Below, in pieces: positions 1 through 64,000 of a stretch of DNA of 64,000 nucleotides. A model generated the notes under the pieces. That model made no database searches. It saw only the letters and a list, made by a program, of their open reading frames with translations, and was not told where the DNA came from. The DNA comes from Clostridia bacterium (GTDB taxonomy: Bacteria > Bacillota > Clostridia > Christensenellales > Aristaeellaceae), in assembly GCA_017397895.1 (NCBI GenBank), contig JAFQHP010000049.1, positions 18,461 through 82,460 of the forward strand, in the 5' to 3' direction. The first letter of the stretch is position 1, and each line of letters opens with the position of its first letter. Position numbers and translations under genes: made by a program.

Positions 1-277
1 GCATGGTGCGCCAGTGGCAAACCTTGTTTTATGACAAGCACTATTCCAACTCCGTTTTGCAAAGGAAGACGGATTTTGCTGCTTTCGCCCGTGCCTTTGG
101 GGCGGACGGCGAAACGGTCAATACCCCGGAGGAAATGGACAGGGCACTGGCAAAAGCTTTCTCCCAGGACGGCCCCTATATCATTGACTGCCGGATTGAC
201 AAGGACGAATTTGTGCTTCCCATGCTGCCCCCCGGCGGCAGTATGGACGAGATCATCACCCGTCTGGAGGTGAACGT

Positions 278-281
<4 letters not shown>
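1..281 (+). CDS. ilvB: acetolactate synthase large subunit, C-terminal end (partial)
   Basis: Only the last 92 or so codons are present; the gene enters from the left edge in frame 3. Acetolactate synthase joins two pyruvates, or pyruvate and 2-oxobutyrate, in valine, leucine and isoleucine synthesis. The fragment matches the end of the ThDP-binding C-terminal domain: a helix of the type FAAFARAFGADG, then a strand GPYIIDCRIDKDEFVLPM and the usual ending PPGGSMDEII. Its stop overlaps the ilvN start (ATGA), as expected for translational coupling of the catalytic and regulatory subunits. The identification rests on this tail and on the ilvN-ilvC-ilvD genes that follow. Confidence 0.9.
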
Positions 282-1820
<1,539 letters not shown>

Positions 1821-1834
1821 CAGGAGGCAAGGCC

Positions 1835-3490
1835 ATGAAAAAGGAAAATGTAGTGGACGGCGTGCAGAATGCGCCGCACCGCAGTTTGTTTCACGCCCTG
1901 GGACTGACGGAAGAAGAACAGAAGCGGCCGCTGATTGGCATCGTCAGCTCTCACAACGAAATTGTTCCCGGCCACATGAACCTGGATAAGGTTGTGGAAG
2001 CGGTGAAGCTTGGCGTGGCCATGGCGGGGGGCACCCCCATCGTATTCCCGGCCATTGCCGTATGCGACGGCATTGCCATGGGCCACACCGGCATGAAATA
2101 TTCCCTGGTCACCCGGGACCTGATTGCCGATTCCACCGAGGCCATGGCCCTGGCCCACGGCTTTGACGGGCTGGTGATGGTGCCCAATTGCGACAAAAAC
2201 GTGCCGGGGCTTTTAATGGCGGCGGCAAGGGTGAATATCCCCACGGTGTTCGTCAGCGGCGGCCCCATGCTGGCCGGCCGGGTGGAAGGAAAAAAGACCA
2301 GCCTTTCCAGCATGTTTGAGGCCGTGGGCGCCTATAATGCCGGAAAAATTAATGATAAGAAGCTGTTGGAATACGAATGTAAAACCTGCCCCACCTGCGG
2401 CTCCTGCTCAGGCATGTACACCGCCAATTCCATGAACTGCCTGACGGAAGCTATGGGCATGGGCCTTGGGGGCAACGGCACCATCCCCGCCGTCTATTCC
2501 GCACGCATTGAGCTGGCCAAGCATGCCGGCATGGCGGTGATGGCGCTGGTGCGCCAGAACATCTGCCCCCGGGATATCATGACGGAAAAGGCACTGATGA
2601 ACGCCCTCACCGTGGATATGGCCCTGGGCTGCTCCACCAACAGCATGCTGCACCTGCCGGCCATTGCCCACGAGTGCGGCGTGGAACTGAACCTGGATAT
2701 TGCCAATGAAATCAGCGCCAAAACCCCCAACCTGTGCCATCTGGCCCCGGCCGGGCGCACCTATATGGAGGATCTGGACCAGGCCGGCGGCGTGTATGCC
2801 GTGATGAATGAATTGACAAAGAAAAACCTGCTGCATACCGATTGCATGACCGTCACCGGAAAGACCATCGGCGAAAACATTGCCGGCAGCGTCAACCTGG
2901 ATCCGGACACCATCCGCCCCATTGAAAATCCCTTCAGCGAAACCGGCGGCATTGCCGTGCTCAAGGGCAATCTGGCGCCGGAAGGCAGCGTGGTGAAGCG
3001 TTCGGCGGTATTGCCCGAAATGCTGGTGCACGAAGGCCCCGCCCGGGTGTTTGATTCTGAGGAAGAGGCCCAGGCTGCCATCAATGCCGGCAAAATCGTT
3101 GCCGGGGATGTGGTGGTTATCCGCTACGAAGGCCCCAAAGGCGGCCCCGGCATGCGGGAAATGCTCAACCCCACCTCTGCCATCATGGGCATGGGCCTTG
3201 GCAGCAGCGTAGCCCTGATCACAGACGGCCGCTTCAGCGGCGCCACCAGAGGCGCCTGCATCGGCCACGTCACCCCCGAAGCTGCTTCCGGCGGTATGAT
3301 CGGCGTGGTGGAAGATGGCGATATCATCAGCATCAATATTCCCCAAAACACCATTGAACTGAAGGTGGATGAAGCGGTGCTGGCACAGCGCATGCAGAAC
3401 TTCACCCCCAAGCAGAAAGAGCTGCACGGCTACCTCAAACGCTACGCAGCCCTTGTTTCCGGCGGTGCGTCGGGTGCCATTCTGAACTGA
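1835..3490 (+). CDS. ilvD: dihydroxy-acid dehydratase
   Basis: 551 aa, normal for the IlvD/Edd family. It dehydrates 2,3-dihydroxy acids to 2-oxo acids, the third shared step of valine and isoleucine synthesis. Visible Fe-S cysteines are in [13 protein letters not shown] (about residue 115) and in [20 protein letters not shown] (about residues 183-202). The carboxy half has [11 protein letters not shown] and [11 protein letters not shown], which bind substrate and metal. An AGGAGG ribosome site precedes the ATG. The next gene starts one base after the stop, so the operon continues. Confidence 0.97.
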
Positions 3491-3491
3491 T

Positions 3492-4655
3492 ATGAAAGTA
3501 TTGAAAGAAAAGCTGAAAACCCTGAGCATCTTCCGGGAACTATTGAAGGACCCTGTGCTGCTTTCGCTGTGCAAATACCTGGAAAAGCCGATCAACTCCG
3601 CCTATGCCGCCTTTGTGGCTGCGCTTTACCGGGCAAACGGCGGCAACCTGGGGGAGCACATCAAAGAATTGTGCACAAGCAGCGAAAATGTCTATGTGAA
3701 AATGGCAGGCAGCGGCAAGGCCGTGCCCAATTATCTGCAGCAAACCCTGGAGGCCGAGCTGGATGTGCTGCAGGAAGTGACGGAGCTGAGCCGGGAAAAG
3801 CTGCAGGGGCTGATGGATTACACCGGCTTTCTGCCGGAATTCACCACCACAAAGCTGCGGCTGAAGGATATCTATCTGCACCGGGTGGAAAACATCCGGC
3901 AGTACGGGTACGGTATTTACGCAAAGCACAGAATGTTTTATGTGGACGAAAACGGCTGCATTGCCCCTGTTCTGCATCCCGACCGGACAGCGCTTTCGGA
4001 CCTGGTGGATTATGAACGGCAGCAGCAGATGATTCTGGAAAACACCAAAGCCCTGCTTTGCGGAAAGCCTGCCGCCAATATCCTGCTCACAGGTGATGCG
4101 GGAACTGGCAAATCCTCTACGGTAAAGGCGGTGGCCAATGCCCTGTGGAAGGAAGGGCTGCGCATTGTGGAGGTGCGGAAGGATCAATTGCGCGCCATTC
4201 CGGCCATTCTGGATGAATTGTCCCTGAACCCGCTGAAATTTGTGCTGTTTATTGATGATCTGGCTTTCCTGAAGGATGACGATCAATTCAATGCGCTCAA
4301 AGCTGTGCTGGAAGGCTCCGTTACGGCAAAATCCAATAATGTTGTCATCTATGCCACCGGCAACCGCCGCCATCTCATCAAAGAAACCTTCTCGGACAGG
4401 GAGGGCGACGACATTCACCGCAACGATACCATCCAGGAAATCATGTCCCTTTCGGACAGGTTCGGCCTGCACATCACCTTCTCCAAGCCCAATAAGGAAA
4501 CCTACCTGCACATCGTGCATCATCTGGCAGAAAAGGAAGGCTTCTCCATGCCAGCCCAGGAAATGGACCTTCTGGCGGAGCGGTTTGCATTGGAGCGGGG
4601 CGGCCGCAGCGCAAGGCTGGCCAGGCAGTTTGTCAACGGATTGGCAGCGAGGTGA
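3492..4655 (+). CDS. DUF815-type AAA ATPase
   Basis: 387 aa. Family DUF815 is a group of AAA+ ATPases of unknown cellular role. The N-terminal 190 residues are helical. The ATPase core has a Walker A motif LTGDAGTGKSS near residue 200 and Walker B FVLFIDDLAF near residue 255. A sensor-like strand, VVIYATGNRRHLI, lies near residue 285, followed by the family segment DRFGLHITFSKPNKETY. The start is one base after the ilvD stop, so it is probably co-transcribed with the ilv genes, but nothing suggests a role in amino acid synthesis. The family call is confident; the function is open. Confidence 0.85.
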   Translation: MKVLKEKLKTLSIFRELLKDPVLLSLCKYLEKPINSAYAAFVAALYRANGGNLGEHIKELCTSSENVYVKMAGSGKAVPNYLQQTLEAELDVLQEVTELSREKLQGLMDYTGFLPEFTTTKLRLKDIYLHRVENIRQYGYGIYAKHRMFYVDENGCIAPVLHPDRTALSDLVDYERQQQMILENTKALLCGKPAANILLTGDAGTGKSSTVKAVANALWKEGLRIVEVRKDQLRAIPAILDELSLNPLKFVLFIDDLAFLKDDDQFNALKAVLEGSVTAKSNNVVIYATGNRRHLIKETFSDREGDDIHRNDTIQEIMSLSDRFGLHITFSKPNKETYLHIVHHLAEKEGFSMPAQEMDLLAERFALERGGRSARLARQFVNGLAAR

Positions 4656-4659
4656 AACG

Positions 4660-5091
4660 ATGTATTTTGACGATATCAAAATCGGCATGACGGTGGAAAC
4701 AGCCCCCGCAGTGATCGAAAAAGAAAAGATGCTGGCCTTTGCCCGGGAATATGACAATATCCCCCTGCACACCGATGAGGAATATGCCCGCGCCACGCCC
4801 TTTGGGCAGCTGATTGCACCGGGCGTTATGTCCTTCATGGCGGTATGGGCAAAGTACCTGGAGGTGGATTTCTGGGGCAAGGAGCTGCTGGCAGGCAAAT
4901 CCACCAAAATAGAATGGCTCAGGCCCGTTTATGCCGGTGACGTGCTGACGGGAAAAGCCGCCGTGACCAACACCGTCAAACGCAGCGAAAAAAACGGGCT
5001 GGTGGAGCTTACTCCTTTGGCATATAACCAGCACGGCCAGCCGGTGCTGACCAATGTGACGGAAGCAATTGTAAAGTGCAGAAGGAAATAA
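4660..5091 (+). CDS. MaoC-like (hot-dog fold) dehydratase
   Basis: 143 aa. The start ATG was chosen because GAGGTG lies five bases upstream, just past the stop of the ATPase gene; reading further upstream in this frame would run inside that gene. The single hot-dog domain has the MaoC hydratase pattern near residues 30-55: an Asp-x-x-Ile-Pro-Leu-His segment, then EEYARATPFGQLIAPG. Proteins of this type hydrate enoyl-CoA or related thioesters. No partner for fatty acid or polyhydroxyalkanoate metabolism is visible, so the substrate is unknown. It is the last gene of the rightward operon and is followed by a hairpin terminator. Confidence 0.8.
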   Translation: MYFDDIKIGMTVETAPAVIEKEKMLAFAREYDNIPLHTDEEYARATPFGQLIAPGVMSFMAVWAKYLEVDFWGKELLAGKSTKIEWLRPVYAGDVLTGKAAVTNTVKRSEKNGLVELTPLAYNQHGQPVLTNVTEAIVKCRRK

Positions 5092-5159
5092 AATAATCGC
5101 ACAGAAGTCAGCGTTACCGCATCAGGTAACCCAATCAGGATACTGCATAAAAACGAAAA

Positions 5160-5198
5160 CCAAAGGGCTGTCTGCACACATAGCGGACAGCCCTTTGG
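5160..5198 (+). terminator. terminator after the ilv operon
   Basis: A 13-16 bp stem, CCAAAGGGCTGTC paired with GACAGCCCTTTGG, has a 7-13 base loop and is followed by a weak T-containing stretch (CTTATTTCT). It lies 69 bases after the MaoC-like gene and probably ends that transcript. The T-tract is poor, so efficiency is uncertain. Confidence 0.65.
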
Positions 5199-5291
5199 CT
5201 TATTTCTGCTTCCGATGACGGCAATATCAAACAAAGCGGTGCCCGGGAGATACACGGATCCGTGGCAAAGGCCTCTTCCCCCGGCCATCTC

Positions 5292-5402
5292 CGCATTTTC
5301 ATTGCGTCCGTGGGTTCCTTCGTTCTCCAAGCTTCACGCGGAAACTGCTTGTTTACACACACAACCACTTCGCAGATCGGATCCAGGGATGATATCCCTG
5401 GC
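5292..5402 (+). repeat. intergenic repeat, module C (copy I)
   Basis: This stretch aligns along its length with 10190-10300, and in inverted form with 52800-52930. Shared blocks are TTTTCAT, CCGTGGGTTCCTT, TTCACGCGGAAAC, ACAACCACTTCGC and a short CCAGGGATGATATCCCTGG-type palindrome. Only the C module is present here; the double-hairpin A module of the other copies is missing. The repeat supplies the last codons of the DUF89 gene on the opposite strand. Confidence 0.7.
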
Positions 5403-6245
5403 CTGCTTCATGCACACCAGGCTCTTTTGAGGCACCTTGGTGCACCGGGCAATCACCGGGCATTTCACCACCAGAAGAAAATAGATGTTTTTCTCTTCTT
5501 CGCTCAAGGATTCAAAATTGGCCTGGCCTTTGGCAATCACCACATCGGCCTCATCGTACACTTTTCTGAACGCCGGGCTTACCCTTTCCAGCACGGTGCC
5601 CAGAGCCCAGTCCCCATTGGAAATCACCGTGGCCTCTTCATCCATGCGCACAAAAAGGGCGTCCTCCATGGTGTTATCATTCACCACGGCCTCCCCCCGC
5701 ACGCCGAAATAAATTTTCGCTTCCGGGTTCAGTTTCCGGATCCTGCGGATAAGCAGCTTGTCAAAGCAGATTTCGCCGCAATTATCCCCCAGATACAGGA
5801 TGGTTTTGCTGCGGCTGATATCCTGCTGCAGCTGCGCTGTATGGTCCACCGCCAGCTGCAATGCCTCCATGCCGCCGAAAAATTTGCGGATATCCCCTTC
5901 CACATCGCCGTGAATGGGATTGAAGTCGATAATATTGGCCACAATGGCATACTTCACCGCATCCCGGAAGGAGGTGATGGTTTTTTCGTATACCGCCGCC
6001 TGGTCCATAAACACCCGGTTATAGTGCGCTTTGGTCTCCCGGTACGGATCATCACAGCCGCAAAACGCCTTGATGATGCGGAAATTTTCCCCAACCAGCT
6101 CGGGATTGGTTCTGTTCATATCCATGCGGCTCATGTTCAAAAATATCTGCCGGTACATTTCTTCCCGGTTCTCTATTCTAAGCATATCCGCCGTTCTGAC
6201 CGCCTGGTTCACCAGGCAGGGCAGGCATTGCTCGTGTATCTTCAT
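5334..6245 (-). CDS. DUF89 / ARMT1-like metal-dependent phosphatase
   Basis: 303 aa. DUF89 proteins are metal-dependent damage-control phosphatases acting on phosphorylated metabolites. Visible family motifs are an N-terminal CLPCLVNQ, the metal-site LGDNCGEICFDKLL (about residue 150) and VIAKGQANFESLSEE (about residue 235). The start overlaps the recN stop (ATGA), so it is translated in tandem with recN. The last 20 or so residues (after ARDIIPG) are encoded inside a dispersed intergenic repeat and do not look like native family sequence. The original stop has probably been replaced by repeat sequence. Confidence 0.85.
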   Translation of the reverse strand: MKIHEQCLPCLVNQAVRTADMLRIENREEMYRQIFLNMSRMDMNRTNPELVGENFRIIKAFCGCDDPYRETKAHYNRVFMDQAAVYEKTITSFRDAVKYAIVANIIDFNPIHGDVEGDIRKFFGGMEALQLAVDHTAQLQQDISRSKTILYLGDNCGEICFDKLLIRRIRKLNPEAKIYFGVRGEAVVNDNTMEDALFVRMDEEATVISNGDWALGTVLERVSPAFRKVYDEADVVIAKGQANFESLSEEEKNIYFLLVVKCPVIARCTKVPQKSLVCMKQARDIIPGSDLRSGCVCKQAVSA

Positions 6246-7894
6246 TTCAGCATCTCTCTTGCGTGCTGCTTGGCGCTTTCTTCCTCGCCGCCCAGCATAC
6301 GGGCAATTTCGGCCACCCGCTTTTCTCCTTCCAGGATGGAAAGATTGGTGCGGGTGCGTTCCCCGTCAAAGGCCTTTTCCACCAGGTAATGCCGGTCCGC
6401 CAGGGCAGCAATCTGCTGCAGGTGGGTCACGCACAGCACCTGCCGGTCCAGGCTGATGTGCTTCATCTTTTCGCCCACCACCTGGGCCGCCTTGCCGGAA
6501 ATACCGGTGTCAATTTCGTCAAAAATCATGCTGGGAATGCCTTCCCGCTTGGCCGCCACGGATTTGATGGCCAGCATCAGCCGGCTCAGTTCACCGCCGG
6601 ACGCAATGCGGGAAAGGGGCTGCATTTCTTCGCCCCGGTTGGGCGCAATGAGAAAATGTACCGTTTCCATGCCGGTGGCAGCGGCGTTTCCCGGCACCAT
6701 TTTCGCCTGGAAGCGGGTGCCCCCCATGTTCAGATCCATAAGCTGCTTTTCCATTTCCTTTTCAAAGGCAAGGGCCAGCTTTTTGCGGCTGCCTGACAAC
6801 AGCGCCGCTGCGTTTTTATAGGCCTCCGCCGCCTGGGCCTCCGCCTTTTCTGTTTGCAAAAGGCGGTCGTCCAGGGTTTCAAAGCCGGAAAGCTCTGCTT
6901 CCATTTCCTTCAGCTTTTCCACCATGTCCCCGGTGGACGCCCCGGCATATTTGCGGGACAGCCGGCGAATTACATCCAGCCTCTCCCGGATTTCCTCCAA
7001 CCGGTCCGGGTCAAAATCCAGGGCGGAGATCATCTTCCGAAGGGTCAGCCCTGCATCCTCCGCCTCATAATACAGCCCGTCCAGCCGTGCCCGGAGGGAA
7101 GCGTATTGCCCGTCCAGGCCGTCAATCACGGAAAGGGCGCTCACCGCCCGGCGCAGGCTTTCCACCGCAGCGGAAGAACCGTCATACACATATTCAAAGG
7201 CTTCCCGCAGGCTGCCTTCAATTTTTTCGCCGTTCTTGAAAATATCCCGTTCTTTGGCCAGCGCATCCTCTTCCCCGGGGGTCAGCTCCGCTTCCCGCAG
7301 TTCATTCACCCGGATCTGCAACAGCTCCATCCGCTCCTGGGCGTCCGCCGTTTGCTTTTTCAGCTGCAAAAGCAGCTTCTTTTTTTCCTGCCAGGCAGAA
7401 AAAGCGCCTTTCGCCTGCTCCAATAGCTTCTGGTGCCCATCGTCGCCGGTGGCGTCCAGGAAGCCCAGATGCTTCCTTTCGTCCATCAGGGACTGATGCT
7501 CGTGCTGGCCATGGATGTCCATGAGCAAGGCCGTCAATTGCTGATACTGGGCAATGGGCAGCAGCGTACCGTTCACCCGGCAGGAGGAGCGGCCGTTCAC
7601 CGTGATCTCCCGGGCCAATACCACCTCGTCCCCGTCGTCCAGCTCCTGCTCGCGCAAAAAAGCCCCGGCAGCGGGGCAATCCTCCATCCGGAACACACCC
7701 TCCACCCGGGCCTTCTGCGCCCCGGTGCGGATCAGTTCCTTCTGGGCCTTCCCTCCCAGCAGCAGCGCCACCGCATCCACAATGATGGATTTACCGGCGC
7801 CGGTTTCGCCGGTGAGCACGTGCAGGCCCCGGGTGAACTGGATTTCCAGTTGATCCATCAGGGCAATATTTTCAATTCGCAATGAAAGCAGCAT
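6242..7894 (-). CDS. recN: DNA repair protein RecN
   Basis: 550 aa, normal for RecN, an SMC-like ATPase that acts early in double-strand break repair. Walker A GETGAGKS is at residues 29-36. Two long coiled-coil arms fill the middle (about 155-370). The ABC signature IASGGELSRLMLA and Walker B SMIFDEIDTGI lie near residues 430-470. A GCGAGG ribosome site precedes the ATG. Gene order argR-recN is common in Firmicutes and supports the call. The DUF89 gene overlaps its 3' end by four bases. Confidence 0.96.
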   Translation of the reverse strand: MLLSLRIENIALMDQLEIQFTRGLHVLTGETGAGKSIIVDAVALLLGGKAQKELIRTGAQKARVEGVFRMEDCPAAGAFLREQELDDGDEVVLAREITVNGRSSCRVNGTLLPIAQYQQLTALLMDIHGQHEHQSLMDERKHLGFLDATGDDGHQKLLEQAKGAFSAWQEKKKLLLQLKKQTADAQERMELLQIRVNELREAELTPGEEDALAKERDIFKNGEKIEGSLREAFEYVYDGSSAAVESLRRAVSALSVIDGLDGQYASLRARLDGLYYEAEDAGLTLRKMISALDFDPDRLEEIRERLDVIRRLSRKYAGASTGDMVEKLKEMEAELSGFETLDDRLLQTEKAEAQAAEAYKNAAALLSGSRKKLALAFEKEMEKQLMDLNMGGTRFQAKMVPGNAAATGMETVHFLIAPNRGEEMQPLSRIASGGELSRLMLAIKSVAAKREGIPSMIFDEIDTGISGKAAQVVGEKMKHISLDRQVLCVTHLQQIAALADRHYLVEKAFDGERTRTNLSILEGEKRVAEIARMLGGEEESAKQHAREMLK

Positions 7895-7906
7895 ATTAAG
7901 CCTCGC

Positions 7907-8356
7907 TTATTTCAGCATTTCCTGGAATTTCTTCACTACCTTGGCAGCCTCTGCTTCGTCCTTCACAATCACCAGGATGGTATTGTCCCCCGCCATGGTG
8001 CCCAGAATTTCGGGCCAGCGCATGGAGTCAATGGCCTCGCCGGCCACATTGGCGCTGCCGGACAGGGTTTTGATCACGATGATGTTCTGGGCATAGGTGA
8101 TGGACAGCACGGAATCCACAAACATCCGCACAAACCGGTCGGACAGGCCATGGTCTGCCCGGTCGCTGGTGGCATATTTGTAGCCGCCGTTGGGGCTGAG
8201 CACCTTCAGAAGGCGCAGCTCCTTGATGTCCCGGGATACCGTGGCCTGGGTGACCACAATGCCCATTTCCTTCAGCTTGGCGGAAAGCTCCTCCTGGGTT
8301 TCAATGTCATAACGTTCAATGATGGAAAGAATGGCGGTCTGTCGTGCGTTTTTCAA
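7907..8356 (-). CDS. argR: arginine repressor
   Basis: 149 aa, standard for ArgR/AhrC, the arginine-sensing regulator of arginine synthesis and breakdown. The N-terminal winged helix-turn-helix contains TQEELSAKLKEMGIVVTQAT then VSRDIKELRL. The C-terminal hexamerisation and arginine-binding domain has GTMAGDNTILVIV. The start codon is TTG, with GAGGAG nine bases upstream; no ATG in frame fits the conserved N-terminus. A sigma-A promoter with an overlapping palindromic AT-rich site lies upstream, consistent with autoregulation. recN follows 12 bases downstream. Confidence 0.96.
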   Translation of the reverse strand: MKNARQTAILSIIERYDIETQEELSAKLKEMGIVVTQATVSRDIKELRLLKVLSPNGGYKYATSDRADHGLSDRFVRMFVDSVLSITYAQNIIVIKTLSGSANVAGEAIDSMRWPEILGTMAGDNTILVIVKDEAEAAKVVKKFQEMLK

Positions 8357-8428
8357 AGCGTTTCACTCCTCAGCATTTGGCAGATCATTCAAAAAAACCA
8401 TGCCATCATATACTACCTTCTGTTTATT

Positions 8429-8445
8429 CACTGTATATGCATAAA
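8429..8445. promoter_or_regulatory. candidate ARG box near argR
   Basis: The minus strand carries TTTATGCATATACAGTGAAT. Its core TGCATATACA recurs exactly at 8587-8596 in front of the Sua5 gene. The AT-rich half-palindromic form resembles Firmicutes ARG boxes, but no exact consensus match is present. Confidence 0.35.
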
Positions 8446-8446
8446 C

Positions 8447-8475
8447 AGTATAGCATATTGATACATCCATTTCAA
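8447..8475 (-). promoter_or_regulatory. sigma-A promoter for argR-recN-DUF89
   Basis: On the minus strand: TTGAAA, 17 bases, then TATACT, about 90 bases before the argR start. Just downstream of the -10 box lies TGCATATACA within an AT-rich partial palindrome, a plausible ArgR operator. Confidence 0.7.
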
Positions 8476-8513
8476 GCGCATTCGAAACCAGTGCACAAAA
8501 AACACAGTTATCC

Positions 8514-8542
8514 TTGACAAATCAACAGAAAGCGCCTATGAT
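8514..8542 (+). promoter_or_regulatory. sigma-A promoter for the Sua5 gene
   Basis: TTGACA, 17 bases, TATGAT, a near-consensus promoter. The predicted transcript starts about 80 bases before the ATG at 8629. The leader contains the second copy of the TGCATATACA motif shared with the argR promoter. Confidence 0.8.
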
Positions 8543-8579
8543 ATGCCTGCACGGAGGATGCATATTTTCCGTGTATACA

Positions 8580-8597
8580 CATGAATATGCATATACA
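8580..8597. promoter_or_regulatory. candidate ARG-box-like site in the Sua5 leader
   Basis: CATGAATATGCATATACA lies between the promoter and the start codon. It shares TGCATATACA with the argR control region and resembles the TGAAT-type half site of ARG boxes. Whether ArgR binds is untested. Confidence 0.35.
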
Positions 8598-8628
8598 AGC
8601 CAACCGCTTTTATTCAGAAAGGAATTCT

Positions 8629-9645
8629 ATGGATACTGTTTTTTTGCCCGCAACCAATGAAGCCATCCTCCAGGCCTCTGCCTTTTTGCAGCAGGGGGAG
8701 CTGGTGGCCTTCCCCACAGAAACGGTGTACGGCCTGGGGGCCGACGCCCTGAACGAAAAAGCCGTGGCCGCTATTTTCACCGCCAAGGGCCGCCCCGGGG
8801 ATAACCCGCTGATCGTGCACGTGGCAGACAAAAGCCAGCTTGCCCCCCTGTGCCATGTAACGCCCATGGCGGAAAAGCTGATGGATGCCTTCTGGCCCGG
8901 GCCGCTGACCATCCTGCTGATGAAAAAGCCCTCGGTGCCGGATGTGACCACCGCTTCCCTTCCCTCCGTGGCCGTCCGCTGCCCGGACCATCCTGTGGCC
9001 CTGGCGCTGCTGAAGGAAAGCCGGGTGCCCGTGGCCGCCCCCAGCGCCAACCGCTCCGGCCGGCCCAGCCCCACCACCGCCCAGCATGTGTATGAGGACA
9101 TGAACGGCCGCATTGCCATGATTCTGGAGGGCGGCAACTGCCGGGTGGGCGTGGAAAGCACGGTGCTGGATATGACGAAGGACGTGCCCTGCATCCTGCG
9201 CCCCGGCGCTGTCACCCGGGAGATGATCGCCGCCGTGGCCGGGGACTGCACCGTGGCCGACAGCGTGATGCGCCCCTTGAAGGAGGGCGAAGCCGCCCCC
9301 TCCCCCGGCATGAAGCACCGCCATTATGCACCCAAAGCTTCCATGACCGTCTTCACCGGCAAAAAGGAAAACGTGATCGCAGAAATCTGCCGCCGCTATG
9401 ACCGGGCGGAGAACGCCGTCATCCTCTCCCTCACCGAAGATATGCCCGCCTTTGGCAGCCGCCGGATGCTCTCCATCGGCGCCACGCCCGAGGAAACAGC
9501 CCATCTTCTTTTCAAGCGCCTGCGCCAAACCGACGAAATGGGTGCCTCCCTCATCCTGGCCCAGGGCTGGGAAGGGGAAGAAATGGTGCTGGCCGTCATG
9601 AACCGCATGGCAAGAGCCGCCGCCTTTGACGTGGTGAAATTGTGA
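8629..9645 (+). CDS. tsaC: L-threonylcarbamoyladenylate synthase (Sua5/YwlC type)
   Basis: 338 aa. It makes threonylcarbamoyl-AMP from threonine, bicarbonate and ATP for the t6A37 modification of ANN-decoding tRNAs. The YrdC/SUA5 domain covers about residues 10-200, with FPTETVYGLGADA, KGRPGDNPLIVHV, WPGPLTILL and SANRSGRPSPT. The C-terminal Sua5 domain (about 225-338) makes this the long form, as in B. subtilis YwlC. The ATG was chosen because AGAAAGGA lies seven bases upstream and the preceding in-frame codons are not conserved-looking. It has its own strong promoter. Confidence 0.93.
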   Translation: MDTVFLPATNEAILQASAFLQQGELVAFPTETVYGLGADALNEKAVAAIFTAKGRPGDNPLIVHVADKSQLAPLCHVTPMAEKLMDAFWPGPLTILLMKKPSVPDVTTASLPSVAVRCPDHPVALALLKESRVPVAAPSANRSGRPSPTTAQHVYEDMNGRIAMILEGGNCRVGVESTVLDMTKDVPCILRPGAVTREMIAAVAGDCTVADSVMRPLKEGEAAPSPGMKHRHYAPKASMTVFTGKKENVIAEICRRYDRAENAVILSLTEDMPAFGSRRMLSIGATPEETAHLLFKRLRQTDEMGASLILAQGWEGEEMVLAVMNRMARAAAFDVVKL

Positions 9646-10079
9646 GAAAAACGATGAACGAATTGGTTTTAAAAGAGATAAACTCCGAAGAAGAACTGAA
9701 AGACGTACTTTCCATGTGCTGGGATATTTTAGGCAACAATAATCCGGAAGTTTACGGCTATGAAGCGTGGCATGAACGGTACCAAAACAAAGAACAGCCT
9801 TTGGTTTATGCTGAAAAAGACGGCCAGATCGTTTCTGCTGTATTGGGCCGGGCAGAAAGCAAAGAAAGCCTGGTCATTGGCTATGTAGCCTGCCGGAAGG
9901 AATATCGCAGACAAGGCATTACCAGAAAATTGATGAATTATTTTGAACAATTGGCAAGAGAAAAAGGATTTCAATATATTACCCTTGGTTCAGAAGAAGA
10001 TGCATTTTATGAAAAATGCGGCTATCACATCATATTTCAGGTTCATGGTCAAAATATTTATCAAAAACTTCTTTCGTAA
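9642..10079 (+). CDS. GNAT family N-acetyltransferase
   Basis: 145 aa from a GTG that overlaps the Sua5 stop (GTGA), or 141 aa from the ATG at 9654; neither has a strong ribosome site. The acetyl-CoA-binding motif A is clear: VACRKEYRRQGITRKLMNYF near residue 85, followed by the C-terminal GSEEDAFYEKCGYHI common to GNAT enzymes. The substrate is unknown. The gene is distinctly richer in A and T than its neighbours, which suggests later acquisition. It is followed by a terminator embedded in an intergenic repeat. Confidence 0.8.
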   Translation: MRKTMNELVLKEINSEEELKDVLSMCWDILGNNNPEVYGYEAWHERYQNKEQPLVYAEKDGQIVSAVLGRAESKESLVIGYVACRKEYRRQGITRKLMNYFEQLAREKGFQYITLGSEEDAFYEKCGYHIIFQVHGQNIYQKLLS

Positions 10080-10083
10080 TCAT

Positions 10084-10348
10084 CCACGGGCTGGGCGGCT
10101 GAAAGCCGCAGGCCGGATGCCAAAGGCATCCGGGGGAAAACAAAAAATAAGCGGAAGGAAATTTATTTTCCCATCCGCTATTTTTTTGTTTTCATCGGGC
10201 CCGTGAGTACCTTTTCGCTCCTCCGGTTTCACGCGGAAACAGTTGGTTTATTCACACAACCACTTCGCGGATTGAGTGCAGGGACGTTTATCCCTGCCGA
10301 GGGGTACAAGGGGCGAGGAACCCCCTGCTCCTTCATCCCCGTGGGTTT
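10084..10348 (-). repeat. composite intergenic repeat A-B-C (copy II)
   Basis: On the plus strand the order is as follows. Module A (10084-10138) is two adjacent hairpins, GGCGGC-GCCGC and GCCGGATGCC-GGCATCCGG. Module B is a rho-independent terminator (10150-10188). Module C (10190-10348) is the AACCACTTCGCGG block plus a CAGGGACGTTTATCCCTG palindrome. The whole unit reappears in the opposite orientation at 52786-53037. Loop and inner stem bases differ while pairing is kept, as in a structured element. It fills the space between two genes and has no convincing ORF. Confidence 0.75.
10150..10188 (+). terminator. terminator after the GNAT gene
   Basis: AGCGGAAGGAAA pairs with TTTTCCCATCCGCT with one internal irregularity and is followed by a run of seven T. 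It lies 70 bases after the acetyltransferase and inside the composite repeat. Confidence 0.8.
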
Positions 10349-11033
10349 ACCGCAATCGCGCCCACGCTTCCGAAACGGCGTCTTCCATCAGCCGGTCATA
10401 TTCTTCCGGGGCAAAAAAGAGAAAATCCGTTGCAATGGGCGCATCCGGCACTGCCGGCGCCATGACGGTGATTTTCCGGTTCACGGCATTGGGCAAAAAG
10501 CCGGGGATATCCGGGAAAGGGGCGTTCTTTCGCAGGATGCGCTCAAAGCTGCAGCCGGGATGGGCCTGCACATACATCTGTTCCAGCCGCTCCACATCCC
10601 GTATGCGGGTTCTGCCAAAGAGCTGCTTTAAGGTATCGTAGGTTTCGGGCAGGCCCTGCAGCTTCTGCGCCATTTCCGGCACAGCTTTCAGCCGGCGGAA
10701 GCTAGCCGCCACCCGCTTTTCATCCCGGATCCATCTTTGCCAGGCCCGGTCCATCACCAGGTGCGTATAATATCCCAGGCAAAAGCTGCGCCACAGGGGC
10801 GTGGATGCATTTTTCACATGCCGGTGAAAGAAGCCCTCCGCATCCACGGTGAGCTTGGATTTGCCCTGCATGAAATGGGTCTGCGCCCGGGGCGGAATGT
10901 AGCTTGTCCAGTCTTCATTTTCCTGATTACAGTCCGGGGCCACACTGCCGATGATGAAATAGGTTTCATCCACCGCAAGGCCCTTTTCCAGCAACATATC
11001 CGCCAGGCGGGTATGCGTAATCCAGTTGGCCAT
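10347..11033 (-). CDS. zinc-dependent phospholipase C-like protein
   Basis: 228 aa. The sequence has the layout of the zinc-dependent phospholipase C / S1-P1 nuclease-like family: an N-terminal NWITHTRLADMLLE, then YFIIGSVAPDCN, a THF motif and FCLGYYTHLVMDRAW, supplying His and Asp metal ligands. There is no signal peptide, so it is probably cytoplasmic and may not be a true phospholipase. The start is the ATG preceded by GGGAGG; an upstream ATG would place that ribosome site inside the gene. The 3' end abuts the intergenic repeat. The preceding gene is separated by a hairpin. Confidence 0.7.
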   Translation of the reverse strand: MANWITHTRLADMLLEKGLAVDETYFIIGSVAPDCNQENEDWTSYIPPRAQTHFMQGKSKLTVDAEGFFHRHVKNASTPLWRSFCLGYYTHLVMDRAWQRWIRDEKRVAASFRRLKAVPEMAQKLQGLPETYDTLKQLFGRTRIRDVERLEQMYVQAHPGCSFERILRKNAPFPDIPGFLPNAVNRKITVMAPAVPDAPIATDFLFFAPEEYDRLMEDAVSEAWARLR

Positions 11034-11047
11034 ATTCCCTCCCAAAA

Positions 11048-11069
11048 GCCGCAGGAGCGCCCCTGCGGC
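11048..11069 (-). terminator. hairpin between serine hydrolase and phospholipase genes
   Basis: GCCGCAGG and CCTGCGGC form an eight-pair stem with a six-base loop. On the minus strand it is followed by TTTT, and on the plus strand by CTGTTTTTG. It may attenuate read-through from the serine hydrolase into the downstream gene. Confidence 0.5.
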
Positions 11070-11078
11070 CTGTTTTTG

Positions 11079-12476
11079 TTAATCCCTTTCCAATACCCCC
11101 GTGTACTGAATGAAGCACAGGGATCTGGCCGTATCCAGTTCAATTTTCCCGTCGGCATAGGAAACAACGGCATCCAGCCGCTGCGGGCCGCCCAGGTTCC
11201 GGGCCACCAGGTGCATCTTTCCCTCTTCCCAGCCGTATCTGCCCGCCCATACAGAGGCGGTATCGCTGAACAGGCCGGGGTTCACAGAGAAGAAAACAAG
11301 CGCATCCTTACCAGCCAGGATTTCCAGTTCCGTATCCGGATCCTTCAGCCGGACAGACAGCACATCATCCGTCGTCTTGGCATAAAGGGTGAAATCTTTG
11401 TTTTTGAAAATGCCCTCCACATCATGGCCGCTGCCGTCATCTTCCGGCCACTTGCAGGAAAGGGATGCCAGCTTATTCTGCAGGGCTTTCTGCTCCTCCG
11501 CCGTGCCTCTTTCCATATCCGCCGAGGGAAACAGGTATTCATGCATCAATTGCATTTCCTTTCCCATATCCCCTTGGCCGGCAGTAACCGCCACCACCAT
11601 GTCCTTTTCCTCGGAAATCATGCAGATCTGGCCGAAGGCACCGTCGCCCCGGTATCTTCCGCCCCGGGTGCGCCAGAACTGATAGCCATAGCCCTGATGC
11701 CATTCGTTTTCGGGGTCCTGATTGCCGTTGGAATTATCAATCTGGAAAACCGTGGCCTTTTCAATCCATTCCGGGGGCAGCACCTGCCGGCCTTCCCACA
11801 TCCCCTTTTGCAACAGGCACTGGCCGAACCTGGCAATGCTTTCGCTGGTCAGGAACAAGCCCCAGCCGCCGCAATTCACCTTTTCGGGCGAGCTGCTCCA
11901 GTAGGGCACAGGAATACCCAGGGGCACAAACAGCCTGGGGATCAGGTAATCCCGCACCGTCTGCCCCGTTACCTTCTGCACCATGCAGGATACCAGATAG
12001 GTGCCGTGGCTGTTGTAGTGGAAATATGTACCCGGCTCCCGCACGCAATCATAGGAAAGGACGGCCCTGGCCCAGCTTTCCACTTCCCCTTGGCCGGACA
12101 CGCCGTCGGATTCCTCCTTCAGGCCGCTGCCCATGCACAAAAGATGATGCAGCGTCACGCTTTGCAGCCATTGGGAGGGGTTCTCCGGGGCATATTCCCT
12201 GAGCACCTCCAGCACCTTGCTGTCCCAGCCAAGCAGCCCTTCCTGCACCGCAAAGCCCGCCGCAGCCGAGCAGAAGGACTTGCTCAGGGAAAACAGCATG
12301 TGGGGCGTATGATCATCATAGGGAGCAAAATCCGCCTCCATAGCCATCTTTCCGTGGCGCAGCACCTTCACGCTGTGCAGTTCCACCCCCTGCTTTTCCA
12401 CCTGCTCCAGGTAAGTCAGCAATCCTTTGGAGGAAAGGCCCACGTCCTCCGGCTTCACTTTCTGAAAAAGGCTCAT
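11079..12476 (-). CDS. serine hydrolase, beta-lactamase/esterase (class C) family
   Basis: 465 aa. The penicillin-binding-like fold has the active-site Ser-x-x-Lys as SLSK in MLFSLSKSFCSAA (near residue 72) and the Tyr-x-Asn motif as YFHYNSHGTYL (near residue 150). A C-terminal extra domain of about 150 residues follows. No signal peptide is seen, so a cytoplasmic esterase or peptidase role is more likely than beta-lactam resistance. It has its own promoter (TTGCAG-17-TATAAT) divergent from the sugar kinase. Confidence 0.85.
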   Translation of the reverse strand: MSLFQKVKPEDVGLSSKGLLTYLEQVEKQGVELHSVKVLRHGKMAMEADFAPYDDHTPHMLFSLSKSFCSAAAGFAVQEGLLGWDSKVLEVLREYAPENPSQWLQSVTLHHLLCMGSGLKEESDGVSGQGEVESWARAVLSYDCVREPGTYFHYNSHGTYLVSCMVQKVTGQTVRDYLIPRLFVPLGIPVPYWSSSPEKVNCGGWGLFLTSESIARFGQCLLQKGMWEGRQVLPPEWIEKATVFQIDNSNGNQDPENEWHQGYGYQFWRTRGGRYRGDGAFGQICMISEEKDMVVAVTAGQGDMGKEMQLMHEYLFPSADMERGTAEEQKALQNKLASLSCKWPEDDGSGHDVEGIFKNKDFTLYAKTTDDVLSVRLKDPDTELEILAGKDALVFFSVNPGLFSDTASVWAGRYGWEEGKMHLVARNLGGPQRLDAVVSYADGKIELDTARSLCFIQYTGVLERD

Positions 12477-12519
12477 TTTCTCTGCCTCCTCGGGCTATAT
12501 TTTGCTATGTCTTACCCCG

Positions 12520-12548
12520 ATTATAGCAAATTCTTCCCCATCCTGCAA
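12520..12548 (-). promoter_or_regulatory. promoter of the serine hydrolase gene
   Basis: Minus strand TTGCAG, 17 bases, TATAAT, about 45 bases before the start codon. It is divergent from, and nearly back to back with, the kinase promoter. Confidence 0.75.
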
Positions 12549-12568
12549 CCGGCAGCCCCCTTCCCGCA

Positions 12569-12597
12569 TTGCACAGACAGGCAAAATGTGGTATAAT
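12569..12597 (+). promoter_or_regulatory. promoter of the KdgK-type kinase gene
   Basis: TTGCAC, 17 bases, TATAAT. The predicted start of transcription is about 45 bases before the ATG at 12648. This rules out the TTG codon near 12600 as the translation start. Confidence 0.8.
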
Positions 12598-12647
12598 CAT
12601 TGCAGCATAAACGTTTTCTTTTCAATCCAAGAAAGAAGGAATTGCAT

Positions 12648-13736
12648 ATGATTCACCACAATCCGCTGCTTTCCCAGAAGCCCGGCCAGAAAAAATTCAT
12701 CACCATGGGCGAAATTATGCTGCGCCTGTCCCCGCCCAATTACGAAAAAATCCGCATGGCCTCCAATTTCGGCCTCAGCTACGGCGGCTCCGAAGCCAAT
12801 ATTGCCCTGGCCCTGGCCAACCTTGGGGTGGACAGCACCTTCTTTTCCGTGGTGCCCAATAACTCCCTGGGCAAGGCCGCCGTGCGCTCTTTGCGCTCCA
12901 ACGACGTGCACTGCACCCCCATGATCCTCTCCACCCCCGAAGAAACCCCCACCCACCGGCTGGGCACCTATTACCTGGAAACCGGCTACGGCATCCGGGC
13001 CAGCAAGGTGATCTATGACCGTAAGCATTCCGCCCTGACGGAGTACGATTTTTCCAATTATGACCTGGAAGGGCTTTTGCAGGATTTTGACTGGCTGCAC
13101 CTTTCCGGCATCACCCCCGCCCTGGCCCCCAACTGCCGGGAGCTGGTGCTGAACATGCTGAAAATTGCCCACGAAAAGGGCATGACCGTTTCCTTCGACG
13201 GCAATTTCCGCTCCGCCCTGTGGACCTGGGAAGAAGCCCGGGATTTTTGCACCCAGTGCCTGCCCTATGTGAATGTGCTGTTTGGCATTGAACCCTATCA
13301 CCTTTGGAAGGACGAAAACGACCACTCCAAGGGCGACTGGAAGGACGGCGTGCCCCTGCACCCCTCCTACGAGCAGCAGGACGAAATTTTCCAGCGCTTT
13401 GTGGAACGCTACCCAAACCTTACCTGCATTGCCCGCCATGTGCGCTATGCCCATTCCGGCTCCGAAAACAGCCTGAAGGCCTTCATGTGGTACGAGGGAC
13501 ACACCTTCGAATCCAAGCTGTTCACCTTCAACATCCTGGACCGCGTGGGCGGCGGCGACGCCTTTGCCTCCGGCTTCATTTACGCCATGATCCATGGCTA
13601 TAAGCCCATGGATATGCTGAACTTCGCCGTGGCCTCCTCCGCCATCAAGCACACCATCCACGGCGATGCCAACATCATCGACGATGCCCAGTCCATCAAA
13701 AACCTGGCCAATAAAAACTACGATATCAAGCGCTGA
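12648..13736 (+). CDS. PfkB-family sugar kinase, 2-dehydro-3-deoxygluconokinase-like
   Basis: 362 aa from the ATG with AGAAGGA seven bases upstream. The N-terminal ITMGEIMLRLSPP and SYGGSEANIALALANLG are typical of KdgK-like ribokinase-family enzymes. The C-terminal signature DRVGGGDAFASGFIYA carries the catalytic Asp. KdgK phosphorylates 2-keto-3-deoxygluconate from pectin and hexuronate breakdown. No KDPG aldolase or uronate gene is adjacent, so the substrate assignment is by resemblance only. A strong terminator follows, just before the 3' fragment of sigK on the other strand. Confidence 0.85.
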   Translation: MIHHNPLLSQKPGQKKFITMGEIMLRLSPPNYEKIRMASNFGLSYGGSEANIALALANLGVDSTFFSVVPNNSLGKAAVRSLRSNDVHCTPMILSTPEETPTHRLGTYYLETGYGIRASKVIYDRKHSALTEYDFSNYDLEGLLQDFDWLHLSGITPALAPNCRELVLNMLKIAHEKGMTVSFDGNFRSALWTWEEARDFCTQCLPYVNVLFGIEPYHLWKDENDHSKGDWKDGVPLHPSYEQQDEIFQRFVERYPNLTCIARHVRYAHSGSENSLKAFMWYEGHTFESKLFTFNILDRVGGGDAFASGFIYAMIHGYKPMDMLNFAVASSAIKHTIHGDANIIDDAQSIKNLANKNYDIKR

Positions 13737-13756
13737 GCCCTTTCTCCGCATCCCCC

Positions 13757-13783
13757 GCCCGGCCTGAACGCCGGGCTTTTTTT
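13757..13783 (+). terminator. terminator after the sugar kinase
   Basis: GCCCGGC pairs with GCCGGGC across a six-base loop, followed by seven T. The T-run ends on the sigK stop codon of the opposite strand, so the two genes converge with no spare sequence. Confidence 0.9.
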
Positions 13784-13843
13784 CACCCCTGCACCCCCTG
13801 GCGCAACAATTCAATGGCCCGCTTCTCCATCCGGGATACATAG
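13783..13843 (-). CDS. sigK: sigK, 3' fragment (last codons, split by the element)
   Basis: Reading the minus strand from the shared 8-bp core gives Tyr-Val then SRMEKRAIELLRQGVQG and stop TGA. This is the second half of the region 4.2 recognition helix and the tail of a sporulation sigma factor. It has no start codon or ribosome site of its own. It is in frame with the 5' fragment at 28.2-28.8 kb when the two 8-bp core copies are merged, giving GISRSYVSRMEKRAIELL and a 225-residue protein. It can only be expressed after excision of the intervening DNA. Confidence 0.9.
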
Positions 13844-13866
13844 CACGGCAGCTACTGTAAACAATA
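13812..13866. other. left attachment junction of the sigK element
   Basis: Host sigK sequence (left) meets element sequence (right) at the core ATACATAG (13836-13843). The element arm that follows, CACGGCAGCTACTGTAAACA, is an imperfect inverted copy of the arm at the other end of the element. The predicted crossover is the central AC at 13838-13839. Confidence 0.88.
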
Positions 13867-13870
13867 CCCG

Positions 13871-15448
13871 TTAAGAAATTTCCGCCAACTCCCGAAAGCA
13901 GAATTTGATGATGATTTGCTTGTCTTCGGTCAGCTCGATCCGTTCAATCAGACTGACCAATAGCTCCCTACTGTTGCAGGCAGAAGCAAGATACTGCTGC
14001 ACCAATTCCCTTGCCCGGTCTTCTGTGGAGATCGGGCTTTCCTTTTGCGCTTCCAGCTGCTTCAGCTTTTCCTCCAAGGCCGTGCGATCCATTTTCACCC
14101 GCTTGTAGATGCGCTCAAAGTCGCTGTCGGACAGCATGCCGCTGAGCCGATCCATGTACATCTTATCCAGATGGACGGTGAGGTTCTCGATCTTGCCCTG
14201 CAGGGATTGCATCTCCGCTTCCGTGCTGTCGGCTTTCTGCGCTTCCTCCACTGCCTGGGCGGCAATGGGCTGCAGCCTGTCCGGTCGAAGAAAGGCCTGG
14301 CACACCTCCTGCACCTTGGCGATTACCGCTTCCGTCACCGTCCGCTCCTTGATGGAGTGGCAGGTACACACCCCCGCCTTGGTGAACCGCTGGTAGGTGC
14401 GGCAGACGAAGAACAGCCTTTCCTCTCCGGCGGTGTTGGGGCGGTTCAGCACCGCCATTGGGTAGCCGCACTCGTGGCAGTGGATCAGCCCCTTCAGCAG
14501 AAAATCGTAGGTGCGGCTTCGGGTGTGCTTGCGGCTGTTCACCAGCAGCTGCACCTTGCGGAAGGTTTCCTCATCAATCAGCGGCTCATGGGTGTTCTTC
14601 ACCACCACCCAGCTTTCCGGCGGCTGGGCGTGGCACTTCTTGGACTTGTAGCTGATCTTCACCGTGCGCCCCTGCACCATGTGGCCGATGTAGGTTTCGT
14701 TTTTCAGCATTTCGGTGATCCGCTCCGCCGACCACTGGCCGGAGTAAGCCCCCTTGGCACTGAGCGTCAGTCCGGCATAGGTGGCAGGTGTGGGGATGTG
14801 CTCCTCGTTCAGCCGCACCGCAATCTGTCGGCAGCTGATGCCCTCCAAGGCCATGGCGAAGATCCGCCGCACCACGGGAGCCACTTCTTCATCGATGACG
14901 ATCTTGTTTTTCTCCGTGGGGTGCATCTTGTAGCCGTACATGGGCTTGCCGCCGATGAACTGCCCCTTGCGCTGTTTGTCACGCTTCACGGACTTAATCT
15001 TTTTGGAGATGTCCTTGGCGTACATGTCGTTCATGATGGCACGGAAGGGGGTGATGTCGTTGGCGGTGGACTCCACGCCGGTGTCGATGCCGTCCAAGAG
15101 GGAGATGTACCGCACCCGCTTCTCGGGAAAATACCGCTCCATGTAGTGACCGGTCATGATGTAGTCGCGCCCCAGACGGGACAGGTCCTTGGTGATGACC
15201 ATGTTGACTTTCTTGGCTTCGATATCCCCGATCATCCGCTGGAAAGCCGGGCGGTCAAAGCTGGTGCCGCTGAAGCCGTCATCGATGTAGGTATCATACA
15301 CGGACAGCCGATGCTGCTGCACAAATTCATTCAGCAGGGATTGCTGGTTGGTCACGCTCTGGGATGGGCCTTCGGTTTCATCCTCCTTTGACAGACGAAT
15401 GTACAGGGCGACGTGATAATCCATGGGGTTGCTTATTTCAACGTACAT
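13871..15448 (-). CDS. large serine recombinase (element excisionase/integrase)
   Basis: 525 aa. The N-terminal resolvase domain has the catalytic Ser20 in YIRLSKED, then YIDDGFSGTSFDRPAFQRM and VITKDLSRLGRDYIMTGHY. The recombinase domain follows (GYKMHPTEKNKIVIDEEVAPVVRRIF), then a zinc ribbon (CHECGYPM to CTCHS) and a C-terminal coiled coil (about 395-475). It belongs to the TnpX/SpoIVCA-like group that moves integrative elements and excises skin elements. The start was set at the ATG with GAGGAGG five bases upstream; an alternative ATG at 15475 directly follows the stop of a small upstream ORF. Its position 28 bases inside the left attachment site fits a role in excising the element. Confidence 0.95.
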   Translation of the reverse strand: MYVEISNPMDYHVALYIRLSKEDETEGPSQSVTNQQSLLNEFVQQHRLSVYDTYIDDGFSGTSFDRPAFQRMIGDIEAKKVNMVITKDLSRLGRDYIMTGHYMERYFPEKRVRYISLLDGIDTGVESTANDITPFRAIMNDMYAKDISKKIKSVKRDKQRKGQFIGGKPMYGYKMHPTEKNKIVIDEEVAPVVRRIFAMALEGISCRQIAVRLNEEHIPTPATYAGLTLSAKGAYSGQWSAERITEMLKNETYIGHMVQGRTVKISYKSKKCHAQPPESWVVVKNTHEPLIDEETFRKVQLLVNSRKHTRSRTYDFLLKGLIHCHECGYPMAVLNRPNTAGEERLFFVCRTYQRFTKAGVCTCHSIKERTVTEAVIAKVQEVCQAFLRPDRLQPIAAQAVEEAQKADSTEAEMQSLQGKIENLTVHLDKMYMDRLSGMLSDSDFERIYKRVKMDRTALEEKLKQLEAQKESPISTEDRARELVQQYLASACNSRELLVSLIERIELTEDKQIIIKFCFRELAEIS

Positions 15449-15475
15449 CTTTTCCTCCTCGAAATAAGCGACCAT

Positions 15476-15622
15476 TCATCGCTCCCATGATACCGCAGGC
15501 TTCCCCGCCTGCGCAAGGATGCGGCTCAGATACAGCCGAAAAGATTCCTCCACCAGATGGGAGAGGCTCTTTTCGGCTTTTGTATATTCGCAGCGCACCA
15601 CCGGCGCTTCGCACTTTTTCAC
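15476..15622 (-). CDS. small protein encoded just before the recombinase
   Basis: 48 aa from a GTG with AGGAGG eight bases upstream. The product reads VKKCEAPVVRCEYTKAEKSL followed by SHLVEESFRLYLSRILAQ and a short tail. It is basic and predicted to be one or two helices. The stop TGA is followed directly by the alternative ATG of the recombinase, so the two are probably translated together. It may be a partner of the recombinase, for example a directionality factor, but that is a guess from position only. Confidence 0.6.
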   Translation of the reverse strand: MKKCEAPVVRCEYTKAEKSLSHLVEESFRLYLSRILAQAGKPAVSWER

Positions 15623-15955
15623 ACACCCCACCTCCTCTGCCTAACGTATGTCTGTGCATTTGCTTTTTTGCTTGTCCCCTTGATTCTCTCACCGCCTTTG
15701 TTATGCTGAACTTACGCAGTTATCCAGGAACACCGGAAAAGCCTCTCAAAAAAAGTCCCTCCACTATGTAGTCACAAAAAAACGCCGTTTGTAGTCCTTT
15801 TTTCAAAAAATAATTTTGCATTCAGCACATTTTTTCGATCTGACCATCAGTTTGTGATGAAGGACTGGTAAAATTCATCTGAACAATCAGAGGATTTTGC
15901 GGATTTCAAGGCGAAATACATGCATGCTGTGAAGTCGGAATATGGAGGGAATGAA
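15623..15955. other. 333-base gap between recombinase operon and small-ORF operon
   Basis: Apart from the candidate SigE-type promoter, no convincing gene is seen here. The right half (15770-15950) is AT-rich, contains runs of A and T, and should hold the promoter of the rightward small-ORF operon. No clear -35/-10 pair could be assigned. Confidence 0.5.
15698..15725 (-). promoter_or_regulatory. candidate SigE-type promoter for the recombinase operon
   Basis: On the minus strand GGATAAC lies 13 bases before CATAACAA, about 75 bases before the small ORF. CATAACAA resembles the SigE -10 consensus (CATACAAT-like), and the upstream ATA resembles its -35. Mother-cell expression would be expected of a sigK excisase. 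The match is partial. Confidence 0.35.
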
Positions 15956-16222
15956 ATGCTGCAGTTTGAAATGATAGAAAACAATATGGATTTCGTTTCA
16001 TATCGTTATTTCCCTGAAAATGATACTTTGTTTGGTACTATTTCTGTGAGAAAAGCAGACAAGACAATCATTGCTCAAACCATTGCTGAAAATGATGAAT
16101 TCAAATGTTTTTTTCCCATCTATACCAGCGCATCAAGGAATTCATTGATAAAGACTGCTTTGAAAAGCAAGGCACAATCATTTGGTATTGAACACCCGTT
16201 CCAGGAGGTTGTATTACGATGA
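15956..16222 (+). CDS. hypothetical protein, first of a four-gene small-ORF operon
   Basis: 88 aa from the ATG with GGAGGG six bases upstream. The product (MLQFEMIENNMDFVSYRYFP and on) has alternating strands in its first half and no signal peptide or membrane segment. I do not recognise the family. The DNA is AT-rich compared with the flanks. The stop overlaps the next start (ATGA), so it is co-translated with the following gene. Confidence 0.6.
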   Translation: MLQFEMIENNMDFVSYRYFPENDTLFGTISVRKADKTIIAQTIAENDEFKCFFPIYTSASRNSLIKTALKSKAQSFGIEHPFQEVVLR

Positions 16223-16626
16223 AATTCAAACTATGGGAGCATGTAAAAGTTAAGAAGAATGGTGTCATTGGTGAGATTATTGACATCAGTGAGAACATAT
16301 ATGGCAAAGTGTACATTGTTGAAAGCGATACAAAGGGTGAGCGTGATGATGCGGATTATCCTGGTGAGTGGCCTCTGTACGATTGCCAGGAAGATGAAAT
16401 AGAGAGAATAGAAATTGCTCTCAGCGTAAATACCATCAAATATATCATCTCCAGGGTTATCGACAACGCCAACGATGATGACCTACAGGATAGAAGCGAA
16501 TTCACTATGGGCAGAAGACTTGCCTATTATGAAATCCTGGACACAATCAAAAATGAACTGATTGTCCATGAACAGGATTTGAAAGAGTATGGTCTTGATT
16601 TTAACCTGGAAGATAGATTCCTGTAA
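16219..16626 (+). CDS. hypothetical protein with SH3-like start
   Basis: 135 aa. The first 60 residues (KFKLWEHVKVKKNGVIGEII, then DDADYPGEWPLYDCQEDEIE) are strand-rich and look like a small KOW/SH3-type barrel. The second half is helical and acidic. No named family is recognised. It overlaps the previous gene by four bases and belongs to the same AT-rich operon. Confidence 0.6.
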   Translation: MKFKLWEHVKVKKNGVIGEIIDISENIYGKVYIVESDTKGERDDADYPGEWPLYDCQEDEIERIEIALSVNTIKYIISRVIDNANDDDLQDRSEFTMGRRLAYYEILDTIKNELIVHEQDLKEYGLDFNLEDRFL

Positions 16627-16648
16627 ATGAAAGGGAAGCAATATTGGG

Positions 16649-16813
16649 ATGAAGATTAAGTACAAATTAGAATCGTGTGTTTCTTTGACAAACGGACAGA
16701 TTTATGAAGTGCTATCCGTTGAAGAAGGATGTTATCGCATCGTTGATGATACAGGCGAAGACTACCTCTTTATGCCTGAAGATTTCGAAATAGTGGAAGG
16801 GACAGAAAAATGA
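16649..16813 (+). CDS. small hypothetical protein, SH3-like
   Basis: 54 aa, with AAGGGAAG upstream of the ATG. The product MKIKYKLESCVSLTNGQIYE continues with VLSVEEGCYRIVDDTGEDYL and an acidic tail. The pattern 'x-Leu-Thr-Asn-Gly-Gln-x-Tyr-x-Val-Leu-Ser-Val-Glu' is typical of small SH3-barrel proteins in mobile elements. The stop overlaps the next start (ATGA). Confidence 0.6.
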   Translation: MKIKYKLESCVSLTNGQIYEVLSVEEGCYRIVDDTGEDYLFMPEDFEIVEGTEK

Positions 16814-17007
16814 TCTTCGTAAACGGTAGATATTTATTGGGTTTCTGGGATAATGAACTTGATAACTATGGCAGATTAACAGAGCCAATGCCCCCAGATA
16901 TGCCAGGATACGATTTCAAAGCAATGCGTAAGTATTGTGAAGAAAACGGGAAGCAGCTATCAGAACTTACTTACGAAGAAATTGAACAGTTCAGAAGCAC
17001 CGTGTGA
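16810..17007 (+). CDS. small hypothetical protein
   Basis: 65 aa. The second half is a helical, charged module (KAMRKYCEENGKQLSELTYE, then EIEQF). The first half is short strands with a Pro-rich turn (MPPDMPGYD). It is the last gene of the small-ORF operon, overlaps the previous ORF by four bases, and is followed by a bidirectional terminator. No function is recognised. Confidence 0.55.
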   Translation: MIFVNGRYLLGFWDNELDNYGRLTEPMPPDMPGYDFKAMRKYCEENGKQLSELTYEEIEQFRSTV

Positions 17008-17083
17008 AAACATGAAGCATCTGGGGTGTTTCCCATGTGGAAAAAACTGATACACCATGAAGTGAATGCTTTACTGTCAAATC

Positions 17084-17113
17084 AAAAAGAACCGACTCAC
17101 ATCGGTTCTTTTT
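17084..17113. terminator. bidirectional terminator
   Basis: AAAAAGAACCGA pairs with TCGGTTCTTTTT across a six-base loop, with A and T runs on the two sides. It ends the rightward small-ORF operon and the leftward SGNH hydrolase gene. Confidence 0.9.
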
Positions 17114-17126
17114 GTTATATCTTTTC

Positions 17127-18077
17127 TCAGAAGCCTGTTTTCCGGATAAATTCTGCCAGATTCCTGCCATACAGCTCCATGCCCAGGCAGTTGGGGTGCA
17201 GCTTATCCAGGAAATACTCCGGCAGGTGCGGCACCAGGGTGAAGCCATCCACCACCGTCACATTGGGATACTTCCCGGCGATCTTCTTCACGTTGTCGCA
17301 GAAGCGTTCCAGCACAGCCTCCTGCCCGGGGCAGTCGCCGCGCCACAGGGGGCTGATGCACAGCACCGGCGTGTCGCCGTACACCTTTTTCAGGCACTCG
17401 TAGTATTCCTCCACCGCGTCCATGGTTTCGCTGCCAAACTGATTGGTACCCATGGAGATAATGATCTTGTCCGGCTTGTAGCCTTCCATGGGCACCATGG
17501 TGTTCTTGTCGTACACATAGCCGCCGATGCCCTGGTTGAGGATATCGTAATTCAGGATGCGGTTGGCCACGCTCACATAGGTGTGGGAGGAGCGCAGCGG
17601 TCCATAGCCCTGGGTGATGGAATCGCCGATCCACAGCACCTTTTCGCCCTTCTTGGCCGGAGTGAAATCAGCGTTGATCTCAAAATCCTTCACCAGCAGA
17701 GTAGCGTCGGAGGGCAGGTAGATCACCACCTGCTTTTCCCCTTCGGGCAGGTCAAAGGAAAGGACGCCCTCCTGCCCCATGTCCTTCACATACTTGATAT
17801 CATAGGCCAGCCCGTCCACATACAACTCCACCGTGTCCTCGGAGCACTTCCAGTTGAACCTGTACGCAAAGGAGATCTTCGTGGCGGCGGTGGTCATTTC
17901 AAAGGTCTTGCAGTTGGAGGCGTCGCACCGCTCATACCAGAAGGTAAAGGGCGAATTGCGGAAATAGTCCATCTGGCTGTCGGTGTACTGGAACGCCTGC
18001 AGATATCCGTCCTCGGTTTCCTTAAAGTGCAGCGCACCGAAATAGATAGATTTCAGCTGTTCGTTGGTCAGAAGCAT
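17127..18077 (-). CDS. two-domain SGNH/GDSL hydrolase (carbohydrate esterase-like)
   Basis: 316 aa. The N-terminal 140 residues form a beta-rich domain. The SGNH domain follows: block I LWIGDSITQGYG with nucleophile Ser153, block II around GIGGYVYD, block III MGTNQFGS, and block V DKLHPN with Asp291 and His294. Such proteins de-esterify acetylated sugars. No signal peptide is present, so it acts inside the cell. It is the first of several sugar-related genes in the element and may work with the GH13 and GH92 enzymes on imported oligosaccharides. Confidence 0.85.
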   Translation of the reverse strand: MLLTNEQLKSIYFGALHFKETEDGYLQAFQYTDSQMDYFRNSPFTFWYERCDASNCKTFEMTTAATKISFAYRFNWKCSEDTVELYVDGLAYDIKYVKDMGQEGVLSFDLPEGEKQVVIYLPSDATLLVKDFEINADFTPAKKGEKVLWIGDSITQGYGPLRSSHTYVSVANRILNYDILNQGIGGYVYDKNTMVPMEGYKPDKIIISMGTNQFGSETMDAVEEYYECLKKVYGDTPVLCISPLWRGDCPGQEAVLERFCDNVKKIAGKYPNVTVVDGFTLVPHLPEYFLDKLHPNCLGMELYGRNLAEFIRKTGF

Positions 18078-18182
18078 CTGGAAGTCCCCCTTGCATTTTG
18101 CTATAGGTTTAGTATATCGAATATCATTCAGAAACGCAACAGTTCACGCCTCGGAAGACTTTTCTATGCCGGGTGGATTCTG

Positions 18183-19040
18183 TTATTGGTCTGAGCATCC
18201 TGCGATCCGCCTGTACTCCCCCGGCGTGCAGCTGACATACCCGCGAAACTGCCGGTTGAAGTTGGACAGATTGCGGAAGCCACATGCAAAGGCGATCTCC
18301 GCCACGCTCTTTGCCGTGTCTGTCAGCAGGTGGCAGGCCCGCCTGATCCGCAGCTGGTTGATGTATTCGATGGCACCCACGCCAGCGGCCTTTTTGAACT
18401 GCCCCATGAAGTAGCTCTTGCTCAGGTGGGTGATCTGTGCCAGCGTGTCAATGGAGATGCTTTCCGCCAGGTTGGCGTGAATGTATTCAATAGCCGGGCG
18501 GATCAACTCGCTGGCGGCTGTGCGGCTATCCGCCTGCGGGATGATGGCTCCCTGCGCTTCCATCAGCCACAGAAGGCGCAGCATTTCGCTTTTCAACAGC
18601 AGGTCGGCATGGGGCGTTCCGGCTCTGGCACCCATGAAGATGCGCTCCACAGTTTGCCGCATCGCATCATCCGCAGGGATGGGCATGGCGATGCGCCTTT
18701 CCCCGCTGACGAGGGGGCGGATGCATTCCACCGTGCTGCGGTCGTTGCAGGCGCTGCCCAGCAGCTCGCCGCTGAACACCAGCGTGTCATAGCGCTGCAT
18801 ATCGCCGCCGCTGGGGTAGATGGCATGGAGCATATTGGGCGGCAGGAGGATCACATCACCGGCATGGGTGATGAACCGCTCGTCGCCGCAGATAAACTCC
18901 GCGCTGCCGCTGATGACGTAGTTCAGCTCCAGCTCGCCATGCCAGTGCAGGGGGACGAACGGGAAATAGTCCGGGATGCTGCATTCGTAATAGGTGTAAG
19001 GCACCAGCACCGTGCTGTGCTGCCGTTTCTCTGCCAGCAT
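18183..19040 (-). CDS. AraC-family transcription regulator
   Basis: 285 aa from the ATG with GAGGTG four bases upstream; a longer in-frame reading to about 20.5 kb would run antisense to the GH13 gene and is rejected. The N-terminal cupin has HWHGELELNYVISG and GDVILLPPNMLHAI. The C-terminal double helix-turn-helix has SIDTLAQITHLSKSYFMGQF and the signature SVAEIAFACGFRNLSNFNRQ. It is divergent from the GH13 gene and likely controls it and the nearby hydrolases. Confidence 0.9.
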   Translation of the reverse strand: MLAEKRQHSTVLVPYTYYECSIPDYFPFVPLHWHGELELNYVISGSAEFICGDERFITHAGDVILLPPNMLHAIYPSGGDMQRYDTLVFSGELLGSACNDRSTVECIRPLVSGERRIAMPIPADDAMRQTVERIFMGARAGTPHADLLLKSEMLRLLWLMEAQGAIIPQADSRTAASELIRPAIEYIHANLAESISIDTLAQITHLSKSYFMGQFKKAAGVGAIEYINQLRIRRACHLLTDTAKSVAEIAFACGFRNLSNFNRQFRGYVSCTPGEYRRIAGCSDQ

Positions 19041-19112
19041 ATCGCACCTCAAAAAGTAGTATCGTATCAGAATACAGGAGAATATCAGGAGAAACCCTCG
19101 GTTCTGTATCGT

Positions 19113-19141
19113 ATTATACAGCACGAGAGCAGGCAGTGCAA
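19113..19141 (-). promoter_or_regulatory. promoter of the AraC regulator gene, with repeated operator-like words
   Basis: Minus strand TTGCAC, 17 bases, TATAAT. The word GTATCGTAT appears twice on the plus strand of this divergent region (about 19061 and 19107), one copy overlapping the -10 box. These are candidate binding sites for the regulator itself. Confidence 0.65.
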
Positions 19142-19172
19142 GCCTGCAAAAGAAGTGTAAAGGAGCATGACC

Positions 19173-20723
19173 ATGGAAGCAAACCAGCCCCAGTGGCTCG
19201 ACAACGCGATCTTCTACGAGATCTACCCCCAGTCCTTCAACGACACCAACGCCGACGGTATTGGCGATTTTCAGGGCATCATCGAAAAGCTGGATTACAT
19301 CCGCGAACTTGGCTGCAATGCGCTGTGGATCAACCCCTGCTTCAAGTCTCCCTTTGGCGATGCGGGCTACGACGTGGCAGATTTCTACTCCGTTGCGCCC
19401 CGCTACGGCACCAACGAGGATCTGAAGCGGCTGTTTGCCGAAGCACATCAACGGCATATGCACGTTCTGCTGGATCTGGTTCCCGGCCACACCTCCGTGG
19501 AGCACCCCTGGTTCAAGGAATCCATGAAGGCGGAGCGCAACGACTACACCGACCGCTATGTGTGGACGGATTCCGTTTGGGAGGAACCCCAGGGCATGGG
19601 CTGCATCCGCGGCATTTCCCAGCGGGATGGCTCCTGCGCCATCAACTTCTTCTCCAACCAGCCCGCGCTGAATTACGGCTTTCTGAATCCCACGCTGCCC
19701 TGGCAGCAACCCATGGACGCCCCCGGCCCCCGGGCCACGCTGGAGGAACTCAAAAACATCATGCGCTTCTGGCTCTCCATGGGCTGCGATGGCTTCCGGG
19801 TGGACATGGCGGGTTCGCTGGTCAAGCACGACCCCGACAGCCGCGGCACCATCCGGCTGTGGCAGGAGATCCGCGCCTTCCTGGACGAGGAATTCCCCGC
19901 AGCGGCCATGGTGTCCGAGTGGGGCGAGCCGGACAAGTCCCTGCAGGGCGGCTTCCACATGGACTTCCTGCTGCACTTCGGCCCCTCCCATTACAACGAT
20001 CTGTTCCGCTGCGCCGAACCCTTCTTCTCCCAGCGGGGCAAGGGCGATGTGTCCGCTTTCGTGCAGAAATATCTGGAGAATTACGAGAAGTCCCAGCGCA
20101 AGGGGCTGATCTGCATTCCCTCCGGCAACCACGACATGGACCGCCTCTCCCGCTCCATCCAGGGCGATAGCCTCAAAATTGCCTTTGCCTTCCTGCTGTC
20201 CATGCCCGGCGCGCCCTTCATCTACTATGGCGATGAGATCGGTATGCGCTACATTGAGAACATCCCCTCGGTGGAAGGCGGCTACAACCGCACCGGCTCC
20301 CGCTCGCCCATGCAGTGGGACAGCACAGTGAATGCGGGCTTCTCCGCCGCGCCTAAGGAGAAGCTGTACATCCGGCAGGACGAGAGCGCAGACCGCCCCA
20401 CCGCCGCTGCCCAGATGGCGGACGAAAACTCCCTGTACCATGAGATCAGGCGGCTGATCGCCGTCCGGCAGGCCCACACGGCGCTACAGAGCAAGGGCAA
20501 AATCGAGTTTGTTTATGCGGAAAAGGACGCCTATCCGCTGGCCTATCTGCGTAGCAGCGATGATGAGAGGATCCTTGTGGTAATCAACCCTGCAGATCGT
20601 GAGGTCAGCTTCGGCTGTACGCATGTGCCGAAGGAAAACCTCTACCGTTTTGGCGAGGAAATCGCCTGCAAGGATGGCATCATGACCGTTCCTGCGCAGA
20701 CGGTGGGCTGGTTCAGAGTATAG
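19173..20723 (+). CDS. GH13 alpha-amylase-family glycoside hydrolase
   Basis: 516 aa. The ATG at 19173 has AAGGAG seven bases upstream; the ATG six bases earlier is too close to it. The TIM-barrel motifs are present: region I DLVPGHTS (Gly-His in place of the usual Asn-His), region II GFRVD with nucleophile Asp211, region III SEWGEP with acid/base Glu249, and region IV GNHD at 318-321. The C-terminal beta domain is present. No signal peptide is seen, so it acts on imported oligosaccharides, like oligo-1,6-glucosidases. Its substrate is not certain. It is divergent from the AraC regulator. Confidence 0.88.
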   Translation: MEANQPQWLDNAIFYEIYPQSFNDTNADGIGDFQGIIEKLDYIRELGCNALWINPCFKSPFGDAGYDVADFYSVAPRYGTNEDLKRLFAEAHQRHMHVLLDLVPGHTSVEHPWFKESMKAERNDYTDRYVWTDSVWEEPQGMGCIRGISQRDGSCAINFFSNQPALNYGFLNPTLPWQQPMDAPGPRATLEELKNIMRFWLSMGCDGFRVDMAGSLVKHDPDSRGTIRLWQEIRAFLDEEFPAAAMVSEWGEPDKSLQGGFHMDFLLHFGPSHYNDLFRCAEPFFSQRGKGDVSAFVQKYLENYEKSQRKGLICIPSGNHDMDRLSRSIQGDSLKIAFAFLLSMPGAPFIYYGDEIGMRYIENIPSVEGGYNRTGSRSPMQWDSTVNAGFSAAPKEKLYIRQDESADRPTAAAQMADENSLYHEIRRLIAVRQAHTALQSKGKIEFVYAEKDAYPLAYLRSSDDERILVVINPADREVSFGCTHVPKENLYRFGEEIACKDGIMTVPAQTVGWFRV

Positions 20724-20725
20724 TC

Positions 20726-21070
20726 GTGCGAAACATGTTCTGCTTCACCCAACTCAAAATCCTTGCCCTGCAATTCGTCGTACAGCTCCTGCAGCGCGCC
20801 ATGGAAATGATCGGCGGCAAATGGAAGCTGTCCCTGCTTTGCTCCCTGATGGTGGACGGCTCCACCCGTTACAACGAACTGAAGCGTAAGATGAACGGTA
20901 TCTCCAACACCATGCTGGCCAAGCCCCTCAAGGAGATGGAGGGCGACGGCCTTGTCACCCGCACGGAATACATGGAGGTGCCCATCCGCGTGGAGTACGC
21001 CATCACCGAGAAGGCCAAGGCATTGGGGCCGATCCTGGTACAGCTGGCACAGTGGGCAGCGGAGATGTAA
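20726..21070 (+). CDS. HxlR-family helix-turn-helix regulator, odd N-terminus
   Basis: 114 aa from a GTG two bases after the GH13 stop, or 89 aa from the ATG at 20801. From MEMIGGKWKLSLLCSLMVDG onward it matches HxlR regulators (RYNELKRKMNGISNTML, LVTRTEYMEVPIRVEYAIT). The usual Cys-Pro lead-in is replaced by an unrelated stretch, so the N-terminus may have been lost or rebuilt when this gene was joined to the GH13 gene. HxlR proteins sense reactive or metabolic signals. The start is uncertain. Confidence 0.65.
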   Translation: MRNMFCFTQLKILALQFVVQLLQRAMEMIGGKWKLSLLCSLMVDGSTRYNELKRKMNGISNTMLAKPLKEMEGDGLVTRTEYMEVPIRVEYAITEKAKALGPILVQLAQWAAEM

Positions 21071-21091
21071 AGCACACCATACCATAACGAA

Positions 21092-21120
21092 AACAGGCAC
21101 ACCAATGCGGTGTGCCTGTT
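21092..21120. terminator. terminator between HxlR and GH92 genes
   Basis: AACAGGCACACC pairs with GGTGTGCCTGTT across a five-base loop. On the minus strand the stem is followed by TTTTCG, so it mainly ends the GH92 transcript. The two genes converge here. Confidence 0.8.
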
Positions 21121-21138
21121 GCTTTGCTGCAAGCTGTA

Positions 21139-23322
21139 TCATTTTCCCTTGGTGTAGTCCGCAGGTTCCGCGCCCATGTCAAACTCGAATACCGCACCGT
21201 CACGGATCATCTCATGGGTGAACATGGTGCTTTGCCACTCCTGCCCGTTGATGCGCACGGCCTGGATGTACTTATTCTCCGTGGACAGGTTGTTGGCACG
21301 GATGACGATCTCCTTGCCGCTGGGCATCTGGATAACCGTTTCATCGTACCGGGGGCTGGTAAGGTAGTACAGATTCTGCCCCGCATTGGGGAAGAAACCC
21401 ACGGAGGAGAAGATGTACCAGCTGCTCATGGCGCCGGAGTCATCGTTGCCGGGAGGGCCGTCCATGGTGAACAGATCCCGCAGTTTGTCGATGCTGTCGG
21501 TGATGAGCCAGGGCTTTTTCGTGTACGCAAAGAGGTACGAAGCCAGGAACGCCGGCTCGTTGCCGTAGTCCACAAGGCCGGTTTCGATGCCGTGCGTAAG
21601 ACGGCGGATGAACGCATCCTCGCCGCCGCATTTCTCGATCAGCGTGGGTACATCGTGGGGCACGAAGAAGGAATAGTTGTAAGAGGTAGCCTCATAGAAA
21701 TGCTTCACCCAGCTGCCCCAGTGCTGGCCGGGGTCGATCTCCACCCAGGTGCCATCGGAATTACGGGGGCAAATGAAGCCGGTGAACTCCTTGTACTTTG
21801 CATCGGGATTCCACAGGTTCTGCCAGTTGCGGCTGCGCTGGGTGTAGGCTTCGTAATCCGCTTTGCTTCCTAAGTTCTTCGCCATGGTGGCGGCGCAATG
21901 GTCGTTGTAGGATTGCTCCAGCGTGTAGGAGCAGGCCATCTGGCCGTACTCCGTACCGGGGATGGCATGGTCATCGGGGATGTAGCCCAAGCGATAGTAC
22001 GGCCCGTTGGGATCCGCCACCGGTGGCGCATAGCTGTACCAGCCGATGCGGTAGTTGTCCGCGTGGTTCTTCACCACCTGATAGGCCTTGTCCCAGTTGA
22101 TACCGGGAACGCCCTTCACATAAGCGTCGCAGACGATGTTGTCCACATCATCGCCGCCCTGCTCAGGGTTCATGTCCACACCGGCAACAAAGGTATCCCG
22201 CACATAGTCCGTCCTGGCATGGCGGGCAATAAAGCTGTTCACGGTCTTGGTCACCATGTCCGGCTTGATCAGCGTGTACAGGGGGTAGAGGGTGCGCCAG
22301 GTATCCCAGATGGCGTAGTGATCGTCGATCATGGGCACGTTGTCACCGTAGCCGGGGATATCGCCGCTGCGGTCACGGGGCATGCACATGGCGTGGTAGA
22401 TGGCGGTGTAGTGCTTCATCTTGTCCACGTCGGTCACGTGCTCGCCGTTGATCTGGATCTTCTGCAATTCCTTGTTCCACAGAGCCTTGGTTTCTTCACG
22501 GATGGCCTCGTAATCCCAATCGGGGATCTCCTTTTCCAGCCACATCTTTGCCTTTTCCATGCTGGTGAAGGACACACCGATCTTCACATGCACGTCTTCG
22601 TTTTCAGCAGTTTCAAAGCGCATAAAGCCGCCCACGCTCTCGTCTTTGGAGCGCAGGGTGTCCTTGAAAAAGCCGGTTTCGCCTTCGTGCAAGCCATTCG
22701 CATCATAGGTACCCATGACGGCAGGCTGCTTCTTGACCACGGCATAGAAATGCAGACCATGCGCTCCACCGAAGCCACCCTCGTACACACCGGAGCCGCT
22801 GAACACGGGATAGCCTTCGGCGTTAATCTCTGTATGCAGCACCACCTTGGAAGCGGAAATGCCGCTTTCGGTGTTCACGATGTTGGCCAGCAGCGGCACG
22901 CTGTGGGCCAGGTCGATGAGCAGGCTGGCATCCCTGGACGCAGGATAAGTGAACCGGTAGATGGAGGCATGTTCCGCCGGCGTCACAGCGCAGCGGATGC
23001 CGTAACGCTTCAGCAGCACGCTGTATTCACAGCAGGATGTGCACTCGTCCTCCGCCGCAGAGTCGTGTCCGGTGAAGCTTGTGTTCAGCCCGATCTGGGG
23101 CGACAGCAGGAACTGGCCGTACTTGCCGTAGCCCGTACCGCTGGCATGGATCTGGGAAAAGCCTCGGATGTCGTTCCCGGTAAAGTAGCCGGAATGCTGG
23201 CCGCCCTTGGTATCGGGGGCAGGGTTCGCCGACGCATTGGGCCGCTGGGGGCCGATGACGGTGTTGCCTTCATTGTCCACGCCGTAGCGCAGATTCACAT
23301 AGCGGGTCAGATCCGTCAACAT
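21139..23322 (-). CDS. GH92 exo-alpha-mannosidase
   Basis: 727 aa, typical GH92 length. GH92 enzymes are calcium-dependent, inverting exo-alpha-mannosidases acting on N-glycans and yeast mannan. Family motifs are GVDMNPEQGGDDVDN near residue 375 and GNDDSGAMSSWYIFSSVGFF near residue 632. The N-terminal beta-sandwich begins directly with LTDLTRYVNLRYGVDN, with no signal peptide, so the enzyme is intracellular. A ribosome site GGAG and a near-consensus promoter lie upstream. It is part of the sugar cargo of the sigK element. Confidence 0.92.
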   Translation of the reverse strand: MLTDLTRYVNLRYGVDNEGNTVIGPQRPNASANPAPDTKGGQHSGYFTGNDIRGFSQIHASGTGYGKYGQFLLSPQIGLNTSFTGHDSAAEDECTSCCEYSVLLKRYGIRCAVTPAEHASIYRFTYPASRDASLLIDLAHSVPLLANIVNTESGISASKVVLHTEINAEGYPVFSGSGVYEGGFGGAHGLHFYAVVKKQPAVMGTYDANGLHEGETGFFKDTLRSKDESVGGFMRFETAENEDVHVKIGVSFTSMEKAKMWLEKEIPDWDYEAIREETKALWNKELQKIQINGEHVTDVDKMKHYTAIYHAMCMPRDRSGDIPGYGDNVPMIDDHYAIWDTWRTLYPLYTLIKPDMVTKTVNSFIARHARTDYVRDTFVAGVDMNPEQGGDDVDNIVCDAYVKGVPGINWDKAYQVVKNHADNYRIGWYSYAPPVADPNGPYYRLGYIPDDHAIPGTEYGQMACSYTLEQSYNDHCAATMAKNLGSKADYEAYTQRSRNWQNLWNPDAKYKEFTGFICPRNSDGTWVEIDPGQHWGSWVKHFYEATSYNYSFFVPHDVPTLIEKCGGEDAFIRRLTHGIETGLVDYGNEPAFLASYLFAYTKKPWLITDSIDKLRDLFTMDGPPGNDDSGAMSSWYIFSSVGFFPNAGQNLYYLTSPRYDETVIQMPSGKEIVIRANNLSTENKYIQAVRINGQEWQSTMFTHEMIRDGAVFEFDMGAEPADYTKGK

Positions 23323-23359
23323 ATGTTTTCTCCTGTTTCTGAACGAATAATTTGCTTTT

Positions 23360-23388
23360 ATTATACAGTACCATCAGGAAGAATGCAA
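23360..23388 (-). promoter_or_regulatory. promoter of the GH92 gene
   Basis: Minus strand TTGCAT, 17 bases, TATAAT, about 35 bases before the start codon. Confidence 0.8.
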
Positions 23389-23452
23389 CATAACACGCCC
23401 CCTGTTCCTTGCGCATCCGTTTCCCCTGATTGTTCCATTCCTGTATTTGCTG

Positions 23453-23482
23453 TTGACATTTCTCCGGAAAATGTGGTATCGT
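23453..23482 (+). promoter_or_regulatory. promoter of the riboswitch-led operon
   Basis: TTGACA, 18 bases, TATCGT. The predicted transcript begins near 23490, just ahead of the riboswitch, leaving a leader of about 200 bases before the first gene. Confidence 0.75.
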
Positions 23483-23496
23483 AAACAGGTACATTC

Positions 23497-23662
23497 CGTG
23501 AGGGAGTAGCGAGCGCCTCTGGCGTAGCAAGTCAACATCCTGGCTCCGGCCTGGCTTGCTTCAAATTGCGAGACTCATCGTACAGCTGAAAGGCTATGCG
23601 TGGGTCGAAGTATGATCGTTTCATCACCCGGGCATGGCATTCAGCGCCGTGCCCGGGTTTTT
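23497..23662 (+). ncRNA. yybP-ykoY (manganese) riboswitch with terminator platform
   Basis: The aptamer shows the class pattern. P1 is GTGAG/CTCAT (23498-23502 with 23574-23578). The conserved loop is GGAGTAGC (23503-23510). A GTCAACAT segment is followed by a stem ending in CTGGC, and the second conserved loop is GCGAGA (23568-23573). The expression platform is a 12-bp stem, CCCGGGCATGGC with GCCGTGCCCGGG, followed by TTTTTG (to 23662). In this class Mn2+ binding normally favours read-through. It precedes an SRPBCC-like/ATC-hydrolase-like/membrane-protein operon, not the usual MntP, TerC-like or P-type ATPase gene. The class call is from memory of conserved bases. Confidence 0.78.
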
Positions 23663-23694
23663 GTTATCCTCAAACGACCGTGAAAGGAGATCAA

Positions 23695-24150
23695 ATGAAA
23701 CATCGGCTTGTCGTACGATCCGTCACACTCCCTGCAAACGTCAACACCATTTGGCCGAAGCTCTCCATGCTCAGCACATTGCAGCATATTGCCAGGCCCT
23801 ATGCCACCTTCCAGCCAGTTGACCGCTCCGACGATCTCAAATGGCAGCCGGGTGAAGTATACCGGTTCCGCTTCCGACTTTTCGGGGTGCTGCCCCTGGG
23901 CATCCACACCATCCGTGTGATGCGCTTTGACCAAGCCGCTGGCATCATCTACACAGAAGAATCCAATCCCCATGTGCCGGTGTGGAATCACAAAATCATC
24001 CTGACGGCCATCGATCATGACAGCACAGGATATACGGACGAAGTGGAGATCCACGCAGGCTGGAAAACGCCTTTCGTGTGCCTGTGGGCCAAGCTGTTTT
24101 ACGCCCACCGGCAAAGAAAATGGATCCGTCTGCTCCATGAACACAAATAA
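23695..24150 (+). CDS. SRPBCC-like small protein
   Basis: 151 aa from the ATG with AAAGGAGA five bases upstream; the upstream in-frame stretch is riboswitch sequence. The layout of one early helix, a string of strands (YRFRFRLFGVLPLGIHTIRV, GIIYTEESNPHVPVWNHKII) and a C-terminal helix suggests a START/SRPBCC-type ligand-binding fold. No catalytic residues are recognised. It is the first gene of the riboswitch-controlled operon. Confidence 0.6.
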   Translation: MKHRLVVRSVTLPANVNTIWPKLSMLSTLQHIARPYATFQPVDRSDDLKWQPGEVYRFRFRLFGVLPLGIHTIRVMRFDQAAGIIYTEESNPHVPVWNHKIILTAIDHDSTGYTDEVEIHAGWKTPFVCLWAKLFYAHRQRKWIRLLHEHK

Positions 24151-24165
24151 AGGAGAGTACAAACG

Positions 24166-24786
24166 ATGAAAACCGTCACCCCCGAAGCCTGTAAAAAGAT
24201 CATCCGCCGCAAGCCCATCACGAAAAGTCTGTACAATGGTTTTGTGGCCAACGGTTGGGAAGCCCACCTGCCTGCCGTGTATGACCGTGCCGCTTCCCTG
24301 TTTGCGGACAATGCCTCTGCCAGCCCTGCTCTGCAAATGCACCTGAACCAGCTGCTGCCCATGATCGCCCTGTATGAAAAGGCGGTGGAGATCACCGGAA
24401 GCGTGGAAGGGGCTTTGGCCTTCACGGAAAAATGGGCGTTCATCGAAACGGAAAAGAAGATGAAGTTCGCCCGGGGCCTGATGAAGCTGGGGCTTTACAA
24501 ACTGATGCCCTCCCTGTGCGGCAAAATGCTGGACAGGATGTTTGGCGAAGCAGCCGGTTTCAAATATCGCCTTGTGCCGGATGCCCCGAAATTCGCAGTG
24601 GATATGCTGCACTGCCCCTACTTTGAAACCTGCAAGAAGTACGGCTGTCCGGAGCTGACCCAGTTTTCCTGCCGTGCCGATGATATCACCTACGGCAACC
24701 TGCACAAAAATCTCGTCTGGGCCCGCACCCAGACCCTGGTCACCGGCGGCAGCTGCTGCGATTTCCGGCTGCACCTGAAAAAATGA
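24166..24786 (+). CDS. L-2-amino-thiazoline-4-carboxylate hydrolase-like protein (element copy)
   Basis: 206 aa. The cysteine-rich C-terminal half has the family pattern: CPYFETCKKYGCPEL, SCRADDITYG, then WARTQTLVTGGSCCDFRLH. The named enzyme of this family opens the L-ATC ring in bacterial cysteine formation; most clostridial members have unknown roles. A close paralog (about 70% identical by eye) lies outside the element at 29.9-30.6 kb, also followed by a membrane protein of the same type. The stop overlaps an upstream ATG of the next gene. Confidence 0.75.
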   Translation: MKTVTPEACKKIIRRKPITKSLYNGFVANGWEAHLPAVYDRAASLFADNASASPALQMHLNQLLPMIALYEKAVEITGSVEGALAFTEKWAFIETEKKMKFARGLMKLGLYKLMPSLCGKMLDRMFGEAAGFKYRLVPDAPKFAVDMLHCPYFETCKKYGCPELTQFSCRADDITYGNLHKNLVWARTQTLVTGGSCCDFRLHLKK

Positions 24787-24800
24787 TTGGAGGAGTACCC

Positions 24801-25493
24801 ATGGACACGAAAGCATACGCCAACATACGAAAACTGCTGATCATCGGCCTGATCGCCTCCATCGTTACGGTGCTTGGCGGCGAGCTGACCATCGGTTGGG
24901 TGGAATACCCCAGGGTGGAGAATGACCTCACCGGCATGATGGGCATGATGCTGGGCAGCGCCAACCTGTCGCTGTGGCAGCTGGCCTGCGGCGTGCTCTT
25001 TGGCGGTATCGGTATTCCGCTGCAGTATTACGGCTTCAAGGCCACCGCGCAGCTGGTGGAAAAGGGTGGCAGCAAAAGGGCTGCGAAGCTCATCCATGTG
25101 GGCGCTGCGGCTACCGCAGGGCTGGGCGGCATCGTTCATGTGATCTGCATTGCTCTGATGTTCCTGTGCCGCATGGTGGATTTCTCCGCGGGTGGCATCC
25201 CCCAGCCGCTGTGGGACTTCACCCTCTGGCTGGTGCTGCCCATCTGCGTGGCATTTATGCCCATGTACTACACCATGACCATCGCCCTGTTCGTGACGGT
25301 TGTTCGCGGCAAAACCTGCCTGCCCCGCTGGGCTGCGGTGTTCAATCCGCTGACGGGCACGCTGGTGATCAACGCCCTGCCCATGCTCCTGCCGGCCTCC
25401 GCGCTGGTCAACGCCCTGGGTATGGCTAACATGGGCATTGGGTCAGTGCTGACCTTCGCAGGCATCCTGACTGTGATGAAAAAAGCTAAATAA
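24801..25493 (+). CDS. multi-spanning membrane protein, DUF6796-like (element copy)
   Basis: 230 aa from the ATG preceded by GGAGGAG. Six or so membrane segments are visible, including LLIIGLIASIVTVLGGELTI near the start and FTLWLVLPICVAFMPMYYTM in the middle. It resembles the gene at 30.6-31.2 kb in length, topology and the segments 'Lys-Thr-Cys-Leu-Pro-x-Trp-Ala' and 'His-x-x-Cys'. I place it with DUF6796-type proteins with limited confidence. Control by a Mn riboswitch suggests a link to metal stress or metal transport. Confidence 0.6.
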   Translation: MDTKAYANIRKLLIIGLIASIVTVLGGELTIGWVEYPRVENDLTGMMGMMLGSANLSLWQLACGVLFGGIGIPLQYYGFKATAQLVEKGGSKRAAKLIHVGAAATAGLGGIVHVICIALMFLCRMVDFSAGGIPQPLWDFTLWLVLPICVAFMPMYYTMTIALFVTVVRGKTCLPRWAAVFNPLTGTLVINALPMLLPASALVNALGMANMGIGSVLTFAGILTVMKKAK

Positions 25494-25507
25494 CGCAACC
25501 GTAACGT

Positions 25508-25554
25508 AAAGGGAAACGGAGCTTACCCCTGTGGAAAGCTCCGTTTCCCTTTTT
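25508..25554. terminator. bidirectional terminator
   Basis: AAAGGGAAACGGAGCTT pairs with AAGCTCCGTTTCCCTTT, a long stem followed by T on one side and preceded by A on the other. It separates the riboswitch operon from the convergent winged-helix/parB operon. Confidence 0.92.
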
Positions 25555-25571
25555 GATTCGATACGATTAGA

Positions 25572-25898
25572 TTATTCTTTCTTTGATGGTAGCAACATGG
25601 TCTCTTTCGGCATCTCGTAGATGTTGTACTCCACATAGGATCTGCCGTTTGCGCCGGTTTTGCGGATGCGTTCCAGATAGCCCATGCTCTCCAGCTCCCG
25701 CATGGTGCTGCGGATGGCGTCGGGACCATCCGGCATGATCTTACTGAGCCCTGCCACGGAGAACCGCCAGTTGGGCGGCAAGTCCATCAGGACGGCCATG
25801 AGGCCCTTGGCTCTCAGGGACAGTTCCTTGTTGCGGGTGGAGTGGTTGCTCATGCTCACGAAGGATTTCCGAGGGTTGTTGCTGCGATAGACAGGCAT
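25572..25898 (-). CDS. RepA-N-type winged-helix protein
   Basis: 108 aa. The sequence FVSMSNHSTRNKELSLRAKG then LMAVLMDLPPNWRFSVAGLS with a following IRSTMRELESMGYLER matches the N-terminal DNA-binding domain of plasmid and integrative-element replication initiators. It lacks the C-terminal part of a full initiator, so it may be a regulator or a trimmed replication protein. It follows parB by 17 bases and is transcribed with it. Confidence 0.75.
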   Translation of the reverse strand: MPVYRSNNPRKSFVSMSNHSTRNKELSLRAKGLMAVLMDLPPNWRFSVAGLSKIMPDGPDAIRSTMRELESMGYLERIRKTGANGRSYVEYNIYEMPKETMLLPSKKE

Positions 25899-25915
25899 CG
25901 TGATGATCCTTTCAA

Positions 25916-26839
25916 TTATCGTTCTTGTTGCTGTTGACGCTTACGCTGCCAGGTATCCAGTAGCCGGAAGATGACGGTTTCCATCTGCTGGGGCGTATAG
26001 GACTTGGGGAAATACTTGCGCAGGGCTTCGGCGGAGAAAGATACCTGCTCCTGCTCCACCTTCTTCTCTTCGGACAGAATGGCACTCATCACTGCCGGGG
26101 ACAGCTTGTCCTCCTGACTGAACCGCTTCATCCGCTGCGCCTGGGACAAGGACGGCGTAGCCTGTTCGCTTTCCATGGCATCCAGCAGCTGGGCTTGTTC
26201 CTCCTGCTTCAGGTAGGACAGCTCCACCGCCGGATTGAATGCGATTTTCTTTTCGTCCACCATGGTCAGTAATTGGGGAATCAGGTGGGTCAGGCGGATG
26301 TAGCGATGCACTTGATTTCTGCTTTCGCCTGATTCCTGTCCGACAATATCAAGTGCCTGTAACTTCATCCCAACTTGGGATGAAGTCAGGTCAGACCTTT
26401 TCCCTTGTCGTCTCAACGCCTCCAACTTCATCTTATAGGCAAAAGCCCTCTCACTGGGCAGGATGTTCTCCCGCTGGATGTTGCTATCCACCATCACCAG
26501 TACGGCGGCATTATCGTCCATTTCTCGAACGATCACCGGCATGGTGTCGAAGCCTGCCAGTTCACAGGCTCTCTTGCGACGGTGACCGGAGATCAACTCA
26601 TAGCCGCCATCAGGACGGGGACGAGCAATAGCCGGCACCAGCACGCCACGTTCCTGAATGCTGCAAGTGGTGTCCGCCATCCGGTCATCGTCCATCACTT
26701 TGAAGGGATGATCCTTGAAGGGGTGGAGTTCAGAAAGCGGAATGTCCATCACCTTTTCCCGGTGATAGTCCTGCCGCTGTTCTTCGGTGGAAAAAAGATC
26801 TTCGTAGGGTGTCAGTTGAATGTGTGTCCGTCTTTTCAT
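25916..26839 (-). CDS. ParB/Spo0J-family partition-like protein
   Basis: 307 aa. The ParB N-terminal nuclease-like domain has IPLSELHPFKDHPFKV, MADTTCSIQERGVLVPAI and the signature GYELISGHRRKRACEL. A central helix-turn-helix (NQVHRYIRLTHLIPQLL) and a basic C-terminus follow. No parA is adjacent, and the closest relatives of this type sit in integrative elements, where they regulate or stabilise the element. An AGGAG ribosome site precedes the ATG. It is divergent from fic. Confidence 0.88.
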   Translation of the reverse strand: MKRRTHIQLTPYEDLFSTEEQRQDYHREKVMDIPLSELHPFKDHPFKVMDDDRMADTTCSIQERGVLVPAIARPRPDGGYELISGHRRKRACELAGFDTMPVIVREMDDNAAVLVMVDSNIQRENILPSERAFAYKMKLEALRRQGKRSDLTSSQVGMKLQALDIVGQESGESRNQVHRYIRLTHLIPQLLTMVDEKKIAFNPAVELSYLKQEEQAQLLDAMESEQATPSLSQAQRMKRFSQEDKLSPAVMSAILSEEKKVEQEQVSFSAEALRKYFPKSYTPQQMETVIFRLLDTWQRKRQQQQER

Positions 26840-26918
26840 ATTTTTCTCCTTTTTTTATCGTATCGTTTGACTGTGTTATGTTGTTGGGAGAACCAAATGC
26901 CCTTTATTTGCATACTTT

Positions 26919-26998
26919 CCCTTGTTTCTGGCATAATTTTAAGGGATTCATTCCCTTTTTCATTGACTTTTCCCTTATATTTGCCTATAATTTAAGGG
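26919..26998. repeat. duplicated operator-like inverted repeats before fic
   Basis: Two 27-bp units, each CCCTT...(17)...AAGGG, lie 53 bases apart (26919-26945 and 26972-26998). The second encloses the -10 box of the fic promoter. Their inner sequences are also alike (TTTCTGGCATAATTT and ATTTGCCTATAATTT). They look like tandem binding sites for one regulator. Confidence 0.6.
26963..26991 (+). promoter_or_regulatory. promoter of the fic gene
   Basis: TTGACT, 17 bases, TATAAT, with the -10 box inside an AAGGG/CCCTT inverted repeat. The transcript would start about 25 bases before the TTG start codon. Confidence 0.8.
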
Positions 26999-27019
26999 TA
27001 AGTGAAAGGAGGTAAGAAT

Positions 27020-28066
27020 TTGAGAGCGTTCAACTATTCCGCAATCAGGGATCAGAAGTGGGATTCCGACATCCTTGGCTTGATTGCTGCCATATACAAA
27101 GAAGCCGGCAAGCAGGAGCTGTACCTGAAGCAGCGTCCGGAGGAGCTGGAGAAGCTGGTGGAGATCGCCAAGGTGCAAAGCACCGAAGCATCCAACGCCA
27201 TTGAGGGCATTGTCACCACCAGCACCAGAATCCGGCAGCTGGTTTCGGAAAAGACCGCTCCGCGGAACCGTGATGAACAGGAGATCGCTGGGTATCGTGA
27301 TGCCTTGAACATCATTCACGAGAACTTCGATGCCATTCCCATCACGCCGAATTACATCCTGCAGCTGCACAAGGTGATGTACAGCCACATGAACAATCCC
27401 ATGGCGGGCCGCACAAAGAGCGTCCAGAACTACATCAGCGCCACTTATCCTGACGGTCATGTGGAAACGCTGTTCACGCCTCTTTCGCCTTTTGAGACGC
27501 CGGATGCCCTCGGCAGGATCTGCGAGGAATACAACCGCATCATTGGCAACATGGAGGTTGAACCGCTGATTGCCATTCCGGTTTTCATCCACGACTTCCT
27601 GTGCATCCATCCCTTCAACGATGGCAACGGCAGAATGAGCCGCCTGCTGACGACACTGCTGCTGTACCGCAGCGGCTTCTATGTGGGCAAGTACATCTCT
27701 CTGGAAGCGAAGATCGCCAAGAACAAGGATCTGTACTACGACGCTCTCCGTCAGGCACAGACCGGCTGGCATGAGGAAGCGGAAGATGCAGTTCCTTTCA
27801 TCAAGTACCTGCTGGGCACCATCCTTGCTGCCTACAAGGATTTTGCGGATCGTTTCGCCTTGGTTGAAACGAAGATGCCAGCGATTGAGATGGTCCGGCA
27901 GGCATCCATGAACAAGCTGGGACGATTCACCAAGCAGGATATCCGGGAGCTTTGTCCCTCCTTAAGCGTCAGTGCCATTGAAGGCGCACTGCGGAAGCTG
28001 GTTGCCGACGAAGAAATCAAACGTGAAGGAAGCGGCAAGAACACCTGCTACTTCCGGCTCAGATGA
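27020..28066 (+). CDS. Fic-domain protein (AMP-transferase type) with C-terminal winged helix
   Basis: 348 aa from a TTG with AAAGGAGG eight bases upstream; a GTG 18 bases earlier would put the ribosome site inside the gene. The Fic motif HPFNDGNGRMSR (197-208) is complete. An inhibitory helix SNAIEG (58-63) precedes it, the class II arrangement in which the Glu blocks ATP. The N-terminal Fic_N-type segment and a C-terminal winged helix complete the common Fic architecture. Such proteins AMPylate target proteins, and some regulate their own gene. It is the last gene before the right end of the element. Confidence 0.92.
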   Translation: MRAFNYSAIRDQKWDSDILGLIAAIYKEAGKQELYLKQRPEELEKLVEIAKVQSTEASNAIEGIVTTSTRIRQLVSEKTAPRNRDEQEIAGYRDALNIIHENFDAIPITPNYILQLHKVMYSHMNNPMAGRTKSVQNYISATYPDGHVETLFTPLSPFETPDALGRICEEYNRIIGNMEVEPLIAIPVFIHDFLCIHPFNDGNGRMSRLLTTLLLYRSGFYVGKYISLEAKIAKNKDLYYDALRQAQTGWHEEAEDAVPFIKYLLGTILAAYKDFADRFALVETKMPAIEMVRQASMNKLGRFTKQDIRELCPSLSVSAIEGALRKLVADEEIKREGSGKNTCYFRLR

Positions 28067-28149
28067 GTGCACTTCTGTGCATTTTGCACAGAGGTTGTCC
28101 AAGGCGCAAACGCCTGATGAATGGCCGCGATTTGCCTTGAAAAACACCA

Positions 28150-28182
28150 ATGCCCGAAGGCTTTTTGCTTGCCTTCGGGCAT
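28150..28182. other. stem-loop beside the right attachment site
   Basis: ATGCCCGAAGGC pairs exactly with GCCTTCGGGCAT across a nine-base T-rich loop. No T-run follows the stem, so it is a weak terminator for fic at best. It ends where the right inverted arm of the attachment site begins. Confidence 0.6.
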
Positions 28183-28235
28183 CGTTTACAATAGGGACGG
28201 TGCTATACATAGGACCGGGAAATGCCAAGCAATCT
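28181..28235. other. right attachment junction of the sigK element
   Basis: The element arm ATCGTTTACAATAGGGACGG leads into the core ATACATAG (28205-28212), after which host sigK sequence begins. The arm is an imperfect inverted copy of the left arm (20 of 26 positions match). The predicted crossover is the AC at 28207-28208. Confidence 0.88.
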
Positions 28236-28829
28236 GGCCACCTCATGCTGGGGGTGCATGCGGCCGTCCAGCAGGCCGTAGCGCATTTCGATCACCAATT
28301 TTTCCCGTTTGGGCAGGTCACGGATGAGCAGGCGCACCCTTTCCATGCTCAGCCGGTGCACCACCTTTTCCTCCAGCTCATCCTCCGGCGTGCCCAGGAT
28401 ATCCATGAAGGAAAGGTCGTTCCCTTCGCCGTCGGTGCCGATGGGATCGGAGAGGGAAACGTCGTTTCGGTACTTTTTGGAGGAGCGCAGCAGCATCAGA
28501 ATTTCGTTTTCAATGCACCGGGCCGCATAGCTGCCCAGCTGGGCGCCGGTTTCGGGGCGAAAAGTATTCACTGCCTTGGTCAGCCCCAGTGCACCTACGG
28601 ATACCAGGTCCTCCCGGGTGTAGCCGGGCACGGTGTATTTGCCTGCAATGTGGGATACCAGCCGCAGGTTGTGGGTGATGAGGGTCTGGCGGGCCTCTTC
28701 ATCCCCCTGCTGCATGCGTTCTATCTGGATTTTTTCCTCCTCCCGGGTGAGGGGCTTGGGAAAGCCGCCGGACAGGCTGCCAAAGAAAAACAGCGCATCC
28801 CGAAACAGCCACAAAAGAAACGAAAACAT
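28203..28829 (-). CDS. sigK: sigK, 5' fragment (208 codons, interrupted before the C-terminus)
   Basis: The start ATG has a strong AAAGGAGG site. The product begins with a hydrophobic pro-sequence (MFSFLLWLFRDALFFFG) as in B. subtilis pro-SigK, then FPKPLTREEE. Region 2 has LITHNLRLVSHIAGKY and CIENEILMLLRSSKK, and the SigK-type DVSLSDPIGTDGEGND follows near residue 133. Region 4 runs to EVARLLGISRSYV and meets an element-encoded TAG. The recognition helix is cut, so the fragment should be inactive. Excision adds 17 residues. SigK drives late mother-cell genes for coat and cortex. SigE was considered, but the pro-sequence and the residue 130-150 segment fit SigK better. Confidence 0.92.
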   Translation of the reverse strand: MFSFLLWLFRDALFFFGSLSGGFPKPLTREEEKIQIERMQQGDEEARQTLITHNLRLVSHIAGKYTVPGYTREDLVSVGALGLTKAVNTFRPETGAQLGSYAARCIENEILMLLRSSKKYRNDVSLSDPIGTDGEGNDLSFMDILGTPEDELEEKVVHRLSMERVRLLIRDLPKREKLVIEMRYGLLDGRMHPQHEVARLLGISRSYV

Positions 28830-28956
28830 TCCTTTTCCTCCTTTCCCCTGATGCCTATGCGGAAAAAGAAGGAGATTTGCCAGTCCCACAAAGATTGCAA
28901 CTGGGCACGCCTTGTGCATCTGAATGCCGAAAAAGTGTCACTTGCCGGTAAACCTA

Positions 28957-28986
28957 TTGAAAACGCAGGCTTTTCAATGCTACAAT
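28957..28986 (+). promoter_or_regulatory. promoter of the LytTR operon
   Basis: TTGAAA, 18 bases, TACAAT, about 22 bases before the LytTR start codon and divergent from sigK. Confidence 0.7.
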
Positions 28987-29008
28987 ATTCCACGGAAGGA
29001 GGGGCGGC

Positions 29009-29458
29009 ATGAAGTACAGGCCTGAAAGAACCGAGAAGGGCGAAAACGAAGTGATCATTCGCTGCACACAGATGACCCAGGAGATTGAGCAGCTCCTTCT
29101 TTTCCTGCAATCCCCCCAAAGAAAGCTGGTGGGCAGCAGGGACGGAACCCAGGTGGTGATTGCGCCGGCAGAAATTCTCTACATTGAAAGCGTGGACGGC
29201 AAAACCTTCGTCTGCACCGCCGGAGATGTGCTGCAGGTGGAACACACCCTCATTCAGCTGGAGCAGATGCTAAACACGGTCAATTTCTTCCGCTGCTCCA
29301 AATCCATGATCCTGAACATTGACAAGGTGGCCGCGCTGAAAAGCCTTGCCTCCAACCGCATTGACGCCACCATGAAAAACGGGGAGCACATCCTCATTTC
29401 CCGCACCTACGCCTCGGACTTCCGCAGGCGGCTGAAAGGAGAAAGCAGCCATGAGTAA
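29009..29458 (+). CDS. LytTR-type DNA-binding response regulator without receiver domain
   Basis: 149 aa with GGAAGGAGG upstream of the ATG. The C-terminal LytTR domain (about residues 45-145) has IAPAEILYIESVDGKTFVCT, FFRCSKSMILNIDKVAAL and HILISRTYASDFRRRL. There is no receiver domain. LytTR-only proteins are typically encoded with a DUF3021 membrane partner, as here, and the pair regulates its own operon and neighbours. The next gene overlaps by eight bases. Confidence 0.9.
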   Translation: MKYRPERTEKGENEVIIRCTQMTQEIEQLLLFLQSPQRKLVGSRDGTQVVIAPAEILYIESVDGKTFVCTAGDVLQVEHTLIQLEQMLNTVNFFRCSKSMILNIDKVAALKSLASNRIDATMKNGEHILISRTYASDFRRRLKGESSHE

Positions 29459-29909
29459 AAAACTGTGGGCGCTGATGGAGCGCTGGCTGACCATCAAGAT
29501 CGGCGTGGAGGTCCGCTGCTGCCTGAGCTTCTTCCTGATGCTGTTTTTCTACTGCGTATACCGGCTGCTGGGCGGTGCGGTGGAAGCGAACATCTGGCAC
29601 ATTGCCGAGATGATCGCCGTGGCGTATCTGTTCGGCTGGGTGCAGGCGCTTCTCCATGCGGACTATGACGAAATGGACCGTCTGGGCGGCAAGGAATGGG
29701 CCGTGATCATCGCAAGCGGCATCGTCTATGGGCTGACGGCGTGGATTGGCGGCTGGTTTGACGAAAGCATGGCCGTGACGCTGCTGTTCCTTGTGTACAT
29801 GATTGCCTGCGGGCTGTGCACGCTGCTGATTTACTATATCAAGCGTTCCATCGACGCCAAGCTGCTCAACGACGACCTGAAGGAATTCCAGCAGCGCACA
29901 AACGACTGA
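29451..29909 (+). CDS. DUF3021 membrane protein (LytTR partner)
   Basis: 152 aa with four membrane segments, for example CCLSFFLMLFFYCVYRLLGG and VTLLFLVYMIACGLCTLLIY, and a charged C-terminal tail. DUF3021 proteins accompany LytTR regulators and probably modulate them from the membrane. It overlaps the LytTR gene and is followed by the ATC-hydrolase-like gene after 16 bases. Confidence 0.85.
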   Translation: MSKKLWALMERWLTIKIGVEVRCCLSFFLMLFFYCVYRLLGGAVEANIWHIAEMIAVAYLFGWVQALLHADYDEMDRLGGKEWAVIIASGIVYGLTAWIGGWFDESMAVTLLFLVYMIACGLCTLLIYYIKRSIDAKLLNDDLKEFQQRTND

Positions 29910-29925
29910 TAAAAGGAGAACGGAA

Positions 29926-30558
29926 ATGAAAACCATCACCCCCGCAACCTGCCAAAGGCTCATCCGCCGCATGCCCATCACGAAAAGCCTGATGAACGGC
30001 TTTGCGTCAAAGGGATGGGAGGCCCATCTGCCCGCCGTGTATGACCGTGCTGCCGCTCTGCTTTCGGAAAACACCGGTGCCGGCAAAGCCCTGCAAATGC
30101 ACCTGAACCAGCTGCTGCCCATGATCGCCCTGTATGAAAAGGCGATGGAGATCACCGGCAGCCGGGAAGAAGCGCTGGCCTTTGTGGAAGAGTGGGCGTT
30201 CATTGAGACAGAAAAGATGATGAAATATATTCAGCCCTTCATGAAGCTGGGGCTGTACCGGCTGATGCCCGCCATGTGCGAATGGATGCTGGACAGAATG
30301 TTCGGCGAAAAAGCGGGGTTCAAATACCGCCGGGTTCCTGATGCACCCAAGTTTTCCGTGGATATGCTGCAATGCCCCTACCTGGAAACCTGCAAGAAAT
30401 ACGGCTGCCCGGAGCTGACGGAGTATTCCTGCCGGGCAGATGACATTACCTACGGCAAAATGCATCCCAACCTCATCTGGGCCCGCACCCAGACCCTGGC
30501 CGGCGGCGGCAGCTGCTGCGATTTCCGGCTGCATGTGAAGCAAAGCAAAGGAGAATAA
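29926..30558 (+). CDS. L-2-amino-thiazoline-4-carboxylate hydrolase-like protein (host copy)
   Basis: 210 aa. It is a close relative of the element copy at 24.2 kb, sharing long identical blocks such as GWEAHLPAVYDRAA, LQMHLNQLLPMIALYEKA and SCRADDITYG. The family cysteines (CPYLETCKKYGCPEL, GGGSCCDFRLH) are conserved. Here it lies in the LytTR-DUF3021 operon with no riboswitch. The function in clostridia is unknown. Confidence 0.78.
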   Translation: MKTITPATCQRLIRRMPITKSLMNGFASKGWEAHLPAVYDRAAALLSENTGAGKALQMHLNQLLPMIALYEKAMEITGSREEALAFVEEWAFIETEKMMKYIQPFMKLGLYRLMPAMCEWMLDRMFGEKAGFKYRRVPDAPKFSVDMLQCPYLETCKKYGCPELTEYSCRADDITYGKMHPNLIWARTQTLAGGGSCCDFRLHVKQSKGE

Positions 30559-30563
30559 CGGTC

Positions 30564-31214
30564 ATGACAAAGAATGCGAACCCCAAACTGCTCCTCTTCG
30601 GTGCCTTCGGCCACCTGCTGTGCTGGCTGGGCGGTGATCTGCTATTGTACTTCATGCCCGGCGGCCCGCTGAATGTAATGGGCCTGTTTGATTATGAAAC
30701 CACCGCCGTCATGCTGGAGGGTGCGTCCGCCCTGCAGTTCACGCTGAGCGGCGTGTTCGGCGTGATTGCCATGATGGTCATCATGCCCGGCTATTTCCAG
30801 ATTGCCAACTTCCTGAAGCCGGTTTCGGAAAAATCTGCCCGCATCGTGCAGGTGGGCACGGCGCTGACCTGCGTTGCCGGGGCGGTGATGCACTTTACCT
30901 GCACCAGCATGCTGTGGCATTTCGTCAAGGCCGGCGCAACGGAGGCGGCCCACAGCATCATGCTGAGCTACTTCTTCGAAACCGCCGCTACCTCCGCCAT
31001 GTGCAACATCGGCGTATTTCTGGTGTGCGTGACGCTGTTCATCTCCGTTTTCAAACAGAAGACCTGCCTGCCCAAGTGGGCCTGCGTGGTCAACACGCTG
31101 CCCTTCACCTTGGTAGCGGCCATCATCTTCGCCGGCATGGGCGCCATGAACGTGGGCAGCTGCCTGATGTTCTTCGGCCTGTATTTCTTGATGAAAAAAT
31201 ACGCTGATACCTGA
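30564..31214 (+). CDS. multi-spanning membrane protein, DUF6796-like (host copy)
   Basis: 216 aa with about six membrane segments; the first contains FGHLLCWLGGDLLLYFMPGG. It matches the element protein at 24.8 kb in position, topology and scattered motifs (Lys-Thr-Cys-Leu-Pro-Lys-Trp-Ala near residue 170), but is much less similar than the hydrolase pair. The first ORFs in front of the two cassettes differ: LytTR-DUF3021 here, riboswitch-SRPBCC-like in the element. Confidence 0.6.
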   Translation: MTKNANPKLLLFGAFGHLLCWLGGDLLLYFMPGGPLNVMGLFDYETTAVMLEGASALQFTLSGVFGVIAMMVIMPGYFQIANFLKPVSEKSARIVQVGTALTCVAGAVMHFTCTSMLWHFVKAGATEAAHSIMLSYFFETAATSAMCNIGVFLVCVTLFISVFKQKTCLPKWACVVNTLPFTLVAAIIFAGMGAMNVGSCLMFFGLYFLMKKYADT

Positions 31215-31230
31215 ACAAGTGAACATAAAG

Positions 31231-31266
31231 AAAAGCTGCACCGAGATAAAGGTGCAGCTTTTTTCC
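31231..31266. terminator. bidirectional terminator
   Basis: AAAAGCTGCACC pairs with GGTGCAGCTTTTTT across an eight-base loop. It ends the LytTR operon and the leftward GH51 gene. Confidence 0.93.
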
Positions 31267-31301
31267 TGTTCGGCACCGGAAAAAATCCCGGTGTTCTTTT
31301 C

Positions 31302-32822
<1,521 letters not shown>

Positions 32823-32937
32823 TCAGCAAAATTTTCCTTCTGGTATATTATTTGTCATCAGGCTCATTTGTCCTGCCTGTCCACTTATTTTTCTTTTTGC
32901 TGCAGCGCATTTTTTTGCTTTTCTCCAGCTCACCATG

Positions 32938-32973
32938 AAAAAACCGGGATGCTGTCACACATCCCGGTTTTTT
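32938..32973. terminator. terminator after the opp operon
   Basis: AAAAAACCGGGATG pairs with CATCCCGGTTTTTT across an eight-base loop. It lies just after the ApbE-like gene, the last gene of the leftward opp operon. Confidence 0.93.
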
Positions 32974-32978
32974 CTTAT

Positions 32979-34229
32979 TCACTTTACGGTATACCCTTGG
33001 GCAACCGCAGAAAGGGTTACTGCAGGGTCGGTGGAAACGATGGTGTTTCCGTCGCAGTACAGGGGGTAAATCCCCTCCCCTGCCAGTGCCATAAAGCCCG
33101 CTTCGTCCAGCACGTCGGTCGCATACAAGGGCAGCAGCCGCATGGCCGCTTCTGCGCAGCCCATGTCATAGGCAGTGGCGTACAGAACCGGCAGCGCCGC
33201 CTTGCACAGGGCGTCCTGTTCGTCCAGGTAAGCCGTGCGCATATCCCCGTTTTCGAACTGGTAGTAATACAGCTCCTTTCGGGTATTCAGCCGCATTTCA
33301 TGCAGCTTCACCAGGGCTGTTCCCCCCATCAATTGCACATCCGCCGCTTTTTCCACATGCTTGGGATCCGTGGGGTTGTACAAATGATCGGTGTAGCTCA
33401 GCTGCCCTTCGGACAGGCAGCGGGTATAGCCGTCATAGCTGGAAATCATGCCCCGGTTGTAGCCGGCGTTTTCCATGCTTTCGGCCAGGAAATCCACAAT
33501 GAAGGCATCCTGCAGGATATACAGGTCAATGAAATCCACAATGCCGTATTCCCTGGCAAAGGCCTGGTACTCCTCCGATACCGCCAGCCGAACGGTATTA
33601 TCCCCCATCAGCTGCAGTTGGATATGGGCAGGGTCGGCAGCGAACTGCGCCACCTTTTGTAGATATTCCTTCTGGTCCCCGTTCTGGTAGGGGTCAAAGC
33701 CTTCGGTTTCCCAGTCCTCCGTGCAGAAAAAGAGGCTGTGGTATTCCTGGAAGGCAGGGCCCAGGTATATGTACCGGCTGCCCGTTTTTTCCACAAGCTC
33801 AAAGGCGGCATACAATTCCCGCGGCACCTGCACCGGCTGGTTCAGGGTGCGGTTGAGGTAATAGAGGTTATTGTATTCCAAGCTGGCCTCCCGGGCGTTG
33901 AAAATCTGGTAGGCCTTCTCTGTTGCTTGTGTATAAAGCATGGAAAGTTCTTTATTTTCCGCCGCTGCATCGGCCCCGCTGCCCCCCAGATAATACTGGA
34001 AGGTGAAGTCCTGGGCGCAATTCATTTCAGAGGCGCTGGTTGCCTCAATCTCGCGCCAGCCGCTTTCCACTGTCACCAGTGTGCTGATCGCGTAGGTAAA
34101 GGCCCCCAGCGCCACTAAAATTGCAACGACCAAAAGCACAATCCGCTTTTTCGTACCGTGCTCATTCACCTCCACCCGTTCCACGGGCTTGGGCTGGTTG
34201 GCGGTACGATCCGCTGCAGTTCTTTTCAT
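32979..34229 (-). CDS. membrane-anchored extracytoplasmic protein, degenerate ApbE-like
   Basis: 416 aa. A basic N-terminus and one membrane segment (RIVLLVVAILVALGAFTYAI, about residues 30-50) anchor a large outer domain. The order of segments resembles ApbE flavin transferases: a helix AFELVEKTGSRYIYLGP, then IVDFIDLYILQDAFIVDFLA in the place of 'DLGGIAKGYAVD', and a late ATAYDMGCAEAAMRLLPL. The Gly-rich flavin-binding and metal residues are missing, so an enzyme is unlikely. A GGAG site lies close to the oppF stop, so it belongs to the opp operon and may assist the transporter. The fold suggestion is an inference. Confidence 0.5.
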   Translation of the reverse strand: MKRTAADRTANQPKPVERVEVNEHGTKKRIVLLVVAILVALGAFTYAISTLVTVESGWREIEATSASEMNCAQDFTFQYYLGGSGADAAAENKELSMLYTQATEKAYQIFNAREASLEYNNLYYLNRTLNQPVQVPRELYAAFELVEKTGSRYIYLGPAFQEYHSLFFCTEDWETEGFDPYQNGDQKEYLQKVAQFAADPAHIQLQLMGDNTVRLAVSEEYQAFAREYGIVDFIDLYILQDAFIVDFLAESMENAGYNRGMISSYDGYTRCLSEGQLSYTDHLYNPTDPKHVEKAADVQLMGGTALVKLHEMRLNTRKELYYYQFENGDMRTAYLDEQDALCKAALPVLYATAYDMGCAEAAMRLLPLYATDVLDEAGFMALAGEGIYPLYCDGNTIVSTDPAVTLSAVAQGYTVK

Positions 34230-34240
34230 TTGTTACTCCG

Positions 34241-35542
34241 TTAAATAATGGCCAGTATCAGGAAGATGGCAAACAGCACCAGCACCACGCCGTAGAAAAT
34301 CAACCCGGCAATGGCGCCCTTGCGGCAGGCCTTGTAATTGCGGTAATGCTTCTTCTTTTTGAAGAGCCAGCCGGCCAGGAAGCCCAGCAAAGGCAGCAGG
34401 AAGCTGAGGAACACATACCACTTGCTGCCGGTATCGTGAATGGGAGCATTGAGGAAATCCTGGTCGATTTCCACCGCTTCCTTCTCGCCCACCGGTGCTT
34501 CTTCCCCAGGCTGCAAAATGGTGACGGACTTGAGGGGCTCGCCCTTTTCGCGCAGCGCCTTGTATTCTTCAATTTCCTTCTTGTTGCCGTACACATAGTG
34601 GCCGTGGCCGATATCGGTCAGTTCCGGCTTGTCCTCGCTGTAATCATGCACAGAAGGATCGTAGGTGAACAGCACCTTGTTCTTCTCCAGGATGGGATCC
34701 GGGATGGGAATGGCGGAGATCAGGCTGCGGGTGTAGGGATGCAGGGGGTAATCGAACAGTTCTTCCGTTTCGGCAATTTCCACGATATCGCCCTTGTAAA
34801 TAACGGCGATACGGTCGGAAATGAAGCGAACGATGGAAAGGTCGTGAGCGATGAAGAGGTAGGTCACTTCCCTTTCCTTCTGGAACTTCTTCATCAGGTT
34901 CAGCACCTGAGCACGGATGGACACGTCCAGGGCGGAGATGGGTTCGTCCGCAATCACCAGTTCAGGCTCCATGACCATAGCACGGGCCAGGCCGATGCGC
35001 TGACGCTGACCGCCGGAAAACTCATGGGGATAACGGGTGAGGTGCTCAGGCAGCAGGCCCACTTCGTTGATCATGGTTTCCACTTTGCGTACGCGGTCCG
35101 CCTCGTTTTCGAAGAGGTGGAAATTGTACAAGCCCTCAGAAATGATGTAATCCACCGTAGCGCGTTCGTTCAGGGAAGCAGCGGGATCCTGGAACACCAT
35201 CTGGATGTTGCGGATCACTTCACGGTCCAGAGAACGGGGAATTTTGCCGGAAATACGCACGCCCTTGTAATCAATTTCGCCGGCGGCGCAGGGGTTTACT
35301 CGGATCACGGCACGGCCAATGGTGGTCTTACCGGAGCCGGATTCACCAACCAGGGAGAAGGTTTCGCCCTTATAGATATCGAAAGAAGCGTTCTTTACCG
35401 CCTTGACGGCGTTGTCGCCCTTACCGAAGGTAATATCCAGGTTTTTGATGGACAGGAGCACTTCCCGTCCGTTTTCAGCAATGGGGCCATGCTCCGGCAG
35501 ATGGGAGGCATTGACGCTATTGTGATTTACATTCTTACTCAT
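34241..35542 (-). CDS. oppF: oligopeptide ABC transporter ATP-binding protein OppF with C-terminal membrane tail
   Basis: 433 aa from the ATG with AGGAGGG seven bases upstream. The ABC core has Walker [10 protein letters not shown], signature [14 protein letters not shown] and Walker [15 protein letters not shown], plus the Opp C-terminal region [13 protein letters not shown]. Unlike normal OppF (about 310-340 aa), it carries about 100 extra residues ending in two membrane segments ([19 protein letters not shown] and [20 protein letters not shown]) around a Lys-rich loop. This tail would tether the ATPase to the membrane directly. Confidence 0.9.
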
Positions 35543-35557
35543 CAATCATCCCTCCTG

Positions 35558-37306
35558 TCAGATATTGAAAGCTTCCATCAGCTTTTCATGGATATTATGG
35601 ATGGCTTCCGGCTTTTCCACCTTGGGAGAACGGGGGTCCAGCAGCCAGGTCTTGGCATAATGGGTGTCCGTCACCTGGAACATGGGCGGATCCAGCAGCG
35701 TATCAATCTTCATGCAATAGGGATTGCGGGGCGCAAAGGGATCGCCCACAATCTTATTGTACAAAGAGGGCGGGGTGCCGGTAATGGAATAGAGCTTGGT
35801 ATTCTTCTGGGCCAGCTGGGGCAGAGAGGAAAGCAGCGCCCAGGTATAGGGATGGCGGGGATCGAAGAACACTTCGTCCACCTTGCCCACTTCCACAATC
35901 TGGCCGGCGTACATCACCGCCACGCGGTCGGCCACGTTGGCCACCACGCCAAGGTCATGGGTGATGAAGACGATGGTGTAGTTGAATTCCTTCTGCAGAT
36001 CCTTCAGAAGCTTGAGAATCTGGGCCTGGATGGTCACGTCCAGGGCGGTGGTGGGTTCGTCGCAGATGAGGATCTTGGGCTGGCAGGACAGGGCAATGGC
36101 AATAACAATGCGCTGACGCATACCGCCGGAATACTGGAAGGGATAATCGTCAAACCGCTTTTCGGGGTTGGGGATACCCACCTTCTGCATCAACTCCAGC
36201 GCACGGCCCCGGGCTTCCACTTCAGAGCAATGCTGATGCTTGATGATGATGGAAGTGATCTGCTTGCCGATGGTGATGATGGGGTTCAGGCTGGTCATGG
36301 GGTCCTGGAAAACGGTGGCAATCTTCTTGCCGCGCACCTGGGTCCAGTCGTTGCCGTCCTTGAGCTTGGCCAGGTTGATAACACACTGGCCGTGGAGCTT
36401 TTCTTCCGTCTTGTCGGAATACTTCACCCGGAAGGTCACCTTGTCAAACAGGGCGTTGAGCACATCGTCATTGGTCAGGTCCTTGCCCTGCTTCATAGCC
36501 TTCTTCATTTCTTCCAGCAGGCCGTTGATGCACTTATTGCGCTTCACCGTGGAATACCGGCCCACAGACAGGTAAATTTCGTTGGCCAGGATGGTGTTGC
36601 GCTTTTTCTGGGCGTCGGAAATGGGCTTGGCGGTTTCCTGGGCATACTGTTCCTTCAGGGCCGCCTTCTTTTCTTCATATTCCTTCAGGTAAGCAGTATC
36701 CGCCACCGCATCCTTTTTCCGCTGGGCGATGCGGTCCTGCTTGCCCTTTTGCAGCTGCTTGATCTTTTCGTCAAATTCGGCAATCTGCCGGGCCGTTTCC
36801 TTGATCTTGTCCTTTTCAGAGGAGGGATCGAAGGTCTGCTTCAGGTTGAAGGCTTCCGTCCGCTGGAAAACCAGTTCGCTGATGGTATCGTCCAGCTGCT
36901 TTTCTTCCTCGGCGGAAAGCTGGCTGCGGCTGGCCTTTTCTTCCTTCAGGGCCTGCAGGGCGTTATAGATTTCGGCGCCGGCTTCAAAAGCAGCATAATC
37001 GTTCAGCTTGTTTTCAATCTGGGCCACCTTGCTCCAGGCAGCCTTGTTCATGTTCACCACAGTATCCACCAGCTCATCATCGTTGAAGATGATATCGCCG
37101 TTGTCAATGAAGCCGTTGCTGTCCAGCATACCGGCGAAGGTTTTTGTGAACACGGATTTACCGGAACCGGACTCGCCCACGATGGCGATGGATTCGTTTT
37201 CCTGGATGTCCAGGGAAATGCCGCGGATGGCCGTCAGGATACGGCCGCGCACATTGAACTTGACCACCAGGTCCTTTACGGAAAGCAATACTTTTCTATC
37301 TTCCAT
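35558..37306 (-). CDS. oppD: oligopeptide ABC transporter ATP-binding protein OppD with large insertion
   Basis: 582 aa from the ATG with GAGGTG seven bases upstream; normal OppD is about 330-350 aa. Walker A GESGSGKS lies near residue 40. Then about 230 extra residues, mostly charged helices ([37 protein letters not shown]), are inserted before the Q-loop segment [15 protein letters not shown]. The signature [16 protein letters not shown] and Walker [15 protein letters not shown] follow, with the Opp tail RHPYTWALL. The insertion sits where the helical domain contacts the permease, so it may add a control or assembly role. Confidence 0.9.
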
Positions 37307-37317
37307 TTCACTGCACC

Positions 37318-38295
37318 TCACATATGGGTTCTGGGGTCAGATGCGTCGCCCAGGTTCTGGCCGACCACATACAAAACCACCGTGATAATGGAAGCCACCG
37401 CAACGGGCGTCCAGAATTCAAACTGCCAGCCGGGGGTGAGCATGGCATTTTCCGCTTCGTAGATGAGCTTACCCAGGGACATATCCGCCATACCCATGCC
37501 GATGTAGGAAAGGAACACTTCGTAGCTGATGTAGGAAGGAATTTCCGTGGCGGCCAGGGTTACGATAACGGAGGTCATGAAGGGCAGGATATTCTTCATG
37601 GCAATGCGCAGGATGGGCGTGCCCAGGCACCGGGAAGCCATGTTGTATTCCCGGTCACGGATGATGATCACCTGGGTGCGGATAAAGTAGGCAATGCCAA
37701 GCCAGCCGGTAATGGTCAGGGCGAATACCATCGTCCAGAAACCGGCGGAGAAAATCAGCACCAATACGGAGATGAACAGGATGTAGGGCACGTTGCCGAT
37801 GATGTTGTACACCTGGGTCATCACCATGTCCACTTTCTTGGAGAAGCCCCACACAGCGCCCAGGATGATACCAACCGTCATGTTGATCAGGGCGCAGATG
37901 AAGTCCATGGAGATGGAAATCTTGGCGCCGTTCCACACGGCGTCAAAGGTGGGTTCGCCAGATTTGCCGGCGCCGAAGATCCATTTGAGGTTAAACCCAT
38001 ACTTTTCGATGGCGGCGGCAGGGCTGAGATGCTTGCCGGTGGGGTCCATCAGATATTCAAACTGATCATAGGGCACCAGGGCGGGGTACACAAAGGTGAA
38101 CACCAGCAGCAGCGCAAACAGGCTCAGGATGATGATGTTGATCTTCTTTTTGAAGAACACACGGAACACACTGCGCCAGTAGGAATACCGGGGAGCCGTG
38201 ATCTTTTCCGATTCCAGGTCGTTATGGTCCACCCGGGAAAAGAGCTCCTCTTCCGACATATTCAGTTCATCGAATTTCATCAGTTCGTTATTCAT
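37318..38295 (-). CDS. oppC: oligopeptide ABC transporter permease OppC
   Basis: 325 aa. A cytoplasmic N-terminus precedes the first membrane segment (INIIILSLFALLLVFTFVYP). An extracellular loop and five more segments follow, with the permease EAA-type loop near YNMASRCLGTPILRIAMKNI. The order oppA-B-C-D-F on the minus strand is the standard operon. Its stop precedes the oppD start by 11 bases. Confidence 0.93.
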   Translation of the reverse strand: MNNELMKFDELNMSEEELFSRVDHNDLESEKITAPRYSYWRSVFRVFFKKKINIIILSLFALLLVFTFVYPALVPYDQFEYLMDPTGKHLSPAAAIEKYGFNLKWIFGAGKSGEPTFDAVWNGAKISISMDFICALINMTVGIILGAVWGFSKKVDMVMTQVYNIIGNVPYILFISVLVLIFSAGFWTMVFALTITGWLGIAYFIRTQVIIIRDREYNMASRCLGTPILRIAMKNILPFMTSVIVTLAATEIPSYISYEVFLSYIGMGMADMSLGKLIYEAENAMLTPGWQFEFWTPVAVASIITVVLYVVGQNLGDASDPRTHM

Positions 38296-38301
38296 ATCAC
38301 A

Positions 38302-39873
38302 TTACCTTGCTTTCGATGTAAAGGAGATTCTCGGGTCAACCAGAGACATCAGGATATCGCCCAGGATGAGGCTGGTGATGGAAAGGAGAGCATAGAACAA
38401 GGTCATACCCACGATAACGCCGTTGTCGTACATGTTGATGGCCTTGGTCAGCAGGTTGCCGGCGCCGGGCACCACATACACGCGTTCGGTGATGATGGCA
38501 CCGGTGAGGGAGTACAGCACCGTACCGGGCATACCATGCACCATGGGGATGATGGCGTTCTTGAGGATGTGCTTGCGGAAAATTTCGTTTTCGGAAAGAC
38601 CGCCGCTGCGGGCAAACTTCACATAATCGCTGTTCATCTGGTCGATCATGTAGCGGCGCAGCCACTTCATCAGGTTGGCCACAGAGGGCAGCGCCAGGGA
38701 CACGATGGGCAGGATGTACATCAGCCAGCTGCCCTTGTCGATGTCGAAGGTGGTGGGCAGGCCGAAGGCGCCGCCGATGGCCTTGAACAGGAAGATATAG
38801 GCCAGGGAGGGCACGGCGATGATGAAGATGATGTAGAAGGTGCCCAGCTTATCCACCAGCTTATCCTTCTTGCGGGCCATCATAATGCCCAGCGGCACGC
38901 CCAGGGCATAGGCCATGATGGAGGAAATGATGCCGATCACAAAGGAGAAGCCCACCTTGGACTTGGCGTTCTTCACGGTGGAGGTGGAGGTGTAGTCGTC
39001 CAGGAAGCGGTCCTTGTTTACCAGGCTTGCTTCCCGGCTGCCGGCGATGTACACGGCAGTGTGCAGATCGTCCGCACTCTCTTCCGTAAGGCCGGTGGGA
39101 TAGGTGACAGAGGACAACACATAGGAGCCCTGGGGGGCGATCATGGTTTCAAACACATCCACACCCAGGTTCACGGCGTAGGATTTGCCCAGATTGATCT
39201 GCACCAGGTTCTGATGGATGAAGGGGAAGGAATCGGAGAAATATAGCAAATACTTGTGCCGGGTGCCATTGCCGATGATGGCGGGAGAGAACTTTTCGCC
39301 GCCGTAAACCGGGTCATTCCAGGTGAAGGTCAGGCCGCGGTTTTCAATGTCTTCCTGCACATAGTGAATATTGTCAACGCTAATGATGCCGGTGAAATAA
39401 TTCCACAGGCGGCCCAGGAGGGGCTTATCCTTGTAGGCAAACAGCTGCTGCTGTCCGCCGGAAACGTACTTTTTCGGGCTCTGCATTTTTGCAGGCAAAC
39501 GAACCACTTTGTAGCCCTGGGCTTCATAGTGGTCGGTGAATTGCTTCACATACTGAGCCTGCAGCTCAGTATCATTTTCTACCTTCTTGCCGAACTTCAC
39601 AGCGTCCTTATGAGTGGCCTCATCAATTTCGCCGTTTTTCAGCAATTCGTTCATGTAGTCGGCATAGGGCACATAGTCCAGATAGCCGTATTCCTCCCAC
39701 ATGCGGTACATATATACTTCTTTCTGATTATTGCCCAACTGCTTATAAGTAGGGTCCATGGCAAAAATCAGCTGTCGGTCCAATGCGGAATAAATCAGCA
39801 GCATTACGATGCCGACAACGATCACCACAGAGACCAAACTGTGCAGAATACGCTTAATCAGATATTTCGTCAT
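38302..39873 (-). CDS. oppB: oligopeptide ABC transporter permease OppB with large extracytoplasmic insertion
   Basis: 523 aa, against about 310 for ordinary OppB. The first membrane segment (LIKRILHSLVSVVIVVGIVM) is followed by about 270 residues of mainly soluble sequence before the remaining five segments, which begin at KVGFSFVIGIISSIMAYALG. The EAA loop YVKFARSGGLSENEIFRKHI is intact near the C-terminus. The extra domain would face outside, where it could contact the substrate-binding protein. Confidence 0.92.
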   Translation of the reverse strand: MTKYLIKRILHSLVSVVIVVGIVMLLIYSALDRQLIFAMDPTYKQLGNNQKEVYMYRMWEEYGYLDYVPYADYMNELLKNGEIDEATHKDAVKFGKKVENDTELQAQYVKQFTDHYEAQGYKVVRLPAKMQSPKKYVSGGQQQLFAYKDKPLLGRLWNYFTGIISVDNIHYVQEDIENRGLTFTWNDPVYGGEKFSPAIIGNGTRHKYLLYFSDSFPFIHQNLVQINLGKSYAVNLGVDVFETMIAPQGSYVLSSVTYPTGLTEESADDLHTAVYIAGSREASLVNKDRFLDDYTSTSTVKNAKSKVGFSFVIGIISSIMAYALGVPLGIMMARKKDKLVDKLGTFYIIFIIAVPSLAYIFLFKAIGGAFGLPTTFDIDKGSWLMYILPIVSLALPSVANLMKWLRRYMIDQMNSDYVKFARSGGLSENEIFRKHILKNAIIPMVHGMPGTVLYSLTGAIITERVYVVPGAGNLLTKAINMYDNGVIVGMTLFYALLSITSLILGDILMSLVDPRISFTSKAR

Positions 39874-39894
39874 AATCTCATCTCTCGATTAGTA

Positions 39895-39929
39895 CGATAC
39901 GGGGGCGGCATAAAGCCGCTCCCGTATCG
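39895..39929. terminator. strong hairpin between oppA and oppB
   Basis: CGATACGGGGGCGGC and GCCGCTCCCGTATCG form a 15-bp stem with one mismatch and a five-base loop. No T-run follows on the minus strand, so it more likely protects the oppA message or partly attenuates read-through to oppB than ends transcription. Differential expression of the binding protein is common in opp operons. Confidence 0.7.
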
Positions 39930-39968
39930 CTGATTTTTTTAGACCGTTTAACGATCAGTTTTTCGATA

Positions 39969-42095
39969 TTAGAAGATACCGATGCACTTGATCATGTAGC
40001 CGGCATAGTCGGGCAGGAAGGTATCCAGATAAGTCTGGGGATCGCCGTAGTCGGGGCCCCAACCAGACAGATCGTAGATGTCATAGTTGGCTTCATAACC
40101 ATAGTTGGTGTAGTAGCCAGCATAGTACCATTCAGCGGTGGTTTCGCAAGCAACCTTGTTCAGCACCACAGCGCCGCCCAGCACTTCTTCGATAGAAGCA
40201 CGGCACACTTCAGCCTTGTTGGTGTAAGTGGTGGAAGCGGAGTAGTAGGGCAGATCCAGGTAGATGGGCTTTTCAGCGCTGATTTCCACGCCTTCGGCAG
40301 CCAGTTCGGCGATAGCCAGATCCAGTTCAGCCTTGGCAGCTTCGGGGTTGTACCAACCGTCGTAGCCGAAGGAAGCACCCATGCCGCCTTCCAGAGTGGG
40401 ATCCCAAACCTTCAGGGGCACCTGGTCGGCATCCAGCTGAGCCTGCATCACGGCGCCGTAGAAGGTGCCGGCGGGGAAGGTGGTTTCCACGCCGTTGATG
40501 GCGACGGTCACATCTTCAGTCAGGTACACAAAGTTGCCGGGGGTGTAGGAGTTGATCAGAGCAGCGTTCTTCAGTTCTTCGCCAACGGACTGAGCGTTCT
40601 GGGTGGCGCGGTCGATGGACATAGCCACAGCACGACGGAAGTGCACATTCTGCATGGCCTTCATGGTGCGGGCGGCGTCATCGGCAGTCTGGGTGGAGGC
40701 AACCTTACCGTCGTTGGTGTTGGCCATGGCGGTGCGGTAGATGTTCATGAAGCCCATGTAGGAGGTGGCGTTGGTGGAGGACACATACTGATACTTGTCG
40801 AACCAGCCGTCCTGCTTGGCAACTTCCACAGCGTTGGAGTTCAGGCCGGCGCCGGCGATGACGTTAGCCTTCATGTCGTTGTAGGCCTTCAGAGCATCGG
40901 AACCATCGTTGTACTTCCAGGTGATGGTCTTGATGTTGATGGCGTCCTTGTTCCAGTAGGATTCGCTGGCGGTGAAAACGATGGTGTTTTCGGGGGTCAG
41001 GTTGGTGACCAGGTAGGGACCGCAGTAAGCGATGTGGGAAGGATCCTTACCATACAGGTAGGTTTCGGAATCGGGAGCATATTCTTCGCCGAAGCCGCCG
41101 CCCTGGGACACGAAGTATTCACGGCTCATGGGAGCGAACACGGAATAGCCCAGCATGGTCAGGAAGTAGGGAGCGGGAGCTTCCAGAGTGTACTGCACGG
41201 TGTATTCGTCAACAGCCTTCACGCCAACTTCGCTGAAGTCGGAGATTTCGCCGTCGATGTAAGCCTGGGCGTTCACGATGGCGCAACCGCCCTGATTGCC
41301 AACCAGGTATTCCAGGCCGCCCATGGCGTCCAGCATGTGGTTCATACCGGCGACAAAGTCGTCAGCGGTCACGTCGTCAACCTTACGGCCCTGGGAGTCA
41401 ACCCAGATGACGCCTTCACGGAGCTTGAAGGTGTACACGGTGCCGGTTTCGTCCACAGACCATTCGGTGGCCAGGGCGGGCTGCATCACGTTTTCAACGT
41501 CGTATTCCACCAGACCGTCGAAGGTGTTGCAGATAGCTTCGCTGTCAGCAGCACGGGAGGTGGCCAGCACGTCCCAGGTCTTGGGGTCAGAGGAGTAACC
41601 CAGAGCATATTCGGTGTTCAGGGTGTAGCCCTTGTCAGCCAGATACTGCTTGGCCCAGGCTTCATAGGTGCCGGTGCCCTTCAGTTCGGCATACTTGGCT
41701 TTCATTTCGTCGCGTTCGGCGGTGGTGATAGGATCTTCGTTCACGATCAGAGCCTGATGATAACGGGAAGAATCCAGACCCCACAGAGCGGGAGAAATGG
41801 TATAGGGAGCAATACGGCTGATGGCGTAGTTACCACCCTGGGAAGTGGTGGGATACATTACGGCGGAAGCCATCAGCTTGGCTTCGGCAATAGCCATCAG
41901 GGCGTAACGCAGGGACAGGTTTTCCACTTCGTCACGGCCAGCCATATAGGTGGTGTAGAATTCGCCGAGGATCTTGTTGTAGAGCTCGGTGGAGGTGGCG
42001 CCGTAGGCTTCCACGTCGAAGTCTTCAGCAAAAGCGAAAGACACGGAAGTCAGCGCGAGGACCAGGGCCAGGATCATAGCCAGAGTCTTCTTCAT
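39969..42095 (-). CDS. oppA: oligopeptide-binding protein OppA-like, secreted, without lipobox
   Basis: 708 aa. The signal peptide MKKTLAMILALVLALTSVSFAFA ends in Ala-x-Ala, not a lipoprotein Cys, which is unusual for a Gram-positive binding protein. About 150 residues of extra N-terminal sequence precede the SBP_bac_5 domain (TFDGLVEYDVENVMQPALAT, YTFKLREGVIWVDSQGR). The C-terminus stops soon after GWGPDYGDPQTYLDTFLPDY, where family members I know usually run on for another 100 or so residues, so it may be trimmed. The attached permease OppB carries a large outer insertion that might replace lipid anchoring. Confidence 0.88.
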   Translation of the reverse strand: MKKTLAMILALVLALTSVSFAFAEDFDVEAYGATSTELYNKILGEFYTTYMAGRDEVENLSLRYALMAIAEAKLMASAVMYPTTSQGGNYAISRIAPYTISPALWGLDSSRYHQALIVNEDPITTAERDEMKAKYAELKGTGTYEAWAKQYLADKGYTLNTEYALGYSSDPKTWDVLATSRAADSEAICNTFDGLVEYDVENVMQPALATEWSVDETGTVYTFKLREGVIWVDSQGRKVDDVTADDFVAGMNHMLDAMGGLEYLVGNQGGCAIVNAQAYIDGEISDFSEVGVKAVDEYTVQYTLEAPAPYFLTMLGYSVFAPMSREYFVSQGGGFGEEYAPDSETYLYGKDPSHIAYCGPYLVTNLTPENTIVFTASESYWNKDAINIKTITWKYNDGSDALKAYNDMKANVIAGAGLNSNAVEVAKQDGWFDKYQYVSSTNATSYMGFMNIYRTAMANTNDGKVASTQTADDAARTMKAMQNVHFRRAVAMSIDRATQNAQSVGEELKNAALINSYTPGNFVYLTEDVTVAINGVETTFPAGTFYGAVMQAQLDADQVPLKVWDPTLEGGMGASFGYDGWYNPEAAKAELDLAIAELAAEGVEISAEKPIYLDLPYYSASTTYTNKAEVCRASIEEVLGGAVVLNKVACETTAEWYYAGYYTNYGYEANYDIYDLSGWGPDYGDPQTYLDTFLPDYAGYMIKCIGIF

Positions 42096-42157
42096 GATTC
42101 ATGTTCCTTTCTGATTTTTATTTAACCTGTTTCCCAAACAGGTCAATTGCGGAGATT

Positions 42158-42185
42158 ATTATACCATACATCCCCCATGATGCAA
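42158..42185 (-). promoter_or_regulatory. promoter of the opp operon
   Basis: Minus strand TTGCAT, 16 bases, TATAAT, followed in the leader by a hairpin ACCTGTTT-AAACAGGT (42125-42143). The 340-base region to the PBP gene is otherwise AT-rich, with long T-runs and no gene. Confidence 0.75.
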
Positions 42186-42392
42186 AACATATTTTTTACC
42201 AAAATTGTATTTTTTTTGTATTTGCATACTTTGGATTGGTTTTTTTGTGTACTTTTAACGTGCATTCGGCGTGTAATCAACCATATTTTCCATCTGCTTT
42301 TGCATTTTTTCTCATTCTTTCCGTTGCCGGGGATGAAAACAGCCCGTTTTTGCGTTTATGTTTGTGCCCTGTACTTTGTGGACAAAACATGG

Positions 42393-42398
42393 TATAAT
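42393..42398 (+). promoter_or_regulatory. -10 box for the PBP gene
   Basis: TATAAT overlaps the ATG at 42397, so that ATG cannot be the main start, and the GTG at 42436 is preferred. The -35 partner (TGTACT at 17 bases) is weak. Confidence 0.55.
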
Positions 42399-42435
42399 GA
42401 AGGCACGTCATTTTTCCCGGAACAGGAGGTGCACC

Positions 42436-45294
42436 GTGGACAGAACGCCTTTGAACCCCAACGAAGATTACCTGCAGCCCCCTTATGCTGCGCCGGAAGA
42501 AAGCGGTGCACAAGAGGAAGGGGCTTTCTATCCCCCTGAGGAATTTTATCCCGGCCCGGAAAATGCTTATGCCTCCACCTGGGCCAATGAGCCCGAACAG
42601 GAAGAAGAAGCGCCCAAAAAGCGCACCATCTTCAAGCCCCGCACCCGCAAGCCTTCCTTTATATTGGGCGTGATCGTCAACGCCGTCAGGATGCTGGTGT
42701 TGTTCATCCTGCTGCTCGGCCTTGCCGGCGTGGGCGCGGTGGTGGGCGTGGCCAAGGCGTATATGGATTCCGCTCCCAGCCTGGACCTGGCCGCCATTGA
42801 CGACCAGGCACAGACCTCCTTCATCTACGATGCCGACGGCAACCTCATCACCGATTACCGGGGCACGGAAAACCGCATCATGGTGTCCATCAACACCATG
42901 CCCAGTTACCTGCAGTACGCCTTTGTGGCGGTGGAGGACGCCCGCTTCTATACCCACAGCGGCGTGGACGTAAAGCGCATTGTGGGTGCCTTCGTCACCA
43001 ACTTCACCACCGGCTCCAACCAGGGCGGCTCCACCATCACCCAGCAATTGATCAAAAATACCCTGCTCTCCTCCGAGCAATCCTATAAACGCAAAATCCA
43101 GGAAGCGTACCTGGCCATGCAGCTGGAAACCCGCTACACCAAGGACCAGATCCTGGAAGCCTACCTGAACACCATATACCTTGGCGAAGATTATTACGGC
43201 GTGAAGGTGGCCGCCAACGGCTATTTCGGAAAAGAAAACCTGAACGACCTGACCATCCGGGAATGCGCCATGCTGGCAGGCATGACCACCAATCCCTACT
43301 ACTATAATCCCCGCCGCAATTTCTACACCCGCCAGAGCGAAACCACCGATTACGCCGCCATCACCAACGAGCGCACCAATTATGTGCTGCGGTGTATGTA
43401 CGAAAACCAGTTCATCACCCGGGAGCAGTACGAAGCCGCCATGAACCCCGAAAGCGCCCATGTGCTGGAAAAATCCCCGGAAAGCACCGCCCTCTACCCC
43501 TACCCCCACTACGTGGAATATGCGGTGCGGGACGTGGTGCAGACCTTGCTTGCCTTAAACGGCCTGGAAAACACCTCCGCCAACCGCAACAAAATGGAAA
43601 ACGAACTGCGCACCGGCGGCTACCATGTGTACCTGGCCCTGGATACCGACATCCAGAAAACCGTGGAAGAAACCCTGGCCAATTACAGCGATTACCCCGC
43701 CCTGCGGGACCCCTCCGATAAAATCTATCGTTCCCGCAACGCCGACGGCACCTACGATGAAGTGATCCAGCCCCAGGCTGCCGCGGTGGTGCTGGACTGG
43801 CGCACGGGCGAGCTGAAGGCCATCGTGGGCAGCCGCAACCTGCCCACCACCCGCAAGTCCCTCAACCGGGCTGCGGACATGAATATGCCCGTGGGCTCTG
43901 CCATCAAGCCCATTGCCGTATATGCCCCCGCCATTGAGCTGGGCGCCGGCGCCGGTACCATCCTGAACAACATGCCCCTGCCCATCCGGGGCTGGACAGG
44001 GTCCGCCGGCCGGGATTCCTGGCCCCAGAATTACGGCGGCTCCTCCTACCGGGGGCCGGAAACGCTGCGCACCGCCCTCACCAAATCCGACAATACCGCC
44101 GCTGCCTACGCCCTGATGCACTTTGTGGGCGTGGAAAGAAGCTATGATTTCCTTCTGCAATTGGGGGCGAACCCGGATAACATCAACAAAACCCCCTTCG
44201 GCCTGGCCCTGGGCTCTTCCGGCATCACCCCCATCGATATGACGGTGGCTTTCGGTGTGCTGGCCAACGGCGGCGTGTACCAAAGCCCCATCACCTTCCT
44301 TGGCATTGCCGACAGCGACCAGAACATCATCTACGATTCCCACGCCAACCAGGTGCGTCGTCAGGTGTTCAAGGCCTCCACAGCCTGGCTGACGGTGGAT
44401 ATCCTAAAGGATGTCATCTCCAAGGGCACCGGCACCGCCGCCAAGATTTCCGGCCAGACGGTGGCGGGCAAAACCGGCACCAACTCTGACCAGAAGGGCG
44501 TTTTCTTCACCGGCATGACCGGCTGGTACTGCGCTTCTGTGTGGATTGGCCATGACAATTACAAGGCCCTTTCCTCCAAGACCACCGGCGGCAACAGCGC
44601 CGCCAAGCTGTGGAAAGCCTTCATGCAGCCCATCCATCAGGGTCTGGGGAACCGGGACATCATGGAAGGCTCCGCCTCCGATTACGGGCTGACGAAGGTG
44701 ACCACCTGCTGTGTCAGCGGCCAGCTGGCCACCGAAGCCTGCCGCAGCGATGTGATGGGCTACGGCACCGTCACCGATTACTGGCCCCGGGATACCGTGC
44801 CCACCACCTCCTGCCAGATGCACTACACCCTGTCCGTGTGCAACGAAAGCGGCATGCTGGCCAGCTCCTACTGCCCCTCTGTTTCCAATAAGGGCGTTGT
44901 GCTCCTGCCCCAGGGCCATCCCCTGTACGATTTCATCGGCACCGAATACCAGGATGTGCTCAGCGATTACCTGGGCGAATACGCCACCCTCCGCCTCACA
45001 TCCGATGCCAACTACAACGCCCAGATCATTCAGCAGCGCACCTGCCCCTACCACGCATCCGGATCCTCCTATCAGGAATACATCACCCAAAATACCCTGC
45101 TTCCGGACGCCCAGCGCCTTCTGAACCAGGCAAACAGCCTGCTTTCCACCCTCTCCCCCAGCCACTGGGCCTACAATGCACTGGTGGAGGCCATCAATAA
45201 CCTCTCCGCCGTCATTTATTCCAATCCCAGCCAGGATGCGCTGGTGAACGCCATGAGCCAATTGACCCTGGCCATGGCCGCAGCGCAGCAATAA
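42436..45294 (+). CDS. class A penicillin-binding protein (PBP1a-like)
   Basis: 952 aa from a GTG with AGGAGGTG five to six bases upstream. An acidic cytoplasmic tail of about 70 residues precedes one membrane anchor (about 75-105). The GT51 glycosyltransferase domain has VAVEDARFYTHSGVD and GGSTITQQLIKN. The transpeptidase has Ser-Ala-Ile-Lys near residue 488, Ser-Asp-Asn near 550 and KTGT near 678. A long C-terminal region with two Cys-containing repeats and a helical tail follows. It polymerises and cross-links peptidoglycan. It is monocistronic and ends at a bidirectional terminator. Confidence 0.95.
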   Translation: MDRTPLNPNEDYLQPPYAAPEESGAQEEGAFYPPEEFYPGPENAYASTWANEPEQEEEAPKKRTIFKPRTRKPSFILGVIVNAVRMLVLFILLLGLAGVGAVVGVAKAYMDSAPSLDLAAIDDQAQTSFIYDADGNLITDYRGTENRIMVSINTMPSYLQYAFVAVEDARFYTHSGVDVKRIVGAFVTNFTTGSNQGGSTITQQLIKNTLLSSEQSYKRKIQEAYLAMQLETRYTKDQILEAYLNTIYLGEDYYGVKVAANGYFGKENLNDLTIRECAMLAGMTTNPYYYNPRRNFYTRQSETTDYAAITNERTNYVLRCMYENQFITREQYEAAMNPESAHVLEKSPESTALYPYPHYVEYAVRDVVQTLLALNGLENTSANRNKMENELRTGGYHVYLALDTDIQKTVEETLANYSDYPALRDPSDKIYRSRNADGTYDEVIQPQAAAVVLDWRTGELKAIVGSRNLPTTRKSLNRAADMNMPVGSAIKPIAVYAPAIELGAGAGTILNNMPLPIRGWTGSAGRDSWPQNYGGSSYRGPETLRTALTKSDNTAAAYALMHFVGVERSYDFLLQLGANPDNINKTPFGLALGSSGITPIDMTVAFGVLANGGVYQSPITFLGIADSDQNIIYDSHANQVRRQVFKASTAWLTVDILKDVISKGTGTAAKISGQTVAGKTGTNSDQKGVFFTGMTGWYCASVWIGHDNYKALSSKTTGGNSAAKLWKAFMQPIHQGLGNRDIMEGSASDYGLTKVTTCCVSGQLATEACRSDVMGYGTVTDYWPRDTVPTTSCQMHYTLSVCNESGMLASSYCPSVSNKGVVLLPQGHPLYDFIGTEYQDVLSDYLGEYATLRLTSDANYNAQIIQQRTCPYHASGSSYQEYITQNTLLPDAQRLLNQANSLLSTLSPSHWAYNALVEAINNLSAVIYSNPSQDALVNAMSQLTLAMAAAQQ

Positions 45295-45296
45295 AC

Positions 45297-45335
45297 AAAA
45301 AACGCTGAAAGGCATTTCGCCCTTCAGCGTTTTTC
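45297..45335. terminator. bidirectional terminator
   Basis: AAAAAACGCTGAA pairs with TTCAGCGTTTTT across a 13-base loop. It is shared by the PBP gene and the convergent GNAT gene. Confidence 0.93.
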
Positions 45336-45827
45336 TTACGCTTTCATCTCATAATAAATGCACAGATGGGTCTTTCCCCGGTATTCCACCGTATCGGTAT
45401 CGGGGATTTTTTTCATGCCCGCCTTTTCCATCACCCGGCCGGAGGCAGCGTTCATTTCAAAATGCCCCGCCCGGACGGTATGGAAGCCCTTTTCCGTCAG
45501 CTGCCCGATGGCCAGGCGCAGCGCACAGGTGGCAATCCCCTTATTCCACAGCCCGGGATGCACCACATACCCCACCTCCACGCAGCCGTCCTTCATTTCC
45601 ACGTCGTTCAAAAACCCAGCCAGCTGGCCATCCAGGTAAATGCCCCGCACAAAATGCGCTTCGTCCAGGGACATATTCTGCAGCCTGCGGCACAGCTTTT
45701 CCTGGGCCTGAAAGGTGTCCAGGTCCGGCAGCATATAGGTTTTCTTGATTTCTTCGTTCACCACCAGCGCCCGCAATCCTTCCATATCCGCTTCCTGTAA
45801 AACGCCCAGGGTCACCCTGTCTTTCAT
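45336..45827 (-). CDS. GNAT family N-acetyltransferase (RimJ/RimL type)
   Basis: 163 aa. The segment VEVGYVVHPGLWNKGIATCA then LRLAIGQLTEKGFHTVRAGH and NAASGRVMEKAGMKK is typical of the RimJ/RimL branch. The ATG at 45827 has AGGTGG seven bases upstream; an ATG at 45833 overlaps the addA stop as ATGA and is an alternative. It is translated in tandem with addA. The acceptor is unknown. Confidence 0.85.
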   Translation of the reverse strand: MKDRVTLGVLQEADMEGLRALVVNEEIKKTYMLPDLDTFQAQEKLCRRLQNMSLDEAHFVRGIYLDGQLAGFLNDVEMKDGCVEVGYVVHPGLWNKGIATCALRLAIGQLTEKGFHTVRAGHFEMNAASGRVMEKAGMKKIPDTDTVEYRGKTHLCIYYEMKA

Positions 45828-45829
45828 CT

Positions 45830-48800
45830 TCATTCCACCTTCAGGCCGTGGCCGCTGCGCAGGGCAAACAGCCAGGTTTCCTTCACCTTCCGGCCGGTTA
45901 TCTTTTCCAATGCCTTTTTGTACCACTGCATCTGCAGCAAATAGCGGGACAAAATTTCTTCATCCTCCGCCTTGTCCGTCTTGTAGTCCAGCAGCACCCA
46001 TTCCTCCCCTTCCAGGAAGCACAGGTCAATCACGCCCTGGATGAGGGTGCCCCCTTCGCCTGCCAGGTTAAAGGCCCATTCCCGGTGCAGCCGGGGGGAA
46101 GAAAGCATCCGGCGGCCCAGATCGCTTTCAAAAAAGCCCTTCAGCCAGCGGATGTGCACATACTGCCTTTCTTCCTTGGTCAGCAGCCGCTTTTCTTCCA
46201 GTTCATCCAGCGCTTTTACGTACATTCCCTGCCGCACAAGGCTCAAATCCATCAGCCCCAGCACCCGGTGGGTCACGGTGCCCCGGGCCGCCGGAGTCAT
46301 TTCTGCCTGGGCAATAAAGGAGGGCAGGGGGCTTTCCTCCTGCATGATGCGCTTGTCCGCCGGGGATTCCCAGTCGTCTTCCGAAAGGCGGATTTCCTTC
46401 ACCACGGCGGAAACGGATGTTTTCAGCGTCCCCCCCATTTCCTCCCTGCGCTCCATGCGCTGCAGGGTCATCTCTGAAGGCGCTTCCTGGGCCAGGGGCG
46501 GCGGGGCCATCTTCTGCCGGGGGGCAAAGGCGTTCTCGTCCGCCTCCTCCAGGGTGAGCCGCCAGATGCTGCCGTTTTCCGCTTCAAACTGGCCTTCCCT
46601 GCCCCCTTCCAGGCTTTCCATAATCCAGTCCAGCATACAGCCGGCATGGCCGGCGGCATAGGCCGTGGCCGGGCGGCACCAGCGGGCCATGGCCTTTTCC
46701 AGATGCTTGGGTGCGCCCACAATGATCAGCCGCTCCTCCGCCCGGGTCATGGCCACGTACAAAAGCCGGGCTTCCTCCGCCCGCTTTTCCCTGTCCTCCA
46801 TGCCCTTGAGGGCCGCCTGGGCAGAGGTATCCCTGGTAATGCGGTTCTGGGCGTCCACATATTTCAGCGCCGCCCCATGCCGCATATGCAGCCGCAGGGT
46901 GTTTTCCCGGTCCCGGTTGAAATCCCGGGCCGTCTCCAGCAAGAACACCACCGGAAACTGCAGCCCTTTGGATTTGTGCATGGTCAGGATGCGCACCACA
47001 TCCTCGTTTTCGCCCAATGTTTTTGCGGTTTTCATATCATCGCCGCTGCGGATTTTGCCCGTTTCACGCAGGAATGCGGAAAGGCCTTCCGCCGCCGCTT
47101 CCCCCTGGGCCCTTTCCACCAGCAGCCGCAAATTGGCCTGGCGAAGCTCGCCGTCCTCCATGGCGCCGGCCCGCATATACAGCCCGGAATCCTCCAGCAT
47201 CCGCCACAGCAGCCTCTCCAGCGGCAGATTCACCGACAAGAACCGCCAGTCGCTCAATTGCTTCCAGGCTTTTCTTGCTTTATCCCCCAATACGCCTTCC
47301 TTTTCCAGCAGCTGCAAAAAGGCCTGATGGAAGGGCGTGCGGGGAGACTGATCCACCAGCCGGATACGGGCCAGTTCTTCCTCCTCAAAGCCAAAACAGG
47401 GGCAGCGCAGAGCGCTGATGAGGGGAATATCCTGCAAGGGGTTATCCACCACCCGCATCAGATTCAGCATATCCACCACTTCCGGCAGGTCAAAAAACTG
47501 GGCGTCGGCGTCGGAATAGACGGGAATTCCTTCCCCCTGCAGCACCCTGGCAATATAGGGCGCCCGGCCGGAGGCATTGCGGATGAGCAGGGCAATATCC
47601 CGATACCGCAGGGGGCGCAGGCCATTCTTATCATGCACCTGCACCGTGTGCAGCATTTCCCGGATGCGCTTTGCCACCAGCGCCGCTTCATAGCGATAAG
47701 CCTTGGTCAGCTCCCCGCTGCCTTCTTCCTCCCCGGACCCGTGGAGCAACACAATCTCCACCGGAGCGCCGGGGCGCTTGTTGCCGCCGGGGTAGAGCAT
47801 GGCGGCCTTGTCGTATTCAATTTCCGTTTCCTTTTCCCGCATGGCATGGGAAAACACCTGGTTCACCGCTGCCAGCACATTATCGTCGGAGCGGAAATTC
47901 TGCTGGAAGATGATCTTACGGCAGGGGGCGTTTTCTTCTTCTGAAAAGGTATTGTATTTATGCAGGAACAAGGTGGGGTCCGCCAGGCGGAAGCGGTAAA
48001 TGGACTGCTTCACGTCCCCCACCATGAACATCATATTTTCCTGATGCAGCGCCAGAAGGATGGCCTCCTGAATGCCGGATACATCCTGGTATTCGTCCAC
48101 AAACAGCGCGTCAAACCGCCCGGCCACATCCTGCCGCACCCCCTCCTGCTGCAATGCTTTCAGGGTAAGGTGCTCCAGGTCGCTGTAATCCAGGTAATTG
48201 CGCTGCTGTTTTAATTGGAAGAAAGTGTCCATCACTTTTTGCGTCAGGTCAAATAAAGCCCGCAGGGAGGGCAAGGTGTGCAGGATATCCTGCTGTGCCG
48301 TTTCTTCCTCCCGGGGCAGCAGTTTTCTGGCCGCATTGACAAGCCCTTTCCATTCCTCCCGGGCGTCCCGGTAGCGGGAGGTAAGCTCCGCATCCTCTTC
48401 CGGGGCGGCCTTCTTGCTGCTGAGCCGGGGAAACTGGGTATCCCCGCCGGAAAGATTCCCCTGCCGGGCCGACAGGCATAATTCCTCCGTCAATTGGGCG
48501 TCCAGTTCCAGGGTTTTCAGATACCGCTCCGGAAAGCCGGGCAGATCTGCCATCCGCAGCATGGCTTGCATATGCTCCGCCGCCCCCTCCAGGTGGGACA
48601 GGGCCAGGGCATACAGCATTTCCTTCCATCTTGGCAGGGTGTTTTCTTCCTCAGCCGCCGCCTTTTCCATCCAGCCCGCGGGGTCTGCCTGGGCCAGCAG
48701 GAACCGCTCCGTCTGGGAAAGCATTTCTTCTATCTGATTATCTTCAAATTCGTCAATCAGCCGCATTTCGTCCGGGGAGGGAGCGGCATACATTTCCTCC

Positions 48801-49204
48801 ATCACCTTGTCCACCGCCCGCTTGTGCAGGGCGTCCAGTTTATCCTGGTCGGCAATGCGGCTCATGGGGTCAATGCCCACGGCCTCAAAATGCTCCCGCA
48901 AAAGGCCGTAGCAAAATACGTGCAGCGTGCAGATGGAAGCCCGGGGCAGCAGCAGCTGCTGCCGGTGCAGATGGGCGTCACCCTCCATTTCCTCCAGCCT
49001 GGCGGCGATACGCTCCCGCATTTCCCCGGCAGCGGCACGGGTGAAGGTCACAATCAGCATCCGGTCAATGCGCCGGCCTTCCTTCAGAAGGGAGATCACC
49101 CGCTCCACCAGCACCGCCGTTTTGCCCGAGCCTGCAGCGGCGCTGACCAAAACATCCCGGTTTCTTGCGTCAATGGCCGCCTGCTGTGCCTTGGTAAACT
49201 GCAT
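45830..49204 (-). CDS. addA: ATP-dependent helicase/nuclease subunit A
   Basis: 1124 aa. AddA with AddB processes double-strand DNA ends for recombination. The UvrD-type helicase has Walker A SAAAGSGKTAVLVERV (near residue 20), Walker B ALFVDEYQDVSGIQEAI, and motifs MFMVGDVKQSIYRFR and ILTMHKSKGLQFPVVFLLE. The RecB-type nuclease motif LLDYKTDKA is near residue 1070. AddB is normally encoded just upstream of AddA, but the 300 bases upstream here lead to mreB, so addB is elsewhere or replaced. Confidence 0.95.
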   Translation of the reverse strand: MQFTKAQQAAIDARNRDVLVSAAAGSGKTAVLVERVISLLKEGRRIDRMLIVTFTRAAAGEMRERIAARLEEMEGDAHLHRQQLLLPRASICTLHVFCYGLLREHFEAVGIDPMSRIADQDKLDALHKRAVDKVMEEMYAAPSPDEMRLIDEFEDNQIEEMLSQTERFLLAQADPAGWMEKAAAEEENTLPRWKEMLYALALSHLEGAAEHMQAMLRMADLPGFPERYLKTLELDAQLTEELCLSARQGNLSGGDTQFPRLSSKKAAPEEDAELTSRYRDAREEWKGLVNAARKLLPREEETAQQDILHTLPSLRALFDLTQKVMDTFFQLKQQRNYLDYSDLEHLTLKALQQEGVRQDVAGRFDALFVDEYQDVSGIQEAILLALHQENMMFMVGDVKQSIYRFRLADPTLFLHKYNTFSEEENAPCRKIIFQQNFRSDDNVLAAVNQVFSHAMREKETEIEYDKAAMLYPGGNKRPGAPVEIVLLHGSGEEEGSGELTKAYRYEAALVAKRIREMLHTVQVHDKNGLRPLRYRDIALLIRNASGRAPYIARVLQGEGIPVYSDADAQFFDLPEVVDMLNLMRVVDNPLQDIPLISALRCPCFGFEEEELARIRLVDQSPRTPFHQAFLQLLEKEGVLGDKARKAWKQLSDWRFLSVNLPLERLLWRMLEDSGLYMRAGAMEDGELRQANLRLLVERAQGEAAAEGLSAFLRETGKIRSGDDMKTAKTLGENEDVVRILTMHKSKGLQFPVVFLLETARDFNRDRENTLRLHMRHGAALKYVDAQNRITRDTSAQAALKGMEDREKRAEEARLLYVAMTRAEERLIIVGAPKHLEKAMARWCRPATAYAAGHAGCMLDWIMESLEGGREGQFEAENGSIWRLTLEEADENAFAPRQKMAPPPLAQEAPSEMTLQRMERREEMGGTLKTSVSAVVKEIRLSEDDWESPADKRIMQEESPLPSFIAQAEMTPAARGTVTHRVLGLMDLSLVRQGMYVKALDELEEKRLLTKEERQYVHIRWLKGFFESDLGRRMLSSPRLHREWAFNLAGEGGTLIQGVIDLCFLEGEEWVLLDYKTDKAEDEEILSRYLLQMQWYKKALEKITGRKVKETWLFALRSGHGLKVE

Positions 49205-49295
49205 TTTTCTTATCTCCCTTCCCCGTTTTTCTTTTCTTCATTGTATCGCATTCCGGGAAAAACCGCAAGATACACCCTCCACCTCCCGGCTATAC

Positions 49296-49324
49296 TTGCC
49301 AAGAAAGAAAAAAAGTGGTATAGT
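49296..49324 (+). promoter_or_regulatory. promoter of the mreB gene
   Basis: TTGCCA, 17 bases, TATAGT, about 180 bases before the start. The 300-base gap between addA and mreB holds this promoter and a leader with two copies of AAGTGGCGTTT (49361 and 49404). No ORF is convincing in the gap. Confidence 0.75.
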
Positions 49325-49504
49325 ATCCTCGCAGGCGTTCACAGGGTTCATTTTTCATCCAAAGTGGCGTTTGCAGGAAAGAAAAATGCCGTCTTTTGAA
49401 AAAAAGTGGCGTTTCACTCCCATTTTTGTTCCAAAATAGAGGAGTTTTCGTCTTTTTGTCGAATATCCCTTCAAAATCTTTCCAAGCAAGAGGAGATTCT
49501 TTTC

Positions 49505-50521
49505 ATGGCAACGGTTCTGGACATCGGCGTCGATCTGGGCACATCCAGCGTCGTCATTCACGGCAAGGGCAAGGGCAGCGTGCTGAACGAGCCTGCCGTT
49601 ATCGCCATCGACCGGGACACCCGGAACGTGCTGGCAGTGGGGGAAGACGCCCACCGCATGCTGGGGCGCGCCCCCGGCAATATTCAGGTGATGCGTCCCC
49701 TGGCAGAGGGCATGATTGCCGATTTTGACCTGGCAAGCGCCATGCTGCGCTTTTTTGTGACCAAGGTGGTGGGCAAGCACCTCATCGGCGGCCCCCGGGT
49801 GCTGCTTTCCGTGCCAAACGGCGTGAACGAAGCGGAACGGCACCAGCTGATTTCCGCCCTGTTTGAAGCAGGCGCCCGGCGCACCTTCCTGATGGAACGG
49901 CCCATTGCCGCTGCCCTGGGTGCCGGCCTGCCCATCGGCGACGCCTCCGGCCAGATGATTGTGGATATCGGCGGCGGCGTGACGGAAATTGCCGTTATTT
50001 CCATGGGCCGCATGGTGGTGCGGGAAAACGTGAAGCTGGGCGGCGACGCCTTTGACGACGCCATCATCAAATACCTGCGCCGCAAGCACAATTTCCTGGT
50101 GGGCCCCATTACGGCGGAGGACCTGAAAATCACCATCGGCTCCGCCATCGCCAGGAACGAACAGTTTTATATGGAAGTGACCGGCCGCAGCCTGCTCACC
50201 GGCCTGCCCAAGCTGATGCACATCACCAGCGACGAGATCACCGAGGCCATGGCCGGCCCCCTGCAAAGCCTGCTGGAAGCCATCCACGGCGTATTGGAAC
50301 ACACCCCCGCCGAGCTGGTAAGCGATATTTCCGAATCCGGCATCGTGCTCACCGGCGGCGGCGCCCTGCTTTCCGGCCTGTGCGAAGCCATCCAGATTTC
50401 CCTGAAAATCGACTGCCGCCTGGCGGAAGATGCTCAGGAATGCGGAGCCCGGGGCTGCTGCATGACATTGGAAGGCTGGCAGGAATACAGCCGTTTCCTG
50501 GGCGACAGGAAAAAACGCTGA
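49505..50521 (+). CDS. mreB: MreB/Mbl-type actin homolog
   Basis: 338 aa from the ATG with AGAGGAG upstream. Actin-fold ATPase motifs are visible: phosphate 1 LDIGVDLGTSSVVIHGKGKG, phosphate 2 IVDIGGGVTEIAVISMG, and adenosine GIVLTGGGALLSGL. MreB filaments guide side-wall peptidoglycan synthesis. No mreC or mreD is adjacent, so this is a stand-alone paralog of Mbl/MreBH type. It ends at a terminator before the convergent AraC gene. Confidence 0.94.
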   Translation: MATVLDIGVDLGTSSVVIHGKGKGSVLNEPAVIAIDRDTRNVLAVGEDAHRMLGRAPGNIQVMRPLAEGMIADFDLASAMLRFFVTKVVGKHLIGGPRVLLSVPNGVNEAERHQLISALFEAGARRTFLMERPIAAALGAGLPIGDASGQMIVDIGGGVTEIAVISMGRMVVRENVKLGGDAFDDAIIKYLRRKHNFLVGPITAEDLKITIGSAIARNEQFYMEVTGRSLLTGLPKLMHITSDEITEAMAGPLQSLLEAIHGVLEHTPAELVSDISESGIVLTGGGALLSGLCEAIQISLKIDCRLAEDAQECGARGCCMTLEGWQEYSRFLGDRKKR

Positions 50522-50537
50522 CCGCATAATAAATAAT

Positions 50538-50573
50538 ACCGTCTCCGTACACAATAAACGGAGACGGTTTTTT
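50538..50573. terminator. terminator between mreB and the AraC gene
   Basis: ACCGTCTCCG pairs with CGGAGACGGT across an 11-base loop and is followed by TTTTTT. It serves mreB and possibly the convergent gene. Confidence 0.92.
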
Positions 50574-51397
50574 CATTTGATTTCCCGGGGACTGCAGCCG
50601 TATTGCTTGCGGAAAGCCTTCAAAAATGCGCTGTAATCCCCAAACCCTGCCTGCAGCGCAGCGTTCCCCACGCCCTCCCCTGCCCGGATATGCTCAAAGG
50701 CATGGGTAAGCCGCTTTTGCAGAATGTACTGGTGCACGCTGCAGCCGGTGTGGGCCTTGAAAGAGTGCATCAGGTGGGAGGGGCTGATGAAAAACTGCCG
50801 GGCCAGGCTTTCCACCGTCAGCGTCTCCTTCAGGTTCTGGTTGATATGGCCCAGGATCTCGTGGATCTTGGGGTCGGTGCGCACGGCGCTCTGGGGCATT
50901 TCCTGGTTGCGCCGCAGCTGGGAAGCCAATTCCACCAGAAACTGCAAAAGATAGGTATCCTGCATCAGCCCATGCCCCGGAAACGCTGCCTTCTGGCACC
51001 GCTCCATCTCCACCAGCTTGTCCACCAGCAGGGCACGCCGGTGGGGCGCAGGACGGTACAAAGCCGGCTTGTCCGGCCGCTGGGAGAAGGGAAACCACAG
51101 CGTTTCCTCCCCGAAGCTTTTCAGATAGCTGTCCTGCACCCACAATATCATCCGCTCATACACCGTATCCCCATGGAGGATGGACCGGTGAATCTGGTGC
51201 TCCGGAATCAGCAGGATATCCCAGGGCTGCAGCGCATAGCTGTTACCCTCCATGATATAGGTCACGCCCCCCTGCAGGCAGAACACCATTTTGTGAAAAT
51301 CATGGCTGTGGGCGTCAAAGTCCGCATCCCGCTTGTCCGTGGAATGGAACAGCCGGTAGTTTTCATGCAGATAGCCCCGGGATACACTTTCGTTCAT
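50573..51397 (-). CDS. AraC-family transcription regulator
   Basis: 274 aa. The N-terminal cupin has FDAHSHDFHKMVFCLQGGVT and WDILLIPEHQIHRS. The C-terminal AraC domain has LTVESLARQFFISPSHLMHS and the second-helix segment GNAALQAGFGDYSAFLKAFR. It is divergent from the symporter gene 115 bases away and probably regulates it. The effector is unknown. Confidence 0.9.
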   Translation of the reverse strand: MNESVSRGYLHENYRLFHSTDKRDADFDAHSHDFHKMVFCLQGGVTYIMEGNSYALQPWDILLIPEHQIHRSILHGDTVYERMILWVQDSYLKSFGEETLWFPFSQRPDKPALYRPAPHRRALLVDKLVEMERCQKAAFPGHGLMQDTYLLQFLVELASQLRRNQEMPQSAVRTDPKIHEILGHINQNLKETLTVESLARQFFISPSHLMHSFKAHTGCSVHQYILQKRLTHAFEHIRAGEGVGNAALQAGFGDYSAFLKAFRKQYGCSPREIK

Positions 51398-51512
51398 ATC
51401 ATCACCATAAAAAGCAGGTTTTGCAATATTTTATGCATATTATACCCTATTTAGAGAAAAAAAGCAATGTTATAATACAGGTAACGAAAAATACAAAAAT
51501 GAGGTGGACGGA

Positions 51513-52781
51513 ATGAAGAAGTTCCTGAAAAACTACTGGTTTATCCTCAGTATGCTGGTGGCCATCGTGGGCGGCTGCGTGGTAGGCGCCGTATGGCCCG
51601 GTGCCACGGTGCTGGAGCCTTTGGGCACGCTGTTTATCAACCTGATGTTCTGCGTAGTGGTGCCCATGGTGTTCTGCTCCATCTCTTCCGCCATTGCCAA
51701 CATGAAAAGCGCCAGACGGGCCGGCAGGGTGATGGGCACCACCGTTGTCACGTTTATGGTAACGGCCGGTATTGCTGCTGTGCTGATGTATGTGGTGACG
51801 CTGCTGGTTCCCGGCGGTTTGGTTTCTTCCACTTATACGGTAGAGGCCGGTGAAGTGGCCGAAACCCTGGGCTTTGCCGATATGGTGATCAACTTCTTTA
51901 CCAAGCCGGACTTTGTGGAGCTGCTTTCCCGCCGTGCCATGCTGCCCCTGATTGTGTTTGCGGTGCTGTTTGGCTTTGGTGTGCAGATGGCTGGTGAAAA
52001 GGGTGAAGGGGTTGCCAAGGGCCTGGCCAATATCACCGAATGCATCCTGAAGATGGTGAAGCTGATTTCCTATTATGCGCCCATTGCTTTCTTTGGCTTC
52101 TTTGCCTATCTGGTGGCCACCTACGGCCCCGACCTGATCGGCGATTACAGCAAGACCCTGATTATTTACTATGTCATGTGCTTTGCCTACATGTTCATCT
52201 TCTTCCCCATCTATGCCCGTTTCGGCGGCGGCAAGCAGGGCGTGAAAGAAATGTTCCGTCATCTGTTCAAGCCTGCTGCGGTATCCTTTGGCACCTGCTC
52301 CTCCGTGGCCACCATTCCCACCAACATGGAAGTGTCCGAAGAAACCGGTATTTCCAAGGAAGTGTCTGACGTGGTGATTCCTCTGGGTGCCACCATGCAC
52401 ATGGATGGCTCCTCCATGAGCGCCATCATCAAGGTGGCCTTCCTCTTCGGCCTCTTCGGTATGCCCTTTGATACCGGCAACGCCATCCTGGCCATCATCG
52501 TTGCCATCTTCTCTTCCGTGGCCATGAGCGGTATCCCCGGCGGCGGCGGCGTGGGCGAATTGGTACTGTGTACCCTCTTCTTCCCTGACCAGATGGAAAT
52601 TGCTTACCCCATCGCCATCGCTCTGGGCAACCTGGTGGACCCCCCCGCTACCATGATCAACGCCGCCGGCGACTATGTGGTTTCCTACATCGTCTGCCGC
52701 TTCACTGAAGGCAAGGACTGGCTGGACAAGGCCATCGCCGCCCGCAAGGAAAAGAAAAACCATCCCGAAGCGCAAGGATAA
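51513..52781 (+). CDS. dicarboxylate/amino acid:cation symporter (DAACS family)
   Basis: 422 aa from the ATG with GAGGTGG six bases upstream. The family architecture of eight membrane helices and two re-entrant loops is visible. The Ser-rich hairpin SFGTCSSVATIPTN, the NMDGT-like HMDGSSMSAI and the second hairpin AMSGIPGGGGVGELVL are all present. Such carriers take up glutamate, aspartate, serine or C4-dicarboxylates with Na+ or H+. A TATAAT -10 box (51471) lies upstream, with no clear -35. The pairing with an AraC regulator suggests substrate-induced uptake. Confidence 0.93.
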   Translation: MKKFLKNYWFILSMLVAIVGGCVVGAVWPGATVLEPLGTLFINLMFCVVVPMVFCSISSAIANMKSARRAGRVMGTTVVTFMVTAGIAAVLMYVVTLLVPGGLVSSTYTVEAGEVAETLGFADMVINFFTKPDFVELLSRRAMLPLIVFAVLFGFGVQMAGEKGEGVAKGLANITECILKMVKLISYYAPIAFFGFFAYLVATYGPDLIGDYSKTLIIYYVMCFAYMFIFFPIYARFGGGKQGVKEMFRHLFKPAAVSFGTCSSVATIPTNMEVSEETGISKEVSDVVIPLGATMHMDGSSMSAIIKVAFLFGLFGMPFDTGNAILAIIVAIFSSVAMSGIPGGGGVGELVLCTLFFPDQMEIAYPIAIALGNLVDPPATMINAAGDYVVSYIVCRFTEGKDWLDKAIAARKEKKNHPEAQG

Positions 52782-52785
52782 CGGA

Positions 52786-53037
52786 GCAGGAGGAGCCTCG
52801 CGCCCTGTACCCCCACGGCAGGGATATCATCCCTGCACCCATCCTGCGATGGACAGCCTTACAAAACAAACTTGCTTCCGCATGAATATTGAGGAACGAC
52901 GACAAGAAAGCCCACGGGCACAATGAAAACGAAAAAAGAGCGGTTGAGAGAATAAATTCTCTCACCGCTTCTTTTTATCGTTTTCCCCGGATGCAAAGCA
53001 TCCGGCCGGCGGCGTGAACGCCGCCCAGCCCGTGGGG
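52786..53037 (+). repeat. composite intergenic repeat C-B-A (copy III)
   Basis: This unit is the reverse complement of the unit at 10084-10348. Module C is 52786-52925. Module B is a terminator at 52939-52975. Module A is the double hairpin (GGATGC-GCATCC and GGCGGCG-CGCCGCC, then CAGCCCGTGGG). Compared with copy II, stems are kept while bases differ. No gene is present in the 518-base gap from 52782 to 53300; it is filled by this copy and the next. Confidence 0.75.
52939..52975 (+). terminator. terminator after the symporter, inside the repeat
   Basis: AGCGGTTGAGAGAA pairs with TTCTCTCACCGCT, with one bulge and a three-base loop, followed by CTTTTTATCG. Confidence 0.85.
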
Positions 53038-53129
53038 TGAGCGGCAGTGCCGCTTCCCACCCGCAATGGAACAATTATCACTTGCAATCGGGTCTCTGCG
53101 TGCGGCAGGCAATCCCGCCGTCAGCCTGC

Positions 53130-53300
53130 GGCTGCCACCTCCCTTTCACAAGGGAGGCTTTTTCGTATTCCTCAAGCTGCAGCGGGAAACTGTTTGTGCT
53201 ATCAGCCAACCACTTCCGCAGTCGGGTCCAGGGTACCACCCTGGCCGCAGATGGGTTCAGGGCACGGCCCTGGTGCAGGGGTGAAACCCCGCATGGTTCC
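53130..53300 (-). repeat. diverged intergenic repeat, module C with terminator-like stem (copy IV)
   Basis: A stem CCTCCCTTTCACAAGGGAGG followed by TTTTT leads into a C-type module in the same direction as copy II (GCGGGAAACTGTTTG, AACCACTTCCGCAG, CCAGGGTACCACCCTGG and a further CAGGGCACGGCCCTG palindrome). It lies head to head with copy III and runs up to the stop of the next leftward gene. Confidence 0.65.
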
Positions 53301-53567
53301 TTACACAGTATGCTTTACACGGTCCTTTTCTTCTGCCCGCTTGGCGTTATTGAAACGGTCCAGCGTGCCCACCAGATACCCGGTAATACGGCGGATGCGC
53401 TGGAAGGGGGCAGGGCCAAAGTCATAGGAAAGCTCCACATATTCCCCGTCCACGGTAATATCGATTCCCTGGGGCGTTGCGCCGAACTTTTGCCGGGCAC
53501 GCTGGATATACGCATTGATTTCTTCCTGGGGCAGCACGCCGCCCTTAACGTTCACTTGGCATTCCAT
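53301..53567 (-). CDS. small stand-alone protein with an NrdD-like glycyl-radical C-terminus
   Basis: 88 aa from the ATG with GGTGG upstream; a longer reading from 53603 would include a TATAAT box. The last 30 residues, with RITGYLVGTLDRFNNAKRAE then KDRVKH, match the C-terminal glycyl-radical loop of class III (anaerobic) ribonucleotide reductase NrdD, where an Arg-x-x-Gly-Tyr-Leu segment holds the radical Gly. The equivalent here is Gly63. The N-terminal half is a small alpha/beta unit without the catalytic Cys barrel. It might be a spare radical domain, as GrcA is for pyruvate formate-lyase, or only a fold relative. Confidence 0.6.
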   Translation of the reverse strand: MECQVNVKGGVLPQEEINAYIQRARQKFGATPQGIDITVDGEYVELSYDFGPAPFQRIRRITGYLVGTLDRFNNAKRAEEKDRVKHTV

Positions 53568-53688
53568 AGGCTTTTCCACCTTCCTTTCAATTTGATTATA
53601 CACCGCTTTTGCTTTCTTGTAACAGGAAAAAGAAAATATTTTTTCCTGCTTTGGGTCATACTGAAAAGGCAGAAAGGCAGGAGACGGT

Positions 53689-55185
53689 ATGCAAAAAGCG
53701 AAGCTGACCGATCAGTTTGACCATAACCGGAATCTGATTCAAAATGCGGTACAGATCCAGAAAAACGAAGACATGAAGTTCCGTCAGTTTTCCATCGCCG
53801 GGCACAAGGCGGCCGTGGTGTTCATTGACGGCATGGTGGATTTGACCCGCCTGCAGCACTTCATTCTCTCCCCCTGCATGCAGGTCGCCGCCTTCCCCGA
53901 AAACGTATCCATCGCCGATCACCTGTCTGGCCAGGTGCTGGAAATTGCCTCCCTGGACTGGACGGAGGAGATGGATATGCTGCTGCTGCGCATCTGCCAG
54001 GGGGATGCAGCCATATTGTGCGACGGGATGCAGGGCGCACTGATTGGCGAAGTGAAGGGCTATGCCAGAAGAAGCGTGGGCCAGCCGGTGAACGAAACGG
54101 TGGTGATGGGCCCCCACGAGGGCTTTTGCGAAACCATGCGGGACAACGTGGTGCTCATCCGCAAAATCCTGCGCACCCCCGCCCTCATCAGCGAAGCGGT
54201 GATGATCGGCGACCAGACCCCATCCCGGGTGTGTATTCTGTATTTAAACGGCGTGGCGCCCATGGAATCCGTGGACGAAATCAAGCGGCGCATTGCCAAC
54301 TGCCATGTGGACCATGTATCCTCCCTGGGCATGCTGGAGCAATTGTTGGAGGACAACCCTTTTTCCCTCATGCCCCAGGCCGTCACCACCGAACGGCCGG
54401 ACCGGGCCGCCAGCTTTCTTTCCGAAGGGCAGGTGGTGATCCTGATGGAAAACGCCCCCACGGCGCTGGCGATGCCCGCAGGGCTCTTTCACCTCTACCA
54501 CGCCCCGGACGATACCTCCATGCGCTGGCAGTACGGCACCTTTCTGCGGCTGCTTCGCATGGCAGGCATGCTGATTGCCCTGTTTTTGCCGGCGGTGTAT
54601 GTGGCCATGACCGTCTTCCACCCTGAGGGCATGAGCCTTTCCCTGCTCACAAGCGTATTGGAAAGCCAGTCCAAGGTGCCCATGACGCTGTTTCCCTCCA
54701 TGCTGCTGATGCTGCTGGCCTTCAGCCTCATCAACGAGGCCGGAGCCCGGGTGCCTGGGGCCATGGGGGCCAGCCTGTCCATTGTGGGGGGCATCATCCT
54801 GGGCCAGGCCGTAGTGGAGGCGGATATGTTCAGCCCGCTTTTGATTGTGGTGGTGGCCATTTCCGGCCTTGGCACCTATGCCATGCCCACCTATCCCCTC
54901 ACCATGGCCATCCGCATTATGCAGCTGATGCTGGTGGTGCTGGCCGGGCTGGCGGGCTATCCCGGCATCATCATGGGCGCGTTTTTACTGCTGGTGCGCA
55001 TCTGCGGGCTGACAAGCCTTGGCCATCCCTACCTCTCTCCCCTGTCCCCCGCCCGGCCCGCCAATCCGGATTTGATTGTGCGCCTGCCCATCTGGCGGCA
55101 GCGGCTGCGGGGGTACATGGCCAATGCCTTCCGTATGCAAAGGACCACAGGCCCCATGCGGGCCTGGGACAAGGAGGAAAAATGA
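53689..55185 (+). CDS. gerA: spore germination receptor subunit, GerA family
   Basis: 498 aa with AGGAG five bases before the ATG. The soluble N-terminal half has HKAAVVFIDGMVDLTRLQHF, RSVGQPVNETVVMGPHEGF and IRRILRTPAL-like segments typical of GerA proteins. The C-terminal half has four to five membrane segments, including LRMAGMLIALFLPAVYVAMT, and the conserved LLAFSLINEAGARVPGAMGA. The A subunit works with GerB and GerC in the inner spore membrane to sense germinants. The stop overlaps the gerB start. Confidence 0.95.
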   Translation: MQKAKLTDQFDHNRNLIQNAVQIQKNEDMKFRQFSIAGHKAAVVFIDGMVDLTRLQHFILSPCMQVAAFPENVSIADHLSGQVLEIASLDWTEEMDMLLLRICQGDAAILCDGMQGALIGEVKGYARRSVGQPVNETVVMGPHEGFCETMRDNVVLIRKILRTPALISEAVMIGDQTPSRVCILYLNGVAPMESVDEIKRRIANCHVDHVSSLGMLEQLLEDNPFSLMPQAVTTERPDRAASFLSEGQVVILMENAPTALAMPAGLFHLYHAPDDTSMRWQYGTFLRLLRMAGMLIALFLPAVYVAMTVFHPEGMSLSLLTSVLESQSKVPMTLFPSMLLMLLAFSLINEAGARVPGAMGASLSIVGGIILGQAVVEADMFSPLLIVVVAISGLGTYAMPTYPLTMAIRIMQLMLVVLAGLAGYPGIIMGAFLLLVRICGLTSLGHPYLSPLSPARPANPDLIVRLPIWRQRLRGYMANAFRMQRTTGPMRAWDKEEK

Positions 55186-56273
55186 GCACACCACCCACCC
55201 GGCGCACCCATACCGCTGTCCATTCCCGGGAGGCCGCTTTGAACCTGCGCCAGGCAGCCGCACTGAAAAACCAGTTCACCCTTTCCGCCCTGCACCTGTA
55301 TGCCCAGCTGATTGCCGGCTTTGCCTTCATGCTATACCGCCACGTCAGTACCCCGGGGTATATGAGCGTAATGCTGCTTTTCCTTCCCCTGTGGGCAGGG
55401 TATGCCCTCAGCTGCCATCTGCGGAGAAAATGCGGCCTGATGGAAAAAAGATGCGGCCGCTTTGCCAAGGGGCTTCTATCCCTGTGCCTGTTTCTGGACG
55501 CCCAGATGAGCCTGTACGCCTTCACCGAAATTGTGCGGGAGCTGCTGCCCGATTACAACAGCGCCCTGATTTCCCTGGTATCGCTCCTGTGCGTGCTGCC
55601 CTCCCTGCGCAACCAGAACGCCCATGCCCTGCCCACCCTGTCCCATTTTCTGCGCTGGCCCATGGCAGTGGGCTTTTCCTTTTGCATGCTGGGGGCAGCC
55701 CGCCAGGGCGAAACGGGACATCTGTTCCCCCTGTTCGGTTCCGGCGGAATGAAAATATTCTCCGGCGCATGGTGGCTGTGCTCCTGCCTCAGCGCCGCCC
55801 TGACGCCCCTGTATGCCCATTCCTCCGCCGCAACCCGATCCCAGGAAAGAAAAAACCTGCGTTCGCTGCTGCTGGGCCTTTTCGCCGCAGCTGCCACCGC
55901 CCTGCTTTCCGCCTGGCTCATACCCTATTATTTCCTGGCCCGGCCGGACACCGTGGGCAGCCACCTGATGATCACCCTGCGCATCAACCCCTCCCTTCTT
56001 TCCTGGTCCTGTCAGGTGTGCCTGATGCTGATGCTTCTGCTCATCAGCCTGGCCTGCGCCCTCAGCCGCAGCCGCTATTTACTTTCCCATGCCCTGGGCA
56101 GGCCTGTCAGCGGATGGGCCGGGCTGATCCTGGTGCCCTTGCCCGCCCTCTCCACCGACCTTGCCCACCAGCTGGTCACCCTGCTTTCGCCGCTTCGCAC
56201 CTTGCTGATGGTGCTGGCACTGCTCCTGCTTTCCATAACCGGCAAAAACATCAAGGAGGAAAATGCAGCATGA
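55182..56273 (+). CDS. gerB: spore germination receptor subunit, GerB family permease
   Basis: 363 aa with about ten hydrophobic segments spread along the protein, as in the amino-acid-permease-like B subunits that form the germinant site. The N-terminal 30 residues are basic and cytoplasmic. Overlaps of four bases with gerA and gerC show one tightly coupled operon. It is a divergent member; the assignment relies on topology, length and operon position. Confidence 0.88.
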   Translation: MSTPPTRRTHTAVHSREAALNLRQAAALKNQFTLSALHLYAQLIAGFAFMLYRHVSTPGYMSVMLLFLPLWAGYALSCHLRRKCGLMEKRCGRFAKGLLSLCLFLDAQMSLYAFTEIVRELLPDYNSALISLVSLLCVLPSLRNQNAHALPTLSHFLRWPMAVGFSFCMLGAARQGETGHLFPLFGSGGMKIFSGAWWLCSCLSAALTPLYAHSSAATRSQERKNLRSLLLGLFAAAATALLSAWLIPYYFLARPDTVGSHLMITLRINPSLLSWSCQVCLMLMLLLISLACALSRSRYLLSHALGRPVSGWAGLILVPLPALSTDLAHQLVTLLSPLRTLLMVLALLLLSITGKNIKEENAA

Positions 56274-57421
56274 AAAAATGGACGCTGATGGTGCTTGCCT
56301 GCCTTTGCCTCTTTCTTTCCGGCTGCATGAGCCGTGAGGTGGAGGAGCAGCTGCTGGTGATCGTCATGGGGGTGGATATGGAGGAAAACGGCCATTACAC
56401 CCTTTCCGTCAAGGTGCCCAGCAACACCTCCGGCGGCCAGGATTCCTCCTCCTCCAAAGAGGCGGAAAAGGGCGGCAACCAGATGGGCTACCTTACCCTC
56501 CACGCCTCCGCACCCCAGTTTGCCCGGGCCACGGAACTACTGCTTGCCACCACCCCCCGCAGCCTGAACTTCAGCCAGGTGCAGGAGATTGTCATCGGCA
56601 AAAAGCTGGCGCAGAGCGATCAGTTTCCCCTGCTTTTGCAGCAAATCTACGCCCTGCCCCGCATCCGCACCCAGGCCATCATGGTGGTGTGCGAAGAGGA
56701 CGCCAAGGGCTTTGTGGAGGAGCAAAAGCCCTATGTGGGCTCCCGCCTGAGCCGGTATATTGAGGTAAGCATCCTCAATTACGCCGGCAAGGGCTTTGTG
56801 CCCACCACCACCCTTTCCCAAACGCTGCAGGAAATGGGCTATGGCTGGCGGGATCCGCTGTTGATCCTGGGGGCTCTGCCCAAGGAGGAAACGAAAAAAG
56901 AGGACACAGAAAACGTGCTGAACGTGGACGTCGGGGAGCTTGCCCCCACCAGTGTCAACGCCGTGAAGCTCTACGGCGCTGCCGCCACCGACGGCATCAA
57001 GGTAAGCGGCACCCTCACCGGCTATGAAATGGCGCTGGTGAACCTGCTTCGGGGCCATGCCCAGTCCCTGACGCTGACGGACGATAAAGGCTTTGCGCTG
57101 CCTGTGTATGTGCGTGCCCCCGCCACCCGCACCGTGGATGTGGCAAACAGCGAAATGACGCTGGGGATCCAGCTGATGTGCGAGGTGCACTATGTGGCCG
57201 ACCTGCCCCCGGACCCGGAGCAAATTGCCCGGCAATTACAGACAGAGATCACCGATATGGTGAAAAAGCTGCAATCCCTCCGCTGCGACGGCCTGGGGTT
57301 TGGGGATATTGCGGTGCGCCGTTTTCTCACCATCCGGCAGTGGGAAGATTTTCACTTCCGGGAAAAATACGAAACCGCCGGGGTGGACGTGCAGGTGCAG
57401 GTGCGCCTGAAGCGGGAATAA
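56270..57421 (+). CDS. gerC: spore germination lipoprotein, GerC family
   Basis: 383 aa. A lipoprotein signal (TLMVLACLCLFLSGC, lipid-bearing Cys21) is followed by the Ger(x)C pattern: QLLVIVMGVDMEENGHYTLS, then PRSLNFSQVQEIVIGKKLAQ, LSRYIEVSILNYAGKGFVPT and the C-terminal domain ending RLKRE. AAGGAGG lies upstream. It is the third subunit of the receptor and is followed by a terminator. Confidence 0.95.
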   Translation: MKKWTLMVLACLCLFLSGCMSREVEEQLLVIVMGVDMEENGHYTLSVKVPSNTSGGQDSSSSKEAEKGGNQMGYLTLHASAPQFARATELLLATTPRSLNFSQVQEIVIGKKLAQSDQFPLLLQQIYALPRIRTQAIMVVCEEDAKGFVEEQKPYVGSRLSRYIEVSILNYAGKGFVPTTTLSQTLQEMGYGWRDPLLILGALPKEETKKEDTENVLNVDVGELAPTSVNAVKLYGAAATDGIKVSGTLTGYEMALVNLLRGHAQSLTLTDDKGFALPVYVRAPATRTVDVANSEMTLGIQLMCEVHYVADLPPDPEQIARQLQTEITDMVKKLQSLRCDGLGFGDIAVRRFLTIRQWEDFHFREKYETAGVDVQVQVRLKRE

Positions 57422-57424
57422 AAA

Positions 57425-57450
57425 AACGCCTGTTTTCACAGGCGTTCTTT
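57425..57450 (+). terminator. terminator after the ger operon
   Basis: AACGCCTG pairs with CAGGCGTT across a six-base loop and is followed by CTTTTGCTTTT. Confidence 0.85.
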
Positions 57451-57460
57451 TGCTTTTGTA

Positions 57461-59560
57461 TCATTCTTCCTTATTGCAGATGCAGGGGCTGTAGGTGCTG
57501 CAGGTATAATTCCAGCACACCTCGCACAAATGCTCGTTATAGTCGTTCACCGCTTCGTAGCAGCTGGTACAGCTGGGCTTGCAGGTGGAATGATCCCCTT
57601 CGCAGCGGGGGGTCCAGCAGAATTCGCACTCCCCGTGCCCTTCTTCGCAGGATTGCTTTCCGCAGCTGCCGGGACAGGCGCCGTGGTTATCCCAATCGCA
57701 CAGGTAGCCGCCGCAGGCATCGCATTTCACATGATTGGAGCTGGTGCAAACATAATCGGTGCAGTCAGGATTGGGGCAGGGGCCATGCCCGCCCTGGCAC
57801 ACATAACCTTCCTGGCACCTGTCACAAAGCCCATGCTCGCCGTCCTGGCAGGCATTATGCCCGCATTCCAGCTGACTGTGATCTGCGCCGTTGCAAAGCG
57901 CCTGGCCGCAGCCCGGACAGGCCGCATGATCTGCATCCACATAATCGTCACCGCAGGTCCAGTGGCCGCAGGAGGTTTTATGGTCTTCTGTAATCAGGAT
58001 CTCCGCGCCGCAGCCGTCGCACACATACACGCCGCATTCGCCGCTGTTATAGCCGTGGCCGCCCTGGCACGCATAGCCGCTGCCGCAGATGGTGCAGGGG
58101 CTGTGGTCCATGTCGTCGCAATTGTAATGCCCGCAGGCCAGCGTGCTGTGATCACCCAGGCAGATATAGCCGGTGCAATTGGGATTGGGGCACCGGTGTG
58201 CCTCCTCCGTTTCCACTTCCTCCTGGCATTTGGGACAGACAATCGGAGCGGGGGTGGGCTCAGCCGTAGGTTCCGCAGTGGGTTCAGCCGTAGGTTCCGC
58301 AGTGGGCTCGGCAGTGGGCTCGGCAGTGGGTTCGGCCGTAGGCGCCACAGTAGGTGCCGGCGTTACCATCTGGGTGGGGGCCGGGGTCACTTCCTGTTTC
58401 GTATAGCCGCACTGGCCAAGGCCGGTGCCGTGCCGGTCGCCATCGCACAGATAACCGTCGCAGTACCGGCAGCCGTAATGCATACCTTCTTCGTCCTGGC
58501 AATGCATGCCGCAGCGGCCCGGTTGATGCTGGCCGGCCCGGCCGCAGAAGGAGCAGGCGCCGCCCGGCTGGCCTTGCAGCAGGCTCATGGCTGCGCACAG
58601 GCGCAGGAAGGAAGCCGTCCGGTCGGTATGGGTCTTTGCCGGCTCATTCTCTGCCGGCGCTTCGGGCTGGGTTACCTGCCCGTTTTCCGATACCAGGGTA
58701 TAGCCCGTGGCGGTGCCGTTTTCGCACACCAACAGGTTCACTTCGCCTTCGCCTGTAAAGGTTACATCGCCGCTTGTATCCACCTGGGCCGCAGCTAAAT
58801 GATCGTTGATGATCAGCTTGTCGCCCACGGTTACAAACTGCGCGGCAAATACGGCCTGGTTCTTTTCTTCGTCCCAGCGAATCAGCACTGCATTGCTGGT
58901 GTCATCTTCTCCCAGCAGGCCCACAAGCAGGCCGGGATTCTCCCGGCCGCCCACGGCATAGCTGAACACAGAAGCATCGGGCTGGGAAGACAGGGACAGC
59001 AGGGCCGATTGCTCGTTCAGCCGGATCATCAGCTCCGTGCCGTCGCCCTTGAGGTTATTGCCAACGAACAGGCCGGTGTTGTTCACCAGCCGGTTCACCT
59101 TATTCCGGTAGGCTGCATCCTCCGGCGCCAGCATGCTGAAATTCAGCTGGCCCTGATTGACGCCATAGCCGGTCACGTTCTCTTCCGCTCCCCGCCAGTA
59201 CCAGTCCCCGGGCACATCCTGCCAGGCGGCATTCAAACCGGCACCGGTCAGGCAATAATCGGCCTGACGGTTCTGTGCCAGGAAATCATCCCCCAGGCAG
59301 GCCAATTCCCCTGCCTGACGCTTGGCCATTTCCTGTTGAAGTTTTTCCTTCAGCGTCGCGTCAAATTCCCGACCGGTATTATAGCCGTCTTCAACGGACT
59401 GCAGCTGCGTTTGCAGCATAGCTGCCGCTTCCGAGGCAGGCATATTACCGGAAAATTCCGCAATATTGCGGGTATACACCGCAGCAAATGCGTTGACCGG
59501 CACCACCATCACCAGCACCATGGCCAATGCAAGCATTCTTCTTGCGATATTCCATTTCAT
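57461..59560 (-). CDS. secreted cysteine-rich protein with Pro-Thr-Ala-Glu linker
   Basis: 699 aa from the ATG with GAGGG seven bases upstream. A signal peptide (MLALAMVLVMVVPVNAFAA) leads to a soluble N-terminal domain of about 290 residues. A small Cys/His segment follows, then a linker of eight or so repeats of Pro-Thr-Ala-Glu, then about 260 residues with 43 Cys and many His in knuckles such as CxxC, CGHxxC and CxGxHG. No named family is recognised. The spacing suggests multiple zinc-binding units or disulfide knots outside the cell. It could be a metal sink or surface adhesin. Confidence 0.75.
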   Translation of the reverse strand: MKWNIARRMLALAMVLVMVVPVNAFAAVYTRNIAEFSGNMPASEAAAMLQTQLQSVEDGYNTGREFDATLKEKLQQEMAKRQAGELACLGDDFLAQNRQADYCLTGAGLNAAWQDVPGDWYWRGAEENVTGYGVNQGQLNFSMLAPEDAAYRNKVNRLVNNTGLFVGNNLKGDGTELMIRLNEQSALLSLSSQPDASVFSYAVGGRENPGLLVGLLGEDDTSNAVLIRWDEEKNQAVFAAQFVTVGDKLIINDHLAAAQVDTSGDVTFTGEGEVNLLVCENGTATGYTLVSENGQVTQPEAPAENEPAKTHTDRTASFLRLCAAMSLLQGQPGGACSFCGRAGQHQPGRCGMHCQDEEGMHYGCRYCDGYLCDGDRHGTGLGQCGYTKQEVTPAPTQMVTPAPTVAPTAEPTAEPTAEPTAEPTAEPTAEPTAEPTPAPIVCPKCQEEVETEEAHRCPNPNCTGYICLGDHSTLACGHYNCDDMDHSPCTICGSGYACQGGHGYNSGECGVYVCDGCGAEILITEDHKTSCGHWTCGDDYVDADHAACPGCGQALCNGADHSQLECGHNACQDGEHGLCDRCQEGYVCQGGHGPCPNPDCTDYVCTSSNHVKCDACGGYLCDWDNHGACPGSCGKQSCEEGHGECEFCWTPRCEGDHSTCKPSCTSCYEAVNDYNEHLCEVCWNYTCSTYSPCICNKEE
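58254..58344 (-). repeat. 12-bp tandem repeat coding for the Pro-Thr-Ala-Glu linker
   Basis: About seven to eight copies of a 12-bp unit (plus strand GGTTCGGCAGTG, with third-base variants) encode PTAE. Third-position changes between units show selection on the protein as well as repeat slippage. It is coding sequence, not a CRISPR array. Confidence 0.85.
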
Positions 59561-59661
59561 ATTCATTCCCTCTTTCATGAGCGTATTCTCAAATAATTAT
59601 AATAGAAAGTCCAGCGAATCACAAGATCTTTTTGTGTTCCTCCTCTCCGGGCAAAGAAAAA

Positions 59662-59684
59662 CCCCCGCTCCACAGCGGCGGGGG
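59662..59684 (-). terminator. terminator after the DUF4003 gene
   Basis: On the minus strand CCCCCGC pairs with GCGGGGG across a short loop and is followed by TTTTTCTTTG. Confidence 0.85.
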
Positions 59685-59691
59685 AGATAAT

Positions 59692-60654
59692 TCAGTTAGA
59701 AACCGCAGCGGCGGCCCCGGCTGCGGCGGCCGCAGCAGCCGCCTGCTGGGCAATCACCATGGCCAGGGTGCTGCTGATAACGGCGGCATCCATACCGCTG
59801 CGGGCGCCCCGGGCGCAGGAAACAATCATGGCAGCGTGCATCAGCCGCATTTTCTTGCCCATGCCGAAGAACCCATAGCCCTTCTGGCCGGCCAGGAAGG
59901 CGTCTGCTTCCATAATATCCGCCGCCACTTGCCGCAAATCTCCTTCCATCATGGCCAGGGCAGCCAGGGTGGGCAGCTCATAATACTTGCCGTACTTGCC
60001 GCCAATGCGCTCAATTTCGTCAAACAATTCGCACACCCGCCCCGCATTCAGCCGGGGATTTGCCGCCTGCAGCGCCAGCATGTGGGATATTGCCTGCACC
60101 GGATTGCCGGCGCCAAAGCGGCGTTTGAGCAGCGCATACCCTTCTTCCATGTCCATCATCAGCGCATCATCGCTTTTTTCCGAAGCAGCCATCATCAGGG
60201 CATACACGCTGTCTTCGGAGGAGGTCAGGAAGGGATGTTCCTTGCGCATCCGGCGGTAAATTTCCTTGCCCCGTGCCACTATATGTGCCATATCCTCCCC
60301 GCCGGGCAAAAGCAGTGCTGCCAGTACCAGATAATCGGAGGCCATGAACTCCTTTTTCATCTGCTCATAGCTGGCAAGGGCCTTTTCCAGCTCCGCTTCC
60401 GGGTTTTCCGTCATGGACAGCATACAAATCACCGGCGCCTGCAAAAGGCTTCTGAAATTGGAAAAGATGCCGGTCTTTTCCTTCAGCACCGCCCTGCATT
60501 CCTCCAGCCTTTCCGCCCGGGCTTCCATGCCCCGGCTGAGAAACAAATTGGCACACACGGGGTACATATAGCCGTTGGCCATTTTCAAGGTGCTTTTCAC
60601 CGCATCCCGGTTGACGATATACTGTTCACAATATTGCTGCAAATCCGCTCTCAT
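59692..60654 (-). CDS. DUF4003 family protein
   Basis: 320 aa from the ATG with GAGGGG upstream. The all-helical sequence with YMYPVCANLFLSRG near the start, then FLTSSEDSVYALMMAASEKS and MLALQAANPRLNAGRVCELF, matches DUF4003, a Firmicutes family of unknown function. The C-terminus ends in a very Ala-rich tail (about 16 Ala in 20 residues). It ends at its own terminator and is divergent from the TIR gene. Confidence 0.8.
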   Translation of the reverse strand: MRADLQQYCEQYIVNRDAVKSTLKMANGYMYPVCANLFLSRGMEARAERLEECRAVLKEKTGIFSNFRSLLQAPVICMLSMTENPEAELEKALASYEQMKKEFMASDYLVLAALLLPGGEDMAHIVARGKEIYRRMRKEHPFLTSSEDSVYALMMAASEKSDDALMMDMEEGYALLKRRFGAGNPVQAISHMLALQAANPRLNAGRVCELFDEIERIGGKYGKYYELPTLAALAMMEGDLRQVAADIMEADAFLAGQKGYGFFGMGKKMRLMHAAMIVSCARGARSGMDAAVISSTLAMVIAQQAAAAAAAAGAAAAVSN

Positions 60655-60835
60655 GTTTGTCCCCTCTGTTTTCTTCAGCATCCTGCAGCCCTTTCCCGGC
60701 TGCAGGAATATTATAGCAGATTCAGCCTAAAGAGAAAAGAAAATCAGCTTCATTTGTCGTCAATACTGCTTCAATTGTCATGTGGTTCACACCGCAGCTT
60801 TCATCGGACAGGTAGATTTTTATCCCGCCCTGTGG

Positions 60836-60841
60836 TATGAT
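60836..60841 (+). promoter_or_regulatory. possible -10 box for the TIR-STAND gene
   Basis: TATGAT lies 34 bases before the ATG; no good -35 box is seen at 16-18 bases. The preceding 130 bases are AT-rich and hold no gene. Confidence 0.4.
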
Positions 60842-60874
60842 GAACTATATACAACAGAAAAGAGGCCTATCATC

Positions 60875-63601
60875 ATGACAGAACCAAAGATTGATCTATT
60901 CCTCAGTTACGGCCGCGACCCCAAGCTCAAAAAAATCGTGAACAAAATAAAGGAAAGACTGAAACAGGAATTCAGGCTGTGGGTAGACCAGGAAAAAATA
61001 AAGACAGAAGACGACTGGCGAAGGGAAATCGTCCAGGCCATTGACGGCACCCGCATGACCGTGGGGCTGTTGCACACCCATTCCACCCGGCACCAGAGCG
61101 TATGCCTGGATGAACTGAGCATCTCCATCAGCGTGCCGGGCCGAAAGCTGATCACCATTATTCTGGAAAGCGAAAAGAAGCTGAAGATCCCCACCACTGT
61201 CACCAGAAACCAATGGCTGGATCTGTCAGAATGGGAAAAATATATCGGCACCGACCGGTGGGGCGAATATTTTGAACAGCGGATGGACCAATTGTGCACA
61301 TCCATCAAAAGCGAAGAAAACTACCAGTTCCAGGGGGAAATTACCACTCTCTACAAAATTCTCCAGCCTTCGGACTTCAACGGTAAAGCATTCCGGTATA
61401 CCAACTGTAAAAATAATGTGAAACGTAATTGGCTCACAAAGCAGATAACGGCATGGACCAAAGGGACAACAAACAAACGGGTATTGCTGCTCACCGGCGG
61501 TGCCGGCACGGGAAAGAGCCATTTTTCCGCCATTTACCAGCACTATAATCCTGCCTGCGGTGCTGCGGTTTTTTGCGAATATACCAAGGTGACACAGGAT
61601 TATGTCAAGCGCATCATCCGCTACCTGGCCTACACCTTTGCCACCAAATACCCGGATTACCGTTATCAGCTGCTGCAAAAATTCCGTCTGGACGGGCTGG
61701 TCAACGAAGAAAACATTGTATCCGACAGCAAATGCGCTGCCTTCTTTTCGGAAAATACGGAAGATTATCTGTTTGACACAATGCTGTGTATGCCCGTCAT
61801 CGGCGGCCACAACACCAGCACCGTGGTGGTCATCGACGCCCTGGATGAAGCAGGAAACGGCGAAACCAACCCGCTTGTGCAGTTCATCTGCGGAGATATG
61901 CTGCAAAAAATGCCCGCCCACATCAAATTTCTCATCACCGCCCGGCCGGAACCCATGATTCTTGCCGCAATGGAAAGATTGAAGCCCCGGGTGATCAACC
62001 TGAACCGGGAGGAGGCAGCCGGCACCAAGGATATTGAGCGCTACATCATTAAACGCCTGTCAAAAGCCGGCATGAAGGCCACACTGGCCCGTAAAGCTGC
62101 GGCAGGGCTGGCGCCCAGATGCCATCAGATGTTTTTGTATGCCGAGCTGGTATGTGATGAGATCATCAGCCACGGGCTCAGCGTGCAGAATATTTCCATG
62201 CTGCCGGAAGGCATCAGCGGGTTGTATCTAAGGTATTTTGACCGGCTGTTCCCCTGTCGGGCAGATTACGACAAGGTAAAGCCCCTGCTGCGCATTCTGT
62301 GCGGATTTGATACGGCAAACCCCTCTGAAACGATCCTGAAAAACATAGCCGGCACCAATGACGAGGCCCTGAATAATTTCTACATCGCCATGCGCTCCTT
62401 TGCCGTCAGCCATCCCGGCGACAAGGAAACCCGGGTGGCGCTGTTTCACAAATCTCTCTACGACTGGCTGACCGATAAAACCCTCAGCGGCCGCTATGCC
62501 ATTGACCTGAACCTGGGAAAGCAGGAAATTCTGGCCTATTGCAAGCAGATCATCGACCGGGGAGGTAAAGGCGAATCCTTCGACAGTCTGCTGACCGTAT
62601 ACCGCTTTGTGCAAAAAAACGGAAGCCTTGGAAAAGTGAAGCTGACCGATGCGTTCCTCTACGCCCTGCAATCGGAGGCTTACACGCACGATGCCTTTGA
62701 ACTGTATAAAGAAGTTGTTCAGAAAATCAGCCATCGGGCCGCGCTGTGGGGACACACCAGGATTTCCCTCCTCTCTCAGCTGGACCTGGTATTGTGGAAG
62801 CACGATCGGGATGAAAACAGCACGTCTGAAGACGCAAAGCAACTGATGGATCAGCTGGACAGCCAATACGGCGATATGATAAAAAACGATCCGGAGCTGT
62901 ACGGCAGCGCCATGATCAACCGCTTCTATATGCTGGGCAATCAGCCGGAAACCCGCAGCCAGGCCCTGGACATGGCAAAGGATATGATCGGCTACATACG
63001 CTCCTGTACAGAACAGCAAATGCCCAGTAAAAAGAGAAACCTGGCAAAGGTGCTGTATCACACAGGCAGAATGAAATACATGAACCACGATTACGAAAAC
63101 AGCATTGAATACTGCATTCTGGCCAATGAAACAGCAGAAGAAGCCTATGATGATCCCCGGAAAATGATCTGCCTGGCGGACATCATCCTGGGCAGCAGCT
63201 ACCGGAAACTGAATCGGTACGACGAGGCCATTGCGGTGCTGAAACGCGCACTGGAATACAACACGTCTTTGTACGGCAGGTATTCTCTCGATGCCGCCCG
63301 AGCCTGTCACAACCTGATGGTAGCCTTGTATGACAAGGCCGTGTACGAAAAAACAGAAATCAGCCCGCATTTCTTTACCCTGATGGAGGAACAAAAAAGA
63401 ATCATCACGGCCATTGTGGGTGATAAGAGCCACAGAATGCTGCGATGCCATTATTACATGGCATACGCCATGAAATATTGCAATCAAAAGGCCCGGGCTA
63501 TCGAGGCCGCCCAGGCATACCTGGCCATGGCGGATAAAGCCAAAGCCCTTCCGGAAGAAAAACAGAAGATGGAAGACCTGCTGAAAGAACTGACTGCCTG
63601 A
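60875..63601 (+). CDS. TIR-STAND NTPase-TPR protein (candidate immunity protein)
   Basis: 908 aa. The N-terminal TIR domain (about 5-140) starts KIDLFLSYGRDPKLKKIVNK and has a candidate NADase Glu80 in SVCLDEL. A STAND/NACHT-type NTPase follows: Walker A GGAGTGKS (208-215), Walker B TVVVIDALDEAG (316-327), then FLITARPEP and the late FHKSLYDWLTD. The C-terminal 300 residues are helical repeats, ending in TPR units (SYRKLNRYDEAIAVLKRALE). This layout is known in bacterial antiphage and conflict proteins, where the repeats sense a trigger and the TIR depletes NAD+. The ATG has AGAGG nine bases upstream. It lies next to a tRNA cluster, a common insertion point. Confidence 0.85.
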   Translation: MTEPKIDLFLSYGRDPKLKKIVNKIKERLKQEFRLWVDQEKIKTEDDWRREIVQAIDGTRMTVGLLHTHSTRHQSVCLDELSISISVPGRKLITIILESEKKLKIPTTVTRNQWLDLSEWEKYIGTDRWGEYFEQRMDQLCTSIKSEENYQFQGEITTLYKILQPSDFNGKAFRYTNCKNNVKRNWLTKQITAWTKGTTNKRVLLLTGGAGTGKSHFSAIYQHYNPACGAAVFCEYTKVTQDYVKRIIRYLAYTFATKYPDYRYQLLQKFRLDGLVNEENIVSDSKCAAFFSENTEDYLFDTMLCMPVIGGHNTSTVVVIDALDEAGNGETNPLVQFICGDMLQKMPAHIKFLITARPEPMILAAMERLKPRVINLNREEAAGTKDIERYIIKRLSKAGMKATLARKAAAGLAPRCHQMFLYAELVCDEIISHGLSVQNISMLPEGISGLYLRYFDRLFPCRADYDKVKPLLRILCGFDTANPSETILKNIAGTNDEALNNFYIAMRSFAVSHPGDKETRVALFHKSLYDWLTDKTLSGRYAIDLNLGKQEILAYCKQIIDRGGKGESFDSLLTVYRFVQKNGSLGKVKLTDAFLYALQSEAYTHDAFELYKEVVQKISHRAALWGHTRISLLSQLDLVLWKHDRDENSTSEDAKQLMDQLDSQYGDMIKNDPELYGSAMINRFYMLGNQPETRSQALDMAKDMIGYIRSCTEQQMPSKKRNLAKVLYHTGRMKYMNHDYENSIEYCILANETAEEAYDDPRKMICLADIILGSSYRKLNRYDEAIAVLKRALEYNTSLYGRYSLDAARACHNLMVALYDKAVYEKTEISPHFFTLMEEQKRIITAIVGDKSHRMLRCHYYMAYAMKYCNQKARAIEAAQAYLAMADKAKALPEEKQKMEDLLKELTA

Positions 63602-63619
63602 CCGTATGTTTGGAGGAAG

Positions 63620-63648
63620 GCCCGGGATACACTTCCCGGGCTTTTTTT
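63620..63648 (+). terminator. terminator after the TIR-STAND gene
   Basis: GCCCGGGA pairs with TCCCGGGC across a six-base loop and is followed by seven T. Confidence 0.92.
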
Positions 63649-63653
63649 ACACG

Positions 63654-63680
63654 AAAAAAGCACTTACTTTCGTAAGTGCT
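63654..63680 (-). terminator. terminator of the tRNA operon
   Basis: On the minus strand AGCACTTAC, loop GAAA, GTAAGTGCT, then TTTTTCG. It begins directly after the CCA end of the leucine tRNA. Confidence 0.92.
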
Positions 63681-63767
63681 TGGTGCGGGAAACAGGACTT
63701 GAACCTGCATGTCCGTTAGAACACATGAACCTGAATCATGCGCGTCTGCCAATTCCGCCATTCCCGC
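63681..63767 (-). tRNA. tRNA-Leu (anticodon CAG)
   Basis: 87 bases with CCA encoded. The acceptor is GCGGGAA/TTCCCGC. The anticodon stem is CATGA/TCATG around loop TTCAGGT, giving CAG. The long variable arm is typical of leucine tRNA, and the T-arm has GGTTCAAGTCC. It is the last tRNA of a three-gene operon. Confidence 0.95.
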
Positions 63768-63772
63768 AGATT

Positions 63773-63857
<85 letters not shown>

Positions 63858-63898
63858 AGGAATATCAGTTGTGAAAGATCATTCTTCTTTACAGAAGA

Positions 63899-63974
63899 TG
63901 GAGCTGGTGAAGGGACTTGAACCCGCAACCTGCTGATTACAAATCAGCTGCTCTGCCAATTGAGCTACACCAGC
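63899..63974 (-). tRNA. tRNA-Thr (anticodon TGT)
   Basis: 76 bases with CCA encoded. The acceptor is GCTGGTG/CACCAGC, the D-arm TAGCTCAATTGGCAGAGCA, anticodon loop TTTGTAA giving TGT, and T-arm GGGTTCAAGTCCC. It is the first visible tRNA of the leftward operon, which may continue beyond the right edge. Confidence 0.95.
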
Positions 63975-64000
63975 GTATCGCCCAATCGGGGGAAAATGGC

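Follow-up and report, generated by a model that had tools for sequence, protein, structure and literature searches.

The split sigK gene

The window analysed here is a stretch of 64,000 nt (GCA_017397895.1, contig JAFQHP010000049.1, positions 18,461 to 82,460 of the forward strand) from a genome assembled in 66 contigs. On its minus strand lies a sigK gene into which an element of 14,369 bp is inserted, at the Tyr-Val codons of the region-4 helix.

28203..28829, minus strand: sigK 5' part, 208 codons ending in GISRSYV, then an element-encoded TAG; NCBIfam SigK match
13783..13842, minus strand: sigK 3' tail, YVSRMEKRAIELLRQGVQG-stop; relatives have homologous tails, and the Tyr codon is shared through the repeat

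The initial annotation had described a sigK-like gene cut after codon 208, with its tail far away; both pieces are read in the sequence, and the split is confirmed. An alternative, longer in-frame start lies at 28919. By eye, the 5' part has an N-terminal hydrophobic stretch resembling a pro-sequence.

Joining the two pieces at a shared GT gives an open frame for a SigK of 225 aa, so that the frame is restored exactly, as had been claimed, and the SigK scores rise. Against TIGR02846 the joined gene scores 270.3 bits and the cut piece 250.9; the curated SigK cut-off of PRK05803 (252) is passed by the joined gene (266.0) and missed by the cut piece (246.4). Neither reaches the TIGR02846 cut-off of 298.65, which is likewise missed in 52 of the 60 genomes compared, the window's own included. 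In relatives, the uninterrupted sigK continues across the site, where its residues are identical or closely similar (7 and 8 genes displayed in two comparisons), and a genome-wide search of the 66 contigs found no second or intact sigK. The host also has sporulation genes: SpoIVA scores above its cut-off, SigE is present, and a SpoIIID-like protein reaches 84 bits, under the curated SpoIIID cut-off.

Attachment sites

13836..13843, unstranded: att core at the recombinase end, ATACATAG; exchange dinucleotide GT (minus strand) at 13839-13838
28205..28212, unstranded: att core at the sigK 5' end, ATACATAG; exchange dinucleotide GT (minus strand) at 28208-28207
13840..13869, minus strand: att arm A (GTTTACA..GTGCTAT), an inverted-repeat match to arm B at 23/30 positions
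28177..28206, minus strand: att arm B (ATAGCAC..TTGTAAAC), aligned with arm A on the GT

The repeat reported earlier at both cuts is indeed there: the window has just two copies of ATACATAG, at 13836 and 28205, spaced 14,369 bp apart. Since 0.23 copies are expected by chance and 3 of 100 shuffles held at least two, the repeat alone would be weak evidence; it is position, frame and homology, beyond the repeat itself, that mark the cut as non-chance. The exchange point is the GT within the repeat rather than the entire 8-mer. An arm match of 23/30 was reached by none of 100,000 random pairs of 30-mers drawn from the element. A search of the window's own assembly found neither an exact attP junction nor a joined sigK.

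Recombinase, small ORF and predicted promoters

13871..15475, minus strand: large serine recombinase, 534 aa, with Resolvase, Recombinase and zinc ribbon domains; complete; 80 relatives
15476..15622, minus strand: 48-aa ORF, predicted recombination directionality factor (RDF), abutting the recombinase start
15647..15677, minus strand: predicted promoter footprint, GGACAAGC-N19-CATA, with a SpoIIID-like box and a sigma-E/K-type -10
28856..28886, minus strand: similar arrangement, GGACTGGC-N19-CATA, upstream of sigK; predicted promoter of sigK

The recombinase sits just inside one end, its stop lying 27 bases inside the repeat (13871 versus 13843; 28 had been given). Directly before it is the 48-aa ORF, predicted to be an RDF because of two things, its position, which is that of skr in the B. 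subtilis skin, and its conservation: an ORF of 37–48 aa stands ahead of the recombinase at 65 of the 71 loci, compared with at most 6/71 in shuffles (n = 30). It has no Pfam or PHROG family, its profile match to TnpW is weak (hhalign probability 35, 24 columns), and at 34 loci with more distant recombinases tblastn (E 0.1) did not detect it.

The strict footprint lies upstream of the recombinase in 28 of the 71 loci and in none of 100 shuffles, which overstate independence because the 28 are related sequences; the other 43 are without it in exact form. This pattern, set after the alignment of the loci had been viewed, took the place of a looser SpoIIID/CATA search that was less specific (56/71, compared with a shuffle mean of 21.4 and a maximum of 30). 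Read against the SpoIIID and sigma-E/K consensus sequences, the footprint resembles a SpoIIID box with a -10 of the sigma-E/K type. By eye, a CATA also stands close upstream of sigK in the window and in the 18 relatives displayed.

Cargo

15920-16222, 16219-16626, 16649-16813 and 16810-17007, plus strand: four small ORFs, no Pfam family
17127-18077, minus strand: GDSL hydrolase
18183-19070, minus strand: AraC regulator
19167-20723, plus strand: GH13 alpha-amylase family
20726-21070, plus strand: HxlR regulator
21139-23322, minus strand: GH92
23596-24150, plus strand: protein with no family
24166-24786, plus strand: ATC hydrolase family
24783-25493, plus strand: DUF6796
25572-25898, minus strand: short HTH_36 protein, like the N-terminus of replication initiators
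25916-26839, minus strand: ParB-like protein
27002-28066, plus strand: Fic-domain protein

By their sequence matches, the HTH_36 and ParB-like proteins are a putative plasmid-like remnant. Among the 15 cargo proteins Pfam found none for phage structure or packaging, and the PHROGs matches of five of them were ParB-like, replication-initiator-like or of unknown function; a prophage was rejected on these grounds. Pfam likewise found no relaxase or conjugation genes among the 15, which speaks against a conjugative or mobilizable transposon of the TndX/TnpX type.

Distribution of the recombinase family

From 491 candidate relatives, 80 loci with recombinases 71–98% identical were named. The recombinase abuts sigK at the same codon in 74 of these, 65 in direct and 9 in inverted orientation. 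The direct class is defined by an in-frame SigK-like tail with a stop after the recombinase, and the presence of such tails in 65/80 loci suggests that the joined gene is in use. Such a tail is translatable as SigK solely once joined. The remaining six comprise three genomes with a sigK that ends at the codon, two with an intact sigK and an attP junction, and one that falls in neither group. A stricter tail pattern had matched 69 of 106 loci (the 80 named plus those of the window's genus, many with distant recombinases); it was then relaxed and the inverted class added, giving the 65 and 9. None of the distant-recombinase loci of the genus that were scanned had a sigK tail.

An uninterrupted sigK, which the initial annotation had suggested seeking in relatives, is found in 17 of the 29 genomes of the window's genus, and the same type of element in five. 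Counting both insertion sites, 8/29 carry evidence of a sigK element; three members are cut at an AATGA-type site, and their recombinases are only 22–24% identical. No sigK 5' part was seen in two genomes, G008 and G016. An even draw of the class found a sigK element in 3 of 390 other genomes. Closely related recombinases occupy this codon of sigK in dozens of other Clostridia, and recombinase copies 95–98% identical exist in other genomes. The carriers include cultured commensal strains: Blautia wexlerae MSK.20.46, with an element of about 6.6 kb on a single contig, Pseudoflavonifractor capillosus An827 and Butyricicoccus pullicaecorum ET57. Comparison with two of the genomes puts the identity of the recombinase (95 and 83%) far above that of SigK (62 and 45%) and SigE (76 and 63%), which argues for horizontal spread. 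The smallest element of the family is about 2.4 kb, and some sigK genes, in Oscillibacter for example, are in three pieces. In the two genomes that combine an intact sigK with an attP junction, the element could be one that never integrated; the circularity of one attP contig (L214) is only putative, since it has no terminal overlap. A Spirochaetales MAG with no sigK match carries a close recombinase.

Searches of phage and plasmid records gave 836 and 575 matches to the recombinase, all below 60% identity, and carriage by phages or plasmids was rejected for that reason. Of nine loci from viral_contigs, two (L229, L230) show a sigK tail; the sequence stops within the core in L228, and at or within the recombinase in L227, L231 and L232; L233–L235 are distant. 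On the sequence evidence, the element, predicted to act like skin, belongs to a distinct, horizontally spread recombinase family; the family was not found described in the literature searched.

Comparison with known systems

Three features of a skin-type element are found here: an interrupted sigK whose frame is restored by joining, a serine recombinase of the element's own near one end, and a short core with inverted arms. The closest parallels are with C. difficile skinCd, which, as described in PMC5025042, is also on the 14-kb scale, interrupts sigK, has inverted-arm att sites and carries a single large serine recombinase (CD1231) directly upstream of the sigK 3' part. Its RDF (CD1234) is under sigma-E and SpoIIID, and similar control is predicted here. 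However, according to the same account, CD1231 is constitutive, the RDF is a separate gene of 72 aa, and C. difficile sigK lacks a pro-sequence, whereas a pro-sequence-like stretch is seen by eye here.

The B. subtilis skin (SpoIVCA, Skr) is described as having a small ORF for its RDF where the recombinase gene starts, a sigma-E and SpoIIID promoter more than 200 bp upstream and a SigK pro-sequence, all three also predicted here (PMC6957869, PMC517825). On the other hand, it is a 48-kb, prophage-like element, while the present one is 14.4 kb with unrelated cargo (PMC6957869, PMC517825); Skr overlaps spoIVCA by 101 nt, whereas here the small ORF and the recombinase abut (PMC6957869). The B. subtilis element is described at an AATGA site, in Ile-Glu-Asn-Glu codons (PMC10745906), the present one at Tyr-Val near the sigK 3' end, so that the insertion point does differ, as the initial annotation held. 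Its suggestion of an independent element also gains from the low identity of the AATGA-site recombinases in the genus. The B. subtilis skin itself was ruled out by the Tyr-Val site, AATGA-site members of the genus carrying other recombinases.

Insertions in sigK of the B. cereus group (PMC10745906) and by the Alicyclobacillus phage MMB025 (PMC13141910) are accounts of unrelated elements converging on the same gene, with excision shown for some; they differ in belonging to Bacilli, in cores and cargos and, where stated, in position. Within Clostridia, PMC5025042 names C. tetani, some C. botulinum and one C. perfringens strain as having sigK interrupted too, by elements described as prophages; a 2013 account gave the element as absent from other clostridial species except an asporogenous C. 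tetani strain (PMC3789829). The gin element, described as excised in sporulation, shares non-phage cargo and a serine recombinase with an RDF, the latter predicted here, but targets gerE and has three recombinases (PMC5595907). The TndX-type recombinases of conjugative transposons are serine recombinases about 35% identical to that of the window.

Proposed mechanism and alternatives

How might the element operate? It is likely a skin-like element that excises itself in sporulation and so restores sigK, the reading first proposed from the letters and now supported by the single split sigK, the sporulation genes, the uninterrupted relatives, the complete recombinase and the exact frame. In vegetative cells, the truncated SigK, lacking the end of the region-4 helix, would be inactive. 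Sigma-E and SpoIIID would switch on sigK as well as the recombinase operon, a joint control suggested by the similar footprints upstream of the two. The co-produced 48-aa protein would be the directionality factor that lets the recombinase join attL with attR, whereupon the element would leave as a circle (attP) and sigK would be restored. The forespore chromosome would retain the element, and its loss would not be inherited, because the mother cell dies. With an uninterrupted sigK (attB) as target, the recombinase alone could put such a circle back in, and this would account for horizontal spread to a single codon of a single gene.

It is unlikely that this is a common mobile element, or the remnant of a prophage, with sigK as its chance attachment site, excising (if at all) independently of sporulation in a host that no longer sporulates or can dispense with sigK. 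The plasmid-like and metabolic cargo, which is not sporulation-related, the loci without the exact footprint and the recombinase of the Spirochaetales MAG are in keeping with such an element; however, the in-frame tails suggest that the joined gene is used, the host retains SpoIVA, SigE and the SpoIIID-like protein, and the footprint and RDF-like ORF are positioned as in the B. subtilis skin. Very improbable is a stranded element, with recombination dead in this genome and sigK broken. The assembly holds no joined form or attP, but nothing is missing from the recombinase frame, arms, core, predicted footprint, sigK 5' part or tail, and the nearly identical recombinase copies elsewhere also speak against it. 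An assembly artefact, conceivable in a genome of 66 contigs, was rejected as having almost no probability, since the same kind of junction recurs in genomes assembled independently, among them isolates with contigs of 188 kb and 656 kb.

Implications

Beyond the self-excision proposed for this locus, it is rather likely that transmissible, self-excising elements use the sigK of gut Clostridia as a landing pad and behave as sporulation-gated "DNA introns". These would combine a specialised serine recombinase clade devoted to one codon, a new family of tiny RDFs and a host-like mother-cell promoter with arbitrary cargo, in a length of at least 2.4 kb; where they stack, each sporulating cell would need two different recombinases to assemble a three-piece sigK. 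The compact recombinase and 48-aa protein could serve as a small gene-switching tool.

Such elements, once called an exception in Clostridia, are uncommon per genome yet recurrent and horizontally spread, and sigK therefore looks broken in the genomes and MAGs of organisms that may well be able to sporulate. An old question also becomes testable: does the element serve its host as a regulatory device, or is it a parasite in a gene needed only by a dying cell? Spread across hosts with dissimilar SigK, together with the stacked elements, favours the parasite.

The divided sigK gene and its host

The sigK gene of the window lies on the minus strand in two parts:

28829 to a TAG at 28203, minus strand: sigK 5′ part, an open reading frame ending GISRSYV, with the TAG supplied by the element
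13842–13783, minus strand: sigK 3′ end, YVSRMEKRAIELLRQGVQG followed by a stop

Two copies of the repeat ATACATAG are present in the 64-kb window, 14,369 bp apart. When the two parts are joined, they form a single open frame of 225 amino acids, and the score against the SigK model TIGR02846 rises from 250.9 bits for the cut piece to 270.3. A second SigK model, with a curated cut-off of 252, is passed by the joined protein (266.0) and failed by the cut piece (246.4). TIGR02846's own cut-off is not reached by the joined protein, as is the case in 52 of the 60 genomes searched. The initial annotation had described a sigK cut after GISRSYV by an element-encoded stop, a tail 14.4 kb away, a shared repeat at both cuts and a frame restored by merging; both parts are present, the repeat lies exactly once at each cut, and the restored frame holds. 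The skin-like arrangement that it proposed also stands, at the level of anatomy.

In the window's genome, which is 96.9% complete at 2.34 Mb in 66 contigs, a SigK search hit this divided gene besides a SigE-like gene and lower-scoring sigma factors, but no intact SigK on any of the 66 contigs. The host possesses sporulation genes, since SpoIVA scores 621 bits, well above its cut-off, and a SpoIIID-like protein is present (84 bits, under the cut-off of 111.5).

The exchange point

Where are the strands exchanged? In relatives compared by eye, the bases to the left of a GT differ with the element and those to the right track sigK; the exchange accordingly falls on this GT, part of the Val codon. 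In the window, the pair of 30-base arms around the GT agree with each other as inverted repeats at 23 of 30 positions, whereas 100,000 random pairs drawn from the element score 19 at best. The genomes of loci L099 and L120 hold an intact sigK together with a contig on which the two arms of the element are fused across the core, the attP form, although the junction on L120's own contig is incomplete. The attP junctions are:

L214, at 15941
L224, at 9335

The two halves of L214 correspond to the ends of the Flavonifractor An82 element in its integrated form, and its right half also matches the element end of Pseudoflavonifractor An827. Contig L214 has no terminal overlap, so that it is at most a putative circle, and it could be an element that has never integrated. 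Excision from sigK would release the element as a circle, which the recombinase might then reinsert into an intact sigK.

A recombinase family faithful to sigK

Searching named genome contigs with the window's recombinase gave 491 candidates, and the 80 listed are 71–98% identical to it. Among these 80, the SigK tail and stop directly follow the recombinase in 65; in nine the element is turned round, and the recombinase is followed by the sigK 5′ end on the opposite strand; six are arranged otherwise. The classes being defined by these patterns, the recombinase lies at this sigK codon in 74 of the 80 loci listed, four of which (L054, L056, L060, L066) are contigs of genus genomes. Of the six remaining loci, L099 and L120 are those with an intact sigK and an attP contig described above, while in the genomes of L064, L126 and L129 the sigK 5′ part stops at the window's codon, the junction DNA being seen for L064 and L129, with the right end of L129 ambiguous. 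In the inverted loci (L074, L079–L081, L089, L095, L103, L104, L127), it is the sigK 5′ part that adjoins the recombinase end, and the gene is thus at the opposite element end although the GT is not symmetric. L071, the sixth, from a MAG labelled Spirochaetales, has a close recombinase and an intact arm with a different flank, and no sigK match was found in its genome; it may be a foreign contig, a new target or a free element.

In an even draw of the class (391 genomes, own included, at most three candidates scored per genome), three other genomes carry a close recombinase, all three at the window's sigK codon (L087, L104 and one new locus). The family is therefore uncommon per genome yet faithful to its target. 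Isolate carriers include Blautia wexlerae MSK.20.46, Butyricicoccus pullicaecorum ET57, Flavonifractor An82, Pseudoflavonifractor capillosus An827, Oscillibacter ER4, O. valericigenes An907 and Flintibacter muris DSM 110149. In the two genomes compared, identities to the window's recombinase, SigK and SigE are 95, 62 and 76% (MAG SIG357) and 83, 45 and 63% (Blautia wexlerae). Similarity in the recombinase far exceeds that in the core sporulation proteins, so the elements pass between species.

Element size, cargo and genes in three pieces

The smallest element found, L055, spans 2,345 bp from the sigK 5′ end to the recombinase stop and contains a 114-aa ORF, the small ORF described below and the recombinase, with the sigK tail 34 bases on. 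This distance is 2.3 to 9.8 kb in the 11 loci with a same-strand upstream 5′ end; the loci span just 10 kb, so that longer elements, such as the window's 14.4 kb, escape. The window's cargo comprises a GDSL hydrolase, AraC and HxlR regulators, GH13 and GH92 enzymes, an ATC-hydrolase family protein, DUF6796, a Fic protein, a ParB-like protein and a short replication-initiator-like protein. The cargo is replaceable, since of the 15 ORFs searched in loci L054–L163 only ParB (one locus), AraC (three) and Fic (seven) matched beyond the window's own locus. ATC-hydrolase family genes lie both inside the element (24166–24786) and just outside it (29926–30558), possibly through capture of a neighbouring host gene.

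In the genus sample of 29 genomes, the window's own included, sigK is uninterrupted in 17. The window's element type is found in five (G000, G003 and G021 from the 5′ junction; G008 and G016 from recombinase and tail, their sigK 5′ parts not being seen). Four are split at the Ile-Glu-Asn-Glu codons, where the AATGA core familiar from B. subtilis is present (both junctions in G003, G013 and G024; G027 from model positions on two contigs). G003 belongs to both groups, and G009, G011, G019 and G025 are incomplete or lack a SigK-level match. Recombinases at the AATGA-type site in G003, G013 and G024 are 22–24% identical to the window's. L040, L041 and L045–L047, from genus relatives, are independent elements at the B. 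subtilis-type site; the recombinase adjoins the sigK 3′ part in the three loci checked (L040, L041, L043). G018 carries, besides an intact sigK, a further sigK-like gene that has a TAA inside it (C10:22363–23004) and lies on a different contig.

In G003, both sites are occupied on a single 91-kb contig, and the three pieces join into a 228-aa SigK. Two different recombinases serve the 25-kb element at the AATGA-type site and the 16-kb element at the window's site (C61:34900–77800; L043/L050, L238–L240); a second contig, C50, repeats the first sigK piece. By profile search and tail, sigK is also in three pieces, cut at both sites, in Oscillibacter ER4, O. valericigenes An907 (junction DNA inspected) and the L083 genome, with pieces partly on separate contigs, unlike Flavonifractor An82, whose three-piece gene, identified likewise, has its first cut near codon 66. 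The An82 codon-66 cut is made by a 17-kb element (L216, L244; G062:C1), and its window-site cut lies about 103 kb from the sigK tail, through a very large element or a rearrangement. SIG357, the genome of L055, has, in addition to the sigK that holds the minimal element, a further sigK piece (G068:C7:11938–12291, model 100–212, ending in TAG), perhaps a second split copy within this MAG.

Predicted control of excision

An ORF of 37–48 aa, sought by position, length and ribosome-binding site, lies just 5′ of the recombinase in 65 of 71 loci (the window and those 70 of the 80 listed loci whose upstream sequence was long enough); repeating the search on all 71 after shuffling, 30 times over, gave a mean of 2.2 and a maximum of 6. 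With four members as tblastn queries at E 1e-3, homology places it upstream of the recombinase in 66 of the 80 loci listed. Among 20 members aligned, 15 to 73% of residues are identical to the window's copy, and changes are commonest at third codon positions (43/46/78 and 10/13/29 at positions 1/2/3 in two groups of four). Three members compared with Pfam, and three with PHROG, matched no family. PMC6957869 places the B. subtilis skin recombination directionality factor (RDF), Skr (64 aa), at the recombinase gene start and a sigma-E promoter >200 bp upstream. From this likeness in position and its conservation, the small ORF is predicted to be the directionality factor. In L139–L142 and L205 (genus and Blautia), the TndX-type recombinases are preceded by another kind of small ORF, one with a TnpW-like pattern; a weak profile match hints that small upstream ORFs are perhaps RDFs across the whole group.

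About 170–225 bp upstream of the recombinase is a conserved island surrounded by poorly alignable sequence. The strict pattern GGACA[AG]GC-N17-22-CATA, composed once the alignment had been viewed, occurs in 28 of the 71 loci, which are kin to each other, is missing from 43, and never appears when all 71 are shuffled 100 times. The footprint resembles a SpoIIID box (consensus WWRRACARNY) and, in CATA, a sigma-E/K-type −10. Upstream of the window's sigK is GGACTGGC-N19-CATA, and in the 18 relatives inspected by eye CATA likewise stands a short way 5′ of sigK. In B. subtilis, SpoIIID activates two sigma-E genes, that of the recombinase and the 5′ part of sigK (PMC517825). By analogy with that circuit, in which SpoIIID and sigma-E act on both genes, the footprints upstream of recombinase and sigK would be its counterpart here, and excision would be timed to sporulation.

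Relation to skin

Skin is treated as an exception among clostridia in two papers (PMC5025042, PMC3789829). Our literature search, covering few subscription papers, found no description of this recombinase family or of three-piece sigK genes, and no report of sigK elements in the carrier genera. With the anatomical features of the skin kind, the window's element probably works like skin, and it belongs to a distinct, mobile, sigK-specific family.
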